Source of the DNA: Parabacteroides acidifaciens
GTDB taxonomy: Bacteria > Bacteroidota > Bacteroidia > Bacteroidales > Tannerellaceae
Length of the DNA: 64,000 nucleotides
Direction of reading: 5' to 3'
Assembly (NCBI RefSeq): GCF_003363715.1
Contig: NZ_QREV01000004.1
Span: forward strand, 1-64,000
The translations under genes and the position numbers were made by a program. This document shows positions 1 to 64,000 of the stretch, piece after piece. The notes beneath the pieces are model-generated. The model saw only the letters and a program-made list of their open reading frames with translations, was not told where the DNA came from and did not search any database. Numbering within the stretch: the stretch's first letter is position 1; each line of letters begins with the position of its first letter.

Positions 1-195
1 CTTAGTTCTGTAGAGACTATGGTAACTTTTGGTTAAGTATATTATATGAAAATGCGTGTAAAATTCTAAAAAACGATAGGCCTATGAGATGAATGTGTAA
101 AAAACTTATCAAGAGGTTGATTCCTCTACAATGAGCTGATGAAGCTTTGGATTTTAAATCTATTTATTATTAACCTTTTTATAATAATACGAAAA
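1..195 (+). promoter_or_regulatory. Leader of first SusC gene, duplicated upstream of the second SusC
   Basis: This stretch aligns almost end to end with 8694-8891, the leader of the second SusC gene. The strongest block is at about 162-195, where TATTTATTATTAACC and TTTTTATAATAATAC are identical in both copies. A GGCCTATGA element (about 79-87) and a GAAGCTT element (about 140-146) are also shared. Bases 1-30 match 22 of 30 positions of the right arm of the inverted repeat upstream of the second SusC. I do not see a clean TAnnTTTG promoter. The conservation suggests shared transcriptional or leader-RNA control, which is inference. Confidence 0.6.
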
Positions 196-3100
196 ATGCA
201 ACAAAAACAGAATTGTGACTTTCCCTCAGGATGGAATGGTTCAATATCTCGAGTAACGAAAATCACTTGCGGACTACTCTTTTGCTTGACTACAGGAGTC
301 TTTGCAGCGGGTGAAAATGTTGAATTGTTAACTTCAAATCGAATCGAAAATGCAGCGCCTGATCAGGTAGGAAAAACTGTTACTATTATGGTTCAGGACG
401 AGATGGGGCCTGTTGTGGGTGCCAATGTTGTAGTGAAGGGTACGACAAACGGAAACATTTCGGATGTAGACGGAAAGGTCATCCTGCAAAATGTTCCGAA
501 CAACGCGACCTTAGTGATTTCTTATATCGGATATATCACTCAGGAAGTAAAAGTCGGAAGTCTTTCAACAATCAATGTGAAATTGGTTGAAGATGCTAAA
601 ACACTTGAAGAAGTAGTCGTAATCGGTTATGGCTCTTTGGATAAAAAACAGGTAACAAGCGCTATCACTTCTTTGAAGGCAGACGATCTGATGGTTGGTG
701 TCAGTGGCGCCGATATTTCGGCTTCCCTGCAAGGTAAAATTGGCGGTTTGGTGATGTATAATTTAGGTAGTGCTAATGCCGGAACAACTTTCCAGTTACG
801 TGGTATGACTTCTATCAATTCCGGAAAATCACCTCTTATCGTGATTGACGGTTTCCCGGGTGGTGATATTCGTTCGTTGACACAGGATGATATCAAGTCT
901 ATTGATGTTCTGAAAGATGGTTCTGCCGGTGCTATTTACGGTACTCGTGCGGCTGCCGGTGTGATTTTGATCACTACCAAGAGCGGTTCGGACACAAATG
1001 GAAAAGTGAAACTCACATATAGTAATGAGTTTACGAAAAAACAAAACTACAATGCTCCCGAAATGTTGTCCGGGCGTGAATATGCCGAACATAATATCGG
1101 TACGGATTACGGTTCGGACACAAACTGGTGGGACGAGATGATCAATAAGGATAATTTCTCGCAAAAACACCATTTGGCATTGGAAATGGGTACGGAAAAA
1201 GCACAGGTTTATACCTCTTTCTTTTATGAAAAGAATCAGGGTATCGCTTTGCAGGACGAACGCCAGGATTATGGCGGACGTGTGAATGCATCTTTCAAAC
1301 TGTTAGACGACTGGTTGGAAGTTCGTCCGGCTGTGGACTATCGCCAGGCTGCCCGTAACAACCACTTCCCGAATTTCCAACAGGCCATGCGTAACAATCC
1401 GACCCGTTCGCCGTACGATCCGGAAAGCGAGACCGGTTATAATGTGTGGAACAACGAATCGTTGGACTATAATGTAGTGGCGGATGTTATGCTGGAAGAT
1501 TTTTATGGATTGGATAAATGGTTCAAGCCGGAAGTAAACCTGAAATTGAATATCAAACCTATTCCGGGTTTGAACTATCAACAGATTGTCGGTTATGAAA
1601 ACCGCCAATGGGAAGAACATAAATATTGGCCCAGAACGCATCGTAGCGAGATAGACAACTCCCGTAAGGGGCATGGCTATTTGGGTTTCAGCAAGACAGA
1701 AAATCTGACTTCGGAAGGATATTTCTCTTATGTAAAAGACTTTAGAGGAGGGCATAACCTGAATGCGACAGCCGGTTATTCTTATTTTGAGAAAAATGGA
1801 GAAAGTTTTGGTATGGATAACTATAATTTCTCAGTCGATGGTATCAAGTATTGGGATATGGGTCAGGGTAGCTATCTGTCTGATGGAAAGGCCGGAATGA
1901 GTTCCAGCAAATCGGTAACGGAACGTTTGTTCTCTTTATTTGCCCGTGCCAATTATTCTTATCAGGATAAATATATGCTTTCCGCCTCTATCCGACATGA
2001 GGGTTCTTCCAAGTTTGCTGCAGACAACCGGTGGGCAAACTTCTGGTCTGCAACGGCAGGTTGGCGTATTTCGAACGAAGAATTTATGAAAGACTTTACT
2101 TGGCTGGATGACTTGAAGGTTCGTTTTGGTTATGGTGTGACTGGTAATAACGACTTTAGTGCGACTTATATGGCTAATATGTTAGGCTCGGATACGAACT
2201 GGATGATGCCGAACGGCACGTGGGCTTATTCGTATGGAAAGTCGCAAAATGTCAATCCGAATTTAGGATGGGAAGAAAAGAAAGAATGGAACCTGGGTGT
2301 CGATTACTCTTTCTTTAACGGTCGTCTGTATGGAAAGTTCGACTACTATCGCCGTAAGGTGGAGAACTTGCTGTTCAGCGTAAAAGTCCCGCAGCCTCCT
2401 TATACACAAGGTAGCCAGATGCAGAATATCGGTAGTATGGAAAGTAAAGGTTGGGAATTTGAAGTCGGTGGCAACATTATCCGTACGAAAGATTTCACTT
2501 GGTCTTCCAATCTCAACTTGAGCCACAATACCGGAAAAATCCTGACTTTGGAAGGCGATAACTCGTATCATAACGGCAACGGTTTCGTAGCTCCGGGTAC
2601 TCCGGGCGATGCCGCTCGTATGGAAGCCGGCTCGACAATCGGTTCATTCTATATTTGGAAGTTTGCCGGATTTGATGATGATGGCGGTTTTCTGTTGTAT
2701 AACAAGGATGGCGAAGTGATCCCGGCTGCCCAGAAAACGGAAAACGACAAACAGTATATAGGTAACTATACTCCGAAATTGGTTATCGGATGGAGCCATA
2801 CGTTAACGTATAAGAATTTTGATTTAGGTATTAACCTGCGTAGCTGGATTGATTTCGACGTGTATAATACTATTAATATGTATTATGGTATCCAGGGACA
2901 AGGCAACCTGAATGTGTTGAAAGACGCTTATGGCAAGTTCAACCATATCAAGGGTGAAAAGCAGGTTTGCGACTATTACCTGGAAGATGGTACATTCCTG
3001 AAGATCGATGCCATTACTTTGGGCTATACACTCCCGATGAAGAAATATACGAATAATTTGATCGATCGCATCCGTATCTACGGTACGGTTGGAAACGTAT

Positions 3101-3240
3101 GTACGATTACGGGTTATAGCGGTATGAATCCGGAAGTCAATATTACCGGTTGGGATCAGGGTACGGAAAAATTCTGGGATACAGAACGCTTCTATCCGGT
3201 TACCCGTACTTGGACATTAGGTATGCAGTTTAACTTCTAA
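196..3240 (+). CDS. SusC-like TonB-dependent outer-membrane transporter (copy 1)
   Basis: This 1014-aa outer-membrane receptor should import an oligosaccharide or other large nutrient together with the SusD lipoprotein encoded 14 bp downstream. After a short polar N-terminus, a hydrophobic signal segment (about residues 20-40, ending near FAAGEN) is followed by a carboxypeptidase-D-like domain (about 60-145), the SusC box (EEVVVIGYG), a plug domain and a 22-strand-type barrel ending in aromatic F. An in-frame ATG lies 57 bp upstream, but I chose MQQKQNC because the paralogue at 8892 begins identically and the upstream bases match its non-coding leader. The two proteins are close paralogues along their whole length, most tightly in the first 70 residues. 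Substrate cannot be told from sequence. Confidence 0.93.
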   Translation: MQQKQNCDFPSGWNGSISRVTKITCGLLFCLTTGVFAAGENVELLTSNRIENAAPDQVGKTVTIMVQDEMGPVVGANVVVKGTTNGNISDVDGKVILQNVPNNATLVISYIGYITQEVKVGSLSTINVKLVEDAKTLEEVVVIGYGSLDKKQVTSAITSLKADDLMVGVSGADISASLQGKIGGLVMYNLGSANAGTTFQLRGMTSINSGKSPLIVIDGFPGGDIRSLTQDDIKSIDVLKDGSAGAIYGTRAAAGVILITTKSGSDTNGKVKLTYSNEFTKKQNYNAPEMLSGREYAEHNIGTDYGSDTNWWDEMINKDNFSQKHHLALEMGTEKAQVYTSFFYEKNQGIALQDERQDYGGRVNASFKLLDDWLEVRPAVDYRQAARNNHFPNFQQAMRNNPTRSPYDPESETGYNVWNNESLDYNVVADVMLEDFYGLDKWFKPEVNLKLNIKPIPGLNYQQIVGYENRQWEEHKYWPRTHRSEIDNSRKGHGYLGFSKTENLTSEGYFSYVKDFRGGHNLNATAGYSYFEKNGESFGMDNYNFSVDGIKYWDMGQGSYLSDGKAGMSSSKSVTERLFSLFARANYSYQDKYMLSASIRHEGSSKFAADNRWANFWSATAGWRISNEEFMKDFTWLDDLKVRFGYGVTGNNDFSATYMANMLGSDTNWMMPNGTWAYSYGKSQNVNPNLGWEEKKEWNLGVDYSFFNGRLYGKFDYYRRKVENLLFSVKVPQPPYTQGSQMQNIGSMESKGWEFEVGGNIIRTKDFTWSSNLNLSHNTGKILTLEGDNSYHNGNGFVAPGTPGDAARMEAGSTIGSFYIWKFAGFDDDGGFLLYNKDGEVIPAAQKTENDKQYIGNYTPKLVIGWSHTLTYKNFDLGINLRSWIDFDVYNTINMYYGIQGQGNLNVLKDAYGKFNHIKGEKQVCDYYLEDGTFLKIDAITLGYTLPMKKYTNNLIDRIRIYGTVGNVCTITGYSGMNPEVNITGWDQGTEKFWDTERFYPVTRTWTLGMQFNF

Positions 3241-3254
3241 TACAAGATTGTAAG

Positions 3255-4976
3255 ATGAAAAAGAAAAATATATTCCAATTGTTTTTAGCCGGAGTGATCT
3301 GTCTGCTGTACACTACTTCGTGTAGCGTTGATCCTGAGTTTTATTCGCAGGTGGTTCCGGAAACATTCTATAGTTCTCAAGATGCCGTATGGCAGCGTTT
3401 CAACCGTCCGTTTACACACTGGCGTTGGTATATTGCCCATGATAATCCCCGTTGGGCGTTGCAAGAGTTGGGAACGGATGAATATTGCCTGCCGACACGC
3501 GGTAGCGACTGGTATGACGGGGCGAACTATCAGAAGTTCCACCATCATGAATATACGGAAGATATGACACGCGTAGAAACAGGCTGGACCAACTTCGCGA
3601 TGGGTGTCGCTTTGTCTTGGGATGCATTGGAAGATTTGGAAAATGTCGATTTCGATGCGTTGGGTTTTCCTGAAGGTACACGCGAATCCATGTTGAACCA
3701 GCAGCGTACGTTGGCTGCCTCATTCTATATAGACGGCTTGGATTTCTTCGGTGGAGTACCTTTGTACACGACGACTCAGAGCGAGGTGAAAGGACGTTCG
3801 ACGGATGTCGAGACTTTTAACTTCATCGATTCGTTGTTGAAAGTCGCCGTTCCGAATCTCCCGATCAAAGAAGAATTGGGTGGAATGGAAACCGGTTCGA
3901 TCAACCGTGCTGCCGGGGCTGCTTTACAGGCTCGTCTGTATTTCAATGCAAAGTCTTATATCGGCAAGGAGATGTTTACGGAAGCGGCCCAGATTTGCCA
4001 GGATATTATTGACGGTAAATACGGCCAGTATGCTTTGGAATCGGATTGGACCAACATTTTCGGGTTCGATAATGAGAGATGCCCGGAAATAATCTGGTCT
4101 GTACCAAGCCAGAATGCAAAGACCGAGACAGATGCTATGTACTGGGGCTGGCAGGTTCCTTACAATTATAAGAACTATTTAGGCGGTCTGGAAGGTTCCG
4201 GTTCAGATAATGGTATCGGTTTGACTCCGAGTTTGGACCCGACCGGCAAGCGTTATCCGTATAAGTTGGGTGGGGCTTATGCCAAGTTCAATGATAAAGA
4301 TATCCGGAAACAACCGTATGTATATGAAGGTAACGGCAAATATCGTGGAATGTTTATCGTTGGCAAATTGGTGAATCCGTTGAATCCTGAATGGGTTTGT
4401 ACAGGTACGCGTGAGTATGCCGGCGAGGTCATCACGGTTGTCGACCAGGTAGCTTATTTTGCCAAAGTGGGAAAAGACCCGCAGTATCCGGATCTGGCAT
4501 CCTTGCCTTCTACGATTGCAACTGCAGAAGAAAACTCTTGTGTACGTGTGACGAAACGCAGCCCGCGTCCTAATCAGGATGAGTTTAAGCGTAAAGGTGA
4601 TCCGGATTGTCCTGTTATCCGTTTGGCTGAAATCTACTATATGTTGGCAGAATGTAAAATGCGTGCCGGTGACAAGCAGGGAGCAGCCGATCTGATCAAT
4701 ACGGTTCGTAAACGTTACTTTGAAGACGGAGTCGATCCGGATCCGGTGACTGCTGCTAATCTGGATAAATACCGTATGCTGGATGAATGGCAATTGGAGT
4801 TTTTAGCTGAAGGACGCCGCCGTACGGACTTGATCCGCTGGGATGCCTATGTGACGGAAGACTGGTGGGATCATAAGGCGACTAACAATCCGAACTTCAA
4901 CCGTTTCCCGATCCATTACAGTTTGATCGGCGCTAATAACCTGTTGGAACAGAATCCGGGTTATGGTAGTAAATAA
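3255..4976 (+). CDS. SusD/RagB-like surface lipoprotein (copy 1)
   Basis: This 573-aa protein is the ligand-binding lid that works with the SusC transporter immediately upstream. The N-terminus is a lipoprotein signal with a lipobox ending TTSC at Cys23. The body has the helical SusD pattern, including the GSINRAAGAALQARLYFNAKS segment typical of the TPR-like core and the C-terminal AEIYYMLAECKMRAGDKQ and FLAEGRRRTDLIRW signatures of RagB/SusD. It is a close paralogue of the protein encoded at 11957. The gene is co-transcribed with its SusC. A hairpin follows it, so expression of the two downstream genes may be reduced relative to the pair. Confidence 0.94.
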   Translation: MKKKNIFQLFLAGVICLLYTTSCSVDPEFYSQVVPETFYSSQDAVWQRFNRPFTHWRWYIAHDNPRWALQELGTDEYCLPTRGSDWYDGANYQKFHHHEYTEDMTRVETGWTNFAMGVALSWDALEDLENVDFDALGFPEGTRESMLNQQRTLAASFYIDGLDFFGGVPLYTTTQSEVKGRSTDVETFNFIDSLLKVAVPNLPIKEELGGMETGSINRAAGAALQARLYFNAKSYIGKEMFTEAAQICQDIIDGKYGQYALESDWTNIFGFDNERCPEIIWSVPSQNAKTETDAMYWGWQVPYNYKNYLGGLEGSGSDNGIGLTPSLDPTGKRYPYKLGGAYAKFNDKDIRKQPYVYEGNGKYRGMFIVGKLVNPLNPEWVCTGTREYAGEVITVVDQVAYFAKVGKDPQYPDLASLPSTIATAEENSCVRVTKRSPRPNQDEFKRKGDPDCPVIRLAEIYYMLAECKMRAGDKQGAADLINTVRKRYFEDGVDPDPVTAANLDKYRMLDEWQLEFLAEGRRRTDLIRWDAYVTEDWWDHKATNNPNFNRFPIHYSLIGANNLLEQNPGYGSK

Positions 4977-5014
4977 GACATAAATAACGATCAGTTCTTT
5001 AGATCTCTGAAAGG

Positions 5015-5060
5015 GAGAGGAATGGCTGCGGATAAGCGGCATCCTCTCTTCTTTTATTTT
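5015..5060 (+). terminator. Hairpin with T-rich tail after first SusD
   Basis: GAGAGGA (5015-5021) can pair with TCCTCTC (5042-5048), followed by a T-rich run (TTCTTTTATTTT). It sits between the SusD gene and the DUF6057-like gene. It probably acts as a partial terminator separating high SusC/D expression from the downstream pair. Confidence 0.6.
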
Positions 5061-5082
5061 CAATCTGAAATAATGTTGCTAT

Positions 5083-6855
5083 ATGAAATGGAAAACACTT
5101 GCTTTCTGGTTGTTTGTCTTTACCGGGATTTACTTTTTCTTCTGCTCTTTTAATCCTTATTTCTATGGGCGGCAGGAAGAAGTGCAATTGTTTTTTCCTG
5201 AATGTAAAATCATTTGGGAGATGCTACGTGAACCAGGTGGTTTTTGTACGGTTTTAGGGCAGGCAATTGTGCAATATTATCCTGATTTGTCAGTGGCTTT
5301 GATTATTAATAGCTTTTTACTTTGTACTATCGGTTTTCTTAGTTATTCACTCCTGCAGGAAATAGCACCACGTGTTTATAACTTATTTTTAGCTTTAGTT
5401 CCGGTTTTCGGATTGATGAAGGTTCATATTCTTTCCGAATACGTGTTGGACGGGACGATCGGGCTCTGTCTGATGATGCTATTATTGTATGTTTTTGTAC
5501 GTGTCCGGAGGGTGAGGACGCGATTTTGGTTTGGAATAGGCAGCACTGTGGCGCTTTATTTGTTGGCCGGGCAGTTGGCGGCGCTTTATGGGATCCTATT
5601 GGTTGTTTTGAGTTATTTATGCGGACGGGAGAAATGGTATCATTTGTTTGTTGCCTTATTGGCCGGGGTAGCCTTGACTTATGCCGGTATTCGCTTGGCT
5701 ATCTGTATTCCGTTGACAGACGGCATTTATTCGGAGCGCTACCAGGAGGTGCAGATGCAGCCGGATTCTTATATCTATTTTGTATGGATACGTTTTACAC
5801 TTCTCCTTTTTCTTCTTCTTTTGATTGGAACGGGTATGAAATATCTGCCTTGGAATAAAATTTTACAAAAGGTAATTGTGACTGGTTGTACGGTTGTTGT
5901 CCTTTTCTTTTTTTCCTCTTTCTGTTTACCGAATCAATATGATGTGCAAAACATGTTGATGGATAAATTGTCCGACCTGCAGCAGAAAGGAAATTGGGAT
6001 GCGATCATTCAAATGCATCAGGGGGAAAAAGTAAGAAATTATATTAGCCTTAATTATCTGAATATGGCATTGGCGCAAAAAGGTCGTTTAGGGAATGAGC
6101 TGTTTCATTATGACCAGAGAGGCCCGCTAAGTCTTTTGGCTTCCTGGAACAGGACTTACTATATGAGCTGCCTGTTAAGCGATATTCATTATATGATCGG
6201 CGATATCAGCCTTTCCGAAGGATATGCAATGGAGGGCCTGACGCTTGCTAAACGGGGCGGGAGTCCGCGTATGCTTCAGCGATTGGTGAAAATCAGCCTG
6301 ATACGGAATGACTTTGATCTGGCAAATAAATATTTGGATATACTCGACCGGTTACCCCATTATCGCCGGTGGGCGGAAATATATGAGGATTATGTTTACC
6401 ACCCTGAAAGAATAAAGCAGGATAAAGAACTTTCGGCAAAAACTCTGTCTTCATCCCGGCCGGATAATTTGCTTTGCCTGATTGAACTCGACAGTCTTTG
6501 GATGGGACATATTGAGGAATCTGGCACAAACCGGATTGCATGGGAGTATTTAGGTTGTTCTTATCTGTTGGCAAAGGAGATGGAGAAGTTCAAGACGTTT
6601 TTGCTACGTACAAGACAACTTCCGGAGGGGCAATCTCTTCCTGTCCATTTTCAGGAGGCTGCTTTAGTCTTGGCTGTAGAAGATGTTTCCATTCTCGATA
6701 CCGTACCGGTTCGCACTGAAATCTTACAGCGATATAAACAATTCCAGAAAGATATTTTGAAGATCAAAAATAGTAGCGACGGGTTCGTCTGGCTTTATCA
6801 GCAATATGGGGATACTTTCTGGTTCTATTATTATTGTAAAAAATTGAATGGATAG
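5083..6855 (+). CDS. Polytopic membrane protein, DUF6057-like
   Basis: This 590-aa protein has roughly nine hydrophobic helices in its first 300 residues, beginning at residues 7-24. A soluble, helix-rich C-terminal half of about 290 residues resembles TPR-type repeats (for example ISLSEGYAMEGLTLAKRGG). I place it with the DUF6057 proteins found next to SusC/D systems in Bacteroidales, from recollection of the family. No enzymatic motif is visible. It lies 106 bp after the SusD gene, behind a hairpin, and 3 bp before the propeller lipoprotein, so those two are surely one transcript. The second SusC/D pair lacks these partners. Function is unknown; a link to export, folding or signalling for the Sus pair is speculation. 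Confidence 0.6.
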   Translation: MKWKTLAFWLFVFTGIYFFFCSFNPYFYGRQEEVQLFFPECKIIWEMLREPGGFCTVLGQAIVQYYPDLSVALIINSFLLCTIGFLSYSLLQEIAPRVYNLFLALVPVFGLMKVHILSEYVLDGTIGLCLMMLLLYVFVRVRRVRTRFWFGIGSTVALYLLAGQLAALYGILLVVLSYLCGREKWYHLFVALLAGVALTYAGIRLAICIPLTDGIYSERYQEVQMQPDSYIYFVWIRFTLLLFLLLLIGTGMKYLPWNKILQKVIVTGCTVVVLFFFSSFCLPNQYDVQNMLMDKLSDLQQKGNWDAIIQMHQGEKVRNYISLNYLNMALAQKGRLGNELFHYDQRGPLSLLASWNRTYYMSCLLSDIHYMIGDISLSEGYAMEGLTLAKRGGSPRMLQRLVKISLIRNDFDLANKYLDILDRLPHYRRWAEIYEDYVYHPERIKQDKELSAKTLSSSRPDNLLCLIELDSLWMGHIEESGTNRIAWEYLGCSYLLAKEMEKFKTFLLRTRQLPEGQSLPVHFQEAALVLAVEDVSILDTVPVRTEILQRYKQFQKDILKIKNSSDGFVWLYQQYGDTFWFYYYCKKLNG

Positions 6856-6858
6856 CAT

Positions 6859-8319
6859 ATGAATTACCTGTATTCTATATTATTGGCTTGTGCGGTTCTT
6901 TTTTCTGCTTGTAACGAGGTCTTACCCGATGCGAAAATGGCGGAAGGAGAAGTTGAGATATTTCCGGACTATAAGGAAGTCACTATTCCCTGCAATATCT
7001 CCCCTCTGAATTTTAAACTGAAAGAGCCTTCCAAAGCAATCCTTCATTTATCGGGGAAAGATCGGCAAATACAGGTGAAATCCGATCAGGGCTCTTTTCT
7101 GATACCGGAGAAAAAGTGGCGTAGGCTGTTGGAATCATCGGCTGGCGGAACAATAATGGCCAAAGTCTATATCTATAAGCATAATAATTGGTATCAATAT
7201 GAAGCTTTTCCCATTCATATTGCTAAAGAAAAAATAGATCCGTATCTGGTCTACCGCCGTATCGCTCCAGGTTACCGGATGTGGAACGAGATGGGCATAT
7301 ATCAGCGTAATCTGGAAAATTTTACAGAGACTGCTTTCCTGAGTAATAAGCAAACGAACAATAGCTGTATGAATTGCCATTCCTTCTGTATGCAAAGCCC
7401 AGACCGGATGCTTTTTCACCAGCGTATGACACATGCGGGGACCTATATACTAATAAATGGCAAAATCGAAAAACTCGATACGAAACTGGAACAAACCATC
7501 TCTGCATTGGTTTATCCCTATTGGCATCCCTCCGGACGTTTCGTGGCTTTCTCAACGAACGAAACGAAGCAAGATTTTCACCTTTCGGATGCCAACCGGA
7601 TAGAAGTGTTCGACAACAGATCGGATATCGTCGTTTATGACGTCGAAAAACATGAGGTTTTTACTACTCCGCTACTGTTTTCCGGGGAGAACATGGAAAC
7701 TTTCCCTGCTTTTTCGCCGGATGGGAAGCGATTGTATTTTTGTTCTGCACCGGTTAGGCAGATGCCTGAATCTTATCGGGAAATCAAATATAATCTGTTG
7801 AGCATTGCATTTGACCCGGAAACCCGCGTGTTCGGACATGAAATAGATACGCTTTATAATGCTGTCCAGGAAGGTCGGAGTGCTAAATTTCCACGTATCT
7901 CTCCCGATGGTCGTTATTTGATGTACACGCTTTCGGATTACGGTAATTTTTCTATTTGGCACAAAGATGCCGATTTACGTCTGTTGGATTTGACTTCAAA
8001 TAAAACAGATACTTTAGCGCAGGTGAATAGTGATGATGTAGAAAGCTACCATTCGTGGAGTAGTAGTAGCCGGTGGTTTGTGTTTAGTAGCCGGCGGGAG
8101 GACGGATTATATACGCGTCCTTATATTTGTTATGTCGATAAAAATGGCGAAGTAGGGAAGCCTTTTTTATTGCCTCAAAAAGAACCGGACTATTATGAGT
8201 TGTCACTCTTTTCTTTTAATATACCGGAGCTTGTTAAGGGGAAAATCAAAACAGATACTTATAAGCTGATCGATATTAGCAAATATGGAGCAACGACCGG
8301 AATCTCCTTTGTAAGGTAA
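6859..8319 (+). CDS. TolB/PD40-type beta-propeller lipoprotein with a CXXCH motif
   Basis: This 486-aa protein has a lipoprotein signal (FSAC, Cys18). An N-terminal beta-rich region (about 30-130) is followed by repeated WD40/PD40-like blades: PYWHPSGRFVAFSTN, PAFSPDGKRLYFCS, PRISPDGRYLMYTLSD and YHSWSSSSRWFVFSSRR. That layout matches the TolB-like propellers annotated in Bacteroidales. Between the two parts, residues 170-174 read CMNCH, a canonical c-type haem attachment motif; further Cys and His residues follow. The motif could bind haem or be a disulfide/metal site, and the sequence alone does not decide. The gene is translationally close to the membrane protein upstream. The lipoprotein should face the periplasm or the cell surface. 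Confidence 0.75.
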   Translation: MNYLYSILLACAVLFSACNEVLPDAKMAEGEVEIFPDYKEVTIPCNISPLNFKLKEPSKAILHLSGKDRQIQVKSDQGSFLIPEKKWRRLLESSAGGTIMAKVYIYKHNNWYQYEAFPIHIAKEKIDPYLVYRRIAPGYRMWNEMGIYQRNLENFTETAFLSNKQTNNSCMNCHSFCMQSPDRMLFHQRMTHAGTYILINGKIEKLDTKLEQTISALVYPYWHPSGRFVAFSTNETKQDFHLSDANRIEVFDNRSDIVVYDVEKHEVFTTPLLFSGENMETFPAFSPDGKRLYFCSAPVRQMPESYREIKYNLLSIAFDPETRVFGHEIDTLYNAVQEGRSAKFPRISPDGRYLMYTLSDYGNFSIWHKDADLRLLDLTSNKTDTLAQVNSDDVESYHSWSSSSRWFVFSSRREDGLYTRPYICYVDKNGEVGKPFLLPQKEPDYYELSLFSFNIPELVKGKIKTDTYKLIDISKYGATTGISFVR

Positions 8320-8693
8320 ATTGACTGTCTATACGCTGTTAAATATCTTGTGAATGCAATTAATACCGTAGTTTTCATAGGACTATGGCTTTTTAATAAA
8401 TGCGTCATTTATCGTAAATGAAAATTAATTAAAAACACTTTTATTCATCTTGCTCTAAGATGATCGTTAGGGTTATATCCTCTATCGGATGCAAAATTAA
8501 ATAAAATACTTAAATAAAATAGCCGAATCCGAAAAAAGTTTAGAGATAACAACTCTTCTATTTCTGTTTATTGTGTATAATATACTATTAAGTAGATACT
8601 TATGTGTGTGTAAACTTTTTGTGTTGATAAAAAAATAGACCTTTATTCTTCTTCTCTCATCTAAACAACATCCTTATTAAAGAATAAAAATAC
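8320..8693. other. AT-rich gene-free stretch upstream of second SusC
   Basis: No coding frame of note is present. The stretch is strongly AT-rich and contains the left arm (8368-8388) and the interior of the inverted repeat described separately. On the minus strand TAATTTTG (complement of 8492-8499) matches the Bacteroidetes -7 box, but no TTG lies at the right distance, so I do not call a promoter there. Confidence 0.5.
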
Positions 8694-8713
8694 CATAGTC
8701 CTATGAAGACTAT
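8368..8713. repeat. 21-bp inverted repeat pair (19/21) enclosing 304 bp
   Basis: The left arm (8368-8388) reads GTAGTTTTCATAGGACTATGG. The right arm (8693-8713) is its reverse complement with two mismatches; 15 bp (TTCATAGGACTATGG) are perfect. Each arm contains a near-palindrome CATAG-GA-CTATG, as expected for a recombinase site or a dimeric regulator site. The right arm lies about 180 bp upstream of the second SusC start, and a diverged version of it is found at the same distance upstream of the first SusC (bases 1-30). It could be an invertible segment or a pair of operators. Confidence 0.5.
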
Positions 8714-8891
8714 AGTCTTTTTTCTAAAATGTATTTATTAAAAATAGTTTGTGTTAACAATTTAAATTTACGGGCCTATGATATAAAAATAGAGATGACT
8801 TACCCAAAGGTTTTATGCCTTTTTATTAAGCTTATGAAGCTTATTGTTTAAAAACTATTTATTATTAACCTTTTTATAATAATACAAGAAA
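8694..8891 (+). promoter_or_regulatory. Leader of second SusC gene, homologous to the first
   Basis: This is the counterpart of bases 1-195. The shared elements are GGCCTATGA near 8773-8781, GAAGCTT near 8837-8843, and the long identical block ending TTTTTATAATAATAC just before the start codon. The last 35 bp are almost unchanged, while the rest has many substitutions. That suggests selection on the 5' leader rather than a very recent duplication. Confidence 0.6.
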
Positions 8892-11800
8892 ATGCAACAG
8901 AAACAGAATTGTGGCCTTCCCTTGTTGCGGAATGGTTCAATATCTCGAATTACCAAGATTACTTGCGGATTGCTTTTTTGTTTGACGACAGGAGTTTTTG
9001 CCGCCGGTGAGAATGCAGAATTACTAACCTCTAATCGAATCGTGAATGCTGCTCCCGACCAGGCAGGAAAGACTGTAACTATTACGGTGCGGGATGATAT
9101 GGGGCCGGTTGTTGGCGCCAATGTTGTGGTAAAAGGAACAACGAACGGGAATATCTCGGATATGAACGGTTTGGTCGTGTTGGATCATGTCTCCAACAAT
9201 GCGGTATTGGTTGTTTCCTATATCGGCTATGTAACCCAGGAAATCAAAGTCGGAAATCAAAAATCCATTAATGTCAACTTGGTTGAAGACTCACAGGCTT
9301 TGGCCGAAGTCGTCGTTGTCGGTTATGGTACGTTGGATAAGAAACAGGTGACGAGTGCTGTCACTTCTTTGTCAGACAAGGATTTGACTGTCGGTGTCAG
9401 CGGATCTGATATCTCGACGGCATTGCAGGGCAAGATCGGCGGCTTGGTGATGATCAACAATGGTGACCCTAATGCATCGACTACTTTTCAGCTGCGTGGT
9501 ATGACTTCCGTGAAGGCGGGCAAATCACCGCTTATCGTAATTGATGGCTTTCCCGGAGGTGATATCCGCTCCCTGAACCAAAATGATATCAAATCCATCG
9601 ACGTATTGAAAGATGCCTCTGCCGGCGCTATTTACGGTACACGTGCCGCCTCGGGTGTAATCCTGATCACGACAAAGAACGGCGCGAACACGGACGGTAA
9701 AGTCCGGATGACTTATAACACGGAACTTCGCAAGCGCCAGTCCTTTGGAAAGCCAGAAATGCTTTCTGCATCGGAATATGTGGAACATGGTTGCGGTATT
9801 GATTACGGAGATGATGTGGATTGGTGGGATGAACTGTTGGAGAAAGGCAATTTCTCGCAGAAACATAATCTTACACTGGAAGCCGGAACCGATAAAGCGC
9901 AGATATATACCTCTTTTTTCTATGAAGACAATGAAGGTATTTCGATCAATAACTCCCGTAAGGACTATGGCGGACGTATGAACACCAGTTTCAAGATGTT
10001 TGACGACTGGTTGGAAATCCGCGCAAATGTTGACTATCGCCAGGCAGATCGAAACAATAACTATCCGAATTTCCAGCAGGCCCTGCGTAATAACCCGACC
10101 CGCTCGCCGTATGATCCGGAAAGCGAAACTGGCCTGAACGTCTGGACGAACGAATCACTGGATTATAACGTTGTGGCAGATGCCCGCCTGAGTACTTATA
10201 ACGGTCTGGACAAATGGTTCAAACCGGAAGCTACCTTTAAACTGAATGTGAAAGCAATTCCCGGATTATCCCTGCAGCAGGTTCTCGGCTATGAAAACCG
10301 CCAGTGGGAATACCACTATTTCCGTTCCAAGAATCATCGTGATGAGATCAATAACTCCCGCAAAGGATATGCCAAGCTGGAATTTAACAAAACAGAGTAC
10401 CTGACATCGGAAGGTTTTGCTACCTATATCAAGGAGCTCAACGGCGGACACAGTCTGAACGTTGTCGGCGGTTATTCCTATTTTGAAAGAAACGGTGAAA
10501 GCTTTAGCGAAGAGAACTATGATTTCCCGGTAGATGGCGTTAAGTACTGGAATATCGGTTCGGGTACTTACCTGAGCGACGGTAAAGCCGGTATGAACTC
10601 CAAGAAAGAGATTACCGAACGCTTGTTCTCTATCTTTGCACGTGCCAACTATTCCTACCAGGACAAATATATGTTGATGGCTTCTATCCGCCACGAAGGT
10701 TCTTCCAAGTTTGCCGAAGACAATCGTTGGGCTAACTTCTGGGCGTTGTCTGCCGGTTGGCGTATCTCCAATGAAGAGTTTATGAAAGATATCAAGTGGG
10801 TCGACGACTTGAAAGTCCGTTTCGGTTATGGTGTAACCGGTAACAATGACTTTGGTGCCGACTATACCGCTAATACGTTATCTTCAGATGCCGACTGGAT
10901 GCTTCCTAACGGCTTGTGGGCTAAATCATACGGAAAATCCAAGAACCTGAACCTTCAGTTAGGTTGGGAAGAAAAGAAAGAATGGGACGTAGGTCTCGAC
11001 TATTCTCTTTTTGACAACCGCTTGTATGGTAAGTTCGACTACTATCGCCGTAAGATCGACAATATGCTGTATGAAATTAAAGTGCCGCAGCCTCCTTATA
11101 CGCAAGGTAATATGTGGAAGAACATCGGAAGCATGGAAAGTAAGGGATGGGAGTTTGAAGTCGGAGGCGAAATTATCCGCACAAAAGATTTCAGCTGGAG
11201 CTCGAACCTGAATTTAAGCCACAACACGGCTAAAGTTCTGACAATGTCCGGAGATAACACGTACTTGAGCGCTTCCGGTTTCCCTTCTCCGGGTAACCCG
11301 GGAGACGCCCACCGTCTGGAAGCCGGTACGACTATCGGTAGTTTCTACATTTATAAGTTTGCAGGTTTTGACGACGACGGAAACTTCCTGCTGTATAATA
11401 AGAATGGCGAAATAATCCCTGCCGACCAGAAAGTAGAGCAAGACAGAAGATACATGGGTAATTATATGCCTAAGGTGATTTTAGGCTGGAACCATACGCT
11501 GACTTACAAAGAATGGGATTTAGGTATCAATCTGCGTAGCTGGCTGGATTTTGATGTCTATAACACAATTGACATGTATTTCGGTATCCAGGGGGTAGAT
11601 AATTGCAACGTGCTGAAAGACGCTTATGGCAAGTTTAACAATATCAGAGGCGAAAAGCAGCAGTGTGATTATTACTTGGAGGACGGTTCGTTCCTGAAGA
11701 TCGATGCGATCACGTTGGGATATACGCTTCCGCTTCGGAAATATACGAAATTTGTGGATAATCTGCGTGTATATGGCACCGTGCATAATGTTGCGACTAT

Positions 11801-11924
11801 TACAGGATATAGGGGCATTAATCCGGAAGTAAACGTTTCCGGTTGGGAAGGCGGTATCGACTGGTTCAGCGGTATCTATCCGCAAGTGCGCACCTATACA
11901 TTAGGTATTCAGGTTAAGTTCTAA
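8892..11924 (+). CDS. SusC-like TonB-dependent outer-membrane transporter (copy 2)
   Basis: This 1010-aa paralogue of the first SusC has the same order of parts: internal signal segment ending FAAGEN, carboxypeptidase-D-like domain, EVVVVGYG box, plug and barrel. The first 70 residues differ from copy 1 at only about a dozen positions. Divergence increases in barrel segments facing outside, such as the region around residues 250-270 and the last 40 residues. This pattern fits duplication followed by ligand specialisation. The SusD partner follows after 32 bp. No regulator gene (SusR, hybrid two-component system, or ECF sigma/anti-sigma pair) is adjacent, so control is in trans or through the upstream repeats. 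Confidence 0.94.
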   Translation: MQQKQNCGLPLLRNGSISRITKITCGLLFCLTTGVFAAGENAELLTSNRIVNAAPDQAGKTVTITVRDDMGPVVGANVVVKGTTNGNISDMNGLVVLDHVSNNAVLVVSYIGYVTQEIKVGNQKSINVNLVEDSQALAEVVVVGYGTLDKKQVTSAVTSLSDKDLTVGVSGSDISTALQGKIGGLVMINNGDPNASTTFQLRGMTSVKAGKSPLIVIDGFPGGDIRSLNQNDIKSIDVLKDASAGAIYGTRAASGVILITTKNGANTDGKVRMTYNTELRKRQSFGKPEMLSASEYVEHGCGIDYGDDVDWWDELLEKGNFSQKHNLTLEAGTDKAQIYTSFFYEDNEGISINNSRKDYGGRMNTSFKMFDDWLEIRANVDYRQADRNNNYPNFQQALRNNPTRSPYDPESETGLNVWTNESLDYNVVADARLSTYNGLDKWFKPEATFKLNVKAIPGLSLQQVLGYENRQWEYHYFRSKNHRDEINNSRKGYAKLEFNKTEYLTSEGFATYIKELNGGHSLNVVGGYSYFERNGESFSEENYDFPVDGVKYWNIGSGTYLSDGKAGMNSKKEITERLFSIFARANYSYQDKYMLMASIRHEGSSKFAEDNRWANFWALSAGWRISNEEFMKDIKWVDDLKVRFGYGVTGNNDFGADYTANTLSSDADWMLPNGLWAKSYGKSKNLNLQLGWEEKKEWDVGLDYSLFDNRLYGKFDYYRRKIDNMLYEIKVPQPPYTQGNMWKNIGSMESKGWEFEVGGEIIRTKDFSWSSNLNLSHNTAKVLTMSGDNTYLSASGFPSPGNPGDAHRLEAGTTIGSFYIYKFAGFDDDGNFLLYNKNGEIIPADQKVEQDRRYMGNYMPKVILGWNHTLTYKEWDLGINLRSWLDFDVYNTIDMYFGIQGVDNCNVLKDAYGKFNNIRGEKQQCDYYLEDGSFLKIDAITLGYTLPLRKYTKFVDNLRVYGTVHNVATITGYRGINPEVNVSGWEGGIDWFSGIYPQVRTYTLGIQVKF

Positions 11925-11956
11925 TGAGTTGTAAACAGTAAAATGCTAAAAGAAAA

Positions 11957-13672
11957 ATGAAAAGGAATAAATTAAATTATATAGCAGCTGTAGCACTTTT
12001 TCTGGTAGCCGGTGCTTCATGCAGTATTGATCCTACTTACTATTCAGAAGTTGTGCCCGATACGTTTTATGCCTCACAGGAAAATGTCTGGCAACGGTTC
12101 AACCGCCCTTTTACCCATTGGCGCTGGTATCTTGCCCATGATGCACCCCGGTGGAATATGCAGGAGTTCGGTACGGACGAGTTTTGCTTGCCTACGCGCG
12201 GTAGCGACTGGTATAACGGAGGTGTCTTCCAGAAATTCCACCACCATGAATATACCGAAGATATGACCGAGATTGAAACTGGTTGGACAAACTTCGGTAT
12301 GGGCGTTGCATTAGCTTGGGATGCACTGGAAGATCTGGAGAAAATAGATTTCGACGCCTTAGGCTTTAAAGAAGGCGTTCGCGAATCCATGTTGAACCAG
12401 CAAAAGGCACTGGTTGCATCTTTCTACATAGACGGTCTGGATTTCTTCGGAGGCGTTCCTTTGTACACGACGACCCAGACGGAGGCAAAGGGACGTGCCA
12501 CCGCAGAGGAAACATTTAACTTCATCGATTCCCTGCTGACGGAAGCGATTCCGAACCTGCCGTTGAAAGAAGAACTGGGCGGATTTGAAAAGGGTAGTAT
12601 CAACCGCGCTGCCGGTGCGGCTCTGAAGGCCCGCCTGTATTTCAATGCGAAGTCTTATATCGGTAAAGAGATGTTCAGCGAAGCGGCTGTGATTTGCCAG
12701 GATATCCTGGACGGGAAGTATGGCCGGTATGCCTTGGATACGGACTGGACCAATATTTTCGGTTTCGACAATGAAACATCTCCTGAAATTATTTGGTCCG
12801 TGCCGAGTCAGAATGCAAAACTGGAAACAGACGGTATGTTGTGGGCCAACATGGTTCCCTATAACTTCAAGAACTATCTGGGAGGTCTGAAAGACTCCGG
12901 TTCCAACAACGGTTGCTGTCTGATACCCAGCCGTGATCCGGAAGGAAACCTTTACAAGTTCAACCTCGGTAATCCTTACGAATCGTTCAACGATAAGGAC
13001 GTGCGTAAGCAACTCTATGTCTACGAAGGAAACGGTAAATACCGCGGTATGTTTATTGTCGGCGAGCTGAGAAATCCGTTGAATCCGGATTGGGTTTGTA
13101 CGGGCGACCGCGAGTATAAAGACCAGGTGATCGTAGAACGCGACCAGATTGCCTATTTCGCCAAAGTCGGAAAGGAATATGCAAGCGTGAAAGACCTGCC
13201 CTCGACAATCGCTACGGCTGAAGAAAGTTCCGGCGTACGTGTGACGAAGCGCAGTCCGCGTCCGAACCAGGATGAATTCAAGCGTATGTTCGACCCGGAC
13301 GTTCCAATCATCCGTATCGCAGAGATCTATTATATGCTGGCCGAATGTAAGATGCGCGCTGGTGACAAGCAGGCTGCTGCCGATCTGATCAACACCGTCC
13401 GTCGCCGTTATTTTGCTGATGGAGTCGATCCGGATCCCGTAACTGCCGCTAATCTGGATAAATACCGGATGCTGAAAGAATGGATGGTGGAATTCTTGGG
13501 TGAAGGCCGTCGTCGTACGGACCTGATCCGCTGGGATGCTTACGTGACCGAAAACTGGTGGGATCATCAGGCGACAAACAATCCGAACCTGAACCTCTTC
13601 CCGATCCATTACACGATCATCGGAGCTAATAACCTGATCGAACAGAACCCGGGTTATGGCGGCAAAAAATAA
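11957..13672 (+). CDS. SusD/RagB-like surface lipoprotein (copy 2)
   Basis: This 571-aa partner of the second SusC has a lipobox ending GASC and the same SusD signatures as copy 1 (GSINRAAGAALKARLYFNAK, AEIYYMLAECKMRAGDKQ, FLGEGRRRTDLIRW). It is strongly similar to copy 1 throughout. The main differences cluster at residues 275-360 (for example the PYNFKNYLGGLKDSG region and after it), plausibly around the ligand pocket. The operon ends here with a strong terminator; there is no DUF6057/propeller pair after this copy. Confidence 0.94.
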   Translation: MKRNKLNYIAAVALFLVAGASCSIDPTYYSEVVPDTFYASQENVWQRFNRPFTHWRWYLAHDAPRWNMQEFGTDEFCLPTRGSDWYNGGVFQKFHHHEYTEDMTEIETGWTNFGMGVALAWDALEDLEKIDFDALGFKEGVRESMLNQQKALVASFYIDGLDFFGGVPLYTTTQTEAKGRATAEETFNFIDSLLTEAIPNLPLKEELGGFEKGSINRAAGAALKARLYFNAKSYIGKEMFSEAAVICQDILDGKYGRYALDTDWTNIFGFDNETSPEIIWSVPSQNAKLETDGMLWANMVPYNFKNYLGGLKDSGSNNGCCLIPSRDPEGNLYKFNLGNPYESFNDKDVRKQLYVYEGNGKYRGMFIVGELRNPLNPDWVCTGDREYKDQVIVERDQIAYFAKVGKEYASVKDLPSTIATAEESSGVRVTKRSPRPNQDEFKRMFDPDVPIIRIAEIYYMLAECKMRAGDKQAAADLINTVRRRYFADGVDPDPVTAANLDKYRMLKEWMVEFLGEGRRRTDLIRWDAYVTENWWDHQATNNPNLNLFPIHYTIIGANNLIEQNPGYGGKK

Positions 13673-13710
13673 GAAACAATAAATATTCTTTAGGCCTTGA
13701 CATGTGGGGG

Positions 13711-13746
13711 GAGAGACACCGATTGGCTGTCTCTCCTCTTTTTTTT
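13711..13746 (+). terminator. Rho-independent terminator after second SusD
   Basis: GGAGAGACA (13711-13719) pairs perfectly with TGTCTCTCC (13729-13737) across a 9-nt loop. A tail containing an unbroken T run follows at 13740-13746. Confidence 0.85.
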
Positions 13747-13836
13747 CGTTCGGCATGTCTTATTGGTCGAAGAAGCTACTTTTGCGTGAAGGATGTGAAT
13801 GATGATTTAGCGACGTTGTTTTAGGGCTTACGAGGG

Positions 13837-14344
13837 AGCCTTATTGTATAAAACGTGTTTTTTATCTCCAAAAGAGATCCGAAACCGAACAAATGTCGCC
13901 CCACTTTTCAGCTATCAAAAAGGGGCCTTTTCCTATGATCCGGCACCTTATCGCCGTGAAGAGGGACTTTACCCCTCTGATCCGGAACTTTATTGCTCTG
14001 AAGTCGGACTTCATATAGCACAAAGTCAACCATCAGAGCGATGAAGCGTTACTTCACGGCAATTTTCTGCGCACCTCACGGCAACAAGCCTCCAAAATTT
14101 TCTTTGGATATTTGGAACGCCGTCCGCCTTCGTTCGCAAATATTCGATTCTCCGGGAGTTAAGCTTTATCACATTGACGGTGTTTCCGGTTTCCGGCAAT
14201 CAAATTGCACGCTTTTCGGAATGGGCTCGGCACCTCATTTCAGCTATTGTCAGCCGAGCCGGTTAAAACAGTGAAAAGAGTCAATCCAAAATTGATCAGG
14301 ATTTCGGACGAAATAGAAAAATGGCTGAAATAGGGGTTATTGTA
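13837..14344 (+). repeat. 508-bp dispersed intergenic element, copy 1 of 3
   Basis: The element is bounded at both ends by TTATTGTA (13841-13848 and 14337-14344). The right-hand 227 bp, from ATTTGGAACGCC (14110) on, closely match the other two copies: blocks GATTCTCCGGGAGTTAAGC, TTTATCAC and a late TTTCGGACGAAATAGAAAAA. The offset from the left end to ATTTGG is 269 bp in all three copies although the centre has diverged. The centre here holds two related 42-bp units beginning GATCCGG. It lies between the convergent SusD and M64 peptidase genes. Short open frames in it are not conserved in copy 2, so I regard it as non-coding. Confidence 0.85.
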
Positions 14345-14365
14345 TTTTTTTAATTTGCAGAAGGT

Positions 14366-15652
14366 CTAAAATTCTTTATCCGTCAGGAAATCGATCATCC
14401 GTATGATTGCGCGGCTACATGCCGGGCAGAACGGGGCGTAATCGCGCATCATGCAGTGATCCATAGGACGGTAGATACCTTTGGAGATGTAGCCACCGCC
14501 TTCGAATACACCGGCTTTATCCTTGTGTGCTGCGTCGAGTGGGGTCGGAACAGGAGTATTGGCCGGCAACAGGTCTTTCCATTTGCTGTCGAAGTCGACC
14601 AATGTCGTGATGTTCGGTTCCCACGGTTCGTATTTCAGGTTATAAAAATCCTGGTAAGCCACTTCCGAGGAGAAATACTCGTCAGCTAATCCGGCGAAAC
14701 TATGTCCGAATTCGTGTGTAAAGACATCCGGTGTGCGGGCATTATCAGCCGTTCCGCAAGCATAGAAGTTATACATACCGCCACCGCCGTACATATCCGT
14801 ATTGATCAACAGGAAGACCGCATCGCAGGGTACGTTCCAAACGGCATCGCGGATCGGTTTCATATCCTGGGTCGTCAGGTAGCGGTCTACTCCGAACGTG
14901 TAATAGCCGGAGTTGAGAGCCGTGTTCTTGAAAATGCCTTTGCCGGAAATATCTGTGCCTGATTCTTCTGAAACCAGTTCGACAGCCCAGACATTGAAGT
15001 CATTGCGACGTGTTGTGAAAGGAGGTGTTGCGAATAATGCTTCTGTGAAGCGCTTGGCATCGGCTACGAATTTTTCCTGTTCGGCAGCCGTGTAGCCTTC
15101 CGCGATAAAGACGAGGTCTACTTTTTCCGATGAATCCCCGTTATTTTGTATCTGATAGACTTTGTTCTCTTTTAGTTTTCCCCTGTCAATAAAGATACTT
15201 TTCGGATCGACTTCCTGTTTCAGCAGCGGGTGGAACTGCATATCGGCTTTGTCCCGTGCCGTGATTTCTACATAAACGGGAGCTTTTGGATAAGGGATGG
15301 AAGCGCTGTTCGTCCAGGACTGTGTTTCCGTTTTAGCCTGTTCCGTCGAACGCCATTCTTCAAACAAGGTGTTGAAGCCACGTGAATAAATCAACTTATT
15401 GCTCGTTTTGTCATACACGTTAATATAGTAACCGCCATAATTGAACTTGTCGATCAGGTTCTTTACCGGACCGCCCCATGTCGGCTCTTCGCGTAGCTGC
15501 TGGATGGCGGCTGCCTGGAATTTGAGATTACCGCTTAGTGCAAAGTCTACCCGGAGACTTTTCTTTTCAAAATATTTATCGAAGTCATTCTGCGCAAATA
15601 CAGAAATGCTACAGAGAATGGCGATAAGCAAGAGTGAAATCTTTGTTTTCAT
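14366..15652 (-). CDS. Secreted M64-family (IgA peptidase-like) zinc metallopeptidase
   Basis: This 428-aa protein has a clear Sec signal (cleavage after SVFAQ, about residue 21). The zinc-binding motif HEFGHSFAGLADE lies at residues 313-325, matching the extended HExGHxxxGLxDE motif of M64 peptidases. The N-terminal 140 residues form the beta-rich domain usual in Bacteroidales members. M64 includes the IgA1 protease of Clostridium ramosum, but most Bacteroidales homologues have no proven substrate, so IgA cleavage should not be assumed. It is a single gene, transcribed toward the second SusC/D operon. A near-consensus -7 box lies just upstream. Confidence 0.85.
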   Translation of the reverse strand: MKTKISLLLIAILCSISVFAQNDFDKYFEKKSLRVDFALSGNLKFQAAAIQQLREEPTWGGPVKNLIDKFNYGGYYINVYDKTSNKLIYSRGFNTLFEEWRSTEQAKTETQSWTNSASIPYPKAPVYVEITARDKADMQFHPLLKQEVDPKSIFIDRGKLKENKVYQIQNNGDSSEKVDLVFIAEGYTAAEQEKFVADAKRFTEALFATPPFTTRRNDFNVWAVELVSEESGTDISGKGIFKNTALNSGYYTFGVDRYLTTQDMKPIRDAVWNVPCDAVFLLINTDMYGGGGMYNFYACGTADNARTPDVFTHEFGHSFAGLADEYFSSEVAYQDFYNLKYEPWEPNITTLVDFDSKWKDLLPANTPVPTPLDAAHKDKAGVFEGGGYISKGIYRPMDHCMMRDYAPFCPACSRAIIRMIDFLTDKEF

Positions 15653-15685
15653 ATTAGTATGCGTTATATGTGTAATTCATATTCG

Positions 15686-15715
15686 CAAATATAAGGTTTT
15701 TTGTAGAATTGGCAG
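15686..15715 (-). promoter_or_regulatory. Possible promoter of M64 peptidase gene
   Basis: On the minus strand TATATTTG (complement of 15686-15693) matches the -7 consensus TAnnTTTG. CTG sits exactly 19 nt upstream where TTG is expected. The placement is about 35-60 bp before the start codon. Confidence 0.45.
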
Positions 15716-15809
15716 TGACAGCCGACTGCTTTTCCCAAAAAGGTTTGGCGACCAAAACAGAATATACCAAATGAACGGCCAACTGTCAACTGCTTTTCTC
15801 TATTGTGAA

Positions 15810-16442
15810 TCAGTGTTTGCTCAGATATCCGGAAACACCTTCGTTCGTTGCCTTCATCGCGTCTTTGCCTTTCGACCAGTTTGCCGGACAGACTTCGCCG
15901 AACTCTTCGAAGTGCTGCAAGGCGTCTACCATACGGATCGCTTCGTCCACGTTACGTCCTAACGGCAGGTCGTTGATTACATAGTGACGGATTTTGCCCT
16001 CCTTATCGATCAGGAACAGACCCCGGTAAGCAACAGGGGCGCCTGTGGCAACCAGTTCGCCTTCTTCGTTAGTCAGATAGTCGGCTGCCAATACGCCGTA
16101 GTTTTCTGCAATTGTTTTGGAGAAGTCTGCAACGATCGGATATTTCACCCCATGAATACCGCCTTTGTTCTTATCCTGATTCAACCATGCAAAGTGAGAA
16201 AATTCGGAGTCGACGGAGCAGCCGACCACTGCAACATCGCGCTTCTCAAATTCACCCAGCTTTTCCTGGAAAGCGTGAAGCTCGGTCGGACAGACAAACG
16301 TAAAGTCCATCGGATAGAAGAACAGGACGACATATTTCTTCCCTAAGTATTGTTCCAGGGAAAAGTCTTCAACAATCTGATTACCGTTGATAACGGCGGG
16401 AGCATGGAACTCCGGCGCCTTTTTACCTATTAATGCTTTCAT
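15810..16442 (-). CDS. Typical 2-Cys peroxiredoxin (AhpC/TSA family)
   Basis: This 210-aa peroxiredoxin reduces hydrogen peroxide and organic peroxides. The peroxidatic Cys51 is in FVCPTELHAF and the resolving Cys185 is in EVCPANW, so it is a typical 2-Cys enzyme; a GGIHG segment is present near residue 94. I chose the ATG at 16442 (MKALIGKKAPEF), where family homology begins, over the longer open frame that starts 156 bp upstream and adds an unlikely basic extension. No AhpF lies beside it, so the reductant is probably another thioredoxin-like system. The gene is divergent from the histidine kinase at 16607 with 164 bp between the two starts. Confidence 0.93.
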   Translation of the reverse strand: MKALIGKKAPEFHAPAVINGNQIVEDFSLEQYLGKKYVVLFFYPMDFTFVCPTELHAFQEKLGEFEKRDVAVVGCSVDSEFSHFAWLNQDKNKGGIHGVKYPIVADFSKTIAENYGVLAADYLTNEEGELVATGAPVAYRGLFLIDKEGKIRHYVINDLPLGRNVDEAIRMVDALQHFEEFGEVCPANWSKGKDAMKATNEGVSGYLSKH

Positions 16443-16606
16443 ATTACTAATGTGTATTGTGTATTTAATATTGTCATAACAAAGTATATGCTTCCTTTGT
16501 TCCTTGGGACTTTTTCTTTTGGTAATGTTATTTAAGTCCAATATGTGTCCATTGTATTCAAACTTTGATTTACTTTGCATAAATCCTATACAAAACACAG
16601 AATATC

Positions 16607-18460
16607 ATGGATGAGACTTCAGCTAAACAAATACTTTTAACAGACTTCTTTACTTATTATCCGGCAGGGGGAGCCTTGTATGACAGTGAGGGAGCTTTGT
16701 TGGAAATAAATAAAATCATGTACGAGAAGTTTGCTATTACGGATAAGCATGATTTCGTGTTGAATAATCTTTTTGAAACGGATTATTTATCAGACTTGCA
16801 GAAGAATCATCTGAGGAGTGGAAGTGTGTTGGCGGGTAATCAGCCGCTTGGATATTCCATTATTCCGGGGTTTGACAGCGAGGGGAATACTATCGGTTAC
16901 ACCTTGTTGTTGACTGATACCGAATCTTACAATCCGGATCGGGATATGATGCGGTATGACAGCAAGATGAAGGAACTGAAAGATATTTCGGATAAGGTCG
17001 CCCAGTCTGTCCCCGATACGATCCTTTTGATTAATAATCAGTTGGTGGTAGAACGTATTATCACTTATGCTTCCGAAACTTGCATTACGCCGGAGGCCTT
17101 GAACCGTCGTATAGATGACCTTCCCGGATTTATCTATCCCGAAGCCATAAAAAGGAAGATCGCTTCTGTTGTTCAAAAGAGCCTGGACACTTCGGAAACG
17201 GCCAATATGGAATTTTCAATTCCCGGGCACGATGCACCGGTTGTCTATTTTAAGTTGAGGCTGGTCCCGATTCAGCACAAATATGTGGTGGCTTATATCC
17301 GGAATGTCTCGGATATGGTGGAGAAGGAAAAGGAAAACCGGCATTTGTCTCACCAACTATCCGAAAGCCGCAGCATGATGGAACTTGCTCTACGGAACAG
17401 CCATATTTCGACTTATTCTTTTAATTTCGACTTGTTCCGCGCCTGTGATAAGGAGAGTTGCAATCATTGCTTTCAGTTTTACGGTGCAAATAACGAATTG
17501 TTGGAACGAAACCGGTATATCTGCCGTGCCTTGTCTGTGTTGCGCCATCCGGAAGACCGGCAGGACTTCTTTCTTTTGTTCAATGAGATCCGCGATAAGA
17601 ACCTGGAGGAACATTCGGTTAACTTCCGTTTGAAAAACGATTATGATGATCAATACCGGAGTTATGAAGTTATCGGTAAAGCGTTGGAAAAGGATGCTGA
17701 AGGCAAAACGAATCTGATTGTCGGTTGCGTGATCGATAACCAGAAACATGTGGAATATGAAAATTCACTGATTAAAGCCAAAGAGAAAGCTGAAAACGCT
17801 GATCTGCTGAAATCGACATTTCTTGCAAATATGACACATGAGATCCGTACTCCTTTGAATGCGATTGTCGGCTTTTCCGATCTGTTGAGTCTGGAAGAAG
17901 ATCCTGAGCTTCGGGAGACTTATACGGGACTGATCAAGGCAAACAACGAATTGCTTCTAAACCTGATCAATGATGTCTTGGACATATCGAAAATCGAGTC
18001 CGATATGCTGACATTTACTTATACAGATGTTCATTTGCCTTCGATGATGCATGAAATACATCAGACGATGCAATTTCGTGTCCCGGAAAACGTCATGCTG
18101 ATATTGGACCCTTGTCCGGTAATAACTTTAAATGCAGATAAAAACAGGGTTATGCAAGTGCTGATCAATTTACTGACGAATGCAACCAAATACACGGAGA
18201 AAGGAAATATCCGCTTCGGTTATGGTATCCGGCGTAACTTTGTCCGCTTTTATGTTACCGATACAGGCCGGGGCATCCCGAAATCCGAATTGGGAAATAT
18301 CTTCGGCCGTTTTGTCCAGTTGAAAGGAAATAAACAGGGGATCGGTTTGGGCTTGGCCATCTGTAAAGGGCTGGTAAGTAAAATGGGAGGAACGATATCC
18401 GCTACTTCTGATGTGGGAAAAGGATCGACGTTTAGTTTTACGTTACCGTTAAATCCGTGA
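16607..18460 (+). CDS. Soluble PAS-domain sensor histidine kinase
   Basis: This 617-aa kinase has no transmembrane helix or signal peptide, so sensing is cytoplasmic. Two or three PAS-like regions (about 1-110, 130-235 and 260-380) precede HisKA, with phosphoacceptor His411 in FLANMTHEIRTPLNA, and an HATPase domain to the end (DTGRGIP and GIGLGLAICKGL boxes). There is no receiver domain and no response regulator next to it. A CDKESCNHC cluster at residues 280-288 may bind a metal or sense redox, which would fit its position opposite a peroxiredoxin gene; that is speculation. It is followed after 15 bp by the SGNH hydrolase. Confidence 0.88.
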   Translation: MDETSAKQILLTDFFTYYPAGGALYDSEGALLEINKIMYEKFAITDKHDFVLNNLFETDYLSDLQKNHLRSGSVLAGNQPLGYSIIPGFDSEGNTIGYTLLLTDTESYNPDRDMMRYDSKMKELKDISDKVAQSVPDTILLINNQLVVERIITYASETCITPEALNRRIDDLPGFIYPEAIKRKIASVVQKSLDTSETANMEFSIPGHDAPVVYFKLRLVPIQHKYVVAYIRNVSDMVEKEKENRHLSHQLSESRSMMELALRNSHISTYSFNFDLFRACDKESCNHCFQFYGANNELLERNRYICRALSVLRHPEDRQDFFLLFNEIRDKNLEEHSVNFRLKNDYDDQYRSYEVIGKALEKDAEGKTNLIVGCVIDNQKHVEYENSLIKAKEKAENADLLKSTFLANMTHEIRTPLNAIVGFSDLLSLEEDPELRETYTGLIKANNELLLNLINDVLDISKIESDMLTFTYTDVHLPSMMHEIHQTMQFRVPENVMLILDPCPVITLNADKNRVMQVLINLLTNATKYTEKGNIRFGYGIRRNFVRFYVTDTGRGIPKSELGNIFGRFVQLKGNKQGIGLGLAICKGLVSKMGGTISATSDVGKGSTFSFTLPLNP

Positions 18461-18475
18461 TAATCATTAAATGTC

Positions 18476-19252
18476 ATGAAAAGAATTCGAGTAATAGTCA
18501 GCTTGTTGTTATGTATAACGTTCTGTAGTTATGCGTTGGGAGAGGAAAAGAAAAATCTGAATATTGTCTTTATCGGGAACAGTATTACGCAAGGAGCCTT
18601 ATTGGAAGATCCCAGGCATGATGCGCCCCCTGTGAAAGCAGCCCTTTTTCTGCGTAAACAGCCGACGGGCGGAACTGTCCGTTATTCCAACCAAGGTGTG
18701 AGCGGAAGCACGACTCTCGATTTTCTGCCCCAAAACGAATCTCTTTTCCCGAAAGTTGTACAGGTAGCCGATCAGTTCAAGGATGAGACTTGGGCAACTT
18801 TGATTTTTTCCATTATGCTCGGAACGAACGACAGTGCCATTACCGGACCGAACGGTGCTCCCGTTTCTCCTTCCGATTATTACGGGAATATGAAGTCGAT
18901 TGTTGACAGGCTGTTAGCTCTGTATCCGGATTGCAAGATCGTATTGCATCGTCCGGTCTGGTACAGCCCGAATACTTACAACGGCGCTAAATATCTTGAA
19001 GAGGGATTGAATCGTCTGCAAAGCTATTATCCGCAGCTGCAAGCGTTGGTGCTCGATTATTCCAAACGTTTCCCCGGACAGGTCTTTATGGGTGATACGG
19101 AAGGCTTCGATTATTTCAAAACTCATTATGAAACTGAATTATTCCCCGAAGAAGGAAATGCCGGTACTTTTTACCTGCATCCCAATAAAAAAGGCGCAGC
19201 CGCCTTGGGGGAACTTTGGGGGAAAGCCATACAGAAAGTAATTGGAAATTGA
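18476..19252 (+). CDS. Secreted SGNH/GDSL hydrolase
   Basis: This 258-aa protein has a signal peptide (about residues 1-22). Conserved SGNH blocks are block I FIGNSITQG (the nucleophile Ser), block III GTNDSA and block V with the catalytic His in FYLHPNKKGA. Such enzymes in Bacteroidales deacetylate polysaccharides or act as sialate/xylan esterases; the substrate is not readable here. It lies 15 bp after the histidine kinase gene and probably shares its transcript, an unusual pairing. Confidence 0.85.
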   Translation: MKRIRVIVSLLLCITFCSYALGEEKKNLNIVFIGNSITQGALLEDPRHDAPPVKAALFLRKQPTGGTVRYSNQGVSGSTTLDFLPQNESLFPKVVQVADQFKDETWATLIFSIMLGTNDSAITGPNGAPVSPSDYYGNMKSIVDRLLALYPDCKIVLHRPVWYSPNTYNGAKYLEEGLNRLQSYYPQLQALVLDYSKRFPGQVFMGDTEGFDYFKTHYETELFPEEGNAGTFYLHPNKKGAAALGELWGKAIQKVIGN

Positions 19253-19326
19253 CAATGGACAATTGACAATTAAAAATGTGAGCGCGAAGCTAATTGTCCA
19301 TTGTCAATTATCCATTGTCAATTGGA
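19248..19326. repeat. ATTGACAATGGACAATT inverted repeat cluster between convergent genes
   Basis: ATTGACAATGGACAATTGAC on the left arm is mirrored by two overlapping complements (TAATTGTCCATTGTCAAT and ATCCATTGTCAATTGG) on the right, allowing a long stem. It sits between the SGNH hydrolase and the ferritin gene, which converge, so it can end transcription from both sides. This simple repeat type is common between Bacteroidetes genes, from general knowledge. Confidence 0.65.
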
Positions 19327-19333
19327 AAAAGAT

Positions 19334-19816
19334 TTATCTTTTTCCCAGTCTATGGTCAAGGATGCCGACATGGCATTCGCCATAATTCTTCAACTGTTCT
19401 ACGATTTCTTTGGCTGTGGATTCTTCTTCAACCTGTTCGCGAACGAACCAGAAAAGGAAGTCTCTTGAAGCGTGGTCTTTATCTTTTTCTGCGATATCGA
19501 CCATTTTGTCGATCAGTTCGGAAACGTAGCATTCGTGTTTGTAGACATGTTCGAATACTTCTGTGACGCTTCCCCATGCAGTCGGAACAACATTGATCTG
19601 GCCGATGGTGACGTTGCCGCCCCGGTCGATAGCATAATCGATCATTTTATGGGCATGTTCCAGTTCTTCTTCCGCTTGTTTTTTCATCCAGTGAGCGAAA
19701 CCGTTCAGTCCCAATTTCTTGAAATGTACGGACATGGAAAGATACAAGTTTGATGACCACATTTCTGCATTAACCTGTGCGTTAAATGCTTCAGATAATT
19801 TCTTGCTTAAAACCAT
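19334..19816 (-). CDS. ftnA: Ferritin (FtnA type)
   Basis: This 160-aa four-helix ferritin stores iron by oxidising Fe(II) at a di-iron centre. Ferroxidase-type residues are visible: NAEMWSSNLYLSMS (helix A), the EEELEHAHKM motif (helix B) and EEESTAKEIVEQL (helix D). The length and the QVNAEMWSS start match Bacteroides ferritins. The minus-strand TATCTTTG (complement of 19872-19879) is a -7-like box about 60 bp upstream, but a matching -33 is not clear. It stands alone, convergent with the SGNH hydrolase. Confidence 0.95.
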   Translation of the reverse strand: MVLSKKLSEAFNAQVNAEMWSSNLYLSMSVHFKKLGLNGFAHWMKKQAEEELEHAHKMIDYAIDRGGNVTIGQINVVPTAWGSVTEVFEHVYKHECYVSELIDKMVDIAEKDKDHASRDFLFWFVREQVEEESTAKEIVEQLKNYGECHVGILDHRLGKR

Positions 19817-19968
19817 AATTCTGTTTCCTTTCTTTCAGTTAGATTTATAATACAATACAATTTTATACAGGCAAAGATATAGATAAAAAAATAATGGTCT
19901 GCTTTAACCGGATATTATTTTTCCTATAAAACAAACCATTATAAGCTTTAGTTTATACGGGCGGACGA

Positions 19969-20397
19969 TTATTTGATTTCAATAATCTTTTCAGCCTTCT
20001 TAATGTCTTCCTCACTCTTTTTCGGGATGATGATGTTCAACACACCATTCTCTACCTTTGCTTCGATTTTATTTTTCTCGGCATTGTCAGGAAGAACCAT
20101 TGTCTGTTGGAACTTGCTATAAGAGAATTCACGTCTCAGATAGCGTCCGTCTTTCTTGTCTTCGTTCTTTTCTTCTTTTTTCTCCATCGATACGACCAAA
20201 TTGTCGTTTTCGTCGATACGGATGTTGAAATCATCTTTTGTCATGCCCGGAGCAGCAACTTCTACTCGATAGTCCTTTTCCGATTCAATCACATTGATGG
20301 CTGGAGCTGTAGAGTTTGCTTTAATCATCCAGTCGTTGTCAAACAAATCATTGAATACATACGGTAACCAATTTTGACTTCTTCTCATCGGTGTCAT
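19969..20397 (-). CDS. Small heat-shock protein, Hsp20/alpha-crystallin family
   Basis: This 142-aa ATP-independent holdase has the alpha-crystallin domain at about 37-130 (VEVAAPGMTKDDFNIRID, LRREFSYSKFQQTMVLPDN, VENGVLNIIIPK) with a C-terminal EKIIEIK tail. I start it at the ATG at 20397. A TTG 15 bp upstream is in frame, but it overlaps a real Shine-Dalgarno (GGAGG, complement of 20406-20410), which marks the ATG as the true start and is unusual for this phylum. Single gene; no HrcA-type inverted repeat seen. Confidence 0.94.
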   Translation of the reverse strand: MTPMRRSQNWLPYVFNDLFDNDWMIKANSTAPAINVIESEKDYRVEVAAPGMTKDDFNIRIDENDNLVVSMEKKEEKNEDKKDGRYLRREFSYSKFQQTMVLPDNAEKNKIEAKVENGVLNIIIPKKSEEDIKKAEKIIEIK

Positions 20398-20639
20398 AAT
20401 ACAGTCCTCCAATTATTTAGTTAAACATTTATTTTATTTCTGCTTTCGTCTCGTTTCCGACCCGGAAGCATTATACTTACTTCAAACAATATGCCAAAGC
20501 AAAAGGATGAAAATCTGACAGTTAAAGAATGTTTTAGTATGAGAAAGATTGACAGAAAATGAACCATTTTGGCAGATAGATAGAGGTGGAAAAGTAATAA
20601 CTCTTATCTTTATCCCCTGATTCTTATATTATCAAGAGT

Positions 20640-22133
20640 ATGAAAAAGAAAATAGAAGCCTTCATCGGGCGTTTGCATATTGCAGTCCGGCATAATCCGG
20701 TCGAAGTGATCCTTACAGCTTTGTTTTGCTGTTTTGGCTGTGCATTGTATGAGACGAATAACACAAGACTGATGGCCGTAGTTCCTTATTTTCCGGCTTT
20801 CTTCCTGATTACTTACAGTCTAAATTCCCTGACGGAAGGAAAACGCTGGCGGTTTGCTTATTATCTGTCTTTGCTATTCTTTATACCGTTTTTCTGGAGG
20901 GAGAAAGATGCCTGGTCTGCCTTTTACTTGGTGACACTCGTCGTGGTCCAACTGCTTTATCTGGTTTGTGACTGGAGACGTGATAACGAGAGATTTGTCA
21001 GGAAAGGGCTTCGTTATCTCCGGGCTATGTGCTCGGCGGGATTATTAGCGATGATTGCCTGGCTATTGTCCGTGTCCATCTATTATTCGATCCAGTATAT
21101 TTTTGAGATATGGCAATATGGAGACCGCCGGTTTATGGCATATTCGTCGAGTATTGCGTTTGCCGGTATAATGCCGTTGCTATTCCTTCTGTTTAACCAG
21201 GGAAAAGAAGAAGAAGGGAGTGCAGATAAATTGTTTAATGTATTGCTCAACTATGTCCTCTCGCCGGCACTGTTGATATATGCGGTCATTTTGTATCTCT
21301 ATTTTATTAAGGTGGCGGTTTTATGGTCTTTGCCTAAAGGGGCGGTTGCGTATATTGTCGTCAGTTTTATATCGGCTACCTTTATTCTGAAGGGTTGTCA
21401 GCCATTCCTGAAAAGAAGATATTATGACTGGTTCTACCGGCATTCCAGTTGGGTGGTGTTTCCTGCACTGGCCATGTATTGGATAGGGGTTTTCTATCGG
21501 ATTAATCAGTATGGATATACGGAAGCGCGGGTTTATCTGGTGGCGGTGGGAGCTGTCCTGACAGGGATTGCCTTGTTGTTTTTGACCAGGCGTACGGGGC
21601 ATTATCTGTATGCGGCCGTGCTTGCCGTCATTTTGCTATCGGCGGTAACGTATATACCGGGCATAACAGCAAAGGATATAGAACGGATTTCACAGGAGAA
21701 ACGGGACAATTATCCGATCCGGGAAAACTTCGGAAATTATTATGAATACATCTCCATTTCCGATTATTCGCCTTTGGATATTACAGGCTATGAAACGCTT
21801 CAAGCCGTAGGCCGTTATGACGAAGGCCCTATAAACAGCATGATGCAGGCGGATACCTTTTATTTATGCGACAAAAACTTACAGGTGATTTTTGAAGAGG
21901 AAAAGGATTCCCTTCTTGTCCGGCAGATGGAAAAAGCAGGACTGGCTCCGACCGATTCGATTCCGGAAGATTTATATCCGTCTATCCTTCGACTGGATAT
22001 GGATTCAGCCCTGTATGTATTTGGGGAGATTTCTGCTTATCGCAGTTCGCCGGATTCAGCTTATACAGTCTCGCATATGGGTGGAGGTTATTATCTGAAA
22101 AAAAGCTTACCTTTGCCGACTGATAACAAATAG
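20640..22133 (+). CDS. DUF4153-type polytopic membrane protein
   Basis: This 497-aa protein has about ten predicted membrane helices in residues 20-340 (for example VILTALFCCFGCALY, FFLITYSLNSL, LLIYAVILYLYF) and a soluble tail of about 150 residues with short acidic motifs. The arrangement and length fit the DUF4153 family of Bacteroidetes. No catalytic motif is seen. The stop is 5 bp before the MFS permease start, so the two are co-transcribed. Function unknown. Confidence 0.7.
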   Translation: MKKKIEAFIGRLHIAVRHNPVEVILTALFCCFGCALYETNNTRLMAVVPYFPAFFLITYSLNSLTEGKRWRFAYYLSLLFFIPFFWREKDAWSAFYLVTLVVVQLLYLVCDWRRDNERFVRKGLRYLRAMCSAGLLAMIAWLLSVSIYYSIQYIFEIWQYGDRRFMAYSSSIAFAGIMPLLFLLFNQGKEEEGSADKLFNVLLNYVLSPALLIYAVILYLYFIKVAVLWSLPKGAVAYIVVSFISATFILKGCQPFLKRRYYDWFYRHSSWVVFPALAMYWIGVFYRINQYGYTEARVYLVAVGAVLTGIALLFLTRRTGHYLYAAVLAVILLSAVTYIPGITAKDIERISQEKRDNYPIRENFGNYYEYISISDYSPLDITGYETLQAVGRYDEGPINSMMQADTFYLCDKNLQVIFEEEKDSLLVRQMEKAGLAPTDSIPEDLYPSILRLDMDSALYVFGEISAYRSSPDSAYTVSHMGGGYYLKKSLPLPTDNK

Positions 22134-22138
22134 CAAGC

Positions 22139-23371
22139 ATGAAAAAGAATAATCAGAAAACTTTGTTTTCCGCACCCGACGGGAAGTCTTATCTGGTCCC
22201 GTTTCTGTTGATCACCAGCCTGTTTTTATTATGGGGCTTTGCTCACGGGCTGTTGGACGTATTGAATAAACATTTTCAGGGAGTCTTTACCATGACAAAA
22301 GCGGAGAGCGGTCTTGTGCAGTTCTCTACTTATATCGCCTATTTCCTGATGGCGCTTCCTGCCGGTATGTTCATGAAGCGGTTCGGCTATAAGAAAGGAA
22401 TTATTTTAGGATTATGCTTGTTCGCCATAGGGGCGTTCGCCTTTATTCCGGCGGCTTATCTGCATTCGGCTTCCCCGTTTTTAGTCGCCTTGTTCGTGAT
22501 TGCCTGCGGGCTGTGTATTTTAGAGACGGCGGCGAATCCTTATTCCACGGTTTTAGGGCCGAAGGAGTCGGGTGCGCAACGATTAAATCTTTCCCAGTCG
22601 TTTAACGGATTAGGTTGGATTTTAGGTCCGCTGGTTGGCGGTATGCTGATTTTCGGTGGGGCGGAAGATGATCCGTTTACGCTGACAAAACCTTATATCC
22701 TGGTTGGTTCGATTGTCCTGCTGGTCGCTATTCTTTTCTTCTTTACCAAATTGCCGGAAGTGCAGGTGGAAGAAGAAACGGATGGGCATGTAAATGAAAA
22801 TGCATGCCCATCCGCCGGAATTTTCATGTGGAGGCATCCGCAGTTTGTCCGGGCCATCGTTGCGCAGTTCTGCTATTGTGCGGCGCAGACGGGGATTTTT
22901 AGTTTCTTCATTAATTATGTGACGGAGGTCGATTCCTCTATGACGAATATCGAGGCTTCGCGTATCTTAGCTTTCGGAGGAATGGCATTGTTTATGATCG
23001 GTCGTTTGTCCGGCAGTTTTACGATGAAATGGATGAAGCCTGCCCGTCTTCTGACCTGGTTTGCATTGGCGGATGCGGTTTGTATGGCGCTGGTAGTCGT
23101 TTCCATAGGTACTATTTCGTTGTATGCCCTTTATCTGTCTTTCTTTTTTATGTCTATCATGTTTCCGACAATTTTTGCCCTCGGCCTGGAAGGAATGGGT
23201 GCTTATACGAAGAAAGCCTCTTCTTATATTGTGATGGGAGTGGCTGGCGGTGCCTTTGCCCCGATGTTGATGGGGTATATCGGTGCGGAAAATATGGCGA
23301 TCGGATTCGTGATTCCGCTTGTGGCATTTCTATATATCCTGTTCTTTGCACTGAAATGCAAAAAGGGGTAG
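22139..23371 (+). CDS. Fucose/sugar:H+ symporter-type MFS permease
   Basis: This 410-aa MFS protein has about twelve helices. It resembles FucP/GluP-type sugar permeases: LWGFAHGLLDVLNKHFQ early in helix 1, PAGMFMKRFGYKKGI after helix 2 and the LETAANPYSTVLGP motif in helix 4. It probably imports a hexose or deoxyhexose with protons. The central cytoplasmic loop (about residues 214-226) is encoded by a perfect 12-bp palindromic hairpin, described separately. It follows the DUF4153 gene after 5 bp. The 508-bp repeat begins 8 bp after its stop. Confidence 0.87.
   Translation: MKKNNQKTLFSAPDGKSYLVPFLLITSLFLLWGFAHGLLDVLNKHFQGVFTMTKAESGLVQFSTYIAYFLMALPAGMFMKRFGYKKGIILGLCLFAIGAFAFIPAAYLHSASPFLVALFVIACGLCILETAANPYSTVLGPKESGAQRLNLSQSFNGLGWILGPLVGGMLIFGGAEDDPFTLTKPYILVGSIVLLVAILFFFTKLPEVQVEEETDGHVNENACPSAGIFMWRHPQFVRAIVAQFCYCAAQTGIFSFFINYVTEVDSSMTNIEASRILAFGGMALFMIGRLSGSFTMKWMKPARLLTWFALADAVCMALVVVSIGTISLYALYLSFFFMSIMFPTIFALGLEGMGAYTKKASSYIVMGVAGGAFAPMLMGYIGAENMAIGFVIPLVAFLYILFFALKCKKG
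22779..22814. repeat. Perfect 12-bp hairpin inside the MFS gene
   Basis: CGGATGGGCATG (22779-22790) and CATGCCCATCCG (22803-22814) are exact inverted complements around a 12-nt loop. The position corresponds to the loop between the two six-helix halves of the permease, where extra residues are tolerated. The ATGGGCATG core recurs in the hairpin at 45974-46011. Confidence 0.75.
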
Positions 23372-23378
23372 CAAAAAA

Positions 23379-23886
23379 GGGGGTTATTGTAAAAAACGTA
23401 TTTTTCAGGCTCGAAAGACAGTTGAAAGCAAACAAATGTTAACTCGCTTTTCAGACGTCAAAAAGTAGCTTTTTCCCTTTTTTCGGGAGTTTTTTGCCAT
23501 TGCGACCGTCCTCTTTGCCATTACGACCGTGCTAATCTTCGCGAGCTGCCGAGTATATCACCCATTAGGACGGTCATCGTGGCGATTACGACCGTCCTCT
23601 TTTGAAAAACGACCGTTTTCATGGCAAAAAAGCCCCTAAATTTCCTTTGAATATTTGAGACGCCGTCCGTTTTATTTTGCTACAGGCGATTCTCCAGGAG
23701 TTAAGCTTTATCACTTTGACGGCATTTTCATCTTTCGATAATCAAATTGCACGCTTTTTAGAATTGTCCTGGCACCTCATTTCTTCTGTTGTCAGCCATA
23801 AAGACGAAAACCGCAAAAAGAGTCAATCCAAAATCGATCAAAATTTCGGACGAAATAGAAAAATGGTCAAAAAGGGGGTTATTGTA
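23379..23886 (+). repeat. 508-bp dispersed intergenic element, copy 2 of 3
   Basis: Both ends carry GGGGTTATTGTA (5 G before TTATTGTA at 23384 and at 23879). The 269-bp offset to the ATTTG block at 23653 is identical to the other copies. The centre has GACCGT at 23504, 23525, 23590 and 23611, i.e. spacings of 21, 65 (about 3 x 21.7) and 21 bp, in the opposite orientation to the ACGGTC array of copy 3. A TGA stop falls in the frame that stays open in copies 1 and 3, which argues against protein coding. The right end overlaps the stop codon of the ATPase gene. Confidence 0.87.
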
Positions 23887-25168
23887 ATTTTGTTTCGCAT
23901 TGCAACAACCAATCATATACAGGTCTGACAGCGATGGCATAGCCATTTTCTTCCATATCCTCATATTGGTGGTCGGTAAGCAACAGTAGATTTTTGCAAC
24001 CGGTTTTTTTGGCTGCAAGGAGTAAACCGGAAATTTCACGCTTTCGGGTCTTGGCATTTGAAATGTCGTAAGAAACCTGGATGCAAAGGACAGTCTCATT
24101 TTCTTGGCATACTACAAAATCACATTCTCCGGAACGATCATTGTAATAGTAAATATCCAAACCTTTGTTCCTGCACCTGCGTAACAGTTCAATATAGGTA
24201 ATGGTTTCCAGGCGCCATCCCAGGTTTTTTCCGACAAAAGCATCTGCCCGTTTGTTCATCAATGCAACATCAATCGGATAGACTTTTTCCCCCACAATAC
24301 GTTGCTTGCTCTTATGCGAGTATTTACGAAGCCCCACTAAAAGGTAAGCTTGGCGGAGATAGTCGACGTAATTCTTGGAAGTATGTTCTGATTTGAAACC
24401 AAACAGTTCTTTCAAGGTATTATCTACCACAATGACAGGAGACACATTTAATAAATGTTGTGCCATTTGCTCAAAAGCTGCTTTGTGGGAAATCTTGAAG
24501 CGTTGTTCTATATCTCGTTTTAAGATATTATCCACAAGCGTATCGATATATTCACGGTCACCTGTAATATTTTGCAATTCAGGAAATCCTCCTTGTTGCA
24601 TATATTCATCGAATGCTGCCCGGCGGAGTGCGATTGCCTGTGTAGTCTGCTTCTTTACATCCACCTGTTTATAGTCACAATATTCGGCGAAAGAAAATGG
24701 AAAAAGTGGGATGGAATGATGACGTCCGGTCAGATGGGTGGCTAATTCTCCGCTTAGCAGTTTGGCGTTGGATCCTGTAATGATAATATGCATATTCCGG
24801 CGTAAAAGCCTGTTGACAAACAAATACCATTCCGGGATATTTTGAATTTCATCTATGAAAAGATAATTAAAGTCACCGTGTATTTTGTATAAGACCTCCA
24901 GCACATCATTCAGGTCTTCTCCCTTTAAGTTGACAAGACGCTCATCATCAAAATTCACATAGGCATATTTGACCCCGGCTCGATGAAGGATATTGTAACA
25001 CAAGGTTGACTTGCCACTTCGTCGTACTCCGATGACAACTTGCGCCTGCGTGCTTTCCAAATCTACCAGATCTTCCTCTTTTCTTCGGCAGAAACGAATG
25101 GACTGTTTCATTTCCAATTCTTCCGACTGGTCGGAAAGGATGGTTTCAAGAATACGTTTATCTATCAT
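23879..25168 (-). CDS. AAA ATPase with DUF4143 C-terminal domain
   Basis: This 429-aa protein belongs to the AAA_14/DUF4143 family. Walker A is GVRRSGKST (47-55) and Walker B is LFIDEIQNIPEW (103-114). The C-terminal half holds the DUF4143 nuclease-like fold, with ECDFVV resembling a PD-(D/E)xK strand. Members are common solitary genes in gut Bacteroidales, and no function is proven. The stop codon TAA is read from the TTATTGTA end of repeat copy 2, so the last residues may have been altered when the repeat arrived. No partner gene is adjacent. Confidence 0.85.
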   Translation of the reverse strand: MIDKRILETILSDQSEELEMKQSIRFCRRKEEDLVDLESTQAQVVIGVRRSGKSTLCYNILHRAGVKYAYVNFDDERLVNLKGEDLNDVLEVLYKIHGDFNYLFIDEIQNIPEWYLFVNRLLRRNMHIIITGSNAKLLSGELATHLTGRHHSIPLFPFSFAEYCDYKQVDVKKQTTQAIALRRAAFDEYMQQGGFPELQNITGDREYIDTLVDNILKRDIEQRFKISHKAAFEQMAQHLLNVSPVIVVDNTLKELFGFKSEHTSKNYVDYLRQAYLLVGLRKYSHKSKQRIVGEKVYPIDVALMNKRADAFVGKNLGWRLETITYIELLRRCRNKGLDIYYYNDRSGECDFVVCQENETVLCIQVSYDISNAKTRKREISGLLLAAKKTGCKNLLLLTDHQYEDMEENGYAIAVRPVYDWLLQCETKLQ

Positions 25169-25463
25169 AGCTTTAAAAATTGTCCTGTAAAGATACAGTT
25201 ATTTTCTTTAAATGCGATATTTTACATGTTTTCTTGATTTGGAATACGATAATATGCATAATATTTCATTTCTGAATGCGATATTTTACATGCTTATCCG
25301 TGTACGGCTGTCGATATTGTCGTTATTTCGATAGATGGTAAATCTATTTTCAGGGGTAAGATAGAAGGGACGAAGACCTCTCGAAAAGTGAGTGTTTTCT
25401 AAACTTGATTTTGGATAGGTTGATAAAGGTATGTTCCGGTGGTGAAGCATACCTTTATTGTTT
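25169..25463. other. Intergenic region with an 18-bp direct repeat
   Basis: AATGCGATATTTTACATG occurs exactly at 25211-25228 and 25275-25292, 64 bp apart, upstream of the ATPase gene (read on the minus strand). The rest is AT-rich without gene content. The pair may be operator sites for the ATPase gene or a trace of a duplication. Confidence 0.55.
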
Positions 25464-26309
25464 TTACTGATTCAACATCTGATACAGCTTATCTAACTTC
25501 GGAGCCATGATGATCTCCGTGCGGCGGTTTTTGGCGCGTCCGTCGGCCGATTCGTTGTCGGCAACAGGCATGAATTCGCCACGGCCGCAAGGTTGTATCT
25601 GCAATGGGTTGACACCGTAGTCTTTTGTCAGGATACGAACGACGGAAGTAGCACGTATCACGCTCAGATCCCAGTTATCTTTGAACTGGACAGTGTTGAT
25701 CGGCTTGCTGTCGGTATGGCCTTCGATGTAAACGTCGATGTCGGTCTGTTTGTTGAGGACCTCGGCCAGTTTAGCCAAAGCCTCTTTCCCACGTTTGTCT
25801 ACGCGGGCGCTTCCCGATTCGAACAGGAGTTTGTCCGACATGGCGACATAGACTTTCCCGTCTTTTTCACGCACAGTCAGTTCGTCGCTGCTGAAACCTA
25901 ACAGGGCGTCTTTCACGCTGTTCAAGAGATTTTGCACCCGTTCGTTCTGGGCGTTGATCATGTCCTGCAATTCGTTGATGGTACGTTCGCGTTCATCCAG
26001 TTCACTCATTTTCTGGCTCAACAGGGAGTTCAGTTTTTCCTGCTCCGTCATGTTGGTGTTGAGCATACTCTGGTAGTTACGGATGTTTTTCCCCATACGG
26101 GTGGTGTCTCGCTCGAGGGCGGCAAGGCGCGATGAGAGCTGGTCGCCATTGTCGCGGCAGTTCACAAGTTGGTTTTGCAGGTCGTCTCCCCGGGCGATGG
26201 CTTCCAGGCGTCCGTTCTCGGCCAGCAGATATTTTTTCTTCGTCACGCAAGAGGTGCAGACAAGCAGTGCGGAGACTGCAACTAATAGAACCTTTTTCAT
26301 TGCATTCAT
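25464..26309 (-). CDS. OmpA-family lipoprotein
   Basis: This 281-aa outer-membrane lipoprotein has a signal ending VCTSC. A long coiled-coil-like stretch (about 30-130, rich in Q, E and L) is followed by a C-terminal OmpA peptidoglycan-binding domain (about 160-275) with YIEGHTDSKPINT and GRGEFMPVADNESADGRAKNRRTEI. It should anchor the outer membrane to peptidoglycan. Either Met1 or Met4 could start it; both leave a valid signal peptide. It is divergent from the sigma-54 activator gene, with 153 bp between starts. Confidence 0.92.
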   Translation of the reverse strand: MNAMKKVLLVAVSALLVCTSCVTKKKYLLAENGRLEAIARGDDLQNQLVNCRDNGDQLSSRLAALERDTTRMGKNIRNYQSMLNTNMTEQEKLNSLLSQKMSELDERERTINELQDMINAQNERVQNLLNSVKDALLGFSSDELTVREKDGKVYVAMSDKLLFESGSARVDKRGKEALAKLAEVLNKQTDIDVYIEGHTDSKPINTVQFKDNWDLSVIRATSVVRILTKDYGVNPLQIQPCGRGEFMPVADNESADGRAKNRRTEIIMAPKLDKLYQMLNQ

Positions 26310-26409
26310 ATTTTCTGCAAAGTAAAAATATATACCTATTACTTGTATCCCCTTTTTAGGGAATTTGGTTGTATTTAATGATTAATAGGTGGTGATAGTC
26401 CATTTATTA

Positions 26410-26438
26410 TTGTGGTTTACAAATAATTTATACTTTTG
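26410..26438 (+). promoter_or_regulatory. Promoter of the sigma-54 activator gene
   Basis: TTG at 26410-26412 and TACTTTTG at 26431-26438 match the Bacteroidetes housekeeping promoter (TTG, 18-nt spacer here, TAnnTTTG). The start codon is 25 bp downstream. Confidence 0.6.
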
Positions 26439-26462
26439 TGCTTCTCTATTGGATGTAAAAAG

Positions 26463-27803
26463 ATGGGAAAAGTATTGATTATCGATGATGAAAAGCAGAT
26501 CCTGAGCCTGTTGTCCCGCATTATCGGGCTGGAAGGTTACGAGGTGCTTCAGGCGGCAAGCTGCAAGGCCGGGATCAGGCAATCCGAACAGCATAGTCCC
26601 GAGGTGATCCTTTGCGACGTCTGCCTGCCGGACGGGAGCGGGGTGGAGCTTGTCTCCGAGCTGAAACGCCTATGCCCCCTTTCGGAAGTGATTCTGCTCA
26701 CGGCACACGGGAACATCCCCGACGGCGTGCAAGCCATCAAGAACGGCGCATTCGACTATATCACCAAAGGCGACGACAATAACAAAATCCTTCCCCTGAT
26801 CGCCAAAGCCATGGAAAAGGCTACCGCCGCCTGCAAGCAGCAGAAAGCCGCCACTTCGGTAGTCGGTAAACAATACTCCTTCGATACCATCATCGGCCAA
26901 TCGCCCGCCATACAGGAAGCCATTGCCCTGGCCCGTAAGGTGGCCGCCACCGATGTCCCCGTCCTGCTGACCGGCGAAACCGGCACGGGCAAGGAGGTCT
27001 TCGCCCAGTCCATCCACCAGCACAGTTCCCGTAGCGATAAAGCCTTTGTCGCCATCAATTGCTCGTCCTTCAGCCGCGACCTGTTAGAAAGCGAGATGTT
27101 CGGCCACAAGGCGGGAGCCTTCACCGGCGCCCTGAAAGAGACGAAAGGTTTGTTTGAAGAAGCCGACAACGGAACGATCTTCCTCGACGAGATCGGCGAG
27201 ATGGCGTTCGACCTGCAAGCCAAGCTGCTCCGCATCCTCGAAACCGGCGAATTTATCAAGATCGGCGACACGAAGCCCCTTAAAGTAAATGTGCGCGTGA
27301 TAGCCGCCACCAACCGCGACTTAGAAAAAGAGATCGCCGACGGCCATTTCCGCGAAGACTTGTTCTACCGCCTTTCCGTTTTCCAGATACACCTGCCGCC
27401 GCTTCGTGAACGGACGGGCGACATCCCGTTGCATGTCCGGGCATTTGTTTCCTCCCTCTCCTCCAAGATGGGAAAAGATATCCGGACGATCTCGCCCGAT
27501 TATATCCGCATCCTGAAGCAGTACCCCTGGAAAGGAAACGTACGCGAACTACGCAACGTCGTGGAGCGCAGCTTGATTATCTCCGAAGGCGACACCCTGA
27601 CGCCCGACACCTTGCCCCTTAACATGCAGTCCCCGCAGACCGCCGCCGACGGAAGCTATTCAGGCTTCGACCTCAGCGGCGTCGAAAAGATGCATATCCA
27701 GAAAGTCTTGAAATATACCAACGGCAACAAGACGGAGACATCCCGTCTGTTGGGTATCGGCCTGACCACGCTCTACCGAAAGATCGAGGAATACGGCCTT
27801 TGA
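26463..27803 (+). CDS. NtrC-type sigma-54-dependent response regulator
   Basis: This 446-aa activator has a receiver domain (1-120, phosphoacceptor Asp52, Lys102), a sigma-54 AAA+ domain (about 143-370) and a Fis-type helix-turn-helix (409-446). The AAA+ domain shows Walker A GETGTGKE (171-178), the sigma-54 contact loop GAFTGA (218-223) and Walker B FLDEIGE. I start it at MGKVLIIDDE; the frame opens nine codons earlier without homology. No kinase is directly beside it. The kdp operon 7 kb away has a sigma-54-type promoter, a sensor kinase and no KdpE, so this is a candidate kdp regulator. The gene is visibly richer in G+C than its neighbours. Confidence 0.93.
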   Translation: MGKVLIIDDEKQILSLLSRIIGLEGYEVLQAASCKAGIRQSEQHSPEVILCDVCLPDGSGVELVSELKRLCPLSEVILLTAHGNIPDGVQAIKNGAFDYITKGDDNNKILPLIAKAMEKATAACKQQKAATSVVGKQYSFDTIIGQSPAIQEAIALARKVAATDVPVLLTGETGTGKEVFAQSIHQHSSRSDKAFVAINCSSFSRDLLESEMFGHKAGAFTGALKETKGLFEEADNGTIFLDEIGEMAFDLQAKLLRILETGEFIKIGDTKPLKVNVRVIAATNRDLEKEIADGHFREDLFYRLSVFQIHLPPLRERTGDIPLHVRAFVSSLSSKMGKDIRTISPDYIRILKQYPWKGNVRELRNVVERSLIISEGDTLTPDTLPLNMQSPQTAADGSYSGFDLSGVEKMHIQKVLKYTNGNKTETSRLLGIGLTTLYRKIEEYGL

Positions 27804-27874
27804 CCTTCCGCAGTCTTCCTTATTCTTATTATAAACAGTTCTTTCCCCTATTCATATGACTAATATGTCAGAAG

Positions 27875-27983
27875 TATCCCGTTCCCGCGCTTGACGCGGG
27901 ATCGCACGAGAGTAAACCTCATCAATTAGTTATTTATATGGTCAGTTTTAATGCGATCCCGCGTCAAGCGCGGGAACGGGATA
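27875..27983. repeat. 32-bp perfect inverted repeat, REP-like
   Basis: The left arm (27875-27906) and right arm (27952-27983) are exact reverse complements, with a 45-bp loop. Each arm contains its own smaller hairpin, CCCGCG-CTTGA-CGCGGG. The GC-rich arms stand out in an AT-rich region. I recall similar CCCGCG..CGCGGG palindromes as dispersed elements in other gut genomes. It follows the sigma-54 activator gene and may end its transcript, although no T tract follows. Confidence 0.8.
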
Positions 27984-28236
27984 TCTATGAAATATCTCGG
28001 TAAAATTGCCTGAAAACGCAAAAGCTGCTTTTTTGCCCTGATTTCACCTTTTTACAGAAGAGTGGTAATTGAAAAGTCCTACCCATCAAAACCCTTTCTA
28101 CATCAGGGTTCCAACAGATAGGACATCACAAACTGGGAAAGGGGGGCTTTCCCTAAAATCCACAAAAATAAAACGTTAAAAATGGTGGGATGGGGAGTTT
28201 CATGCGTTGAAAAACAACGGATGAAATGTTAATGTT

Positions 28237-28438
28237 AAATGACTAATGAAAACGTTCTTTTTTTTTAGTCATTTGCAAATGTAGAATAAATATTTTAATA
28301 ATCAAGGGATATCGAAAATAAAATGCGCTTGTAGACTATATTTTGTACATTTTTGTTCCATGATGAATGAAGATATGTAGATATGATTTTTCAACGGAAA
28401 AAATGACTAAAAAAAAGGAACGTTTTCGTTAGTCATTT
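28237..28438. repeat. 38-bp inverted repeat (36/38) flanking 126 bp: candidate invertible promoter
   Basis: The arms are 28237-28274 and 28401-28438. Each begins AAATGACTAA or its near match and ends TAGTCATTT, so each arm is itself capped by a 9-bp palindrome (AAATGACTA/TAGTCATTT). The central part shares GAAAACGTTC and a T-rich run. Only two positions differ between the arms. The enclosed 126 bp holds a leftward promoter directly beside the left arm. This is the usual layout of Bacteroidales invertible promoters. No invertase gene is nearby. Confidence 0.6.
28276..28305 (-). promoter_or_regulatory. Leftward promoter inside the inverted repeat
   Basis: On the minus strand TTG (complement of 28303-28305) is followed after exactly 19 nt by TACATTTG (complement of 28276-28283), a full match to TAnnTTTG. 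Transcription would start inside the left arm and run away from the gene at 28850 into a region with no minus-strand gene for 2 kb. If the segment flipped, the -7 box would lie at about 28392-28399, pointing to the DUF6261-like/kinase operon. Confidence 0.6.
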
Positions 28439-28549
28439 TAGTGTTAACAAACATAAAACAAATAACAGACAAAGGCTCGCAAGGGTCCACCTTAAAAACA
28501 AAAAATATGGAAAACACAACAGATGACAGCCCACCCAACCATTCGTAAC

Positions 28550-28732
28550 CTTATCGAAGGGTAAACAGGTAGTCGGTAATCCTTCGATAACCCTATCAAT
28601 CCGCAAAAGACAAGTCAAAAGCATTTCGATAACCTTACCGAAGTACAAACAACCTGCCGAATACGTATTAATAGTCTTATCGATTGATAAACAGCCTATG
28701 CTTAGCGTCTAAAAACAGTATCGAAAGATAAT
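28550..28732 (+). promoter_or_regulatory. Cluster of TTATCGAA-like motifs upstream of 28850
   Basis: Related palindromic words occur at 28550-28560 (CTTATCGAAGG), 28581-28593 (CCTTCGATAACCC), 28623-28643 (TTTCGATAACC then CCTTACCGAAG), 28676-28694 (CTTATCGATTGATAAACAG) and 28718-28732. They alternate in orientation. They may be binding sites for a regulator of the operon starting at 28850; no specific factor is suggested. Confidence 0.4.
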
Positions 28733-28849
28733 ATGACCGGTCTGTGGCGCTATTGTAAGCTTATCGGACTATTTTTTTATGATCCGCCTCCCGATAAACC
28801 ATAGGCGCCGGAAATAAAACATGAATGGATAATAAAATAGGGTATATAC

Positions 28850-29644
28850 ATGTCAAAAATACAGTCATTCGGAACAAAAACACGATTAAAGGTTAACGAA
28901 CTGTTGGCCTTCGGCAGAGAGATAGAAGATGCCATATTAGATAAAGAGGCTGATACGCTTAAAATTGCAGAGCAATTTTCCGAATATCAGAGGAAGCTTA
29001 AGGATTTGGACGACGGGATCGTGATCGTCGCCAAAAGTGCCTATACGGCAGAGATGAATAGCGCCGGAACTTACCGGAATAATATTCATATCGGTATCAT
29101 CGAACATATCCGTACCGATATGCGTCATTTTAAAGTAGAAATAAAAGAGGCGGCTACCCGTTTGCAACCTCTTGTCTCTACCTATACAGGAGCGCAGACC
29201 AGAGGGTTTGACGACCAGACGGGATTTGAATACAATTTCTTACAGGAATTAAAATCAGATAAATATAAGGCGGACGTGACATTGCTTGGACTCGACGAAT
29301 GGGTTGCGGAACTGAGGAAGGCTAACGACCAATGCGCCCTTCTAACCTCGAACCGTTCAAAAGAAAAAGCTGAAAAAGCCGTCAAAAGCAGTACGGCGGT
29401 CAACCGTCCTATTTTTGAGAAGGTATATGATGCATTGGTCGAATATCTGAATGCTCTTGCTTTAGTTAATGGTGACGAACTTTATAAAGATCTGTTTTCT
29501 TGGTGGAATGCCCGCATAGACCATTACCGCGTTGTTATTTCTAACAACTTGGGCGCTGGAAAGGGAGGTCAGACAGGCGGCGGTAACAAACCGTCTCTCC
29601 TTCCAGACGGGGGAAGCGGTATAGATCGACCAGGAATATTATAA
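28850..29644 (+). CDS. Helical protein, possibly DUF6261 family
   Basis: This 264-aa cytoplasmic protein has no signal or membrane segment. It is predicted to be mainly helical, with a Gly-rich C-terminal tail (GAGKGGQTGGGNKPS, about 238-252). The length and the N-terminal pattern recall DUF6261, a family expanded in Bacteroidales, but I am not certain. It lies 6 bp before the membrane histidine kinase, so the two are one operon. The region upstream carries the candidate invertible promoter. Its role is unknown; a partner or output of the kinase is possible. Confidence 0.55.
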   Translation: MSKIQSFGTKTRLKVNELLAFGREIEDAILDKEADTLKIAEQFSEYQRKLKDLDDGIVIVAKSAYTAEMNSAGTYRNNIHIGIIEHIRTDMRHFKVEIKEAATRLQPLVSTYTGAQTRGFDDQTGFEYNFLQELKSDKYKADVTLLGLDEWVAELRKANDQCALLTSNRSKEKAEKAVKSSTAVNRPIFEKVYDALVEYLNALALVNGDELYKDLFSWWNARIDHYRVVISNNLGAGKGGQTGGGNKPSLLPDGGSGIDRPGIL

Positions 29645-29650
29645 GAATAT

Positions 29651-31288
29651 ATGCAGGCCAAAGTTGTTGATATTATGCCCCTAAGCCATCTCCCGATGGC
29701 CACCACCAGTTATGATTATGCTTATATCATACAACTGGCCTGCATTTTTATTCTCTTTATCCTTTTGTTTTTCCTTTATCTTGAAAGGAGAAAGTTCATA
29801 CATAAAGTGAAGGACCTGAAGAGTATCGAGGAAGCGGTAATCACCCGTTTACTCGACTCTATGTCTGCCAATTTTGCTTTCGTAGACCTCGACGGGACTA
29901 TCCGGTATGTGAATCAACGTGTTTTCAAATATCTGGATATCAACAGGAAAGGTTTGATTGGAAAAAAGGTTACGGATGTGCTCTCGATCTTTCATGGGCA
30001 GTCGGATATCCTTCCGGATATATTGGAGGAATTAAGACAGGGGAAGGATTATATAGAATTTAAAACGGACACCTATCTAAGCGAGAAAGATCAGGATGCG
30101 GTCCAGTTAGTCGGGGGAGCGGCCTTTGGCATACGGGACCGGAACGGACGCTTGTTGTATATCCTGTTTTTCTTCCGGAATATAAACAAGGAAAAGAGGC
30201 AGCAATACACGATGGATATGATTTTGAACCGGACGCATATCTTCCCCTGGACAATCGAGATAAATACCGGCATACTAACGATCGATCCGCGTTATTTCGA
30301 ATATTTGGGAAGGTCGGTCGAGAATAATACGATTACAATTGATGACTTTCGGGCGATTATCCATCCTGATGATGCTAATGCGGTGTTTGAAGCATTGACG
30401 GGACAGTTCTACGGGGCATCGTTGGATGCTTACGTCTCCTACAGGCTTTTGCGTGGCGATGGCACGTGGGAATGGTTTGAGGCCCAGTCCACCTATATGC
30501 AGAGCGTGTCGGGGTCCCCTTTCCAGCTTATCGGCATCTGTATGAGTACGCAAAAATACAAGGAAACGGAAATCAGGCTACAGGAGGCATTAGAAAAGGC
30601 GAAACAAAGCGAAGAGCTAAAAACCGCGTTCTTAGCGAACATGAGCCACGAGATCCGGACGCCTCTGAATGCGATATTGGGCTTTTCAAATCTCCTCACC
30701 GACGAGGATGTAAAGTTGGGTAGTGACGAAGCGAGGGAGTTTTCCAATATCATCAATCAGAACGGGCAGCATCTGCTGGCGCTGATCTCCGATATCCTGG
30801 ATCTTTCGAGGATCGAATCGAACGAGATGGTGTTCAACATGCAATCGTATTCTTTGAATGTATTGTTGACGGATATCTATAAGGCGCAATCTCTCCGGAT
30901 GACGCCAGAGGTCGAGTTGATCTTGCAGATGCCGGAATATAACACCTATCTGACGACAGATAGCATGAGATTGACACAGGTGATGAACAACCTGATTAAT
31001 AACTCCCGTAAATTCACGAAAGAAGGTTCCATCCGGTTTGGCTACCGTCTGGATGACGACGGTAAAAGCGTCTACATCTTCGTGCACGATACGGGATGTG
31101 GTATGGAACAGGCAGAGCTCTCCCAAATCTTTAATCGCTTTTACAAGGGAAGCCCGCACGTGCAGGGAACGGGCCTGGGACTCTCTATCTGTAAAACGAT
31201 TATCGAAAAATTAAATGGAAACATAACAGTTATATCAGAAAAGGGAAGAGGAACAGAGACAATTTTACATTTATTATTGAATCGATGA
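29651..31288 (+). CDS. Membrane-anchored PAS sensor histidine kinase
   Basis: This 545-aa kinase has one transmembrane helix (about 24-43), two PAS-like domains (about 64-180 and 195-305), HisKA with His333 in FLANMSHEIRTPLNA, and HATPase to the end (DTGCGM, GTGLGLSICKTII). It has no receiver. The short N-terminus suggests cytoplasmic sensing at the membrane. It resembles the kinase at 16607 in its kinase core. The nearest response regulator is the sigma-54 activator 2 kb upstream, which could be its partner, but no sequence evidence pairs them. A terminator follows. Confidence 0.88.
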   Translation: MQAKVVDIMPLSHLPMATTSYDYAYIIQLACIFILFILLFFLYLERRKFIHKVKDLKSIEEAVITRLLDSMSANFAFVDLDGTIRYVNQRVFKYLDINRKGLIGKKVTDVLSIFHGQSDILPDILEELRQGKDYIEFKTDTYLSEKDQDAVQLVGGAAFGIRDRNGRLLYILFFFRNINKEKRQQYTMDMILNRTHIFPWTIEINTGILTIDPRYFEYLGRSVENNTITIDDFRAIIHPDDANAVFEALTGQFYGASLDAYVSYRLLRGDGTWEWFEAQSTYMQSVSGSPFQLIGICMSTQKYKETEIRLQEALEKAKQSEELKTAFLANMSHEIRTPLNAILGFSNLLTDEDVKLGSDEAREFSNIINQNGQHLLALISDILDLSRIESNEMVFNMQSYSLNVLLTDIYKAQSLRMTPEVELILQMPEYNTYLTTDSMRLTQVMNNLINNSRKFTKEGSIRFGYRLDDDGKSVYIFVHDTGCGMEQAELSQIFNRFYKGSPHVQGTGLGLSICKTIIEKLNGNITVISEKGRGTETILHLLLNR

Positions 31289-31322
31289 ACTATGTGTCTT
31301 TACGTTTTTCGATCACTCAGAG

Positions 31323-31360
31323 AGCCGCGCCTGCGAAGGTGCGGCTTTTTTCATTTTTTC
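31323..31360 (+). terminator. Terminator between the histidine kinase and Septu-like genes
   Basis: AGCCGCGCC (31323-31331) pairs with GGTGCGGCT (31338-31346), with one G-T pair and a 6-nt loop, followed by T-rich sequence. It ends the 28850-31288 operon and meets the convergent HNH gene, whose stop lies at 31359. Confidence 0.85.
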
Positions 31361-32096
31361 AGCGTGTCAGGGAACAATATTGTAGCTCGCTTTTTAGAGA
31401 ATCGCATTCTGTATCCCAATATCGTTTCACGGTCAGATAATCTTCTATCTCCGTAAAGTCCGGACTGGAAAGAATGGTTGTCGAAACAAGTGCTGCATAT
31501 TCTTCCTGTCTGCGTCCCTCTTTCATCAGGCGTTTGAGCCGCCGGGCGTATGTCGGTAGCTTTTCGTCGGATGAGGCGAGGATGTCTTCTTTCAAATCAG
31601 AAAGTGTCCCGTTTATCTTTTCATAAATTCGGTTGCGGGGTTTGACGAAATGTTCGATATCGTTCAACCCTAATTTCCGGATGGTACGTCTGGCGATGTC
31701 GGAGTTGTTTTTTACCCGGTAGAAACCATTTTCCATATAGAAAAAGTCTTTCGGATCATCCTCGAACGGATTTACGACCGGCTCCGCTATGGTGTCGTGT
31801 TCGCCTTTTGTCGCATTGCATTTCTTACAACTTGGCAGGAGGTTTCCCCACAACAATACTTCATCCGGATAGCGGCTTTTAGGATGGAAATGTTCTATTT
31901 CCATATACTTGCTTTCCTCGCCGAGACGTATCTCGGTATAACAGCATTTACCGAACGAGAGGTCGGCAATAGCGACTTTCAACCAGTCAATGTTCCATAC
32001 CTGCTGCGTGTTGTCGGCATTGTATTTTTCGGTTTTGGATTTGACCAGTTCGTCAGTAAGTTTTTCCGGTTTGGGTTTTAGTTCAAGCTTGATCAT
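31359..32096 (-). CDS. ptuB: HNH endonuclease, Septu PtuB-like (TIGR02646 type)
   Basis: This 245-aa protein contains an HNH nuclease centre: Cys51/Cys52 in GKCCYTEIR, His69/His71 in EIEHFHPKS and CKKCN (90-94) in LPSCKKCNATKG, with paired Cys residues probably binding zinc. That order matches the TIGR02646 HNH proteins that act as PtuB in Septu systems and as retron effectors. The gene overlaps the ATPase gene by 14 bp, as expected of a toxin-like nuclease and its controlling ATPase. Defence against phage is inferred from the family; no retron reverse transcriptase is nearby. Confidence 0.8.
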   Translation of the reverse strand: MIKLELKPKPEKLTDELVKSKTEKYNADNTQQVWNIDWLKVAIADLSFGKCCYTEIRLGEESKYMEIEHFHPKSRYPDEVLLWGNLLPSCKKCNATKGEHDTIAEPVVNPFEDDPKDFFYMENGFYRVKNNSDIARRTIRKLGLNDIEHFVKPRNRIYEKINGTLSDLKEDILASSDEKLPTYARRLKRLMKEGRRQEEYAALVSTTILSSPDFTEIEDYLTVKRYWDTECDSLKSELQYCSLTR

Positions 32097-33372
32097 CTGG
32101 TATGAGTTGTGAGAATTGGATGTCTAATAGTTTTCTTTCTTCACTTTGAGGGTGAAGTATCTTCATGAGTCTGTCGTAGGCTTCTTTACCGGATTTGTAA
32201 TCGTCGGTATCGATTGCCGCCTCGAACTGTTTCATTAGCTCCTGATAAATGTCTGTCTGTATATTGTCTTCCAATCCCATGATCTCACTGAGGATTTCCT
32301 CTATCCGCCAACCGATGAAGGAGCGGACACCGAAGTGTTTGACTTTCGTATGATCGCCCTCGCGTTGCAAAGCATAAAGATTGACCTTTTCCATCGATTG
32401 GATGATAAAGGGACTATGCGTTGTCACGATAAATTGGGTTTGGGTAAAGATATCGGACAGATATTTGATGATGCTACGCTGCCATTGCGGATGGAGGTGC
32501 AGGTCGATTTCGTCGATTAAAAGGATGGCGGGTTCTTTGAGAGGATTCGGGCTATCCGGGTAACGGTCGAAAAGCTTCTTGCAGAAGTCGACCATCCAGG
32601 ATAAGGTTGCCTGATAGCCGTAGCCTAAGTCAGAAAGTTTATGCCAACCGTCTTTTGTTCGAAATTCGATATAGTTGTATAGATTAGCATCCGAGATAAA
32701 ACGGATATCTTCAATTTCGGGGAAAAGATCACCTTTTAATATAGAGATTAATAAATTTCTTCGTTCAATGGCTTTCTGGCGGTTCTCAATCGGTGCGCTG
32801 TCGTTTTTCGCTGCATAATCTAATTGGAACAGCCAGTCTTCGAAGTTAAGGAGATCTGTAGTATGAAGTAAGTTACTTACGTTGGATATTTTATCTATTT
32901 TTGAATTAATTCCTTTACTCTCGATATTTCTAACGACTCCATATCCGTAAATCAAAAGATTTTTACACCTGCCAGAAGTAGAATTTCCTGACATCAGATA
33001 TGATTCCATAGGATTTTCCACATTATATTTTAAGGCAATATATAAGTCATAATCAGCTGTGTTATTTATTTTAGAAGCTTTATTACATAATTCAGGAATA
33101 GTACTTATTCCAACAAGAGTATCAGAGGATACATTAACAACGAGGAAATAAGGTTCAATAGTGTAATTTTTCGATTTGGGATCAAAATGAGGTTCCATAT
33201 TTGCAATAGCCTTCAAAAGATTCGTCTTTCCTGTATTATTATCCCCAAGAAAGACCGTCCATCTGTACCAGTTATCATTTTCATCAACAAATTTGAACCT
33301 ATTTTCGCCAGTGAAACATCTATAATTAGTCACCCCGACCTCTTTAATATAAACAGGAGTATGCTCTGCCAT
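32083..33372 (-). CDS. ptuA: AAA ATPase, Septu PtuA-like
   Basis: This 429-aa ABC/SMC-like ATPase has Walker A GDNNTGKT (43-50), a signature-like LSDLGYGYQ (about 246-254), Walker B LLIDEIDLHLHP (284-295) and the switch segment IVTTHSP. These belong to the AAA_15/AAA_21 ATPases found with HNH nucleases in Septu. The C-terminal half after residue 330 is helical and would contact PtuB. Translation is coupled to ptuB by a 14-bp overlap. A minus-strand TAAATTTG -7 box (complement of 33395-33402) lies 23 bp upstream. The gene is lower in G+C than kdp beside it, consistent with acquisition. Confidence 0.82.
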   Translation of the reverse strand: MAEHTPVYIKEVGVTNYRCFTGENRFKFVDENDNWYRWTVFLGDNNTGKTNLLKAIANMEPHFDPKSKNYTIEPYFLVVNVSSDTLVGISTIPELCNKASKINNTADYDLYIALKYNVENPMESYLMSGNSTSGRCKNLLIYGYGVVRNIESKGINSKIDKISNVSNLLHTTDLLNFEDWLFQLDYAAKNDSAPIENRQKAIERRNLLISILKGDLFPEIEDIRFISDANLYNYIEFRTKDGWHKLSDLGYGYQATLSWMVDFCKKLFDRYPDSPNPLKEPAILLIDEIDLHLHPQWQRSIIKYLSDIFTQTQFIVTTHSPFIIQSMEKVNLYALQREGDHTKVKHFGVRSFIGWRIEEILSEIMGLEDNIQTDIYQELMKQFEAAIDTDDYKSGKEAYDRLMKILHPQSEERKLLDIQFSQLIPDDQA

Positions 33373-33436
33373 AACTTTGATATCTTTTATATCACAAATT
33401 TACAACATTTATTCCATATACTACCGAAATGATAAA

Positions 33437-33476
33437 CTTTTCCATTCTGGAAAGGCAACCTTTTCAAAATGGAAGG
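33437..33476 (+). promoter_or_regulatory. Tandem dyad sites upstream of kdp (putative activator sites)
   Basis: CTTTTCCATTCTGGAAAGG (33437-33455) is a near-perfect dyad. CCTTTTCAAAATGGAAGG (33459-33476) is a second, related one. Their centres are about 21.5 bp apart (two helical turns) and lie about 112 and 134 bp upstream of the predicted kdp start point. That is the usual placement for a sigma-54 activator binding as stacked dimers. Confidence 0.6.
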
Positions 33477-33552
33477 GTTTGCATCGTCCCGAAATTTCAT
33501 ACTGAAAGCTTAACTCTTTGATATTCTTCTCTTAATCAAAACTTCCTCCTCT

Positions 33553-33570
33553 TTGGCACGCCGTTGGCAT
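33553..33570 (+). promoter_or_regulatory. Sigma-54 promoter of the kdp operon
   Basis: TTGGCACG (33553-33560), then CCGT, then TGGC (33565-33568) places the GG and GC pairs 10 nt apart, as in the -24/-12 consensus TTGGCACG-N4-TTGC, with one mismatch. The predicted start is near 33580, about 40 bp before the first small gene. Confidence 0.65.
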
Positions 33571-33618
33571 ATAGAACGGCGAGACGATGAATAGTATTAA
33601 CTCTAAAAGTATTTTGAT

Positions 33619-33720
33619 ATGTTGGAAAATGAATTTGTGTCTTTTGGATTCTTGTGCGTGGTGGGGGTGGCCTGCTACTGGTTTTTCTTTAAGTGTGTGG
33701 ATTGGTTCGAGAAAATTTAG
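33619..33720 (+). CDS. 33-aa hydrophobic microprotein upstream of kdpF
   Basis: A short frame encodes 33 residues with one hydrophobic helix (about residues 7-24, FVSFGFLCVVGVACYWFFF) and a charged C-terminus. It starts about 40 bp after the predicted sigma-54 start and ends 15 bp before kdpF, whose Shine-Dalgarno falls in the gap. A different-frame 65-codon ORF at 33587 overlaps it and kdpF and looks spurious. I do not recognise a family. Position and hydrophobicity suggest a small Kdp-associated membrane peptide. Confidence 0.45.
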   Translation: MLENEFVSFGFLCVVGVACYWFFFKCVDWFEKI

Positions 33721-33735
33721 GAAAGGAGGAAGATT

Positions 33736-33816
33736 ATGTTTGCAGCACTGTTTGTACTCTGCTTGGTTATCTTCGGGTATCTGATGTATGTGTTGGTCAG
33801 GCCCGAAAAGTTTTAA
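33736..33816 (+). CDS. kdpF: KdpF, small subunit of K+-transporting ATPase
   Basis: This 26-aa single-helix peptide ends in GYLMYVLVRPEKF, the KdpF signature, and stabilises the KdpABC complex in the inner membrane. A strong Shine-Dalgarno (AAAGGAGGA, 33722-33730) precedes it. It starts the structural kdp genes, 21 bp before kdpA. Confidence 0.85.
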   Translation: MFAALFVLCLVIFGYLMYVLVRPEKF

Positions 33817-33837
33817 ACAATTAGTTTAGGTGAAAAG

Positions 33838-35550
33838 ATGAATACGGAATTATTAGGTAGCATTATCCAGATCATTTTGATGGTCGTTTTAGCTTATCCG
33901 TTAGGTAAGTATATTGCAAAGGTATATAAAGGGGAGAAAACCTGTTTTGATTTTCTGGCCCCGGTAGAAAGATGGATCTTTAAAATCTGCGGGATCGACC
34001 CGAAGGAGGAGATGAGTTGGAAAAGTTTCCTGAAGGCGCTCCTGACGGTCAACCTTTTCTGGTTCTTTTGGGGTATGATCCTGCTATGGACGCAACAGTA
34101 CCTGCCACTGAACCCGGATGGCAATGCCGGACAGTCGTCCCATTTGTCATTCAATACATGTATCAGCTTCATGGTGAACTGTAACCTGCAACATTATAGC
34201 GGAGAAAGCGGGCTGACCTATTTCACGCAATTATTCGTCATTATGCTGTTCCAGTTCATTACGGCCGCTACGGGAATGGCCGCCCTTGCCGGTATCTTCA
34301 AGGCGATGGCTGCCAAGACGACGAAGACGATCGGTAACTTCTGGGACTTGCTGATGAAAAGTTGCACCCGTATCCTGTTGCCGTTGTCGTTGGTTGTCGG
34401 GTTTATCCTGATCCTGCAAGGGACGCCGATGGGATTCGACGGAAAGATGCAGCTTACGACATTGGAGGGCCATGAGCAACAAATCTCGCAAGGTCCTGCC
34501 GCCGCCATCATCCCGATCAAGCAGTTGGGGACAAACGGGGGAGGCTACTTCGGCGTAAACTCTTCGCATCCGCTTGAAAACCCCACCTATCTGACCAATA
34601 TGGTGGAATGCTGGGCGATCCTGATCCTCCCGATGGCGATGGTCTTTGCATTGGGATTCTATCTGAAAAGGAAGAAGTTGTCTTATACGATTTTCGGTGT
34701 CATGCTCTTTGCCTACTTGGTTAGTGTGGGTATTAATACCTATTACGAGATGAACGGCAACCCGAAGATCGCTGAAATGGGGATCGACCAGGCAGCCGGA
34801 GCCATGGAAGGCAAGGAAACACGGCTCGGTGCAGCCGCCACGGCCCTGTGGAGTTGTACGACGACAGTCACTTCCAACGGCTCGGTCAATGGGATGCACG
34901 ACAGCACGATGCCGCTAAGCGGGATGATGGAGATGTTGAACATGCAGATCAATACCTGGTTCGGCGGCGTCGGGGTAGGATTTATGAACTACTATGCTTT
35001 TCTGATTATCGCCGTCTTTATCAGCGGTCTGATGGTCGGCCGTACGCCTGAGTTCTTAGGGAAGAAGGTGGAGGCGCGTGAGATGAAGATCGCCACGATC
35101 GTGGCGTTGGCTCATCCGTTTGTGATCCTGATCGGTACGGCGGTGGCTTGCTATTATTACGTCTATAATCCGGCCTTCGTGGAGGCGGAGGGAGGTTGGT
35201 TGAACAATCCCGGCTTTCATGGGCTGAGCGAGATGCTTTACGAATATACTTCTTCATCCGCCAATAACGGTTCGGGCTTCGAGGGGCTTGGCGATAATAC
35301 CTGGTTCTGGAACTTTACGACAGGTCTTGCGCTGATCATCTCGCGCTACCTCCCGATCGTCGGACAGGTTGCCATTGCCGGTCTGCTGGCGCAGAAGAAG
35401 TTTATACCGGAAAGTGCGGGGACATTGAAGACGGACACTGCGACATTTGCCGTGATGACCTTCAGCGTGATCTTTATCGTGGCTGCCCTGTCTTTCTTCC
35501 CTGCACTGACCTTAGGGCCGATTGCCGAATATTTTAGCATTTATCTTTAA
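33838..35550 (+). CDS. kdpA: KdpA, potassium channel-like subunit
   Basis: This 570-aa inner-membrane protein is the K+-binding and translocating subunit of the high-affinity Kdp ATPase. It shows the four-fold pore segments of the family (for example SFMVNCNLQHYSGE, LGTNGGGYFGVNSSHPLENP, TTTVTSNGSVNGMHD and SSANNGSGFEG), with many membrane helices. Length fits KdpA (about 560). It follows kdpF directly and is probably transcribed from the sigma-54 promoter at 33553. Confidence 0.97.
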   Translation: MNTELLGSIIQIILMVVLAYPLGKYIAKVYKGEKTCFDFLAPVERWIFKICGIDPKEEMSWKSFLKALLTVNLFWFFWGMILLWTQQYLPLNPDGNAGQSSHLSFNTCISFMVNCNLQHYSGESGLTYFTQLFVIMLFQFITAATGMAALAGIFKAMAAKTTKTIGNFWDLLMKSCTRILLPLSLVVGFILILQGTPMGFDGKMQLTTLEGHEQQISQGPAAAIIPIKQLGTNGGGYFGVNSSHPLENPTYLTNMVECWAILILPMAMVFALGFYLKRKKLSYTIFGVMLFAYLVSVGINTYYEMNGNPKIAEMGIDQAAGAMEGKETRLGAAATALWSCTTTVTSNGSVNGMHDSTMPLSGMMEMLNMQINTWFGGVGVGFMNYYAFLIIAVFISGLMVGRTPEFLGKKVEAREMKIATIVALAHPFVILIGTAVACYYYVYNPAFVEAEGGWLNNPGFHGLSEMLYEYTSSSANNGSGFEGLGDNTWFWNFTTGLALIISRYLPIVGQVAIAGLLAQKKFIPESAGTLKTDTATFAVMTFSVIFIVAALSFFPALTLGPIAEYFSIYL

Positions 35551-35587
35551 GTTGAATATCGAGTATTGAAAATTGAAAAGTAATACG

Positions 35588-37630
35588 ATGAAAGAGAATC
35601 GATCTGCTTCTTTGTTTCCGAAGGAGCTTGTTATAGAAAGCCTGAAACAGTCGTTCGTCAAGTTGGACCCCCGGACGATGTTCCGCAACCCGATTATGTT
35701 TATCGTCGAAGTGGTGACCTTCGTGATGTTGATCGTGACGGTTTGGGCGGCGGCTACAGGCAATACCGCACAGGGGTTGGCCGGGTATAATATAGTTGTT
35801 TTCATTGTGCTGTTCCTGACGCTGCTCTTTGCCAACTTTGCCGAAGCGATCGCCGAGGCACGTGGCAAGGCGCAAGCCGACAGCTTGCGTAAGACCCGCG
35901 AGGAGACGCCTGCAAAACGGGTGGATGCTAACGGTACGGTCACGACGGTGAGCAGTTCGCAGTTGAAAAAAGGCGATGTCTTTATCTGCGAGGCTGGCGA
36001 CACGATCCCTTCCGACGGCGAGATCATCGAGGGGTTGGCTTCGATCGACGAGAGTGCCATTACGGGCGAGTCGGCTCCGGTCATCCGTGAGGCCGGGGGC
36101 GATAAGAGCTCTGTGACGGGTGGTACGAAAGTGCTGTCCGACCAGATCCGGGTGATGGTGACGACACAGCCGGGCGAGAGCTTCCTCGACAAGATGATCG
36201 CCCTTGTGGAAGGCGCTTCACGGAAAAAGACGCCGAATGAGATTGCTTTGACGATCTTGTTGGCCGGTTTTACACTGGTGTTTGTGGTTGTATGCGGTAC
36301 GTTGAAGCCGCTTGCCGACTATTCGGGAACACAAATCACCATTGCGGCCTTCATCTCCCTGTTTGTTTGTCTGATCCCGACTACCATCGGTGGGCTGCTG
36401 TCCGCGATCGGTATTGCCGGTATGGACCGTGCCTTGCGGGCCAACGTAATAACCAAATCCGGCAAGGCTGTAGAGACAGCCGGCGACATAGACACCCTGT
36501 TGCTTGACAAGACCGGCACGATCACGATCGGCAACCGTAAAGCGACACAGTTCTATCCGGTGGCCGGGGTCGACGAACATTCTTTCGTACAGGCTTGCCT
36601 GATGGCTTCCCTGTCGGACGAGACGCCCGAAGGCAAATCGATCGTCGAACTGGGACGCGAGCGCGGCATCCGCATCCGCGATCTGAGCACTTCGGGTTCC
36701 CGGATGATCAGATTCACTGCCGAGACGAAGTGTTCGGGTGTCGATCTGAAAGACGGAACCCGTATCCGCAAAGGCGCTTTCGATGCCATCCGCCGAATGA
36801 GCGAGGCGGCCGGAAACAAGTACCCGGAGGAGGTGGCCGGACTGGTCGGGAAGATCTCTGGCAACGGCGGGACTCCGTTAGTGGTTTCGCAAGACGATTT
36901 CATCATCGGTGTGATCGAGTTGCAGGATATCATTAAACCGGGCATCCAGGAGCGTTTCGAACGGTTGCGCAAGATGGGTGTCAAGACGGTGATGGTGACG
37001 GGTGATAACCCTTTGACAGCTAAATATATCGCCGAAAAGGCCGGTGTGGACGATTTTATCGCCGAAGCCAAGCCGGAGGATAAGATGAACTACATCAGGA
37101 AAGAACAGGAAGCCGGCAAACTGGTGGCTATGATGGGCGACGGGACGAACGACGCCCCGGCACTGGCGCAGGCAAACGTCGGTGTAGCCATGAACAGCGG
37201 TACGCAGGCGGCTAAGGAAGCCGGCAATATGGTGGACCTGGACAACGACCCGACGAAGTTGATCGAGATTGTGGAGATCGGTAAGCAGTTGCTGATGACG
37301 CGCGGTACGTTGACGACCTTCAGTATCGCAAACGATGTGGCGAAATATTTCGCAATCGTTCCGGCCCTGTTCATGGTGGCGATCCCGCAGTTGGCGGCTC
37401 TGAACGTCATGCGTTTGCATAGTCCGGAAAGTGCGATCCTGAGTGCGGTGATTTTTAATGCCGTCATTATCCCGATCCTGATTCCGTTGGCTTTGCGGGG
37501 GGTGGCTTATAAGCCTATAGGGGCTTCGGCCTTACTGCGCCGTAACTTATTGATCTATGGGGTGGGCGGCGTGATCGCTCCGTTCATTGGAATCAAGTTG
37601 ATCGACATGATGGTCTCTCTTTTTTTCTAA
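35588..37630 (+). CDS. kdpB: KdpB, P-type ATPase catalytic subunit
   Basis: This 680-aa P-type ATPase hydrolyses ATP to drive K+ uptake through KdpA. It carries the phosphorylation motif DKTGTIT, the TGES actuator loop, TGDNPLTA and the hinge [10 protein letters not shown], with seven or so membrane helices. I start it at the ATG at 35588 ([10 protein letters not shown]). An upstream TTG in frame at 35573 is not supported. It lies 37 bp after kdpA. Confidence 0.97.
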
Positions 37631-37746
37631 GTATAAATATCTCTTGACACTGCGCGCCGCCTGGCGGATGTTTCTGCGTGATCCGGAAAGGCTGCCGGGC
37701 GGGAGCGGGTGTTTCGCAATTAAGAACGTAAAGAAAATCAAATCAT

Positions 37747-38340
37747 ATGATATCGAATCTGTTTAAATCATTCAAGCTGACGATTGCATTTTGCATCCTC
37801 TTCAGTGTCAGTTATATCTTCATCCTGTGGCTTTTTGCGCAGGTAGCCGGTCCGAATAAGGGCAATGCCGATGTGGTCGAACTGAACGGCCGTATAGTAG
37901 GCGCAGCCAACGTGGGGCAGCAATTCACAAAGGATATTTATTTCTGGGGCCGCCCGTCGCATGCGGGTGACGGCTACGACGCTTCCAGCTCGGCGGGCAG
38001 CAATAAAGGACCGTCCAACGAAGAATATCTGGCGGACATACAGGCGCGTATCGACACCTTCCTCGTGCATCATCCTTACCTGAAACGCGAACAGGTTCCT
38101 GCCGAAATGGTCACCGCCAGCGGCTCCGGCCTCGATCCGGATATTTCCCCGAAAGCCGCCTATGCGCAGGTGCAACGGGTAGCTGATGCACGTGGCATCT
38201 CTCCGGAAAAGGTGATGGCCATTGTCAACGCGAATGTCGAAGGTCCGCTGTTGGGATTGTTCGGCCCGGAAAAAGTCAATGTCCTGAAGTTGAACGTGGC
38301 TTTAGAGAAGTTGGAAACAAGTAATCAACAAACCAAATAA
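37747..38340 (+). CDS. kdpC: KdpC, accessory subunit of Kdp ATPase
   Basis: This 197-aa protein has one N-terminal membrane helix (about 8-30) and a soluble domain with the KdpC motifs GRPSHAGDGYDASSSAGSN and ASGSGLDPDISPKAA. It stabilises KdpB and raises ATP affinity. The 116-bp gap after kdpB has no gene. It is followed after 9 bp by an outer-membrane protein gene. Confidence 0.96.
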   Translation: MISNLFKSFKLTIAFCILFSVSYIFILWLFAQVAGPNKGNADVVELNGRIVGAANVGQQFTKDIYFWGRPSHAGDGYDASSSAGSNKGPSNEEYLADIQARIDTFLVHHPYLKREQVPAEMVTASGSGLDPDISPKAAYAQVQRVADARGISPEKVMAIVNANVEGPLLGLFGPEKVNVLKLNVALEKLETSNQQTK

Positions 38341-38349
38341 GAATAAAAT

Positions 38350-39105
38350 ATGAACGCAATAATTAAAAAGGCATTAGCCGCAGTAATAACAGTTTCTTTC
38401 TGCTCCTTCGGGATGATAAAAGCGCAGGATGACGAAAGCGGAGCTACATTCAACGTCCAGGGCGACCTGGTCAGCTCCTATATCTGGCGTGGTATGTACC
38501 AGACGGGTGCCAGTTTCCAGCCTACATTTTCCTTCGGCATCGCCGGCTTCTCGCTGACAGCCTGGGGATCGACCGACTTCGACGGGTATCAGGCTTCGGA
38601 AGGACTTGCCAACAAGGAAATCGACCTGACGGCCGCTTATACGTTCGGCAATTCCGGCCTGACCTTGTCTGTCGCCGACCTCTGGTGGGGCGGACAAGGG
38701 GCTAACAAGTACTTTAACTTTAAGAGCCATGAGACGGCACATCACTTTGAGGCAGGCTTGGCTTACACCCTTCCCGTGGAGAAGTTCCCGCTGTCGGTGG
38801 CTTGGTACACGATGTTTGCCGGACAGGACAAGGATGCGGAGGGCGGTCAGAACTATTCCTCTTACGTCGAGTTGAACTATCCGTTCTCGGTGAAACGTGT
38901 CGATCTGAACGTCACCTGCGGGTTGGTCCCTTACAAGGCACCCCAGTATTATACCAACGGCTTTGCCGTTACGAACGTGGCGTTGAAAGGAACTACCGCG
39001 ATAAAGGTTACGGATTCGTTTTCTTTACCTATTTTTGCACAGGCCATCTGGAATCCCCGGTTGGAAGATGCGCACCTGGTCTTCGGCTTTACATTGAAAC
39101 CGTAA
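38350..39105 (+). CDS. Outer-membrane beta-barrel protein in the kdp operon (TorF-like)
   Basis: This 251-aa protein has a Sec signal (cleavage after MIKAQ) and alternating beta strands across its whole length, with the opening DLVSSYIWRGM motif seen in TorF-type putative porins. The barrel ends in FTLKP rather than a terminal aromatic. It lies between kdpC and kdpD, so it is probably co-expressed under low K+, possibly as a channel for K+ passage through the outer membrane. That role is inference from position. Confidence 0.7.
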   Translation: MNAIIKKALAAVITVSFCSFGMIKAQDDESGATFNVQGDLVSSYIWRGMYQTGASFQPTFSFGIAGFSLTAWGSTDFDGYQASEGLANKEIDLTAAYTFGNSGLTLSVADLWWGGQGANKYFNFKSHETAHHFEAGLAYTLPVEKFPLSVAWYTMFAGQDKDAEGGQNYSSYVELNYPFSVKRVDLNVTCGLVPYKAPQYYTNGFAVTNVALKGTTAIKVTDSFSLPIFAQAIWNPRLEDAHLVFGFTLKP

Positions 39106-39121
39106 ACAGTAATTCAGGCAA

Positions 39122-40243
39122 ATGAACAGAGAAGAGAGCGTACAACACTTTTTGGATTTGCTGAAAAAGTCCCGTCGCGGTAACTTCAAAATCTACATCG
39201 GCATGATTGCCGGTGTGGGCAAGTCGTACAGGATGTTGTCGGAGGCACACGAGTTGCTTCGCAGCGGGATAGATGTGCAGGTCGGCTACATCGAGACGCA
39301 TGGCCGGGCCGAGACAGAGGCGTTGGTTAAGGGGCTTCCCCTTATCCCGCGCCGTAAGTCGTTTTACAAAGGCAAGGAGGTCGAAGAGATGGATCTGGAC
39401 GCTATCCTGAACATCCGCCCCGAAGTGGTGATCGTCGATGAACTGGCCCACACCAACGTGGAGGGCAGCAAGAACGAAAAACGCTGGCAGGACGTGATGG
39501 ACATTCTGGAGGCGGGGATCAGCGTGATTACCGCCGTCAACATCCAGCACCTCGAAGGACTGAACGAAGAAGTGCAGGATATCGCCGGCATCGAGGTGAA
39601 GGAACGCATCCCCGACAGTGTGCTGGAGCAGGCGGACGAGGTGGTGAACATCGATCTTACCGCCGACGAGTTGGTGGCACGCCTGAAAGCCGGTAAGATT
39701 TATAAGCCGGAGAAGGTGCAGACGGCGCTGAACAATTTCTTTAAGTCCGAAAACATCCTGCAGCTCCGCGAACTGGCTTTGAAGGAGGTGGCTTTGAGGG
39801 TGGAAAAGAAGGTTGAAAACTCTGTCCCTGTCAATACGGGCGTCCGTCATGAAAGATTCCTCGCCTGCATCAGCAGCCACGAGAAGGCGCCTCGGAAGGT
39901 GATCCGTAAGGCTGCACGCTTGGCTACGCGGTATAATTCGAAGTTTTTTGTCCTGTATGTCCAGACTCCGCGTGAAAGTATAGACAGGATACCATTGGCT
40001 AACCAGCGGTATCTATCGAACCATTTCAAACTGGCTACCGAGCTGGGCGGTGAAGTGATCCAGATCCAATCGGAGAACATCCCGGAAAGTATCGTGCAAG
40101 TGTGCAGGGAGAAACAGATTACAACGGTGTGCGTGGGAAAACCTTCGTTTGGCCTTCGTTCTGTACTGGTGTCGATCTTTCAGTACAGGACCTTGTTAAA
40201 TAGTTTGTCGCAGTTGAATATTGACCTGATAATAATAGCATAG
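39122..40243 (+). CDS. kdpD: KdpD sensor domain only (no kinase)
   Basis: This 373-aa protein carries only the N-terminal KdpD domain (about 15-225: Walker A GMIAGVGKS at 27-35, VDELAHTN, ITAVNIQHLEGLN) and a universal-stress-protein domain (about 245-373). The membrane, HisKA and HATPase parts of the E. coli KdpD are absent. The kinase function is supplied by the separate histidine kinase gene 3 bp downstream. A split like this is familiar to me from Bacteroidales kdp loci. The domain may regulate that kinase by binding it, which is inferred. Confidence 0.93.
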   Translation: MNREESVQHFLDLLKKSRRGNFKIYIGMIAGVGKSYRMLSEAHELLRSGIDVQVGYIETHGRAETEALVKGLPLIPRRKSFYKGKEVEEMDLDAILNIRPEVVIVDELAHTNVEGSKNEKRWQDVMDILEAGISVITAVNIQHLEGLNEEVQDIAGIEVKERIPDSVLEQADEVVNIDLTADELVARLKAGKIYKPEKVQTALNNFFKSENILQLRELALKEVALRVEKKVENSVPVNTGVRHERFLACISSHEKAPRKVIRKAARLATRYNSKFFVLYVQTPRESIDRIPLANQRYLSNHFKLATELGGEVIQIQSENIPESIVQVCREKQITTVCVGKPSFGLRSVLVSIFQYRTLLNSLSQLNIDLIIIA

Positions 40244-40246
40244 TGT

Positions 40247-41977
40247 ATGGATAAGCTCTTTAGTCTGAAAATAAAAACGAAACTGACCTCCGGTATCGGT
40301 TTGTTGTTTACGTTGATTGTCCTGCTTGGCGGTGTGGCGGTCAAGAACATTACGGATATGTCTGCCGACACGCAGAACATCCTGGCGGATAATTATAATT
40401 CGCTTCTCTATTCCCGCCGGATGCTGGATGCCCTCGAACGGATTGAGACGGACCCGACAGCACGTGCGGAGTTCGAAAGGAACCTGGAACTGCAAAAGAA
40501 GAATATCACCGAGGTCGACGAAAACGTGGCGACGGCGCATCTAATCACGCAGTATGAGGCAATGCATCGTAACCAGAACGACACGACTATCCGGCGTGTC
40601 CGGACAGCCCTCAATGACATCATGACCCTTAATATGGCGACGATCTACAGGAAAAGCCAGGTTGCCGGGCATACGGCGGACCAGGCATTACTCTGGATAT
40701 GTATCATTGCGATGGCTTGTATCCTGATCGCTTTTGCATTCCTGATCCGCCTGCCCCGTTCCATCACGACGCCGATCCGCAAACTGACCGACGGCATAAT
40801 GGAGATCGCAAACCATAATTACGAAAAGAGGCTTGACTTAGGCGATAATCAGGAGTTCGCCGGAGTTGCCGCCTCCTTCAACCGGATGGCTGAACGGCTG
40901 ACGGAATACCGGAAGAGTACGTTAGCTGATATCATCCAAGCCAAAAAATACATCGAAGCGATTGTCAACAGCATCACCGAACCGATCATAGGGCTCGACC
41001 GCGACCGTTCCATCCTCTTCGCGAATGACGAAGCACTCACCATCCTGAATTTAAAACGGGAAAACGTGATGGGAAAGTCCGCAGCCGAGCTGGCGTTGAA
41101 AAATGACTTGCTCCGCCGTTTGGTTCGCGAACTGATCCAGCCCGACGAGAAGAAGGAGCCTCTGAAGATCTATGCCGACAATAAAGAAAGCTATTTCCAG
41201 GCAAAATACATCCCGATCCATGTGACGGACAGTGACGGACGCGAAACCGAGTATGCCGGCGATGTCATCCTCCTGAAGAATATCACCGAGTTCAAAGAGT
41301 TGGACTCTGCGAAAACAACCTTTATCTCCACCATCTCCCACGAGCTGAAAACTCCTATCTCGGCCATCTTAATGAGCCTGAAACTTCTTGAAGACAAACG
41401 GGTGGGAGACATGAACGACGAACAGAAGGCGCTTGCCGAAAGCATGAAGGAAAGCAGTGACCGCCTACTCGAAATCACCGGCGAACTCCTCAAGATGACG
41501 CAGGTGGAAACGGGCAAACTGCAACTGAATCCGAAGATCACGAAGCCGATTGAACTGATCGATTATGCTATCAAGGCGAACCGGGTACAGGCGGAGCGTT
41601 TCAATTGCCATATCGAGGTGGAATATCCGGAAAAGATTTCCAAACTCTTTGTCGATAGCGAGAAGATCGCCTGGGTGTTGACAAATCTCCTTTCCAACGC
41701 TATCCATTACACGCCGGAGAACGGCCGTATCATTATCGGTGCACGCCAGGCAGACAAGACGGTGGAAATATTCGTCCGGGACTTCGGCAAAGGCATCGAT
41801 CCCCGTTACCATCAAAGTATCTTCGACCGTTACTTCCGTGTCCCCGGCACAAAAGTACAAGGGAGCGGCCTCGGCCTCGCCATCAGCAAAGACTTCATCG
41901 AAGCGCACGGCGGCACGATCCGCGTGGAGAGCGAGGTGGGCAAGGGAAGTACGTTTATCATTACCTTTAATGTATAA
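40247..41977 (+). CDS. HAMP/PAS sensor histidine kinase paired with KdpD
   Basis: This 576-aa membrane kinase has transmembrane helices at about 13-33 and 147-168 flanking a periplasmic domain of about 110 residues, then HAMP (about 169-222), PAS (about 230-345), HisKA with His365 in ISTISHELKTPIS, and HATPase (NLLSNAIHYTPENG, GSGLGLAISKDF). Its gene starts 3 bp after the sensor-only KdpD, so they are translationally linked. It probably phosphorylates a sigma-54-type regulator, since no KdpE gene is in the window; the regulator at 26463 is the nearest candidate. Confidence 0.9.
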   Translation: MDKLFSLKIKTKLTSGIGLLFTLIVLLGGVAVKNITDMSADTQNILADNYNSLLYSRRMLDALERIETDPTARAEFERNLELQKKNITEVDENVATAHLITQYEAMHRNQNDTTIRRVRTALNDIMTLNMATIYRKSQVAGHTADQALLWICIIAMACILIAFAFLIRLPRSITTPIRKLTDGIMEIANHNYEKRLDLGDNQEFAGVAASFNRMAERLTEYRKSTLADIIQAKKYIEAIVNSITEPIIGLDRDRSILFANDEALTILNLKRENVMGKSAAELALKNDLLRRLVRELIQPDEKKEPLKIYADNKESYFQAKYIPIHVTDSDGRETEYAGDVILLKNITEFKELDSAKTTFISTISHELKTPISAILMSLKLLEDKRVGDMNDEQKALAESMKESSDRLLEITGELLKMTQVETGKLQLNPKITKPIELIDYAIKANRVQAERFNCHIEVEYPEKISKLFVDSEKIAWVLTNLLSNAIHYTPENGRIIIGARQADKTVEIFVRDFGKGIDPRYHQSIFDRYFRVPGTKVQGSGLGLAISKDFIEAHGGTIRVESEVGKGSTFIITFNV

Positions 41978-42034
41978 TATCGTTTAGAAGTAACAAAAAT
42001 ACTCTGATAGCCGGTCGGGAAGATCTCGGATCAG

Positions 42035-43348
42035 TTAGAACAATTGTATCATCAGCAGCCCCAACGCCACCGACACCCCGGTTGCGATCAGTCCCGGCAT
42101 CATGAACGAATGGTTGAGGATGTATTTGCCGATGTGGGTTGTTCCGGTACGGTCGAAATTGATGGCGGCTACGACTGTCGGGTAGTTCGGGATGAAGAAG
42201 TAACCGTTTACAGCCGGGAAAAGCGCGATAAGCATATACGGGGAGATGCCGAGGGCGATTCCTAACGGCAGTAATGCACGGATAGTCGCAGCCTGGCTGA
42301 ACAGCAGGATGGACATCACGAACAGGGCCAGACCGAACAGCCAGGGCATTTCCGTCACGATATGTTCGATCGAACCTTTCAGTTCGGCCATATTCCCGCC
42401 GATGAACGTGTCGCCCATCCAGGCGATACCGAAGATGGCAACTACCGCTTGCATACCGGCGGAGAAGACAGAACCTTGTACGGCCTTTATCCCGTCCGTC
42501 CGGGTGATGAGCAGGATCAGGGCGGCGGCCGAAAGCATCAATATCTCGATGATATGCGCCATCTGCATCTGCCGGGTTGCCCCGTCGGCCAGCGCGAACA
42601 CCGGACGCAATGAATCCATCGAACCGAAGAGGACGATCCCGATGGTCGCCGTAATGAAGATTACCACTGACAGGAGGGCGGCACGATGGTTCTCGACGCC
42701 TTTTGACACATATTTGTCATTCGTAAACTCTCCGTTGGCGACGCGGCGCAGGTATTCCGGATCGTCCGTCAGTTCCTTTCCGACGCGGAGGGAATAGAAT
42801 GCACCAGCCAGAACACCAACCAGTGTACAGGGAACGGAAATCATCAGAATGTTCATCAATGAAATATTATATCCCGCTAACATACTGAGCAGAGCCACCG
42901 TTGCCGCCGATATCGGACTGGCGGTAATGGCCTGTTGGGAAGCGATAACGGCAATCCCTAACGGGCGTTCGGGGCGAATCTTTGTCTCTGTTGCGACTTC
43001 TGCGATCACGGGAAGGACGGAATAGGCCACGTGCCCCGTTCCGGCAATGAAAGTAAAGACGTATGTAACTAACGGGCTCAATATCGTGATCTTGGAAGGA
43101 TTCCTGCGTAACAACTTTTCCGCCCACTTCACCATCAGGTCCAGGCCGCCGGCTGCCTGCATACAACTGGCTGCCGCGATGACCGCTACGATCATCAGCA
43201 TTACGTCGATGGGTGGGGAAGTCGGCTCCAGTCCGAATACGAAAGTAAGGACTGCTAATCCCAGACCGCCCAATACACCTAACCCGATGCCTCCGAGGCG
43301 GGCTCCTATTATAATTGCAATTAAAACGAATAGTAATTGTAACAACAT
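42035..43348 (-). CDS. dcuB: Anaerobic C4-dicarboxylate transporter, Dcu family
   Basis: This 437-aa polytopic membrane protein of the DcuA/DcuB family exchanges fumarate, malate or aspartate for succinate. Family segments such as GGLGLAVLTFVFGLEPTSPP, FIAGTGHVAYSVLPVIAEV, RPERPLGIAVIASQQAITASP and FPAVNGYFFIPNYPTVVAA are all present and the length is normal. In Bacteroidales it supports succinate efflux during fumarate respiration. It is divergent from the beta-galactosidase gene with an 85-bp gap; the minus-strand TAAATTTG (complement of 43383-43390) may be its -7 box. DcuA versus DcuB cannot be settled by eye. Confidence 0.92.
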   Translation of the reverse strand: MLLQLLFVLIAIIIGARLGGIGLGVLGGLGLAVLTFVFGLEPTSPPIDVMLMIVAVIAAASCMQAAGGLDLMVKWAEKLLRRNPSKITILSPLVTYVFTFIAGTGHVAYSVLPVIAEVATETKIRPERPLGIAVIASQQAITASPISAATVALLSMLAGYNISLMNILMISVPCTLVGVLAGAFYSLRVGKELTDDPEYLRRVANGEFTNDKYVSKGVENHRAALLSVVIFITATIGIVLFGSMDSLRPVFALADGATRQMQMAHIIEILMLSAAALILLITRTDGIKAVQGSVFSAGMQAVVAIFGIAWMGDTFIGGNMAELKGSIEHIVTEMPWLFGLALFVMSILLFSQAATIRALLPLGIALGISPYMLIALFPAVNGYFFIPNYPTVVAAINFDRTGTTHIGKYILNHSFMMPGLIATGVSVALGLLMIQLF

Positions 43349-43369
43349 GGCTGTAAAATGCAGATTTAG

Positions 43370-43400
43370 TTTGTAAAGGTCGCAAATTTAGTTATTTTTG
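43370..43400 (+). promoter_or_regulatory. Consensus promoter of the beta-galactosidase gene
   Basis: TTTG (43370-43373), a 19-nt spacer and TATTTTTG (43393-43400) match the Bacteroidetes housekeeping promoter exactly. The start codon at 43434 is 33 bp downstream of the -7 box. It overlaps the possible -7 box of the divergent Dcu gene. Confidence 0.75.
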
Positions 43401-43433
43401 TCCTGCTAAGTACTACAAAAACACTAAATACAA

Positions 43434-45938
43434 ATGAAAAGAATCTATTTCGCAGCTTTAGTAGGGTTGTTCGGGTGTGTGTCGGCAATGACGGCGCAGG
43501 TCCGTAATGAGTTCTTGTTGGAGAAAAACTGGAAGTTCACCCGCGAGGATAACAATGAGTTTATAAAGCCTGCTTTCGACGACAGCAAGTGGCAGTCTGT
43601 GACCGTCCCGCACGACTGGGCCATCTACGGCCCTTTCAGTTCCCAGAACGATAAACAGGAGGTGGCGATTGCGCAAGACGGACAGAAGGAAGCGATGGAG
43701 CATGCCGGACGTACCGGCGGTCTTCCCTTCGTCGGTGTGGGCTGGTACCGCACCGAGTTCGAGGTTCCGCAGTTCCAGGCAGGCAAGCGGGCGACGATCC
43801 TGTTCGACGGGGCGATGAGCCATGCCAATGTTTACATCAACGGGCAGAAGGTCGGCTACTGGCCGTATGGTTATAACTCGTTTCATTTCGATATCACGAA
43901 ATATCTGAAAGCCGGACAGAAAAATACGTTAGCCGTCCGTTTGGAGAACCTGCCGGAGTCTTCCCGCTGGTATCCCGGTGCCGGACTCTATCGTAATGTC
44001 CATGTGATCGTGACGGACGACGCCTATATCCCGGTTTGGGGAACTTACGTGACGACTCCCTCGGTAAACGAGAAGTTTGCCAAAGTGAACATCCGTACCA
44101 AAGTGGTGCTTCCCGAAGGGGCCGATCCTGCTAAATACAGCGTGGAGACCAGCGTCTGGAATCCGAACAAGCAGAAGCTGACGGCTGTCCGCACCTCTCT
44201 TGAACAGATGAAATACAACAACGATCAGGCGGAGCAGGAATTTATCATCCAGAGCCCGTCTTTATGGTCGCCGGATATGCCGGCTTTGTATTCGGCTGAA
44301 ACCCGCCTCTATGAAGGTGACCAGCTGAAAGACATCTATACCACACCGTTCGGCATCCGTTCGATCGAGATTATTCCTGACAAAGGTTTCTTCCTGAATG
44401 GTGTGAAGACTGTCTTTAAGGGCGTCTGCAACCATCATGACTTAGGTCCGTTGGGCGCAGCTGTTAACGATGCAGCCATCCGCCGCCAGGTGCGTATCCT
44501 GAAAGACATGGGCTGCAACGCGATCCGTACATCCCATAATATGCCCGCTCCCGAACTGATCCGGGCCTGCGACGAAATGGGGATGATGATTATGGCGGAG
44601 AGCTTTGACGAATGGAACGTGGCGAAATGCAAGAACGGCTACAACCTGCTGTTCGATGAATGGGTGGAGAAAGATCTGGTAAACCTGGTTCATCACTACC
44701 GGAATAACCCGAGCGTGGTGATGTGGTGCATCGGCAATGAAGTGCCTAATCAGTGGAACGAAGGAGATTGCAAGATTGCCAAAAGATTGCAGGATATCTG
44801 CCACCGCGAAGACCCGACTCGTCCGGTAACGCAAGGGATGGATGCCCCGGATGCCGTGGTGAACAATAACTTTGCCGCCGTCATGGATGTGGCCGGCTTC
44901 AACTACCGCCCGTTCAGATATAAGGTCAACTACAAGAAGTTGCCGCAGCGGATCATCTTAGGCAGCGAAACGGCCTCGACAGTCAGTTCCCGCGGCGTGT
45001 ATAAATTCCCGGTGGAACGTAAGGCAATGGCGAAATACGACGATCACCAGAGTTCCGGTTACGACGTGGAACACTGCGGCTGGTCCAACCTGCCGGAAGA
45101 CGACTTTATCCAGCATGAAGACCTGCCGTATTGCATCGGCGAGTTTGTGTGGACCGGTTTCGACTATCTGGGTGAACCGACTCCGTACTATACGGATTGG
45201 CCAAGCCATAGCTCCCTGTTCGGCATCATCGACCTGGCCGGTATTCCAAAGGATCGTTACTACCTCTACCGCAGCCATTGGAACAAGGTGGAACGTACGC
45301 TCCACATCCTGCCTCACTGGACATGGCCCGGACGTGAAGGAGAAGTGACACCCGTCTTCGTCTATACCAATTATCCTACCGCCGAACTCTTTATCAATGG
45401 CAAGAGCCAGGGCAAACGCACGAAAGACCTGAGCGTGGAACTGGACAGCAGCTATACGGAAGCCGCCCAGAAGAGTTTCGAACGCCAGAAGCGCTACCGC
45501 CTGATGTGGATGGATACCAAATATGAACCGGGAACGCTGAAAGTGGTTGCTTATGACAAGGACGGCAATGCCGTTGCCGAAGAAGAGGTGCACACGGCCG
45601 GCAAGCCTCACCATATCGAACTGACAGCCGACCGGAACCGCCTGACGGCCGATGGCAAGGATCTTTCCTTCATCAATGTCCGTGTTGTCGACAAGAACGG
45701 CAACCTTTGTCCGGATGCCACCCATAAGGTGAAGTTCAATGTGCGCGGTGCCGGCACCTATCGTGCGGCTGCCAATGGCGATGCGGCTTCCCTCGAATCT
45801 TTCCAGGCCCCGCAAATGTCTCTGTTCAAAGGACAGCTGACCGCTATCGTGCAGACCGAAGAGCAGCCGGGCGTCATCATGTTCGAGGCTTCGGCTCCGG
45901 GTGTGAAGAGTGCGAAGATAGAACTGATCAGCGAATAA
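43434..45938 (+). CDS. Glycoside hydrolase family 2, beta-galactosidase-like
   Basis: This 834-aa secreted enzyme has a signal peptide (about 1-22), an N-terminal sugar-binding jelly roll (about 30-180), an immunoglobulin-like domain and the GH2 TIM barrel (about 300-600). The acid/base Glu436 is in CIGNEVPNQW, and the nucleophile is probably Glu512 in LGSETAST. The C-terminal 230 residues (VTPVFVYTNYPTAELFINGKS and then an invasin-like Ig domain, GRGTYRAAANG-type) fit the DUF4982-containing GH2 enzymes. The likely substrate is a beta-galactoside or a related host or plant glycan. It stands alone, not in a Sus locus. Confidence 0.92.
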   Translation: MKRIYFAALVGLFGCVSAMTAQVRNEFLLEKNWKFTREDNNEFIKPAFDDSKWQSVTVPHDWAIYGPFSSQNDKQEVAIAQDGQKEAMEHAGRTGGLPFVGVGWYRTEFEVPQFQAGKRATILFDGAMSHANVYINGQKVGYWPYGYNSFHFDITKYLKAGQKNTLAVRLENLPESSRWYPGAGLYRNVHVIVTDDAYIPVWGTYVTTPSVNEKFAKVNIRTKVVLPEGADPAKYSVETSVWNPNKQKLTAVRTSLEQMKYNNDQAEQEFIIQSPSLWSPDMPALYSAETRLYEGDQLKDIYTTPFGIRSIEIIPDKGFFLNGVKTVFKGVCNHHDLGPLGAAVNDAAIRRQVRILKDMGCNAIRTSHNMPAPELIRACDEMGMMIMAESFDEWNVAKCKNGYNLLFDEWVEKDLVNLVHHYRNNPSVVMWCIGNEVPNQWNEGDCKIAKRLQDICHREDPTRPVTQGMDAPDAVVNNNFAAVMDVAGFNYRPFRYKVNYKKLPQRIILGSETASTVSSRGVYKFPVERKAMAKYDDHQSSGYDVEHCGWSNLPEDDFIQHEDLPYCIGEFVWTGFDYLGEPTPYYTDWPSHSSLFGIIDLAGIPKDRYYLYRSHWNKVERTLHILPHWTWPGREGEVTPVFVYTNYPTAELFINGKSQGKRTKDLSVELDSSYTEAAQKSFERQKRYRLMWMDTKYEPGTLKVVAYDKDGNAVAEEEVHTAGKPHHIELTADRNRLTADGKDLSFINVRVVDKNGNLCPDATHKVKFNVRGAGTYRAAANGDAASLESFQAPQMSLFKGQLTAIVQTEEQPGVIMFEASAPGVKSAKIELISE

Positions 45939-45973
45939 TAAATGAAGATTTATCGGTTCAGTTATGATTCACG

Positions 45974-46011
45974 TTTCATGCCCATGGAAATCGGATTGCA
46001 TGGGCATGAAA
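45974..46011. repeat. 13-bp perfect hairpin after the GH2 gene
   Basis: TTTCATGCCCATG (45974-45986) and CATGGGCATGAAA (45999-46011) are exact complements with a 12-nt loop. A third GATGGGCATGG copy follows at 46021. There is no T tract, so it is not a classical terminator. The core matches the hairpin inside the MFS gene. Confidence 0.7.
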
Positions 46012-46049
46012 TTCCGAATGGATGGGCATGGATACTTTTTCAATATCCA

Positions 46050-46559
46050 GGGGCTTATTGTATAAAACGCATTTTTTAGGCCCTAAAAGAGCCCCTAATT
46101 TAAACAAATGTTAATCCTCTTTTTAACCGCCAAAAAGGGGAAAAAGCCCTTTTCCAGGGAGTCTATTGCCGGGAAGTCAACCTTTATTTCATTTTCCCGG
46201 AACTTTATCGCCCTGAAGACGGTCGCCGTACCCTATGAAGACGGTCGCCATTCCAATGAACACGGTCATTATCGCGATGAAGACGGTCGTCATGGCGACA
46301 AGGCCCTGAAACTTCCTTTGCATATTTGGAACGCCCTCCGTCTTCGTTTTGCTACAGGCGATTCTCCGGGAGTTAAGCTTTATCACTTTGCCGGTGTTTC
46401 CGGTTTCCGGCTATCAAATTGTACCCTTTCCTGAATGGGCTGCGCACCTCATCTCCTCTGTTGTCAGGCGAACAGGTTAAAACCATGAAAAAAGTCACTT
46501 CAAAATCGATCAACTTTTCGGACGAAATAGAAAAACATCCCGGGAAGGGGGTTATTGTC
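46050..46559 (+). repeat. 510-bp dispersed intergenic element, copy 3 of 3
   Basis: It begins GGGGCTTATTGTA (46050-46062) and ends GGGGGTTATTGTC (to 46559). TTATTG occurrences are 497 bp apart (496 and 495 in copies 1 and 2), and the ATTTGG block is again at offset 269. The centre holds ACGGTC at 46219, 46241, 46262 and 46283 (spacings 22, 21, 21 bp), with TGAAGA between. The right part repeats the GATTCTCCGGGAGTTAAGC block. It lies between the convergent GH2 and PepSY-like genes. Confidence 0.87.
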
Positions 46560-46597
46560 AGTTTTAACATATTTGAAATATAAAAAAGCCATCTTAT

Positions 46598-47458
46598 TTA
46601 TGAAATATTACCCTTTCTGTTTGTAACAATATTTCCGAATACATCAAACTCCACTGTGACAGCCTGTCCGTTGTGGACCACATTGAACTTATAGAAGGCA
46701 CCGTTGGCGTCTACATACATATAGATGGACTCCACGGTGTCATTCCTATATTCGGAAGTCCTGAATGCGTTCATGATAACGGATGGGACTTCCTGCTTGG
46801 AGAGTTTCCAGGTTGTGCTTTCCCAGGTGTATATCTGGGTTAGTTTGACAATCTTCAATACGGTTTTGTCCAATACGGCCAGTTGTACGCCGAAAGTCGT
46901 GTTTTCGATATCTAACAGTTCTGCGCCTTGAAATGTCTGTTCCATCAGGTTGACGACCTTTTCCGGGATGGTGACCGGCTGGTCGGCATCGTCTTTATCG
47001 GCTGCGGCTTTGATCAGGTCGCCGTATGCCGTGTAATATAGTGCTGTGTCCTGTTGTCCTTTTTCCACTTCCACTTTGTAGACGGTTCCCATGCCGGCCC
47101 GGCCGATCGTATCGGCTTCCTCTATTTTCCAGCCGGCGTATTTCCCTTGCCGGATATCTGCCGTGATGGGGGCGGGCAATTGGTTGAGGGGCAATTCCGT
47201 CTTGATCATCGCCCATACACCTAAGTGGTCGAACCAGGCGGTGTTGTCGAGGGCATTGTTTTTGAAGTCGATCACGTAATAATCGTCGTTGACGGTCCAT
47301 TCCGTGTCGCGTGCATCCGGATATTTGGCATCGAAAGCTTTCAGAATGGTTTCGGGCGGCTCGATGCCGCCGGGGATGTCATGGTCGTGCCTGTCACAGC
47401 CGGTAAAGAGCAGGGTGAGACTTGTGAAGAGTGTAAAGATTGAAATTTTAGCGTTCAT
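46598..47458 (-). CDS. PepSY-like (DUF2874) lipoprotein
   Basis: This 286-aa lipoprotein has a signal ending LFTGC (Cys21). Two or more PepSY-like repeats follow: FDAKYPDARDTEWTVNDDYYVIDF, then tandem units ending in similar WKLSKQEVPSVIMNAF and VTVEFDVFGN segments. This is the layout of Bacteroidales DUF2874/PepSY-like proteins, of unknown role. It is divergent from the ABC adaptor gene, and the 206 bp between them contains the dyad and sigma-54 promoter of the ABC locus, so co-regulation is possible. Confidence 0.75.
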   Translation of the reverse strand: MNAKISIFTLFTSLTLLFTGCDRHDHDIPGGIEPPETILKAFDAKYPDARDTEWTVNDDYYVIDFKNNALDNTAWFDHLGVWAMIKTELPLNQLPAPITADIRQGKYAGWKIEEADTIGRAGMGTVYKVEVEKGQQDTALYYTAYGDLIKAAADKDDADQPVTIPEKVVNLMEQTFQGAELLDIENTTFGVQLAVLDKTVLKIVKLTQIYTWESTTWKLSKQEVPSVIMNAFRTSEYRNDTVESIYMYVDANGAFYKFNVVHNGQAVTVEFDVFGNIVTNRKGNIS

Positions 47459-47530
47459 AATTTATCATTTTAAGTTGTTAGGGGATAAACAAGGGGAAGT
47501 AGGGAAAAGTTCTCTCAAAACCGAACACAC

Positions 47531-47546
47531 TGTCCGATATTGAACA
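47531..47546. promoter_or_regulatory. Dyad upstream activator site of the ABC locus (first)
   Basis: TGTCCGATATTGAACA is an imperfect dyad centred about 78 bp upstream of the predicted sigma-54 start near 47617. A half-site GAACAC lies at 47523-47528. The complement of this site is nearly identical to the site at 56633-56648, which strongly suggests one activator for both promoters. Confidence 0.7.
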
Positions 47547-47590
47547 CTTATTCAGGGAGGATATTTCCACTAAATCAGTTGCTTAGGTTT

Positions 47591-47606
47591 TTGGCACGGA
47601 GTTTGC
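47591..47606 (+). promoter_or_regulatory. Sigma-54 promoter of the adaptor/permease operon
   Basis: TTGGCACG-GAGT-TTGC (47591-47606) is a perfect match to the -24/-12 consensus. It lies 58 bp before the adaptor start codon at 47665. Confidence 0.88.
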
Positions 47607-47664
47607 CCTGTAGATGCCAACCGGACAGTAATGCCGGTAAACGTGAATTAAAACAATACAAAAT

Positions 47665-48909
47665 ATGGACAGAGAGATATCAAAAGAAGTACAGAAGAAA
47701 GAACAACGCAAGCAGTTTCTCAAAATAGGAGCAGTCGCCGGTGGTCTTATCGTCCTGGTCGTGGTGGTGATCTCCATGCTTCAGACGAGTCTGAAACGGA
47801 AGGATCTGAACATTTCGACAGTCGACAAGGGCGTGATCGAAGTATCGGTTAGCGCCTCCGGTAAAGTGATCCCGGCGTTTGAAGAGATTATCAACTCGCC
47901 GATCAACTCGCGTATCGTGGAAGTCTACAAGCGTGGCGGTGACTCGGTGGATGTCGGCACGCCTATCCTGAAACTGGATTTGCAGAGCGCCGAAACAGAG
48001 TATAAAAAGCAACTGGATGAGGAACAGATGAAGAGTCTGCAACTGCAACAACAGCGTGTAGTGAACCATAACAAGTTGTCGGAAATGGAAATGAACCTGA
48101 AAGTCTCCCGCATGGAACTGGACCGTAAGGCCGTGGAACTCCGGAATGAACGCTATTTAGATAGCCTCGGAGCCGGTACGACCGATAAGGTCCGCCAAGT
48201 GGAACTCGATTATAACGTGAGCCTTCTTAAACTGAAAGAAGATGAACAGAAGTACACGAACGAACAGGCCCTGACTGAAGCAGATTTGAAAGTAAAGGAA
48301 CTGGAACTGAATATCTTCCGCAAAAGTCTTGCCGAAACCAAGCGGACCCTGGACGATGCCCAGATCCGTTCGCCCCGCAAAGCGATCCTGACATATGTAA
48401 ATAACGAGATCGGTTCGCAGATCGGGCAGGGGGCGAAGGTGGCAATCGTTTCCGACTTGTCCCATTTCAAGATCGAGGGTGAGATTGCCGACACCTATGG
48501 TGATCGCATTGCTGCAGGCAGTAAAGCGGTCATCAAGATTGGCAGCGACAAGCTGGACGGTACGGTGAGCGACGTCACGCCACTCTCGAAAAACGGGGTG
48601 ATCTCCTTCACCGTACAGTTGGATGAGGACAACCACAAGCGCTTGCGCTCCGGTTTGAAGACAGACGTCTACGTGATGAACGCTGTGAAAGACGATGTGC
48701 TCCGCATTGCCAATTCCTCCTATTATGTGGGGAAAGGGGAATACGAACTCTTTGTCGTCAACGGCGATCAGCTGCTCAAACGCAAGGTGCAGTTAGGCGA
48801 CAGCAACTTTGAATACGTGGAAGTGGTCAGTGGCCTGCAGGAAGGCGACCAAGTCGTAGTTTCCGATATGAATGCTTATAAAGACAAGAACAAACTGAAA
48901 TTAGAATAA
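47665..48909 (+). CDS. Periplasmic adaptor (HlyD/MacA-like)
   Basis: This 414-aa membrane-fusion protein has an N-terminal membrane anchor (about 19-40), a lipoyl/barrel-sandwich part near residues 60-105 (VSVSASGKVIPAFEE), a coiled-coil hairpin (about 110-220) and beta-barrel plus membrane-proximal domains (YVNNEIGSQIGQGAK, SGLKTDVYV). It would bridge inner-membrane permeases and a TolC-type channel. No TolC gene is in the window. It heads the first ABC operon, directly behind a sigma-54 promoter and 1 bp before the first permease. Confidence 0.9.
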   Translation: MDREISKEVQKKEQRKQFLKIGAVAGGLIVLVVVVISMLQTSLKRKDLNISTVDKGVIEVSVSASGKVIPAFEEIINSPINSRIVEVYKRGGDSVDVGTPILKLDLQSAETEYKKQLDEEQMKSLQLQQQRVVNHNKLSEMEMNLKVSRMELDRKAVELRNERYLDSLGAGTTDKVRQVELDYNVSLLKLKEDEQKYTNEQALTEADLKVKELELNIFRKSLAETKRTLDDAQIRSPRKAILTYVNNEIGSQIGQGAKVAIVSDLSHFKIEGEIADTYGDRIAAGSKAVIKIGSDKLDGTVSDVTPLSKNGVISFTVQLDEDNHKRLRSGLKTDVYVMNAVKDDVLRIANSSYYVGKGEYELFVVNGDQLLKRKVQLGDSNFEYVEVVSGLQEGDQVVVSDMNAYKDKNKLKLE

Positions 48910-48910
48910 C

Positions 48911-50179
48911 ATGATTAAGCAATACGTTAAACAAGCCGTTCAGATGCTGAAAGAGAACCGTCTCATCAGCGTCATATCCATAGCCGGTACGGCGATCTCC
49001 ATTGCCATGATTATGGTGGTAGTACTGGTGTTCCAGATACAGTTCGCCAACTTCTATCCGGAGAATGACCGCGACAGGATGATGTATGTGGACAGCGGTA
49101 CGGAAGTTCGGTCGAACGACGGCTGGAACCGCGGTAATATGTCGCCCGAAGCCGTAAAGGAATGCTTCTATTCCCTGAAATTGCCTGAAGCTGTCTCCGG
49201 ATATGCTTCACAGGCGAAACCGCTTTCCATACCGGGCAAACGGATGTATAAGGCCTATGATATCAAATATACAGACCCCGGTTTCTGGAAGATATTCTCT
49301 TTCCGCTTCGTGGCCGGCAAGCCTTTTACACAGGCTGATTTTGATTCGGCCATTCCGCAGGCAGTCGTGTCGACAAGTATCGCGAAGCATCTGTATGGGA
49401 CGACCGATGTCGTCGGGAAACCTGTTATCATCGATTTGGCTACTTATACGATTTGCGGCGTGGTGGAAGACGTCAGCCGGGCGGCCGATACGGCCTATGG
49501 AAACGTGTGGGTTCCCTATACATCCGATCATATCCTGATGTCGAATGTTTATTCGGAAAATATGTCCGGATCGCTCTCCGTATGTCTGTTGGCAAAGGAT
49601 AGCCATGATTTCGACGCTATCCGCCAGGAATTGCTCGGACAGACGGCCCGCTACAATGGCACAAAGAAAGATGCACAGATCAACTTCTTCGAGAACCCGA
49701 TCACCCGTTTTGATGTCGCGATCGGTTCTATCGGGCAACGTAAAGTGAAATTGAAAGACTATCTGATGGAGACAGGCGGCTTGCTGCTGTTTTTGTTGCT
49801 CGTCCCCGCCTTGAACCTGTTGGGTGTAACGCAGTCTTCCGTACAGAAACGGCGTTCGGAGATGGGTGTGCGCAAGGCGTTCGGAGCGACCTTCGGGGTA
49901 CTTGTCCGCCAGGTGTTGTATGAGAACTGCGTCATAACCCTTTTGGGAGGTGTTTTAGGGCTGGCTTTGTCGTTGTCGTTCCTGCCGCTTTGTAAAGACT
50001 TCCTGTTGAAGGACAGCGGAACGTTGTTGAGCGGTGACATGATCTTTCAGCCTGCTATTTTCTTACTGGCTCTGCTATTCAGCCTGCTGATCAATTTGCT
50101 TTCGGCCGGTATTCCGGCTGTACAGGTCGCCCGGCAACAGATTGTGACCTCTCTGAAAGATGGAGAAGATAATAGATAA
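48911..50179 (+). CDS. FtsX/MacB-type permease, pair 1, type A
   Basis: This 422-aa permease has an N-terminal membrane helix (about 20-43), a large periplasmic MacB_PCD-like domain (about 45-275, containing GKPFTQADFDSAIPQAV) and an FtsX domain with three helices (about 280-420: LLLFLLLVPALNLLGV, GVRKAFGATFG, LLSAGIPAVQVARQQIV). It has no ATPase domain. Type A permeases in this cluster share the opening MIKQYVKQA and the GVRKAFGA motif. It is followed after 20 bp by a type B permease, as in every pair. Confidence 0.9.
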   Translation: MIKQYVKQAVQMLKENRLISVISIAGTAISIAMIMVVVLVFQIQFANFYPENDRDRMMYVDSGTEVRSNDGWNRGNMSPEAVKECFYSLKLPEAVSGYASQAKPLSIPGKRMYKAYDIKYTDPGFWKIFSFRFVAGKPFTQADFDSAIPQAVVSTSIAKHLYGTTDVVGKPVIIDLATYTICGVVEDVSRAADTAYGNVWVPYTSDHILMSNVYSENMSGSLSVCLLAKDSHDFDAIRQELLGQTARYNGTKKDAQINFFENPITRFDVAIGSIGQRKVKLKDYLMETGGLLLFLLLVPALNLLGVTQSSVQKRRSEMGVRKAFGATFGVLVRQVLYENCVITLLGGVLGLALSLSFLPLCKDFLLKDSGTLLSGDMIFQPAIFLLALLFSLLINLLSAGIPAVQVARQQIVTSLKDGEDNR

Positions 50180-50199
50180 ACCATTAATACGATAAGACG

Positions 50200-51468
50200 A
50201 TGATTAAGCATATACTGAAAATAATATGGAACCAGCGCAGAAGTAATGTCTGGATCTTTATGGAGCTGCTGTTGGTCGTAGCCATTTTTTGGGTTATGAT
50301 GGATTCCCTGTTTGTGGATATTTGTACCTATAAAACCCCTTTAGGCTTTGATATAACAAATGTCTACAAGGTAAATTTCGGGAAGATAAGCCCGGATGTA
50401 CCCGGTTATGTTCCTGATGAGCTCCACCAGACGTCTGACGGGGAAGATGTGATACGTCTGGCAGATAACCTGCGGCAGAACCCCGAAGTGGAAAATGCCT
50501 GCCTCGCCATAGCTGCCTGTCCTTATTCCTGGAATACATCCTGGGTTAACCTGATCCAGGCAGAAGCCGATACGACTCAGAAGGCCGATGTATTCCAACG
50601 TTTACAGGTAGAGCCTGCCTATTATGATGTTTTCCGAATCACGGATCAGGAGGGGCATCCCTTGCGTCCGATCGTAGAGCAGCATACGGGTGATCTTGTT
50701 ATTACCGCCGATCTGGAGAGAGACTTCTGGAACGGGCAATCGGGAATCGGCAGACAGGTGAAATGGAACAGTTCTTCTACAGAATCGATAACTGTGGCTG
50801 CCGTTTCCACTCCGCTCCGGCGGACAGAATATGATAAGAGCAGACCTTGCTTCTATGTCCTGTGGCGCAGTGATAAGGATATCATTGAAACTGTCGAGTG
50901 GGCGCAGGCGCAGAATTTAGAGTGTTTCATCCGGATGAAAGACGGCTTCCGGTCGGAAGATATGGAGGCGCTGTTGCAGCAGATGAGCGACCGTCTGACC
51001 GTGAATAACCTTTATGTCTCCAGCATAACGCCTTTGCAGGAAATGCGGACCTCTTTCCTGAAACCCCGTACGGATAACTTGACGAAGAAGTCTGTTCTTA
51101 TCGGTTTCATGTTGCTCAACGTCTTTTTGGGTATTGTCGGGACCTTCTGGCTTCGTACGCAATACCGCCAGGGCGAATTTGGTCTGCGTGCCGCTCTTGG
51201 AGCTTCCCGGAGTAAACTGAAGCAATTTATGAATGTGGAAGGTCTCTGTTTGTTGTCCTTCACCGTGCCATTGGTTCTGATCTTTATTGTCAATATGCTT
51301 TACTTCGATATGCCGGACACCTATCGTCAGCCTTATTCCTTGTGGCGTTTCCTGGTTACCTTTGGCGGAACCTGCCTGCTGTTGGCCGGCATGATCTGGG
51401 TCGGCATCTGGTTTCCGGCACAGAAGATCGCGAAGATGGATCCGGCCGAGTCATTGCATTACGAATAA
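50200..51468 (+). CDS. FtsX/MacB-type permease, pair 1, type B
   Basis: This 422-aa permease has the same topology as type A but a distinct sequence: the opening MIKHILKIIWNQRRSN, a conserved FLGIVGTFWLRTQYRQGEFGLRAALGAS segment at about 305-333 and the ending MDPAESLHYE. Together with the type A protein before it, it probably forms a heterodimeric transmembrane unit, as LolC/LolE do. The ATPase is encoded only at 56800. Confidence 0.9.
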   Translation: MIKHILKIIWNQRRSNVWIFMELLLVVAIFWVMMDSLFVDICTYKTPLGFDITNVYKVNFGKISPDVPGYVPDELHQTSDGEDVIRLADNLRQNPEVENACLAIAACPYSWNTSWVNLIQAEADTTQKADVFQRLQVEPAYYDVFRITDQEGHPLRPIVEQHTGDLVITADLERDFWNGQSGIGRQVKWNSSSTESITVAAVSTPLRRTEYDKSRPCFYVLWRSDKDIIETVEWAQAQNLECFIRMKDGFRSEDMEALLQQMSDRLTVNNLYVSSITPLQEMRTSFLKPRTDNLTKKSVLIGFMLLNVFLGIVGTFWLRTQYRQGEFGLRAALGASRSKLKQFMNVEGLCLLSFTVPLVLIFIVNMLYFDMPDTYRQPYSLWRFLVTFGGTCLLLAGMIWVGIWFPAQKIAKMDPAESLHYE

Positions 51469-51480
51469 AACACGACGAAC

Positions 51481-52755
51481 ATGTTCAAACAATATCTCAA
51501 ACAAGCCCTTCAGATGCTGAAGGAGAACCGCCTCACCAGCGTGATCTCGATTTTAGGAACAGCCCTCTCTATCGCAATGATACTGGTGGTTGTGCTTCAG
51601 TTCCAAATCCGGCTGGTCGGCTTCCGGCCGGAGTCGAACCGTGACAGGATGCTTTATATCCTCGGCATACGGGCCGATTCTCAAACCGATCCGAACAACC
51701 GTAACTCCACAGCCATGTCGGACGGTGTCGTGAAGGAATGTCTTTATCCCCTTCAGACACCCGAGTCTGTGACTGCTATGGCAAAGGACAGGTCGATCGT
51801 TTCCCTGCCGAACCGGCGGTTGTTCGAAGAGTATGTGATCTGCTATACCGATCCCGGATTCTGGAAAGTCTTCGACTTCCACTTCCTCTCCGGCAAGCCT
51901 TTTACGGAGGCTGATTTCAGTTCGGGCCTGCCCCGTGCCGTAATCACGAATACGCTGGCCCGCAAACTGTTCGGCTCGGAGGAACCTGTCGGGAAGGAGA
52001 TCGAGATGGGATATGTTTCTTATGCGGTTACAGGCGTGGTGAAAGAGCCTTCGCGGGCGGCCGGTAGTGCTTATTCCGATGTCTGGGTGCCTTATACCAG
52101 TAATACCAATTACGTGAATAATCAGTCGTGCGGAGGCGTTTGTGGCAACTTCCAGGCTGTGATCCTGGCGCATAGCTCCGGCGACTTCGATGCTATCCGT
52201 GCGGAGATCAAGCAGGCGGTCGCCCGATATAATGCTGGCGGACGTGACTTTGTGCTGGGAATCAACTACATTTTCTCCCGTGTGGATGTGGCGTTGGGCT
52301 CGAACGACATGAACGGAGGCATACAAGTCGGCTGGCTGGAATACTTGACCCAGAAGGTGCCCTTGCTGCTCTTCCTCTTGCTGGTACCGACGTTGAACCT
52401 GACGGGTGTCATCCAGTCGTCTGTCCAGAAACGCCGTTCCGAGATGGGGCTTCGCAAAGCTTTCGGGGCGACGAAAGGGCGTCTGCTGACGCAGGTGTTG
52501 TGTGAAAACCTGATTACGACGATGATAGGAGGGATCATCGGGATCATCCTCTCCGTCGTGCTCCTTCATCTTTGCAAGTCGTTCTTACTGTCCAGAGAGA
52601 TGGTGATTACGTTCGAGATGCTGTTCAAACCCGCTCTCTTTGCCGCTGCCCTCTTTTTCACTCTGTTGCTCAACCTGCTGAGTGCCGGTCTGCCGGCAAT
52701 CCGCATTGCCAGGGAACAGATTGTGGATGCCCTAAAAGACAACGATAATTCATAA
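51481..52755 (+). CDS. FtsX/MacB-type permease, pair 2, type A
   Basis: This 424-aa type A permease is very similar to that of pair 1: N-terminal QALQMLKENRLTSVISILGT, periplasmic GKPFTEADFSSGLPRAV and C-terminal GLRKAFGATKG and LLSAGLPAIRIAREQIV. The closeness to pair 1 suggests it arose by duplication. It starts 12 bp after the previous stop. Confidence 0.9.
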   Translation: MFKQYLKQALQMLKENRLTSVISILGTALSIAMILVVVLQFQIRLVGFRPESNRDRMLYILGIRADSQTDPNNRNSTAMSDGVVKECLYPLQTPESVTAMAKDRSIVSLPNRRLFEEYVICYTDPGFWKVFDFHFLSGKPFTEADFSSGLPRAVITNTLARKLFGSEEPVGKEIEMGYVSYAVTGVVKEPSRAAGSAYSDVWVPYTSNTNYVNNQSCGGVCGNFQAVILAHSSGDFDAIRAEIKQAVARYNAGGRDFVLGINYIFSRVDVALGSNDMNGGIQVGWLEYLTQKVPLLLFLLLVPTLNLTGVIQSSVQKRRSEMGLRKAFGATKGRLLTQVLCENLITTMIGGIIGIILSVVLLHLCKSFLLSREMVITFEMLFKPALFAAALFFTLLLNLLSAGLPAIRIAREQIVDALKDNDNS

Positions 52756-52773
52756 TTCACAATTCATAATTCA
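52747..52773. repeat. AATTCATAATTCACAATTCATAATT spacer repeat
   Basis: A run of AATTCAT/AATTCAC units fills the gap between permease genes of pair 2, reaching the start codon at 52773. Such short AATTC-rich spacers are common between Bacteroidetes genes. It is not a promoter or a terminator by sequence. Confidence 0.5.
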
Positions 52774-54044
52774 TGATCAAGCATATACTGAAAATAATGT
52801 GGAACCAGCGTCGCACGAACGGCTGGATATTTGCGGAACTGCTGATTGTTGCTGGCGTCCTCTGGGTGATGGTGGATACTTTCTGGGTGGACAACCGCAC
52901 CTATCACGCCCCGCTGGGATTCGACATCGAGAACGTCTGGCGTTTCAAGCTGGGCAAACTGAATGCAAAGGCGCCGGGTTACGTCGTCGATTCGCTTTAC
53001 CATTCGTCCGATCCCGAAGATCTTACACAACTGATGAACCAGATCCGACAGAACCCCGAGGTCGAGGATGTCTGCGTCACCTTCTACTCCTGTCCCTATT
53101 CGAACGGCAACTCCTGGCGTCCCGTCAAGCCGGTGGATGGCGATACCCTCTATGCCAAGACGATGGAGTCATTTCAGATGCGCAACGTTACGCCTGAGTA
53201 TTTCCGCCTTTTCCGCATCCAAACGAACGACGGTGGGCAGGTCTACGACAAAATCAAGGGCCGCCACAACGCTATCGTGATCACGCCGGAGATGGCAGAA
53301 GGTTTCTATCACGGAGCCCCCAACATCGTCGGCCGCCGCGTCTACCATAGCGAGAACGAACAGACTTCTGAGATCGCCGCTGTCTCCACTTCCATCCGGT
53401 CGAACGAATACGAACGTCCGGAAGCCAGCTTTTACCAATGTCTCGAAGGAGAAATCTTCAACTCGGTTGTTAGTGGTTTCGGAGCCGAACGGGCCGAGTT
53501 CTGCGTCCGCATGAAACGGGCTTACACGCAGGACGAGATGAACCGCTTCCTCGACGGCATGGGCGACCGGCTGACGGTGAACAACCTCTACGTCTACGGT
53601 GTCACCCCCATCTCTTACTTTCGTGAAGGCCACCTCGAATATTACGAACGGGAGGCAAGCAACAAGATGTCGCTGATGGCTTTTATGTTAGTGAATGTTT
53701 TCTTCGGCATTATCGGTACCTTCTGGCTCCGGATGCAGAACCGCAAGGGCGAGATCGGCCTCCGCATGGCGCTGGGCGCCCACCGTATCACACTCCAACG
53801 CTATATGTACACCGAAGGCCTTTGCCTGTTGGCACTGACCTTGCCGCTGATCATCATTTTCGCCTTCAATATGGTGTATATGGACCGGCTCGATACGTAT
53901 CGCCAGCCACTCACCGCAATGCGCTTCCTCGTGACCTTTGGCTTGACTTACCTGCTGATGGCCGCCATGATCTGCATCGGCATCTGGTTCCCCGTCCGCA
54001 AGGCAGTCCGGCTGGCGCCAGCGGAGGCGTTGCACTATGAATAA
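52773..54044 (+). CDS. FtsX/MacB-type permease, pair 2, type B
   Basis: This 423-aa type B permease opens MIKHILKIMWNQRRTN, carries FFGIIGTFWLRMQNRKGEIG and GLRMALGAH and ends LAPAEALHYE. It is 17 bp after its type A partner and 21 bp before pair 3. Its MIKHILKI start and its periplasmic domain strongly resemble pair 1, type B. Confidence 0.9.
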   Translation: MIKHILKIMWNQRRTNGWIFAELLIVAGVLWVMVDTFWVDNRTYHAPLGFDIENVWRFKLGKLNAKAPGYVVDSLYHSSDPEDLTQLMNQIRQNPEVEDVCVTFYSCPYSNGNSWRPVKPVDGDTLYAKTMESFQMRNVTPEYFRLFRIQTNDGGQVYDKIKGRHNAIVITPEMAEGFYHGAPNIVGRRVYHSENEQTSEIAAVSTSIRSNEYERPEASFYQCLEGEIFNSVVSGFGAERAEFCVRMKRAYTQDEMNRFLDGMGDRLTVNNLYVYGVTPISYFREGHLEYYEREASNKMSLMAFMLVNVFFGIIGTFWLRMQNRKGEIGLRMALGAHRITLQRYMYTEGLCLLALTLPLIIIFAFNMVYMDRLDTYRQPLTAMRFLVTFGLTYLLMAAMICIGIWFPVRKAVRLAPAEALHYE

Positions 54045-54065
54045 ACACTGCAAAAACACTATAAT

Positions 54066-55334
54066 ATGATAAAACAATATCTCAAACAAGCCTTCCGGCT
54101 ACTCGGGGAAAACAAGCTCCTGAGCGTGATCTCCATTATTGGGACAGCTTTGGCGATCTGCATGGTCATGGTGATCGTGATCTTGTATATAGCAAAGACT
54201 GCCGGCTTCCGTCCCGAGGTGAACCGGGACAGGACGTATTATCTTTCCGTTGCCATGTCAGTGGGCAAAGACGACGGGCGGCGCCTTTCCTTCGGAAGCA
54301 TAGGACTGCCGCTCATCCGTGAATGTTATTATCCCCTGGAATGTGCAGAAGTGACGACCGCCATTATCCGGGACCGCTGGAATAATCAATCTGCACTCAG
54401 CATGGACGGTTTGAAGAGCAGCAACGGCAAAGTGATCCAGACCGATCCTGCTTTCTGGAAGCTCTTCTCGTTCGACTTTATCGAAGGCAAGCCATTCACG
54501 GAAGCTGATTTCGACAGTGGCATCCGTACGGTAGTCCTGAGCGAGCATGTCGCCCGCGCTCTTTTTGGCAGCGAACGGGCGGTGGGGAAGGAGATGAAAC
54601 TTAACTTCAATGTTTTCCGCGTCTGCGGAGTGGTGAAAGACGTCTCCCGCTTTGCTAACACGGCATGGGCGGAGATGTGGATTCCCTATACGGCAGGTAC
54701 GGAGTACAATACGTATTGGTCCGAAGGCATCAACGGACATTTCAACTGCTGTGTCCTACTGAAAGAAGGTGTTACGGAGGAAGAACTTTGTCAGGAAGTG
54801 CAGAGCCGTATTGCAAAATTCAACTCCACCCTTTCCGATTGTAAAGCTGATATCGGATATCAGCCCAATTCGCAGATTATGGAGTGGCTAAACGGAGGCA
54901 ACGAAGGGAAGGCGGATATGGCAGGCGCTTTTCTCCGTTACGGCATCATCCTCTTCATCCTGCTTCTGGTACCGGCTTTTAACCTTTCCGGCATCACCCT
55001 GTCGAGGATGCGCAAGCGGATAGCCGAGTTGGGTGTGAGGCGTGCCTTCGGTGCGTCGAAAGGCAATATCATCGGGCAAGTCCTGTTCGAGAACCTGGTC
55101 TTTACGTTGGTAGGCGGGTTGCTGGGGCTTTGCTTCTCGTACGTTGCCATCTGGCTGTTGCGGGACTGGTTGCTGGTCACATCCCTGGGCGACGCAGGTC
55201 TGTCGGGTGGTATGCTTAACGGCTATGTCTTTCTCGCAGCCTTCCTGTTTTGCCTGGTGATGAATCTTATGTCGGCCGGCATTCCGGCCTGGCGGGTGTC
55301 GCAGGTGAATATTATAGACTCCATAAACAATTGA
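54066..55334 (+). CDS. FtsX/MacB-type permease, pair 3, type A
   Basis: This 422-aa type A permease opens MIKQYLKQAFRLLGENKLLSV and has GKPFTEADFDSGIRTVV, ELGVRRAFGASKG and MSAGIPAWRVSQV near the end. The periplasmic domain has diverged further than in pairs 1 and 2, consistent with a different cargo or partner. Confidence 0.9.
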   Translation: MIKQYLKQAFRLLGENKLLSVISIIGTALAICMVMVIVILYIAKTAGFRPEVNRDRTYYLSVAMSVGKDDGRRLSFGSIGLPLIRECYYPLECAEVTTAIIRDRWNNQSALSMDGLKSSNGKVIQTDPAFWKLFSFDFIEGKPFTEADFDSGIRTVVLSEHVARALFGSERAVGKEMKLNFNVFRVCGVVKDVSRFANTAWAEMWIPYTAGTEYNTYWSEGINGHFNCCVLLKEGVTEEELCQEVQSRIAKFNSTLSDCKADIGYQPNSQIMEWLNGGNEGKADMAGAFLRYGIILFILLLVPAFNLSGITLSRMRKRIAELGVRRAFGASKGNIIGQVLFENLVFTLVGGLLGLCFSYVAIWLLRDWLLVTSLGDAGLSGGMLNGYVFLAAFLFCLVMNLMSAGIPAWRVSQVNIIDSINN

Positions 55335-55340
55335 TGCCTT

Positions 55341-56615
55341 ATGTTAAGAATGATCTTTATACAACTTTGGAATGAGCGCAAGGGTAATGTGCTTATCTTT
55401 CTGGAACTGTTAGTCGTCTCCGTCTTCCTCTGGTATATGGTGGATACGTTGTACGTCAATTATAAAGAATATGAAAGGCCGTTGGGTTTTGATATCTCGC
55501 ATGTCTATCACGTACGGCTGGCAACGGTTCCGCAGAGTAGCGTCGACTATGACACGACCGCCATCCATAGCCATTACGGTGGGGGCGATTTCCTGACGCT
55601 TTATGATCGTCTGGCCCATAATCCATCGGTCGAGAGTGTCTGCTACACCAGCAACAACCATTTCCATTACAGGGGAAGTAACTCTTTCGCCACCTTCAAG
55701 AACGACTCATTGGCCCGTCAAGGTTATTTGCGCCATGTGGACCCCGCCTATTTTCGCGTCTTCCGGGTGAAGACGGCACACGGAGAATCGTGGGAAAAGT
55801 TGGAACAGGCTTTGCGTGACAACCAAATTGTGGTGACGGGAACCGTTGCCGAAACCTTCTTTGGCGATGCCGGGAAGGCGGAACGGAAGGAGATATGGAT
55901 CACCGACCAGGGCCGTACCGATAGTATGGCCTATCGCATCGGGGCTGTTTCCGAGCCGCAGCGCTACGCTGATTTCAGCAGTTATGACTATGCTTATTAT
56001 AAGCCGGTGGGAACGGAGGAGGCTTTCCGCAATTCGAGTGCCGGGGTGGCTGACGTACTGAACCTCTTTATCCGTGTGAAGCCTGCGGCGGACAACAGCC
56101 GTTTTGCTGACGACTTCACCCGCGAGATGTCGCAACAGATGCGTCTCGGCAATATTTACCTGAAGGAAGTGATTCCGATGACCTATTACCGGAACGAGTT
56201 CCTCCGTTCCTGGGTCGATAATATCCGGATGTACGCCTCCTGCATCCTCTTCTTCCTGCTCAACGTCTTCTTAGGGATTATCGGCACCTTCTGGTTCCGC
56301 ACCCAGCAGCGTAGCTCGGAGATAGGCCTTCGTATGGCGATGGGAGCTTCGCGCCGCAATATCTTCCGGCATCTCTTCACCGAGGGTTTCGTCCTGTTAG
56401 GGATCGCGTTTGTCCCAGCGGCTATCATATTCGCCAACCTGGCTTATATGGAGGTGACGACGCAGACCGAAATGCAACTCTCCATCGCTGCTCGCATCCT
56501 GTGGGGCATGGGACTGACGCTCGTGATGATCGGCCTGATGGTCGTCATCGGCATGGGCTTCCCCGCCTTCCGCGCCATGCGGATGCAGCCGGCAGACACG
56601 TTGCACGATGAATAA
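55341..56615 (+). CDS. FtsX/MacB-type permease, pair 3, type B
   Basis: This 424-aa type B permease has FLGIIGTFWFRTQQRSSEIG, GLRMAMGASRR and a MQPADTLHDE ending in place of PAEALHYE. It closes the first operon. The second dyad begins 17 bp after its stop, followed by a second sigma-54 promoter. Confidence 0.9.
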   Translation: MLRMIFIQLWNERKGNVLIFLELLVVSVFLWYMVDTLYVNYKEYERPLGFDISHVYHVRLATVPQSSVDYDTTAIHSHYGGGDFLTLYDRLAHNPSVESVCYTSNNHFHYRGSNSFATFKNDSLARQGYLRHVDPAYFRVFRVKTAHGESWEKLEQALRDNQIVVTGTVAETFFGDAGKAERKEIWITDQGRTDSMAYRIGAVSEPQRYADFSSYDYAYYKPVGTEEAFRNSSAGVADVLNLFIRVKPAADNSRFADDFTREMSQQMRLGNIYLKEVIPMTYYRNEFLRSWVDNIRMYASCILFFLLNVFLGIIGTFWFRTQQRSSEIGLRMAMGASRRNIFRHLFTEGFVLLGIAFVPAAIIFANLAYMEVTTQTEMQLSIAARILWGMGLTLVMIGLMVVIGMGFPAFRAMRMQPADTLHDE

Positions 56616-56632
56616 CACAAAAACGGACAATG

Positions 56633-56648
56633 TGTTCAATATCGGACA
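56633..56648. promoter_or_regulatory. Dyad upstream activator site of the ABC locus (second)
   Basis: TGTTCAATATCGGACA is the reverse complement of the first site with very few changes; GTGTTCAATATCGGACA matches over 17 bp. Its centre is about 78 bp upstream of the predicted start near 56718, the same spacing as the first site. Confidence 0.7.
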
Positions 56649-56691
56649 CTGTCTTGTTTTGAAAATAATTGATTAATAATAATTTACTTCT

Positions 56692-56707
56692 TTGGCACGC
56701 AATTTGC
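56692..56707 (+). promoter_or_regulatory. Sigma-54 promoter of the ATPase/permease operon
   Basis: TTGGCACG-CAAT-TTGC (56692-56707) is a perfect match to the -24/-12 consensus, 92 bp before the ATPase start codon at 56800. Confidence 0.88.
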
Positions 56708-56799
56708 CTATCGGAGGATATACCGGGTGAACGATCCCGGTTAAACACAGAATATAATAACAACGGTCGGCTCATCCCGCCCAACAAACAATAACGATT

Positions 56800-57465
56800 A
56801 TGATTACACTTACAAATCTTGAGAAGATCTACCGGACGAAAGAGATCGAGACGGTAGCTTTGGAAAATGTGAACCTGACAGTCAATAAAGGAGAGTTTCT
56901 CAGTATCATGGGCCCCTCTGGTTGTGGTAAATCGACACTGCTGAACATCATCGGCCTGCTGGATTCCCCGACTTCCGGATCTGTCGAGATCGCCGGCACT
57001 AACACCGTCAACATGAACGACAAGCAGCTGGCGACATTTCGTAACCAGAAGCTCGGCTTCGTTTTCCAGTCCTTCCACCTGATCAACTCGCTGAACGTAC
57101 TCGATAACGTCGAGCTTCCGTTGCTCTACCGCAAGGTCAGTGCCAAGGAACGCCGTGCCGCTGCCGAAGCTGTGCTCGAAAAGGTCGGCCTCTCGCACCG
57201 TATGCGCCATTTCCCGACACAGCTCTCCGGTGGTCAGTGCCAGCGTGTCGCCATCGCCCGTGCCATCGTCGGTAACCCCGCCATCATCCTCGCCGATGAG
57301 CCGACCGGTAACCTGGACTCCAAAATGGGAGCCGAAGTCATGGAACTGCTCCACAAACTGAACAAGGAAGACGGCCGCACCATCGTTATGGTAACCCATA
57401 ACGACGAGCAGGCCAAGCAAACCTCACGCACAGTGCGCTTCTTCGACGGACGGCAAGTGATGTAA
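56800..57465 (+). CDS. ABC transporter ATPase (LolD/MacB-like)
   Basis: This 221-aa ATPase has Walker A GPSGCGKST, signature LSGGQCQRVAIARA, Walker B ILADEPTGNLDS and the H-loop MVTHNDEQ. It belongs to the LolD/MacB-type group that energises FtsX-like permeases. It is the only ATPase in the locus, so it must serve all ten permeases, or some permeases use ATPases elsewhere. It heads the second operon, 15 bp before pair 4. Confidence 0.95.
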   Translation: MITLTNLEKIYRTKEIETVALENVNLTVNKGEFLSIMGPSGCGKSTLLNIIGLLDSPTSGSVEIAGTNTVNMNDKQLATFRNQKLGFVFQSFHLINSLNVLDNVELPLLYRKVSAKERRAAAEAVLEKVGLSHRMRHFPTQLSGGQCQRVAIARAIVGNPAIILADEPTGNLDSKMGAEVMELLHKLNKEDGRTIVMVTHNDEQAKQTSRTVRFFDGRQVM

Positions 57466-57480
57466 CTTATAATTCGTAAT

Positions 57481-58788
57481 ATGTATAAACAATATCTCAG
57501 ACAAGCCTGGCAGTTGATGAAGCAGAATCGCTTCTTCAGCGCCGTATATATCATCGGGACGGGACTGGCGATCTCGATGGTCATGGTGATGGCGGTGGTC
57601 TACCATATCCGGACAGCCAATATCGCCCCGGAGGTGAACCGTGACCGGATGTGCTACGTGACGAATGTTTCCTTCAACATGAATGACGACAAAGGGCACC
57701 TCAACAGCTGCGTCGGTCCTCGCTTCGCGAAAGAGGTCATGTATAACCTGAAGACACCTGAAGCTGTCGCTGTTGCGACTATGACGCAGATGATGCCTTT
57801 CACGGTGGGCGATGTCTTCATGCAGGCGCCGGGGCACGATGAGGCACCGAAAGTCAGCCTCATGGGATGCAACGACCAGTTCTGGAGAGTTTACGCCTTT
57901 ACGTTTGAGGAGGGGAAACCATTTACGGAGGCCGATTTCCAGTCCGGCCTGCCGCGTGCCGTGCTTACGGAGTCGCTGAGCCGGAAGCTGTTCCGGAAAA
58001 CAGAGGTGACAGGGCAGACGGTGCTGATCAATGATGTGAAATATATTGTGAGCGGAGTCGTGGCGGATGTGTCCGGCGTTGCTTCCGATGTGTGTGCAGA
58101 TGTGTGGATCCCCTATACTTCGATGGCTGTCATTATGAATAAGATGGCGGATGAGAAGGAAGGGTCGGCCAATATCTTGGTTGCGAATATCCTGCTGCGC
58201 GATGCGGACGACATAGGTCTCCTTAAAGACGAATTGGCGCAGGAGGTGAAACGTTATAACACGACCTTGACGGAAGGGCAGGTGACTTGCAACGATCCTG
58301 TCTCTTATGTAGACCAGATGGTCGGCAGCTTGCTCCGGATGGATGTGAAACAGACTTATATGACGCTGTCGATCGTCCTGCTGCTTTTCCTCCTCGTTCC
58401 GGCATTGAACCTGTCGGGGCTAAACACGTCGCACATGCAAGACCGTATACCGGAGATCGGTGTCCGCAAGGCGTTCGGTGCACCGCGTGGGACGTTGATG
58501 TCGCAGATCTTCGTGGAGAATATGCTGTTGATGCTGCCCGGCGGAGTGGCGGGGCTGCTGTTCTCGTACGTGCTGGTGTTCCTGTTTCGAAATCTCCTGC
58601 TGTCGTCCGGCGTCTTTGCGATGCAGATGGGGACGGGCGGGTCGATTTTCCTTTCGGCGGGGATGTTGCTCAACTGGGAAGTCTTTCTCTATGCCTTTGT
58701 GGTCTGTCTGGTCTTGAACCTGCTTTCTTCGATGGTTCCTGCTTGGCGTGCGGTGAAGGTGAATATAACAGAGGCACTAAATGCTTAA
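57481..58788 (+). CDS. FtsX/MacB-type permease, pair 4, type A
   Basis: This 435-aa type A permease opens MYKQYLRQAWQLMKQNR, with GKPFTEADFQSGLPRAV and GVRKAFGAPRG, and ends AWRAVKVNITEALNA. Its periplasmic domain is slightly longer than those in pairs 1-3. It follows the ATPase gene with a 15-bp gap. Confidence 0.9.
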   Translation: MYKQYLRQAWQLMKQNRFFSAVYIIGTGLAISMVMVMAVVYHIRTANIAPEVNRDRMCYVTNVSFNMNDDKGHLNSCVGPRFAKEVMYNLKTPEAVAVATMTQMMPFTVGDVFMQAPGHDEAPKVSLMGCNDQFWRVYAFTFEEGKPFTEADFQSGLPRAVLTESLSRKLFRKTEVTGQTVLINDVKYIVSGVVADVSGVASDVCADVWIPYTSMAVIMNKMADEKEGSANILVANILLRDADDIGLLKDELAQEVKRYNTTLTEGQVTCNDPVSYVDQMVGSLLRMDVKQTYMTLSIVLLLFLLVPALNLSGLNTSHMQDRIPEIGVRKAFGAPRGTLMSQIFVENMLLMLPGGVAGLLFSYVLVFLFRNLLLSSGVFAMQMGTGGSIFLSAGMLLNWEVFLYAFVVCLVLNLLSSMVPAWRAVKVNITEALNA

Positions 58789-58800
58789 AATCGGACGATT

Positions 58801-60081
58801 ATGATAAAACATATATTGAAATTGATCTGGTCGCAGTTCCGGAGCAACACGTGGGTGTTGGCGGAGCTCTTGGTGGTGTTCGTGGTGCTGTGGTTCATGA
58901 CTGACTATTTCCTGATGCAGGGTGTATTGATGCACCGTCCGGTGGGGTATAAGCTCGACAATGTGTATCAGGCGGTCGTTTCGCTCCGTTCGTCGGACAA
59001 TCCTTCGTTCATCGAGTATGAGGAAGGAAGCGAAGAACCGATGCGTAACCTCGAGCGTATCGTGGAACGCATCCGCCAGCATCCCGATGTGGAGGTGGTC
59101 GGGCTGTCCTACTATTCGTTGCCTTATACGCACTCCAATATAGGAAACGGGGTCTGGCGCGATTCCACACGGCTTAATATCCGTTATATGCTGGTTTCGC
59201 CCGACTATTTCCGGGTGTTCGGTATCGGTTCGATATTGGGCGGTTCGCCGGAAGAGCTGGGCGCAAAGTTGCCGGGCATGAAGAATACGACGGATATCGT
59301 GATTTCAGCCGGCATAGCCGAGACGCTGTTCGGCCGTACGGATGTGATCGGGTCGGAGTTGTATTCCGGTGGCGATTCGGTCCCCAGGCATATTGTGGCG
59401 GTGACGGAACCTGTGCGCAATGATGAGTATAGCATCGGTCATCGGCATGTTGCCTTCGGCCTTTTCAGTTTGCCCGAGCTGGCGGGTGAGGAGGAGATGG
59501 TGGAAGAGGATCTGACGAATGTGCAAATAACCTTCCGCACCCGTCCGGGCATCGCTTCGGCAGATTATGCCGGGAAGTTCCTCCGGGAGATGAAGCGGCA
59601 GTTAATGGCGGGCAACCTCTGGGTGTCGGACATCAGAAGTTATCAGAAGGTCCGTGCCGATTATCTGGCAAACTCGCCGGAGACGGGCAGCCGGAAGTTG
59701 TTCTCGGCTCTGGGTGCATTCTTTCTGGTGAATGTTTTCCTGGCGGTGATCGGGACATTCTGGTTCCGGGTGCGCCGCCGGCGCAGCGAGTTGGGCTTGC
59801 GTATGGCTGTCGGTTCTTCCCGTTCTGGCATTCAAGGGCTGATGATTGGGGAAGGGTTGTTACTGCTGACGCTTGCAATGTTGCCGGCGTTGCTGGTCTG
59901 CCTGAATCTGGTTTGGATGGACGTGCTTTCGACAACGGTCATGGCGGCTGGCGTGGGACGTTTCCTTACAGTCAGCTTGCTGACATGGAGCGTTCTGGCG
60001 TTCGTTATTTTCCTTGCCACCTGGTATCCTTCGCGTAAGGCGTCACGGCTGGAACCGGCGGAGGCGTTGCACTATGAGTAA
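58801..60081 (+). CDS. FtsX/MacB-type permease, pair 4, type B
   Basis: This 426-aa type B permease opens MIKHILKLIWSQFRSNTW and has FLAVIGTFWFRVRRRRSELG, GLRMAVGSS and the ending LEPAEALHYE. It forms a pair with the gene 12 bp before it. Confidence 0.9.
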   Translation: MIKHILKLIWSQFRSNTWVLAELLVVFVVLWFMTDYFLMQGVLMHRPVGYKLDNVYQAVVSLRSSDNPSFIEYEEGSEEPMRNLERIVERIRQHPDVEVVGLSYYSLPYTHSNIGNGVWRDSTRLNIRYMLVSPDYFRVFGIGSILGGSPEELGAKLPGMKNTTDIVISAGIAETLFGRTDVIGSELYSGGDSVPRHIVAVTEPVRNDEYSIGHRHVAFGLFSLPELAGEEEMVEEDLTNVQITFRTRPGIASADYAGKFLREMKRQLMAGNLWVSDIRSYQKVRADYLANSPETGSRKLFSALGAFFLVNVFLAVIGTFWFRVRRRRSELGLRMAVGSSRSGIQGLMIGEGLLLLTLAMLPALLVCLNLVWMDVLSTTVMAAGVGRFLTVSLLTWSVLAFVIFLATWYPSRKASRLEPAEALHYE

Positions 60082-60131
60082 TAAATAGGACTTTTGACAC
60101 ACTATCATATAAATATCTAATATCAAACAAT

Positions 60132-61433
60132 ATGTTGAAAATCTATCTCAAACAAGCCTGGAACCTGATCCGGCAAGAACGTCTCTTCAGCCTGATCTAT
60201 GTTGTCGGGACGGGGCTGTCCGTGTCGATGGTGATGGTGCTGTCGATTGTCTTCTATATGAGGGTAGCGAATATCTATCCGGAGACGAACCGCGACCGGA
60301 TTCTGGTCGCCAAGAGCGGGACGTTTAATAGTGAAGGAGGCGGGCAGTCCAGCAGCTCGCTTTCTGAGGGGATGATCGACGCCTGCTTCGGGTCGCTGAA
60401 AGGCGTGGAGGCAATCGCATTGATGGCAAGAGAAGACGACGAGTTCTTAGTACAGCCCGAAGGTGATCCTGTGCAGTTGCCGGTGACGGTGAAGTTTGTG
60501 AATACGGACTTCTGGCGGGTGTTCCCTTTCCGCTTCCTCGAAGGGAAAGCTTTCACCGAGGCAGATCAGCAGTCGGCTATCCGGACAGCTGTCATCGCCC
60601 GGAGCCTGGCGCACCGGCTCTTTGGTGACGAGGAGGCCACGGGCAAGTATATCTCGGTTAACTTCAGGCAATACCGTGTATGCGGCATTGTGCAGGACGC
60701 TTCGTTAGTGACGGAGAAGACCTATGCACAGATCTGGTTCCCCTACACGGTGGCCGATGATTATAAGCCGAACGATAGCTGGAACAATACCGGAGTATTG
60801 GGTAAATTCAACGCCTACATACTCGCTTCACGCGACACGAACCTGAAGGCTTTGAAGCAGGAGGCGGAAGAGCGGGTGGAACGCTATGGGAAATCGCTGA
60901 AAGGCGGTACGTTCACTGCTTTGGGACAGCCGGACTATTATTGGCAGTCTACTTTCCGCTATTGGAGTAACAGCGCTCCGGATTTCGGAAGTCTGCTCCT
61001 TCAATACGGGCTGATCGTCTTGATCCTGCTGCTGGTGCCGTCCGTCAGCCTTTCGGGAATGACCGACTCGCGTATGGAGCGGCGGTTGGCCGAGATGGGC
61101 GTCAGGCGGGCTTTCGGTGCTCCGACCGGGACGCTGATGGGGCAGATCATCTCGGAAAACTTCCTCTTCACCTTTTTGGGAGGGCTGTTCGGGCTGCTGT
61201 TTTCCTATTTGCTGATCTATTTGAGCCGCGACTGGATCTTGCAGCTCGATGCGACCTTTGTCGACGTATTGCCGGAAGGAGCCGATGTGGTCTTTACGCC
61301 GGGGATGCTGATGAACTTTCAGGTGTTCGGCATCGCCCTCTTCGTGTGCTTCGTGCTGAACCTGCTTTCTGCGCTGATACCTGCTTGGAGAGCTTCACAC
61401 CGTCAGATCATTTATTCGTTGAACGCAAAATAG
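60132..61433 (+). CDS. FtsX/MacB-type permease, pair 5, type A
   Basis: This 433-aa type A permease opens MLKIYLKQAWNLIRQER, with GKAFTEADQQSAIRTAV and GVRRAFGAPTG. The GKPFTEADF motif is altered here (GKAFTEADQQ), and the periplasmic loop is long. A 50-bp gap separates it from pair 4, the largest within the operon. Confidence 0.9.
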   Translation: MLKIYLKQAWNLIRQERLFSLIYVVGTGLSVSMVMVLSIVFYMRVANIYPETNRDRILVAKSGTFNSEGGGQSSSSLSEGMIDACFGSLKGVEAIALMAREDDEFLVQPEGDPVQLPVTVKFVNTDFWRVFPFRFLEGKAFTEADQQSAIRTAVIARSLAHRLFGDEEATGKYISVNFRQYRVCGIVQDASLVTEKTYAQIWFPYTVADDYKPNDSWNNTGVLGKFNAYILASRDTNLKALKQEAEERVERYGKSLKGGTFTALGQPDYYWQSTFRYWSNSAPDFGSLLLQYGLIVLILLLVPSVSLSGMTDSRMERRLAEMGVRRAFGAPTGTLMGQIISENFLFTFLGGLFGLLFSYLLIYLSRDWILQLDATFVDVLPEGADVVFTPGMLMNFQVFGIALFVCFVLNLLSALIPAWRASHRQIIYSLNAK

Positions 61434-61440
61434 TAGCATT

Positions 61441-62739
61441 ATGTTGAAACATATATTAAAACAGTTATGGAACCGTAGACGGGCCAACCTCTGGATCGGA
61501 GTGGAGTTGTTGCTGGTGTTTTGCCTGCTTTGGTACATTGTGGATTATTTCTTTGTCCTGGAATATAACAAGAGCTTGCCTTCCAACCGCGATCTGAACA
61601 ACACCTGGCAGGTGAACGTGGCGCTTTTCCCGCCGGAACATCCGGAGTATCAACCGGGTGAAAGCGACTCGACCGCCCTTGAAAACAACTATTACCGCCT
61701 GCTTGACCGCATCCGTGATTATAAGGATGTCGAGGAAGTTGCCGTCCTGACGACCTGGAGCACGCCGGGTGGTGGAAGCTATTCCGGTAATTGGCTCCGC
61801 AGCCGCCGGGATACGACGCGCGAGGGAAGCGGGCAGGTTCTCACGTTTGATCCGCAGACGGACTTCCTGAAGGTCTTCCGCTATACGACACGGGATGGCA
61901 AACCGGTTTCTGTGGCCGACTTCGACTGGTCGGACCCGAAAGCGATCGTGCTTGGCGGCTTGTCGGCCGAGACCTTCTTCCCGGATGGTAATGCCGTCGG
62001 AGAGATATTGGAAAGCCCACGTCAGCCGGATTCCTATAATTACATCGTGAAGGGCGTGATCGGAGATACGAAGCGTTTCGATTACGAACGTCCCCAGCTG
62101 ACTTTCTACCGGGCCGAGCGGATCAATGCCGATAACATAAAAGACAGAATGGAGATCGCCGTCCGCGCCCGCGAATCCGTGCCGGATGCCCGTTTCCTGC
62201 AAGATTTCAAGAATGCGATGAGCCGGGAACTGCGTATCGGCAATTTCTACCTGAAAGGGGTGAAATCTTATAACCGGATCAATAAAGATACGGAGTTCAG
62301 TTTCGGAATGACGAGCAGTGTCCGCATCCGAACCGCCATGACGCTCTTTTTCCTGATAAATATCATGCTTTGCGTGATGGGGACGTTCTGGTATCGTATC
62401 CGGGTGAGGCGCGAAGAGATCGGCCTGCGTATGGCGATGGGGTCGACGCGTGCCGATATACGCAAGATGCTGTTGTGGGAAGGTATCTGCCTTTTGACGG
62501 TGATGATGATCCCGGCTGTGCTGGTCGAGATGCAGTTCGTGTATCTCGGGCTGATCGATACGTTAGGAGGCGGCAATAGTTCGTCGGTGACCTATCTTCC
62601 GGACCGGACAGTCCTGCGTTTCATCCTGACCAACTGTTTAACCTGGGTTGTGCTGGCTGTGGCCATTGTGGCTGCAATCTGGCTTCCGGCCGATAAGGCT
62701 GCGAAGATGGCGCCGGCAGAAGCCCTGCACTATGAATAG
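61441..62739 (+). CDS. FtsX/MacB-type permease, pair 5, type B
   Basis: This 432-aa type B permease opens MLKHILKQLWNRRRANLW and has MLCVMGTFWYRIRVRREEIG, GLRMAMGSTR and the ending MAPAEALHYE. It closes the second operon and is followed by a terminator. Its partner gene is 7 bp upstream. Confidence 0.9.
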   Translation: MLKHILKQLWNRRRANLWIGVELLLVFCLLWYIVDYFFVLEYNKSLPSNRDLNNTWQVNVALFPPEHPEYQPGESDSTALENNYYRLLDRIRDYKDVEEVAVLTTWSTPGGGSYSGNWLRSRRDTTREGSGQVLTFDPQTDFLKVFRYTTRDGKPVSVADFDWSDPKAIVLGGLSAETFFPDGNAVGEILESPRQPDSYNYIVKGVIGDTKRFDYERPQLTFYRAERINADNIKDRMEIAVRARESVPDARFLQDFKNAMSRELRIGNFYLKGVKSYNRINKDTEFSFGMTSSVRIRTAMTLFFLINIMLCVMGTFWYRIRVRREEIGLRMAMGSTRADIRKMLLWEGICLLTVMMIPAVLVEMQFVYLGLIDTLGGGNSSSVTYLPDRTVLRFILTNCLTWVVLAVAIVAAIWLPADKAAKMAPAEALHYE

Positions 62740-62771
62740 CTTTTTAATAAACACTATTTGTTTTTGTTTAA

Positions 62772-62815
62772 AAGCCCGGCGCTGCAGTGATTGCAGGACC
62801 GGGCTTGTTTCTTTT
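62772..62815. terminator. Terminator ending the ABC locus
   Basis: AAGCCCGG (62772-62779) pairs with CCGGGCTT (62799-62806), with an inner CTGCA/TGCAG stem. T-rich sequence follows, reaching the convergent PAP2 gene. Confidence 0.85.
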
Positions 62816-63371
62816 AGAAAGTCATGGAAGCATATATTCCGAAATGTTTATCGCTTGCTACCGGGCTGATAGATAAATTGTGCTTTTCAGCAAACGGGCG
62901 GGTGAAGATATAGGCGCTTCCTGCTCCGAGAGCGGCTCCCGCCACCACATCCCACCAATCATGCTTTTTAGCATACGTCCTGCTCCAGCCTACATACGAA
63001 GCGACCGCATAAGCGGGAATACCCCATTTCCAGCCATAACGCCGCTGGATAAACGCTGCCCCCGTAAACGATACCGAAGTGTGCATCGAAGGAAACGAAT
63101 GGTTGTCGCTGCCGTCCGGGCGCTCTTTCTTGATCAGATATTTCAGGGTATACGTCATACCTATAGTAGAAACTCCTGCCAAAGCGCCTTGCTTCAATCC
63201 TTGCCAATCCTGCAACACCAATACGGTGGCCAAGCTTGCCGCCGGCGTTACGAATGCCAGCACATCACCGGATGTACGGACAGCCTTGCGACTTCCGCTT
63301 ATTTCAACCTCTTGCGCTCTCCCCGATAAACAAACGAATAACACGAAAACCAGGGTGATAATTCGTCTCAT
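62814..63371 (-). CDS. PAP2-family phosphatase
   Basis: This 185-aa membrane or periplasmic protein has a signal peptide (cleavage after SGRAQ). The three phosphatase motifs are KKERPDGSDNHSFP (motif 1), PSMHT (motif 2) and SRTYAKKHDWWDV (motif 3). It may dephosphorylate a lipid phosphate, for example undecaprenyl pyrophosphate or a lipid A phosphate. It is convergent with the ABC locus. Confidence 0.9.
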   Translation of the reverse strand: MRRIITLVFVLFVCLSGRAQEVEISGSRKAVRTSGDVLAFVTPAASLATVLVLQDWQGLKQGALAGVSTIGMTYTLKYLIKKERPDGSDNHSFPSMHTSVSFTGAAFIQRRYGWKWGIPAYAVASYVGWSRTYAKKHDWWDVVAGAALGAGSAYIFTRPFAEKHNLSISPVASDKHFGIYASMTF

Positions 63372-63395
63372 TTATAGATATGTTCTTGTTCTTTT

Positions 63396-63608
63396 TTATT
63401 TGCTTTTTTCAAGAATGATGCGGCTGATACGAGCCTGTACCTGCATCAATGTTACGACGTCAACATTATCAAAGTCGATATCGATGAGTTTGATTTTGTC
63501 TTTTCTCATCATTCTCGAGCGTGAAGAATGTCCCATTTCATTTACTAAATCATCGATCATTTCTTTGATTTTTTCTGCCCTTTTCGGATAATTTACTGTG
63601 CGTGCCAT
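63396..63608 (-). CDS. Small conserved-looking protein, unknown
   Basis: This 70-aa protein is basic and hydrophilic, with an ARISRIILEK tail and no signal. A good Shine-Dalgarno (GGAGA, complementary strand, just before the ATG at 63608) supports translation. I do not recognise a family. It lies between the PAP2 phosphatase and the diacylglycerol kinase gene, in the same direction as both. Confidence 0.55.
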   Translation of the reverse strand: MARTVNYPKRAEKIKEMIDDLVNEMGHSSRSRMMRKDKIKLIDIDFDNVDVVTLMQVQARISRIILEKSK

Positions 63609-63692
63609 AATCTCCTGTTTTAATATTTTGTTAATAATGGCACAAATATAAACAAAGAGAATTGTAAAACAATGAAATAACGGATTATTATT

Positions 63693-64000
63693 TTAAATAG
63701 CCGGTAAAACACCGAGTTTAGGGAGAAAAATAATAAATCCGACTATTGCGGCAGCTATCGCTATAATTAAAACAGCTCCGGCTGCGAGGTCTTTGGTGTT
63801 TTTTATGGCCTCGTTGTATTCGGGCGAGACCAAATCAGCAAGCGATTCTATGGCGGAATTGACTGCTTCTGCCGACAATACGGCTCCAATAACGATGATA
63901 ACAGCTATCCATTCAGCTTCGGATAAACCGAAGAAAAAGCCTGCTATAACTACACAAATAGCAGCAAAACAGTGTATCCATGCGTTCTGTTCTTTTTGTA
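63693..64000 (-). CDS. dgkA: Diacylglycerol/undecaprenol kinase, C-terminal part (runs off window)
   Basis: About 102 residues are visible at the right edge; the start lies beyond 64000. They carry the DgkA catalytic signature (EAVNSAIESLADL, then KNTKDLAAGAVLI) and two membrane helices. In this phylum such enzymes phosphorylate undecaprenol. Taken with the PAP2 phosphatase nearby, the pair may act on lipid carriers, which is inference. Confidence 0.88.
   Translation of the reverse strand, partial: QKEQNAWIHCFAAICVVIAGFFFGLSEAEWIAVIIVIGAVLSAEAVNSAIESLADLVSPEYNEAIKNTKDLAAGAVLIIAIAAAIVGFIIFLPKLGVLPAI

Follow-up and report, generated by a model that had tools for sequence, protein, structure and literature searches.

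The window analyzed here is the whole stretch of DNA under study, the first 64 kb of contig C79 in a 5.1-Mb genome (144 contigs) of the genus Parabacteroides. A first-pass annotation had reported a repeat present three times in it, and end-to-end alignment located the copies exactly where they had been placed, at 13837-14344, 23379-23886, and 46050-46559, with the spacing described and a well-conserved right half. The left TTATTGTA starts at 13841, 23384, and 46055 in copies 1, 2, and 3, and the right GGGGTTATTGT(A/C) occupies 14333-14344, 23875-23886, and 46548-46559. An ATTTGG block had been described 269 bp from the left motif; that distance holds in all three copies, but the hexamer does not, copy 2 reading ATTTGA. 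The features are as follows.

13837..14344, plus strand: copy 1, 508 bp, core type 2 (alignment; type from a 16-nt marker)
13841..13848, plus strand: left terminal motif TTATTGTA of copy 1 (sequence)
13937..14096, approximate limits, plus strand: variable hairpin core of copy 1 (core typing, folding)
14067..14082, minus strand: orientation marker GCCGTGAGGTGCGCAG of copy 1 (core inverted, F orientation)
14142..14171, plus strand: most conserved block of copy 1, ATTCGATTCTCCGGGAGTTAAGCTTTATCA (block pattern search)
14333..14344, plus strand: right terminal motif GGGGTTATTGTA of copy 1 (motif search)
23379..23886, plus strand: copy 2, 508 bp, type-1-kind core with a long hairpin (type from sequence against consensus)
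23479..23638, approximate limits, plus strand: variable hairpin core of copy 2 (core typing, folding)
23695..23714, plus strand: part of the conserved block of copy 2 (core 20-mer match)
23875..23886, plus strand: right terminal motif of copy 2 (motif search)
46050..46559, plus strand: copy 3, 510 bp, type-3-kind core (type from sequence against consensus)
46207..46298, plus strand: core of copy 3, about four units of the 21-nt ATCGCGATGAAGACGGTCGTC with 72-76% matches (Tandem Repeats Finder)
46367..46386, plus strand: part of the conserved block of copy 3 (core 20-mer match)
46548..46559, plus strand: right terminal motif GGGGTTATTGTC of copy 3 (motif search)

All three copies are flanked by convergent genes, and the stop codon of a minus-strand ORF (23879-25168) falls within copy 2. 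Upstream of copy 1, 139-6855 and 8892-13672 are neighboring TonB receptor (SusC-like) loci whose DNA is approximately 67-78% alike over long stretches; a SusD-like ORF (11957-13672) stops short of the copy. Beyond copy 3, eleven ORFs of 414-435 aa follow one another on one strand between 47665 and 62739, interrupted by one ORF of 221 aa. Of three tested, one matched MacB_PCD as well as FtsX; the other two matched FtsX, in one case above the cut-off and in the other just under it. Judged by these sequence matches, the region is a long FtsX/MacB-like permease gene array. Between copies 2 and 3, what looks like a small, separate element with inverted ends is formed by a 38-bp inverted repeat (28237-28274/28401-28438) that is 95% complementary, with ends AAATGACTAA/TTAGTCATTT and 126 bp separating its arms.

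Within the window, the terminal 12-mer with at most two mismatches has 8 matches against 4.25 expected, and 7 of 100 shuffles reach 8. This count proves nothing by itself; the genome-wide counts do. A core 20-mer from the right half (up to three mismatches) has 126 matches in the genome and none when reversed, the left-end pattern 119 (control 0), and the right-end pattern 132 (control 1). Left, block, and right markers are thus similarly numerous: 119, 126 and 128 by two block patterns, and 132. Should every one of the 126 matches be a whole copy, about 1.25% of this gut commensal's genome would consist of the element. In nine contigs of the draft, a core match falls no more than 100 bases from the first base, so the copies probably break the assembly.

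Both ends were recognized (left motif with up to three mismatches, right with up to two) in 83 of 98 distinct copies; the other 15, several of them cut by contig ends, were excluded from the length count. Lengths are tightly grouped, at 506-510 bp in 74 of the 83: 508 bp in 32 copies, 507 in 27, 509 in 12, 510 in two, 506 in one, and 514 in one, with eight outliers. The left end is GGGCTTATTGTA and the right end GGGGTTATTGT(A/C), with TTATTGTA directly repeated at both. Mean pairwise identity is 74% over the 75 copies of 500-515 bp, and the 30-nt stretch ATTCGATTCTCCGGGAGTTAAGCTTTATCA is strongly conserved and kept across species. The right flank is A/T-rich (A/T in 98% at position 1, T in 88% at position 4), and the final base of the left flank is G in 80%. 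Terminal inverted repeats are absent at the 508-bp limits, the ends there being the direct TTATTGTA repeats, and target-site duplication was not detected in the 44 extension-free copies (largest z 2.6, with many boundary shifts tried).

The copies lie in both orientations and in mixed gene contexts. By crude ORF calls, 14 of the 83 sit between convergent genes, 27 between divergent, 27 between codirectional, and 15 could not be assigned, so an element specific to convergent genes describes the three window copies only and was rejected. Coding capacity was likewise rejected, since no consistent ORF recurs: ORFs of at least 90 codons occur inside 21 of the 83 copies at varying positions, and the 108-aa ORF of copy 3 has no Pfam family match up to E = 1. 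The repeat is short, intergenic, high in copy number, and non-coding, as MITEs are.

The 508-bp limits are not the sole limits of the element. Of the 83 copies, 39 have a shared extension, on one side (left or right) or on both. In a 449-kb test, biased in that its sequence came mostly from around copies, the extension adjoins an element end at every one of 23 left places and at 27 of 30 right ones; of the three right exceptions, one adjoins an element whose end is mutated. Extended copies carry a short 6-bp TGGCAA/TTGCCA pair, as read from the sequence. At seven loci, two copies form a head-to-head inverted pair around a common spacer, with left ends 222-273 bases apart; these pairs differ in sequence past the shared right extension. 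At L090 and L107, both in the window's own genome, a whole 508-bp copy lies within a larger repeat with 26-bp inverted ends, CTCACCCGATAATCATTGGGGATAAA. Among the ends listed (100 of 132 right and 100 of 119 left), 65 of 100 right ends have a same-strand left partner, 60 of them at 457-464 bases within an overall range of 365-494; 35 of 100 right and 35 of 100 left ends are partnerless in this set, some lying near contig ends. Separately, a 44-bp inverted repeat with CCCGCGCTTGACGCGGGATCGCA occupies 27863-27995 of the window; a 16-mer from it is also found at five other loci, and in L083 it falls within the spacer of an inverted pair.

The part of the element that varies is its middle. Positions ~100-260 hold a core of near-constant length that falls, in the 75 copies, into four discrete types with 42, 21, 11, and 1 members. 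The window copies carry types 2, 1, and 3, which explains why their left half had seemed diverged. Each type consensus folds as a hairpin. In 16 copies examined with RNA parameters, the core folds far better than shuffles on both strands (mean z -7.3 and -6.8; range -12.4 to -0.3). The first-pass annotation had taken constant size with a diverged core as pointing to constraint such as that on an RNA, and a structured non-coding RNA or cis-regulatory element, selected for length and shape and multiplied genome-wide, would account for this folding, for the nearly constant length within a species, and for the conservation of the 30-nt block between species. The folding is, however, confined to the core: the left and right parts of the same 16 copies fold no better than shuffles (mean z -0.4 to +0.7), and the copy 2 core region, treated as single-stranded DNA, reaches a z of only -2.6. 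The covariance analysis that had been proposed gave a mild excess of compensated stem changes in type 1 (16 versus 8.7 ± 2.5), which favors the RNA reading, and none in type 2 (0 versus 1.5) or type 3 (3 versus 2.5); G-U changes in the stems do not exceed shuffles, and RNAalifold on 75 copies shows no covariation gain. So few compensated changes within types give little sign of present structural selection. The possibility that the copies are degenerate members of a known Rfam family found no support, with no match at gathering score in the whole window. Together with the mixed gene context, these results make a conserved RNA or regulatory element improbable.

A different origin of the diverged, equal-length cores is visible in the sequences themselves. 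The type-2 core aligns with the reverse complement of the type-4 core at a score of 84, versus 32 in the forward direction and a null maximum of 13. We searched the 16-nt marker GCCGTGAGGTGCGCAG in 116 copies, allowing up to four mismatches. It is on the plus strand in the left half of 27 (20 from G002, a metagenome-assembled genome [MAG] of Parabacteroides sp. RGIG9024; 3 from G013; 3 from G021, Parabacteroides massiliensis; and 1 from the window's own genome), at positions 95-118 in 26 and at 138 in one G002 copy. In another 27 it is on the minus strand on the right, at positions 221-233 (21 own type-2 copies, 4 from G021, 1 from G013, and 1 from G014). The marker is absent from 62: all type-1 and type-3 copies, eight untyped own copies, and one from G014. 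On a tree built from the flanks only, with 51 marker copies (24 of the 27 R and all 27 F), orientation needs a single change. One core class is an in-place inversion of another, which alters the sequence and keeps the length. We restrict this statement to marker-bearing copies because type 1 leans toward R (30 of 42 beyond threshold, none opposite) and type 3 is undecided. Short inverted repeats beside the core were rejected as inversion sites, since type 1 alone stands clearly above its shuffled mean (9.7 versus 6.9). Equal length around a diverged middle can thus arise by inversion, and as a general caution it does not imply a conserved RNA.

The types are also scattered on the flank-only tree (11 changes for 74 copies of three types, with weakly supported nodes), which suggests that cassettes are exchanged between copies; on this sequence pattern, they were probably swapped by gene conversion.

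The element is not confined to one strain, as the first-pass annotation had allowed it might be. The block pattern is found in 8 of 38 Parabacteroides genomes, that is, in 7 of 37 besides the window's own: 128 matches in G000 (own), 22 in G002, 7 in G021, 5 in G013, 3 in G014, 3 in G046, 1 in G018, and 1 in G006. Of 40 relatives compared with copy 1, six have matches, and every one of these belongs to the genus (G002, G013, G014, G021, G015, and G016); those in G015 and G016, neither of which has a block match, are weak (E 9e-5 and 3e-5). Among distant block matches, similarity outside the block is significant for G046 L177 and G014 L162, marginal for G013 L173 (26.0, null maximum 24.9), and not significant for L176, L178, L179, and L180; on sequence similarity, the last may be block-only relics or chance. 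None of 50,697 phage or 72,556 plasmid records matches copy 1, and an exact search of IMG/VR with the block 27-mer gave none.

Copies group by species and have species-typical lengths. In G002, 18 of 20 fetched copies measure 485-489 bp, as against ~508 bp in the window's species; this difference, together with a core made of alternative cassettes, one of them inverted, speaks against the argument from constant size to RNA. On the flank-only tree, all 20 G002 copies fall in a single clade (support 1.0), and 82 of 83 own copies group together with one G021 copy (support 0.72); the full tree is similar. We infer from the copy number, sharp ends, species grouping, and context that the element has moved. 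Species grouping and species-typical lengths would also be produced if ancestral intergenic copies, now moving little or not at all, were inherited vertically and homogenized through gene conversion inside each species, and the scatter of core types on the flank-only tree fits that account too. The very unequal block counts between relatives (128, 22, 7, 5, and 3) do not.

Both accounts are affected by some intergenic regions in which two or three species have a copy or a block match, the orientation being the same in some pairs and opposite in others; a gene family present at several places (L044, L165, L170, and L199 mutually) was excluded from this count. Several shared loci keep one orientation, as vertical inheritance with homogenization would have it: L044/L164/L174, L161/L171, L163/L167/L172, L054/L177, and L085/L178. 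Against it, orientation is opposite in some cross-lineage pairs: L175/L189; L111/L175, in which the distance to the shared flank is unequal (195 and 1070); and L068/L176, in which L176 has no significant similarity beyond the block. The shared site L175/L189 carries oppositely oriented copies in two species, one 23 and the other 13 bases away from the homologous flank common to both; independent insertion would produce this arrangement. A comparison of strains had been suggested for defining insertion ends; at three loci compared across five genomes, a clean empty site was not found, the other species having remnants or unalignable intergenic sequence, and this counts against the mobile-element reading. 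We regard homogenization of vertically inherited copies as unlikely, if somewhat less so than the RNA account.

A further possibility is a single-strand element like IS200/IS605, in which the left TTATTGTA would serve as target and the right TTATTGTA as cleavage site for a Y1 transposase acting in trans. Similar direct motifs at both ends, with neither inverted ends nor duplication, agree with this. Of the eight genomes with block matches, G000, G021, and G018 have Y1_Tnp (PF01797); it was not found in the other five, namely G013, G014, G046, G006, and G002, the last of which had an expansion, although G002 is a MAG of 90% completeness, in which absence is no proof. The host genome's sole Y1 gene, at L130:3270-4260 (contig C61; 149 aa), is flanked by its own GCCCTGTAAGGGC palindromes and looks, from its sequence, like part of a REP/RAYT-type system. 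Finally, the left and right end regions of 16 copies, each folded as a whole, fold no better than shuffles. The non-detection in five genomes and the different palindromes around the sole gene led us to reject a Y1 transposase as the likely mover, and an IS200/IS605-like mechanism seems to us very unlikely.

Having weighed these accounts, we consider the repeat to be, probably, a family of non-coding mobile elements in Parabacteroides that are non-autonomous, are mobilized in trans, and have expanded separately in two species. A mobile element with fixed ends was among the options first listed for it, and copy number, ends, and length make this the best reading. We lowered our confidence in it slightly, and raised that in homogenization by as little, because unpaired ends allow for an autonomous relative and because shared loci keep orientation. 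A source copy would be mobilized in trans by a putative enzyme acting on, or next to, the direct TTATTGTA repeats at the two ends. The element would then be joined to A/T-rich intergenic DNA (right flank WWTTT) without leaving a target duplication that can be detected. Copies of species-typical length would result from expansions that took place separately in the window's species and in Parabacteroides sp. RGIG9024, by transposition rather than concerted evolution. Inside the element, the hairpin core of ~150 bp exists as several alternative cassettes, one of which was inverted in place, once among marker-carrying copies. Constant length would follow from amplification from few sources and, for one core class, from in-place inversion. 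Our guess is that the mobilizer is a recombinase leaving no target duplication (tyrosine- or DEDD-type) and not a DDE transposase or an IS200/605-type HUH enzyme.

The ends fit none of the tested transposon types, and the mobilizer could reveal an unusual recombination system. Classical bacterial MITEs are short, non-autonomous, intergenic, and high in copy number, and target duplication is the usual hallmark of transposition; unlike them, the Parabacteroides element lacks terminal inverted repeats at its 508-bp limits and any detected target duplication. REP/BIME sequences, which go with RAYT, are also intergenic repeats containing palindromes, but the 508-bp unit is far longer than a REP, and the RAYT-like gene present in the genome is flanked by a different palindrome. 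Derivatives of IS200/IS605 have similar direct, non-inverted sequences at their two ends and make no duplication; the present element differs in that its end regions do not fold and that a search for the Y1 enzyme family came up empty in five genomes carrying the element or its block. One might tentatively propose a new element class, with neither inverted ends nor duplication, moved by a recombinase on direct TTATTGTA ends, and with an invertible and exchangeable hairpin cassette, though we hold this to be doubtful. The initial impression that no named element has this structure agrees with the literature searched (open-licence papers only), in which no Parabacteroides element of this kind is named. 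To our knowledge, the nearest described element is BrickBuilt of Porphyromonas gingivalis, from which it differs at its ends, in its core, and in its length. In copy 3, the one copy given to Tandem Repeats Finder, the program reported a 21-nt unit and not a BrickBuilt-style 23-nt tandem core. As far as the account in PMC4596501 goes, BrickBuilt is a MITE of 84-991 nt with small inverted-repeat ends and a 23-nt tandem core variable in copy number. Both elements are intergenic, non-coding, multicopy repeats of Bacteroidales with a conserved leader and tail around a repeat-rich middle; unlike BrickBuilt as described there (PMC4596501), the Parabacteroides element has direct ends, a near-constant length, and hairpin cassettes.
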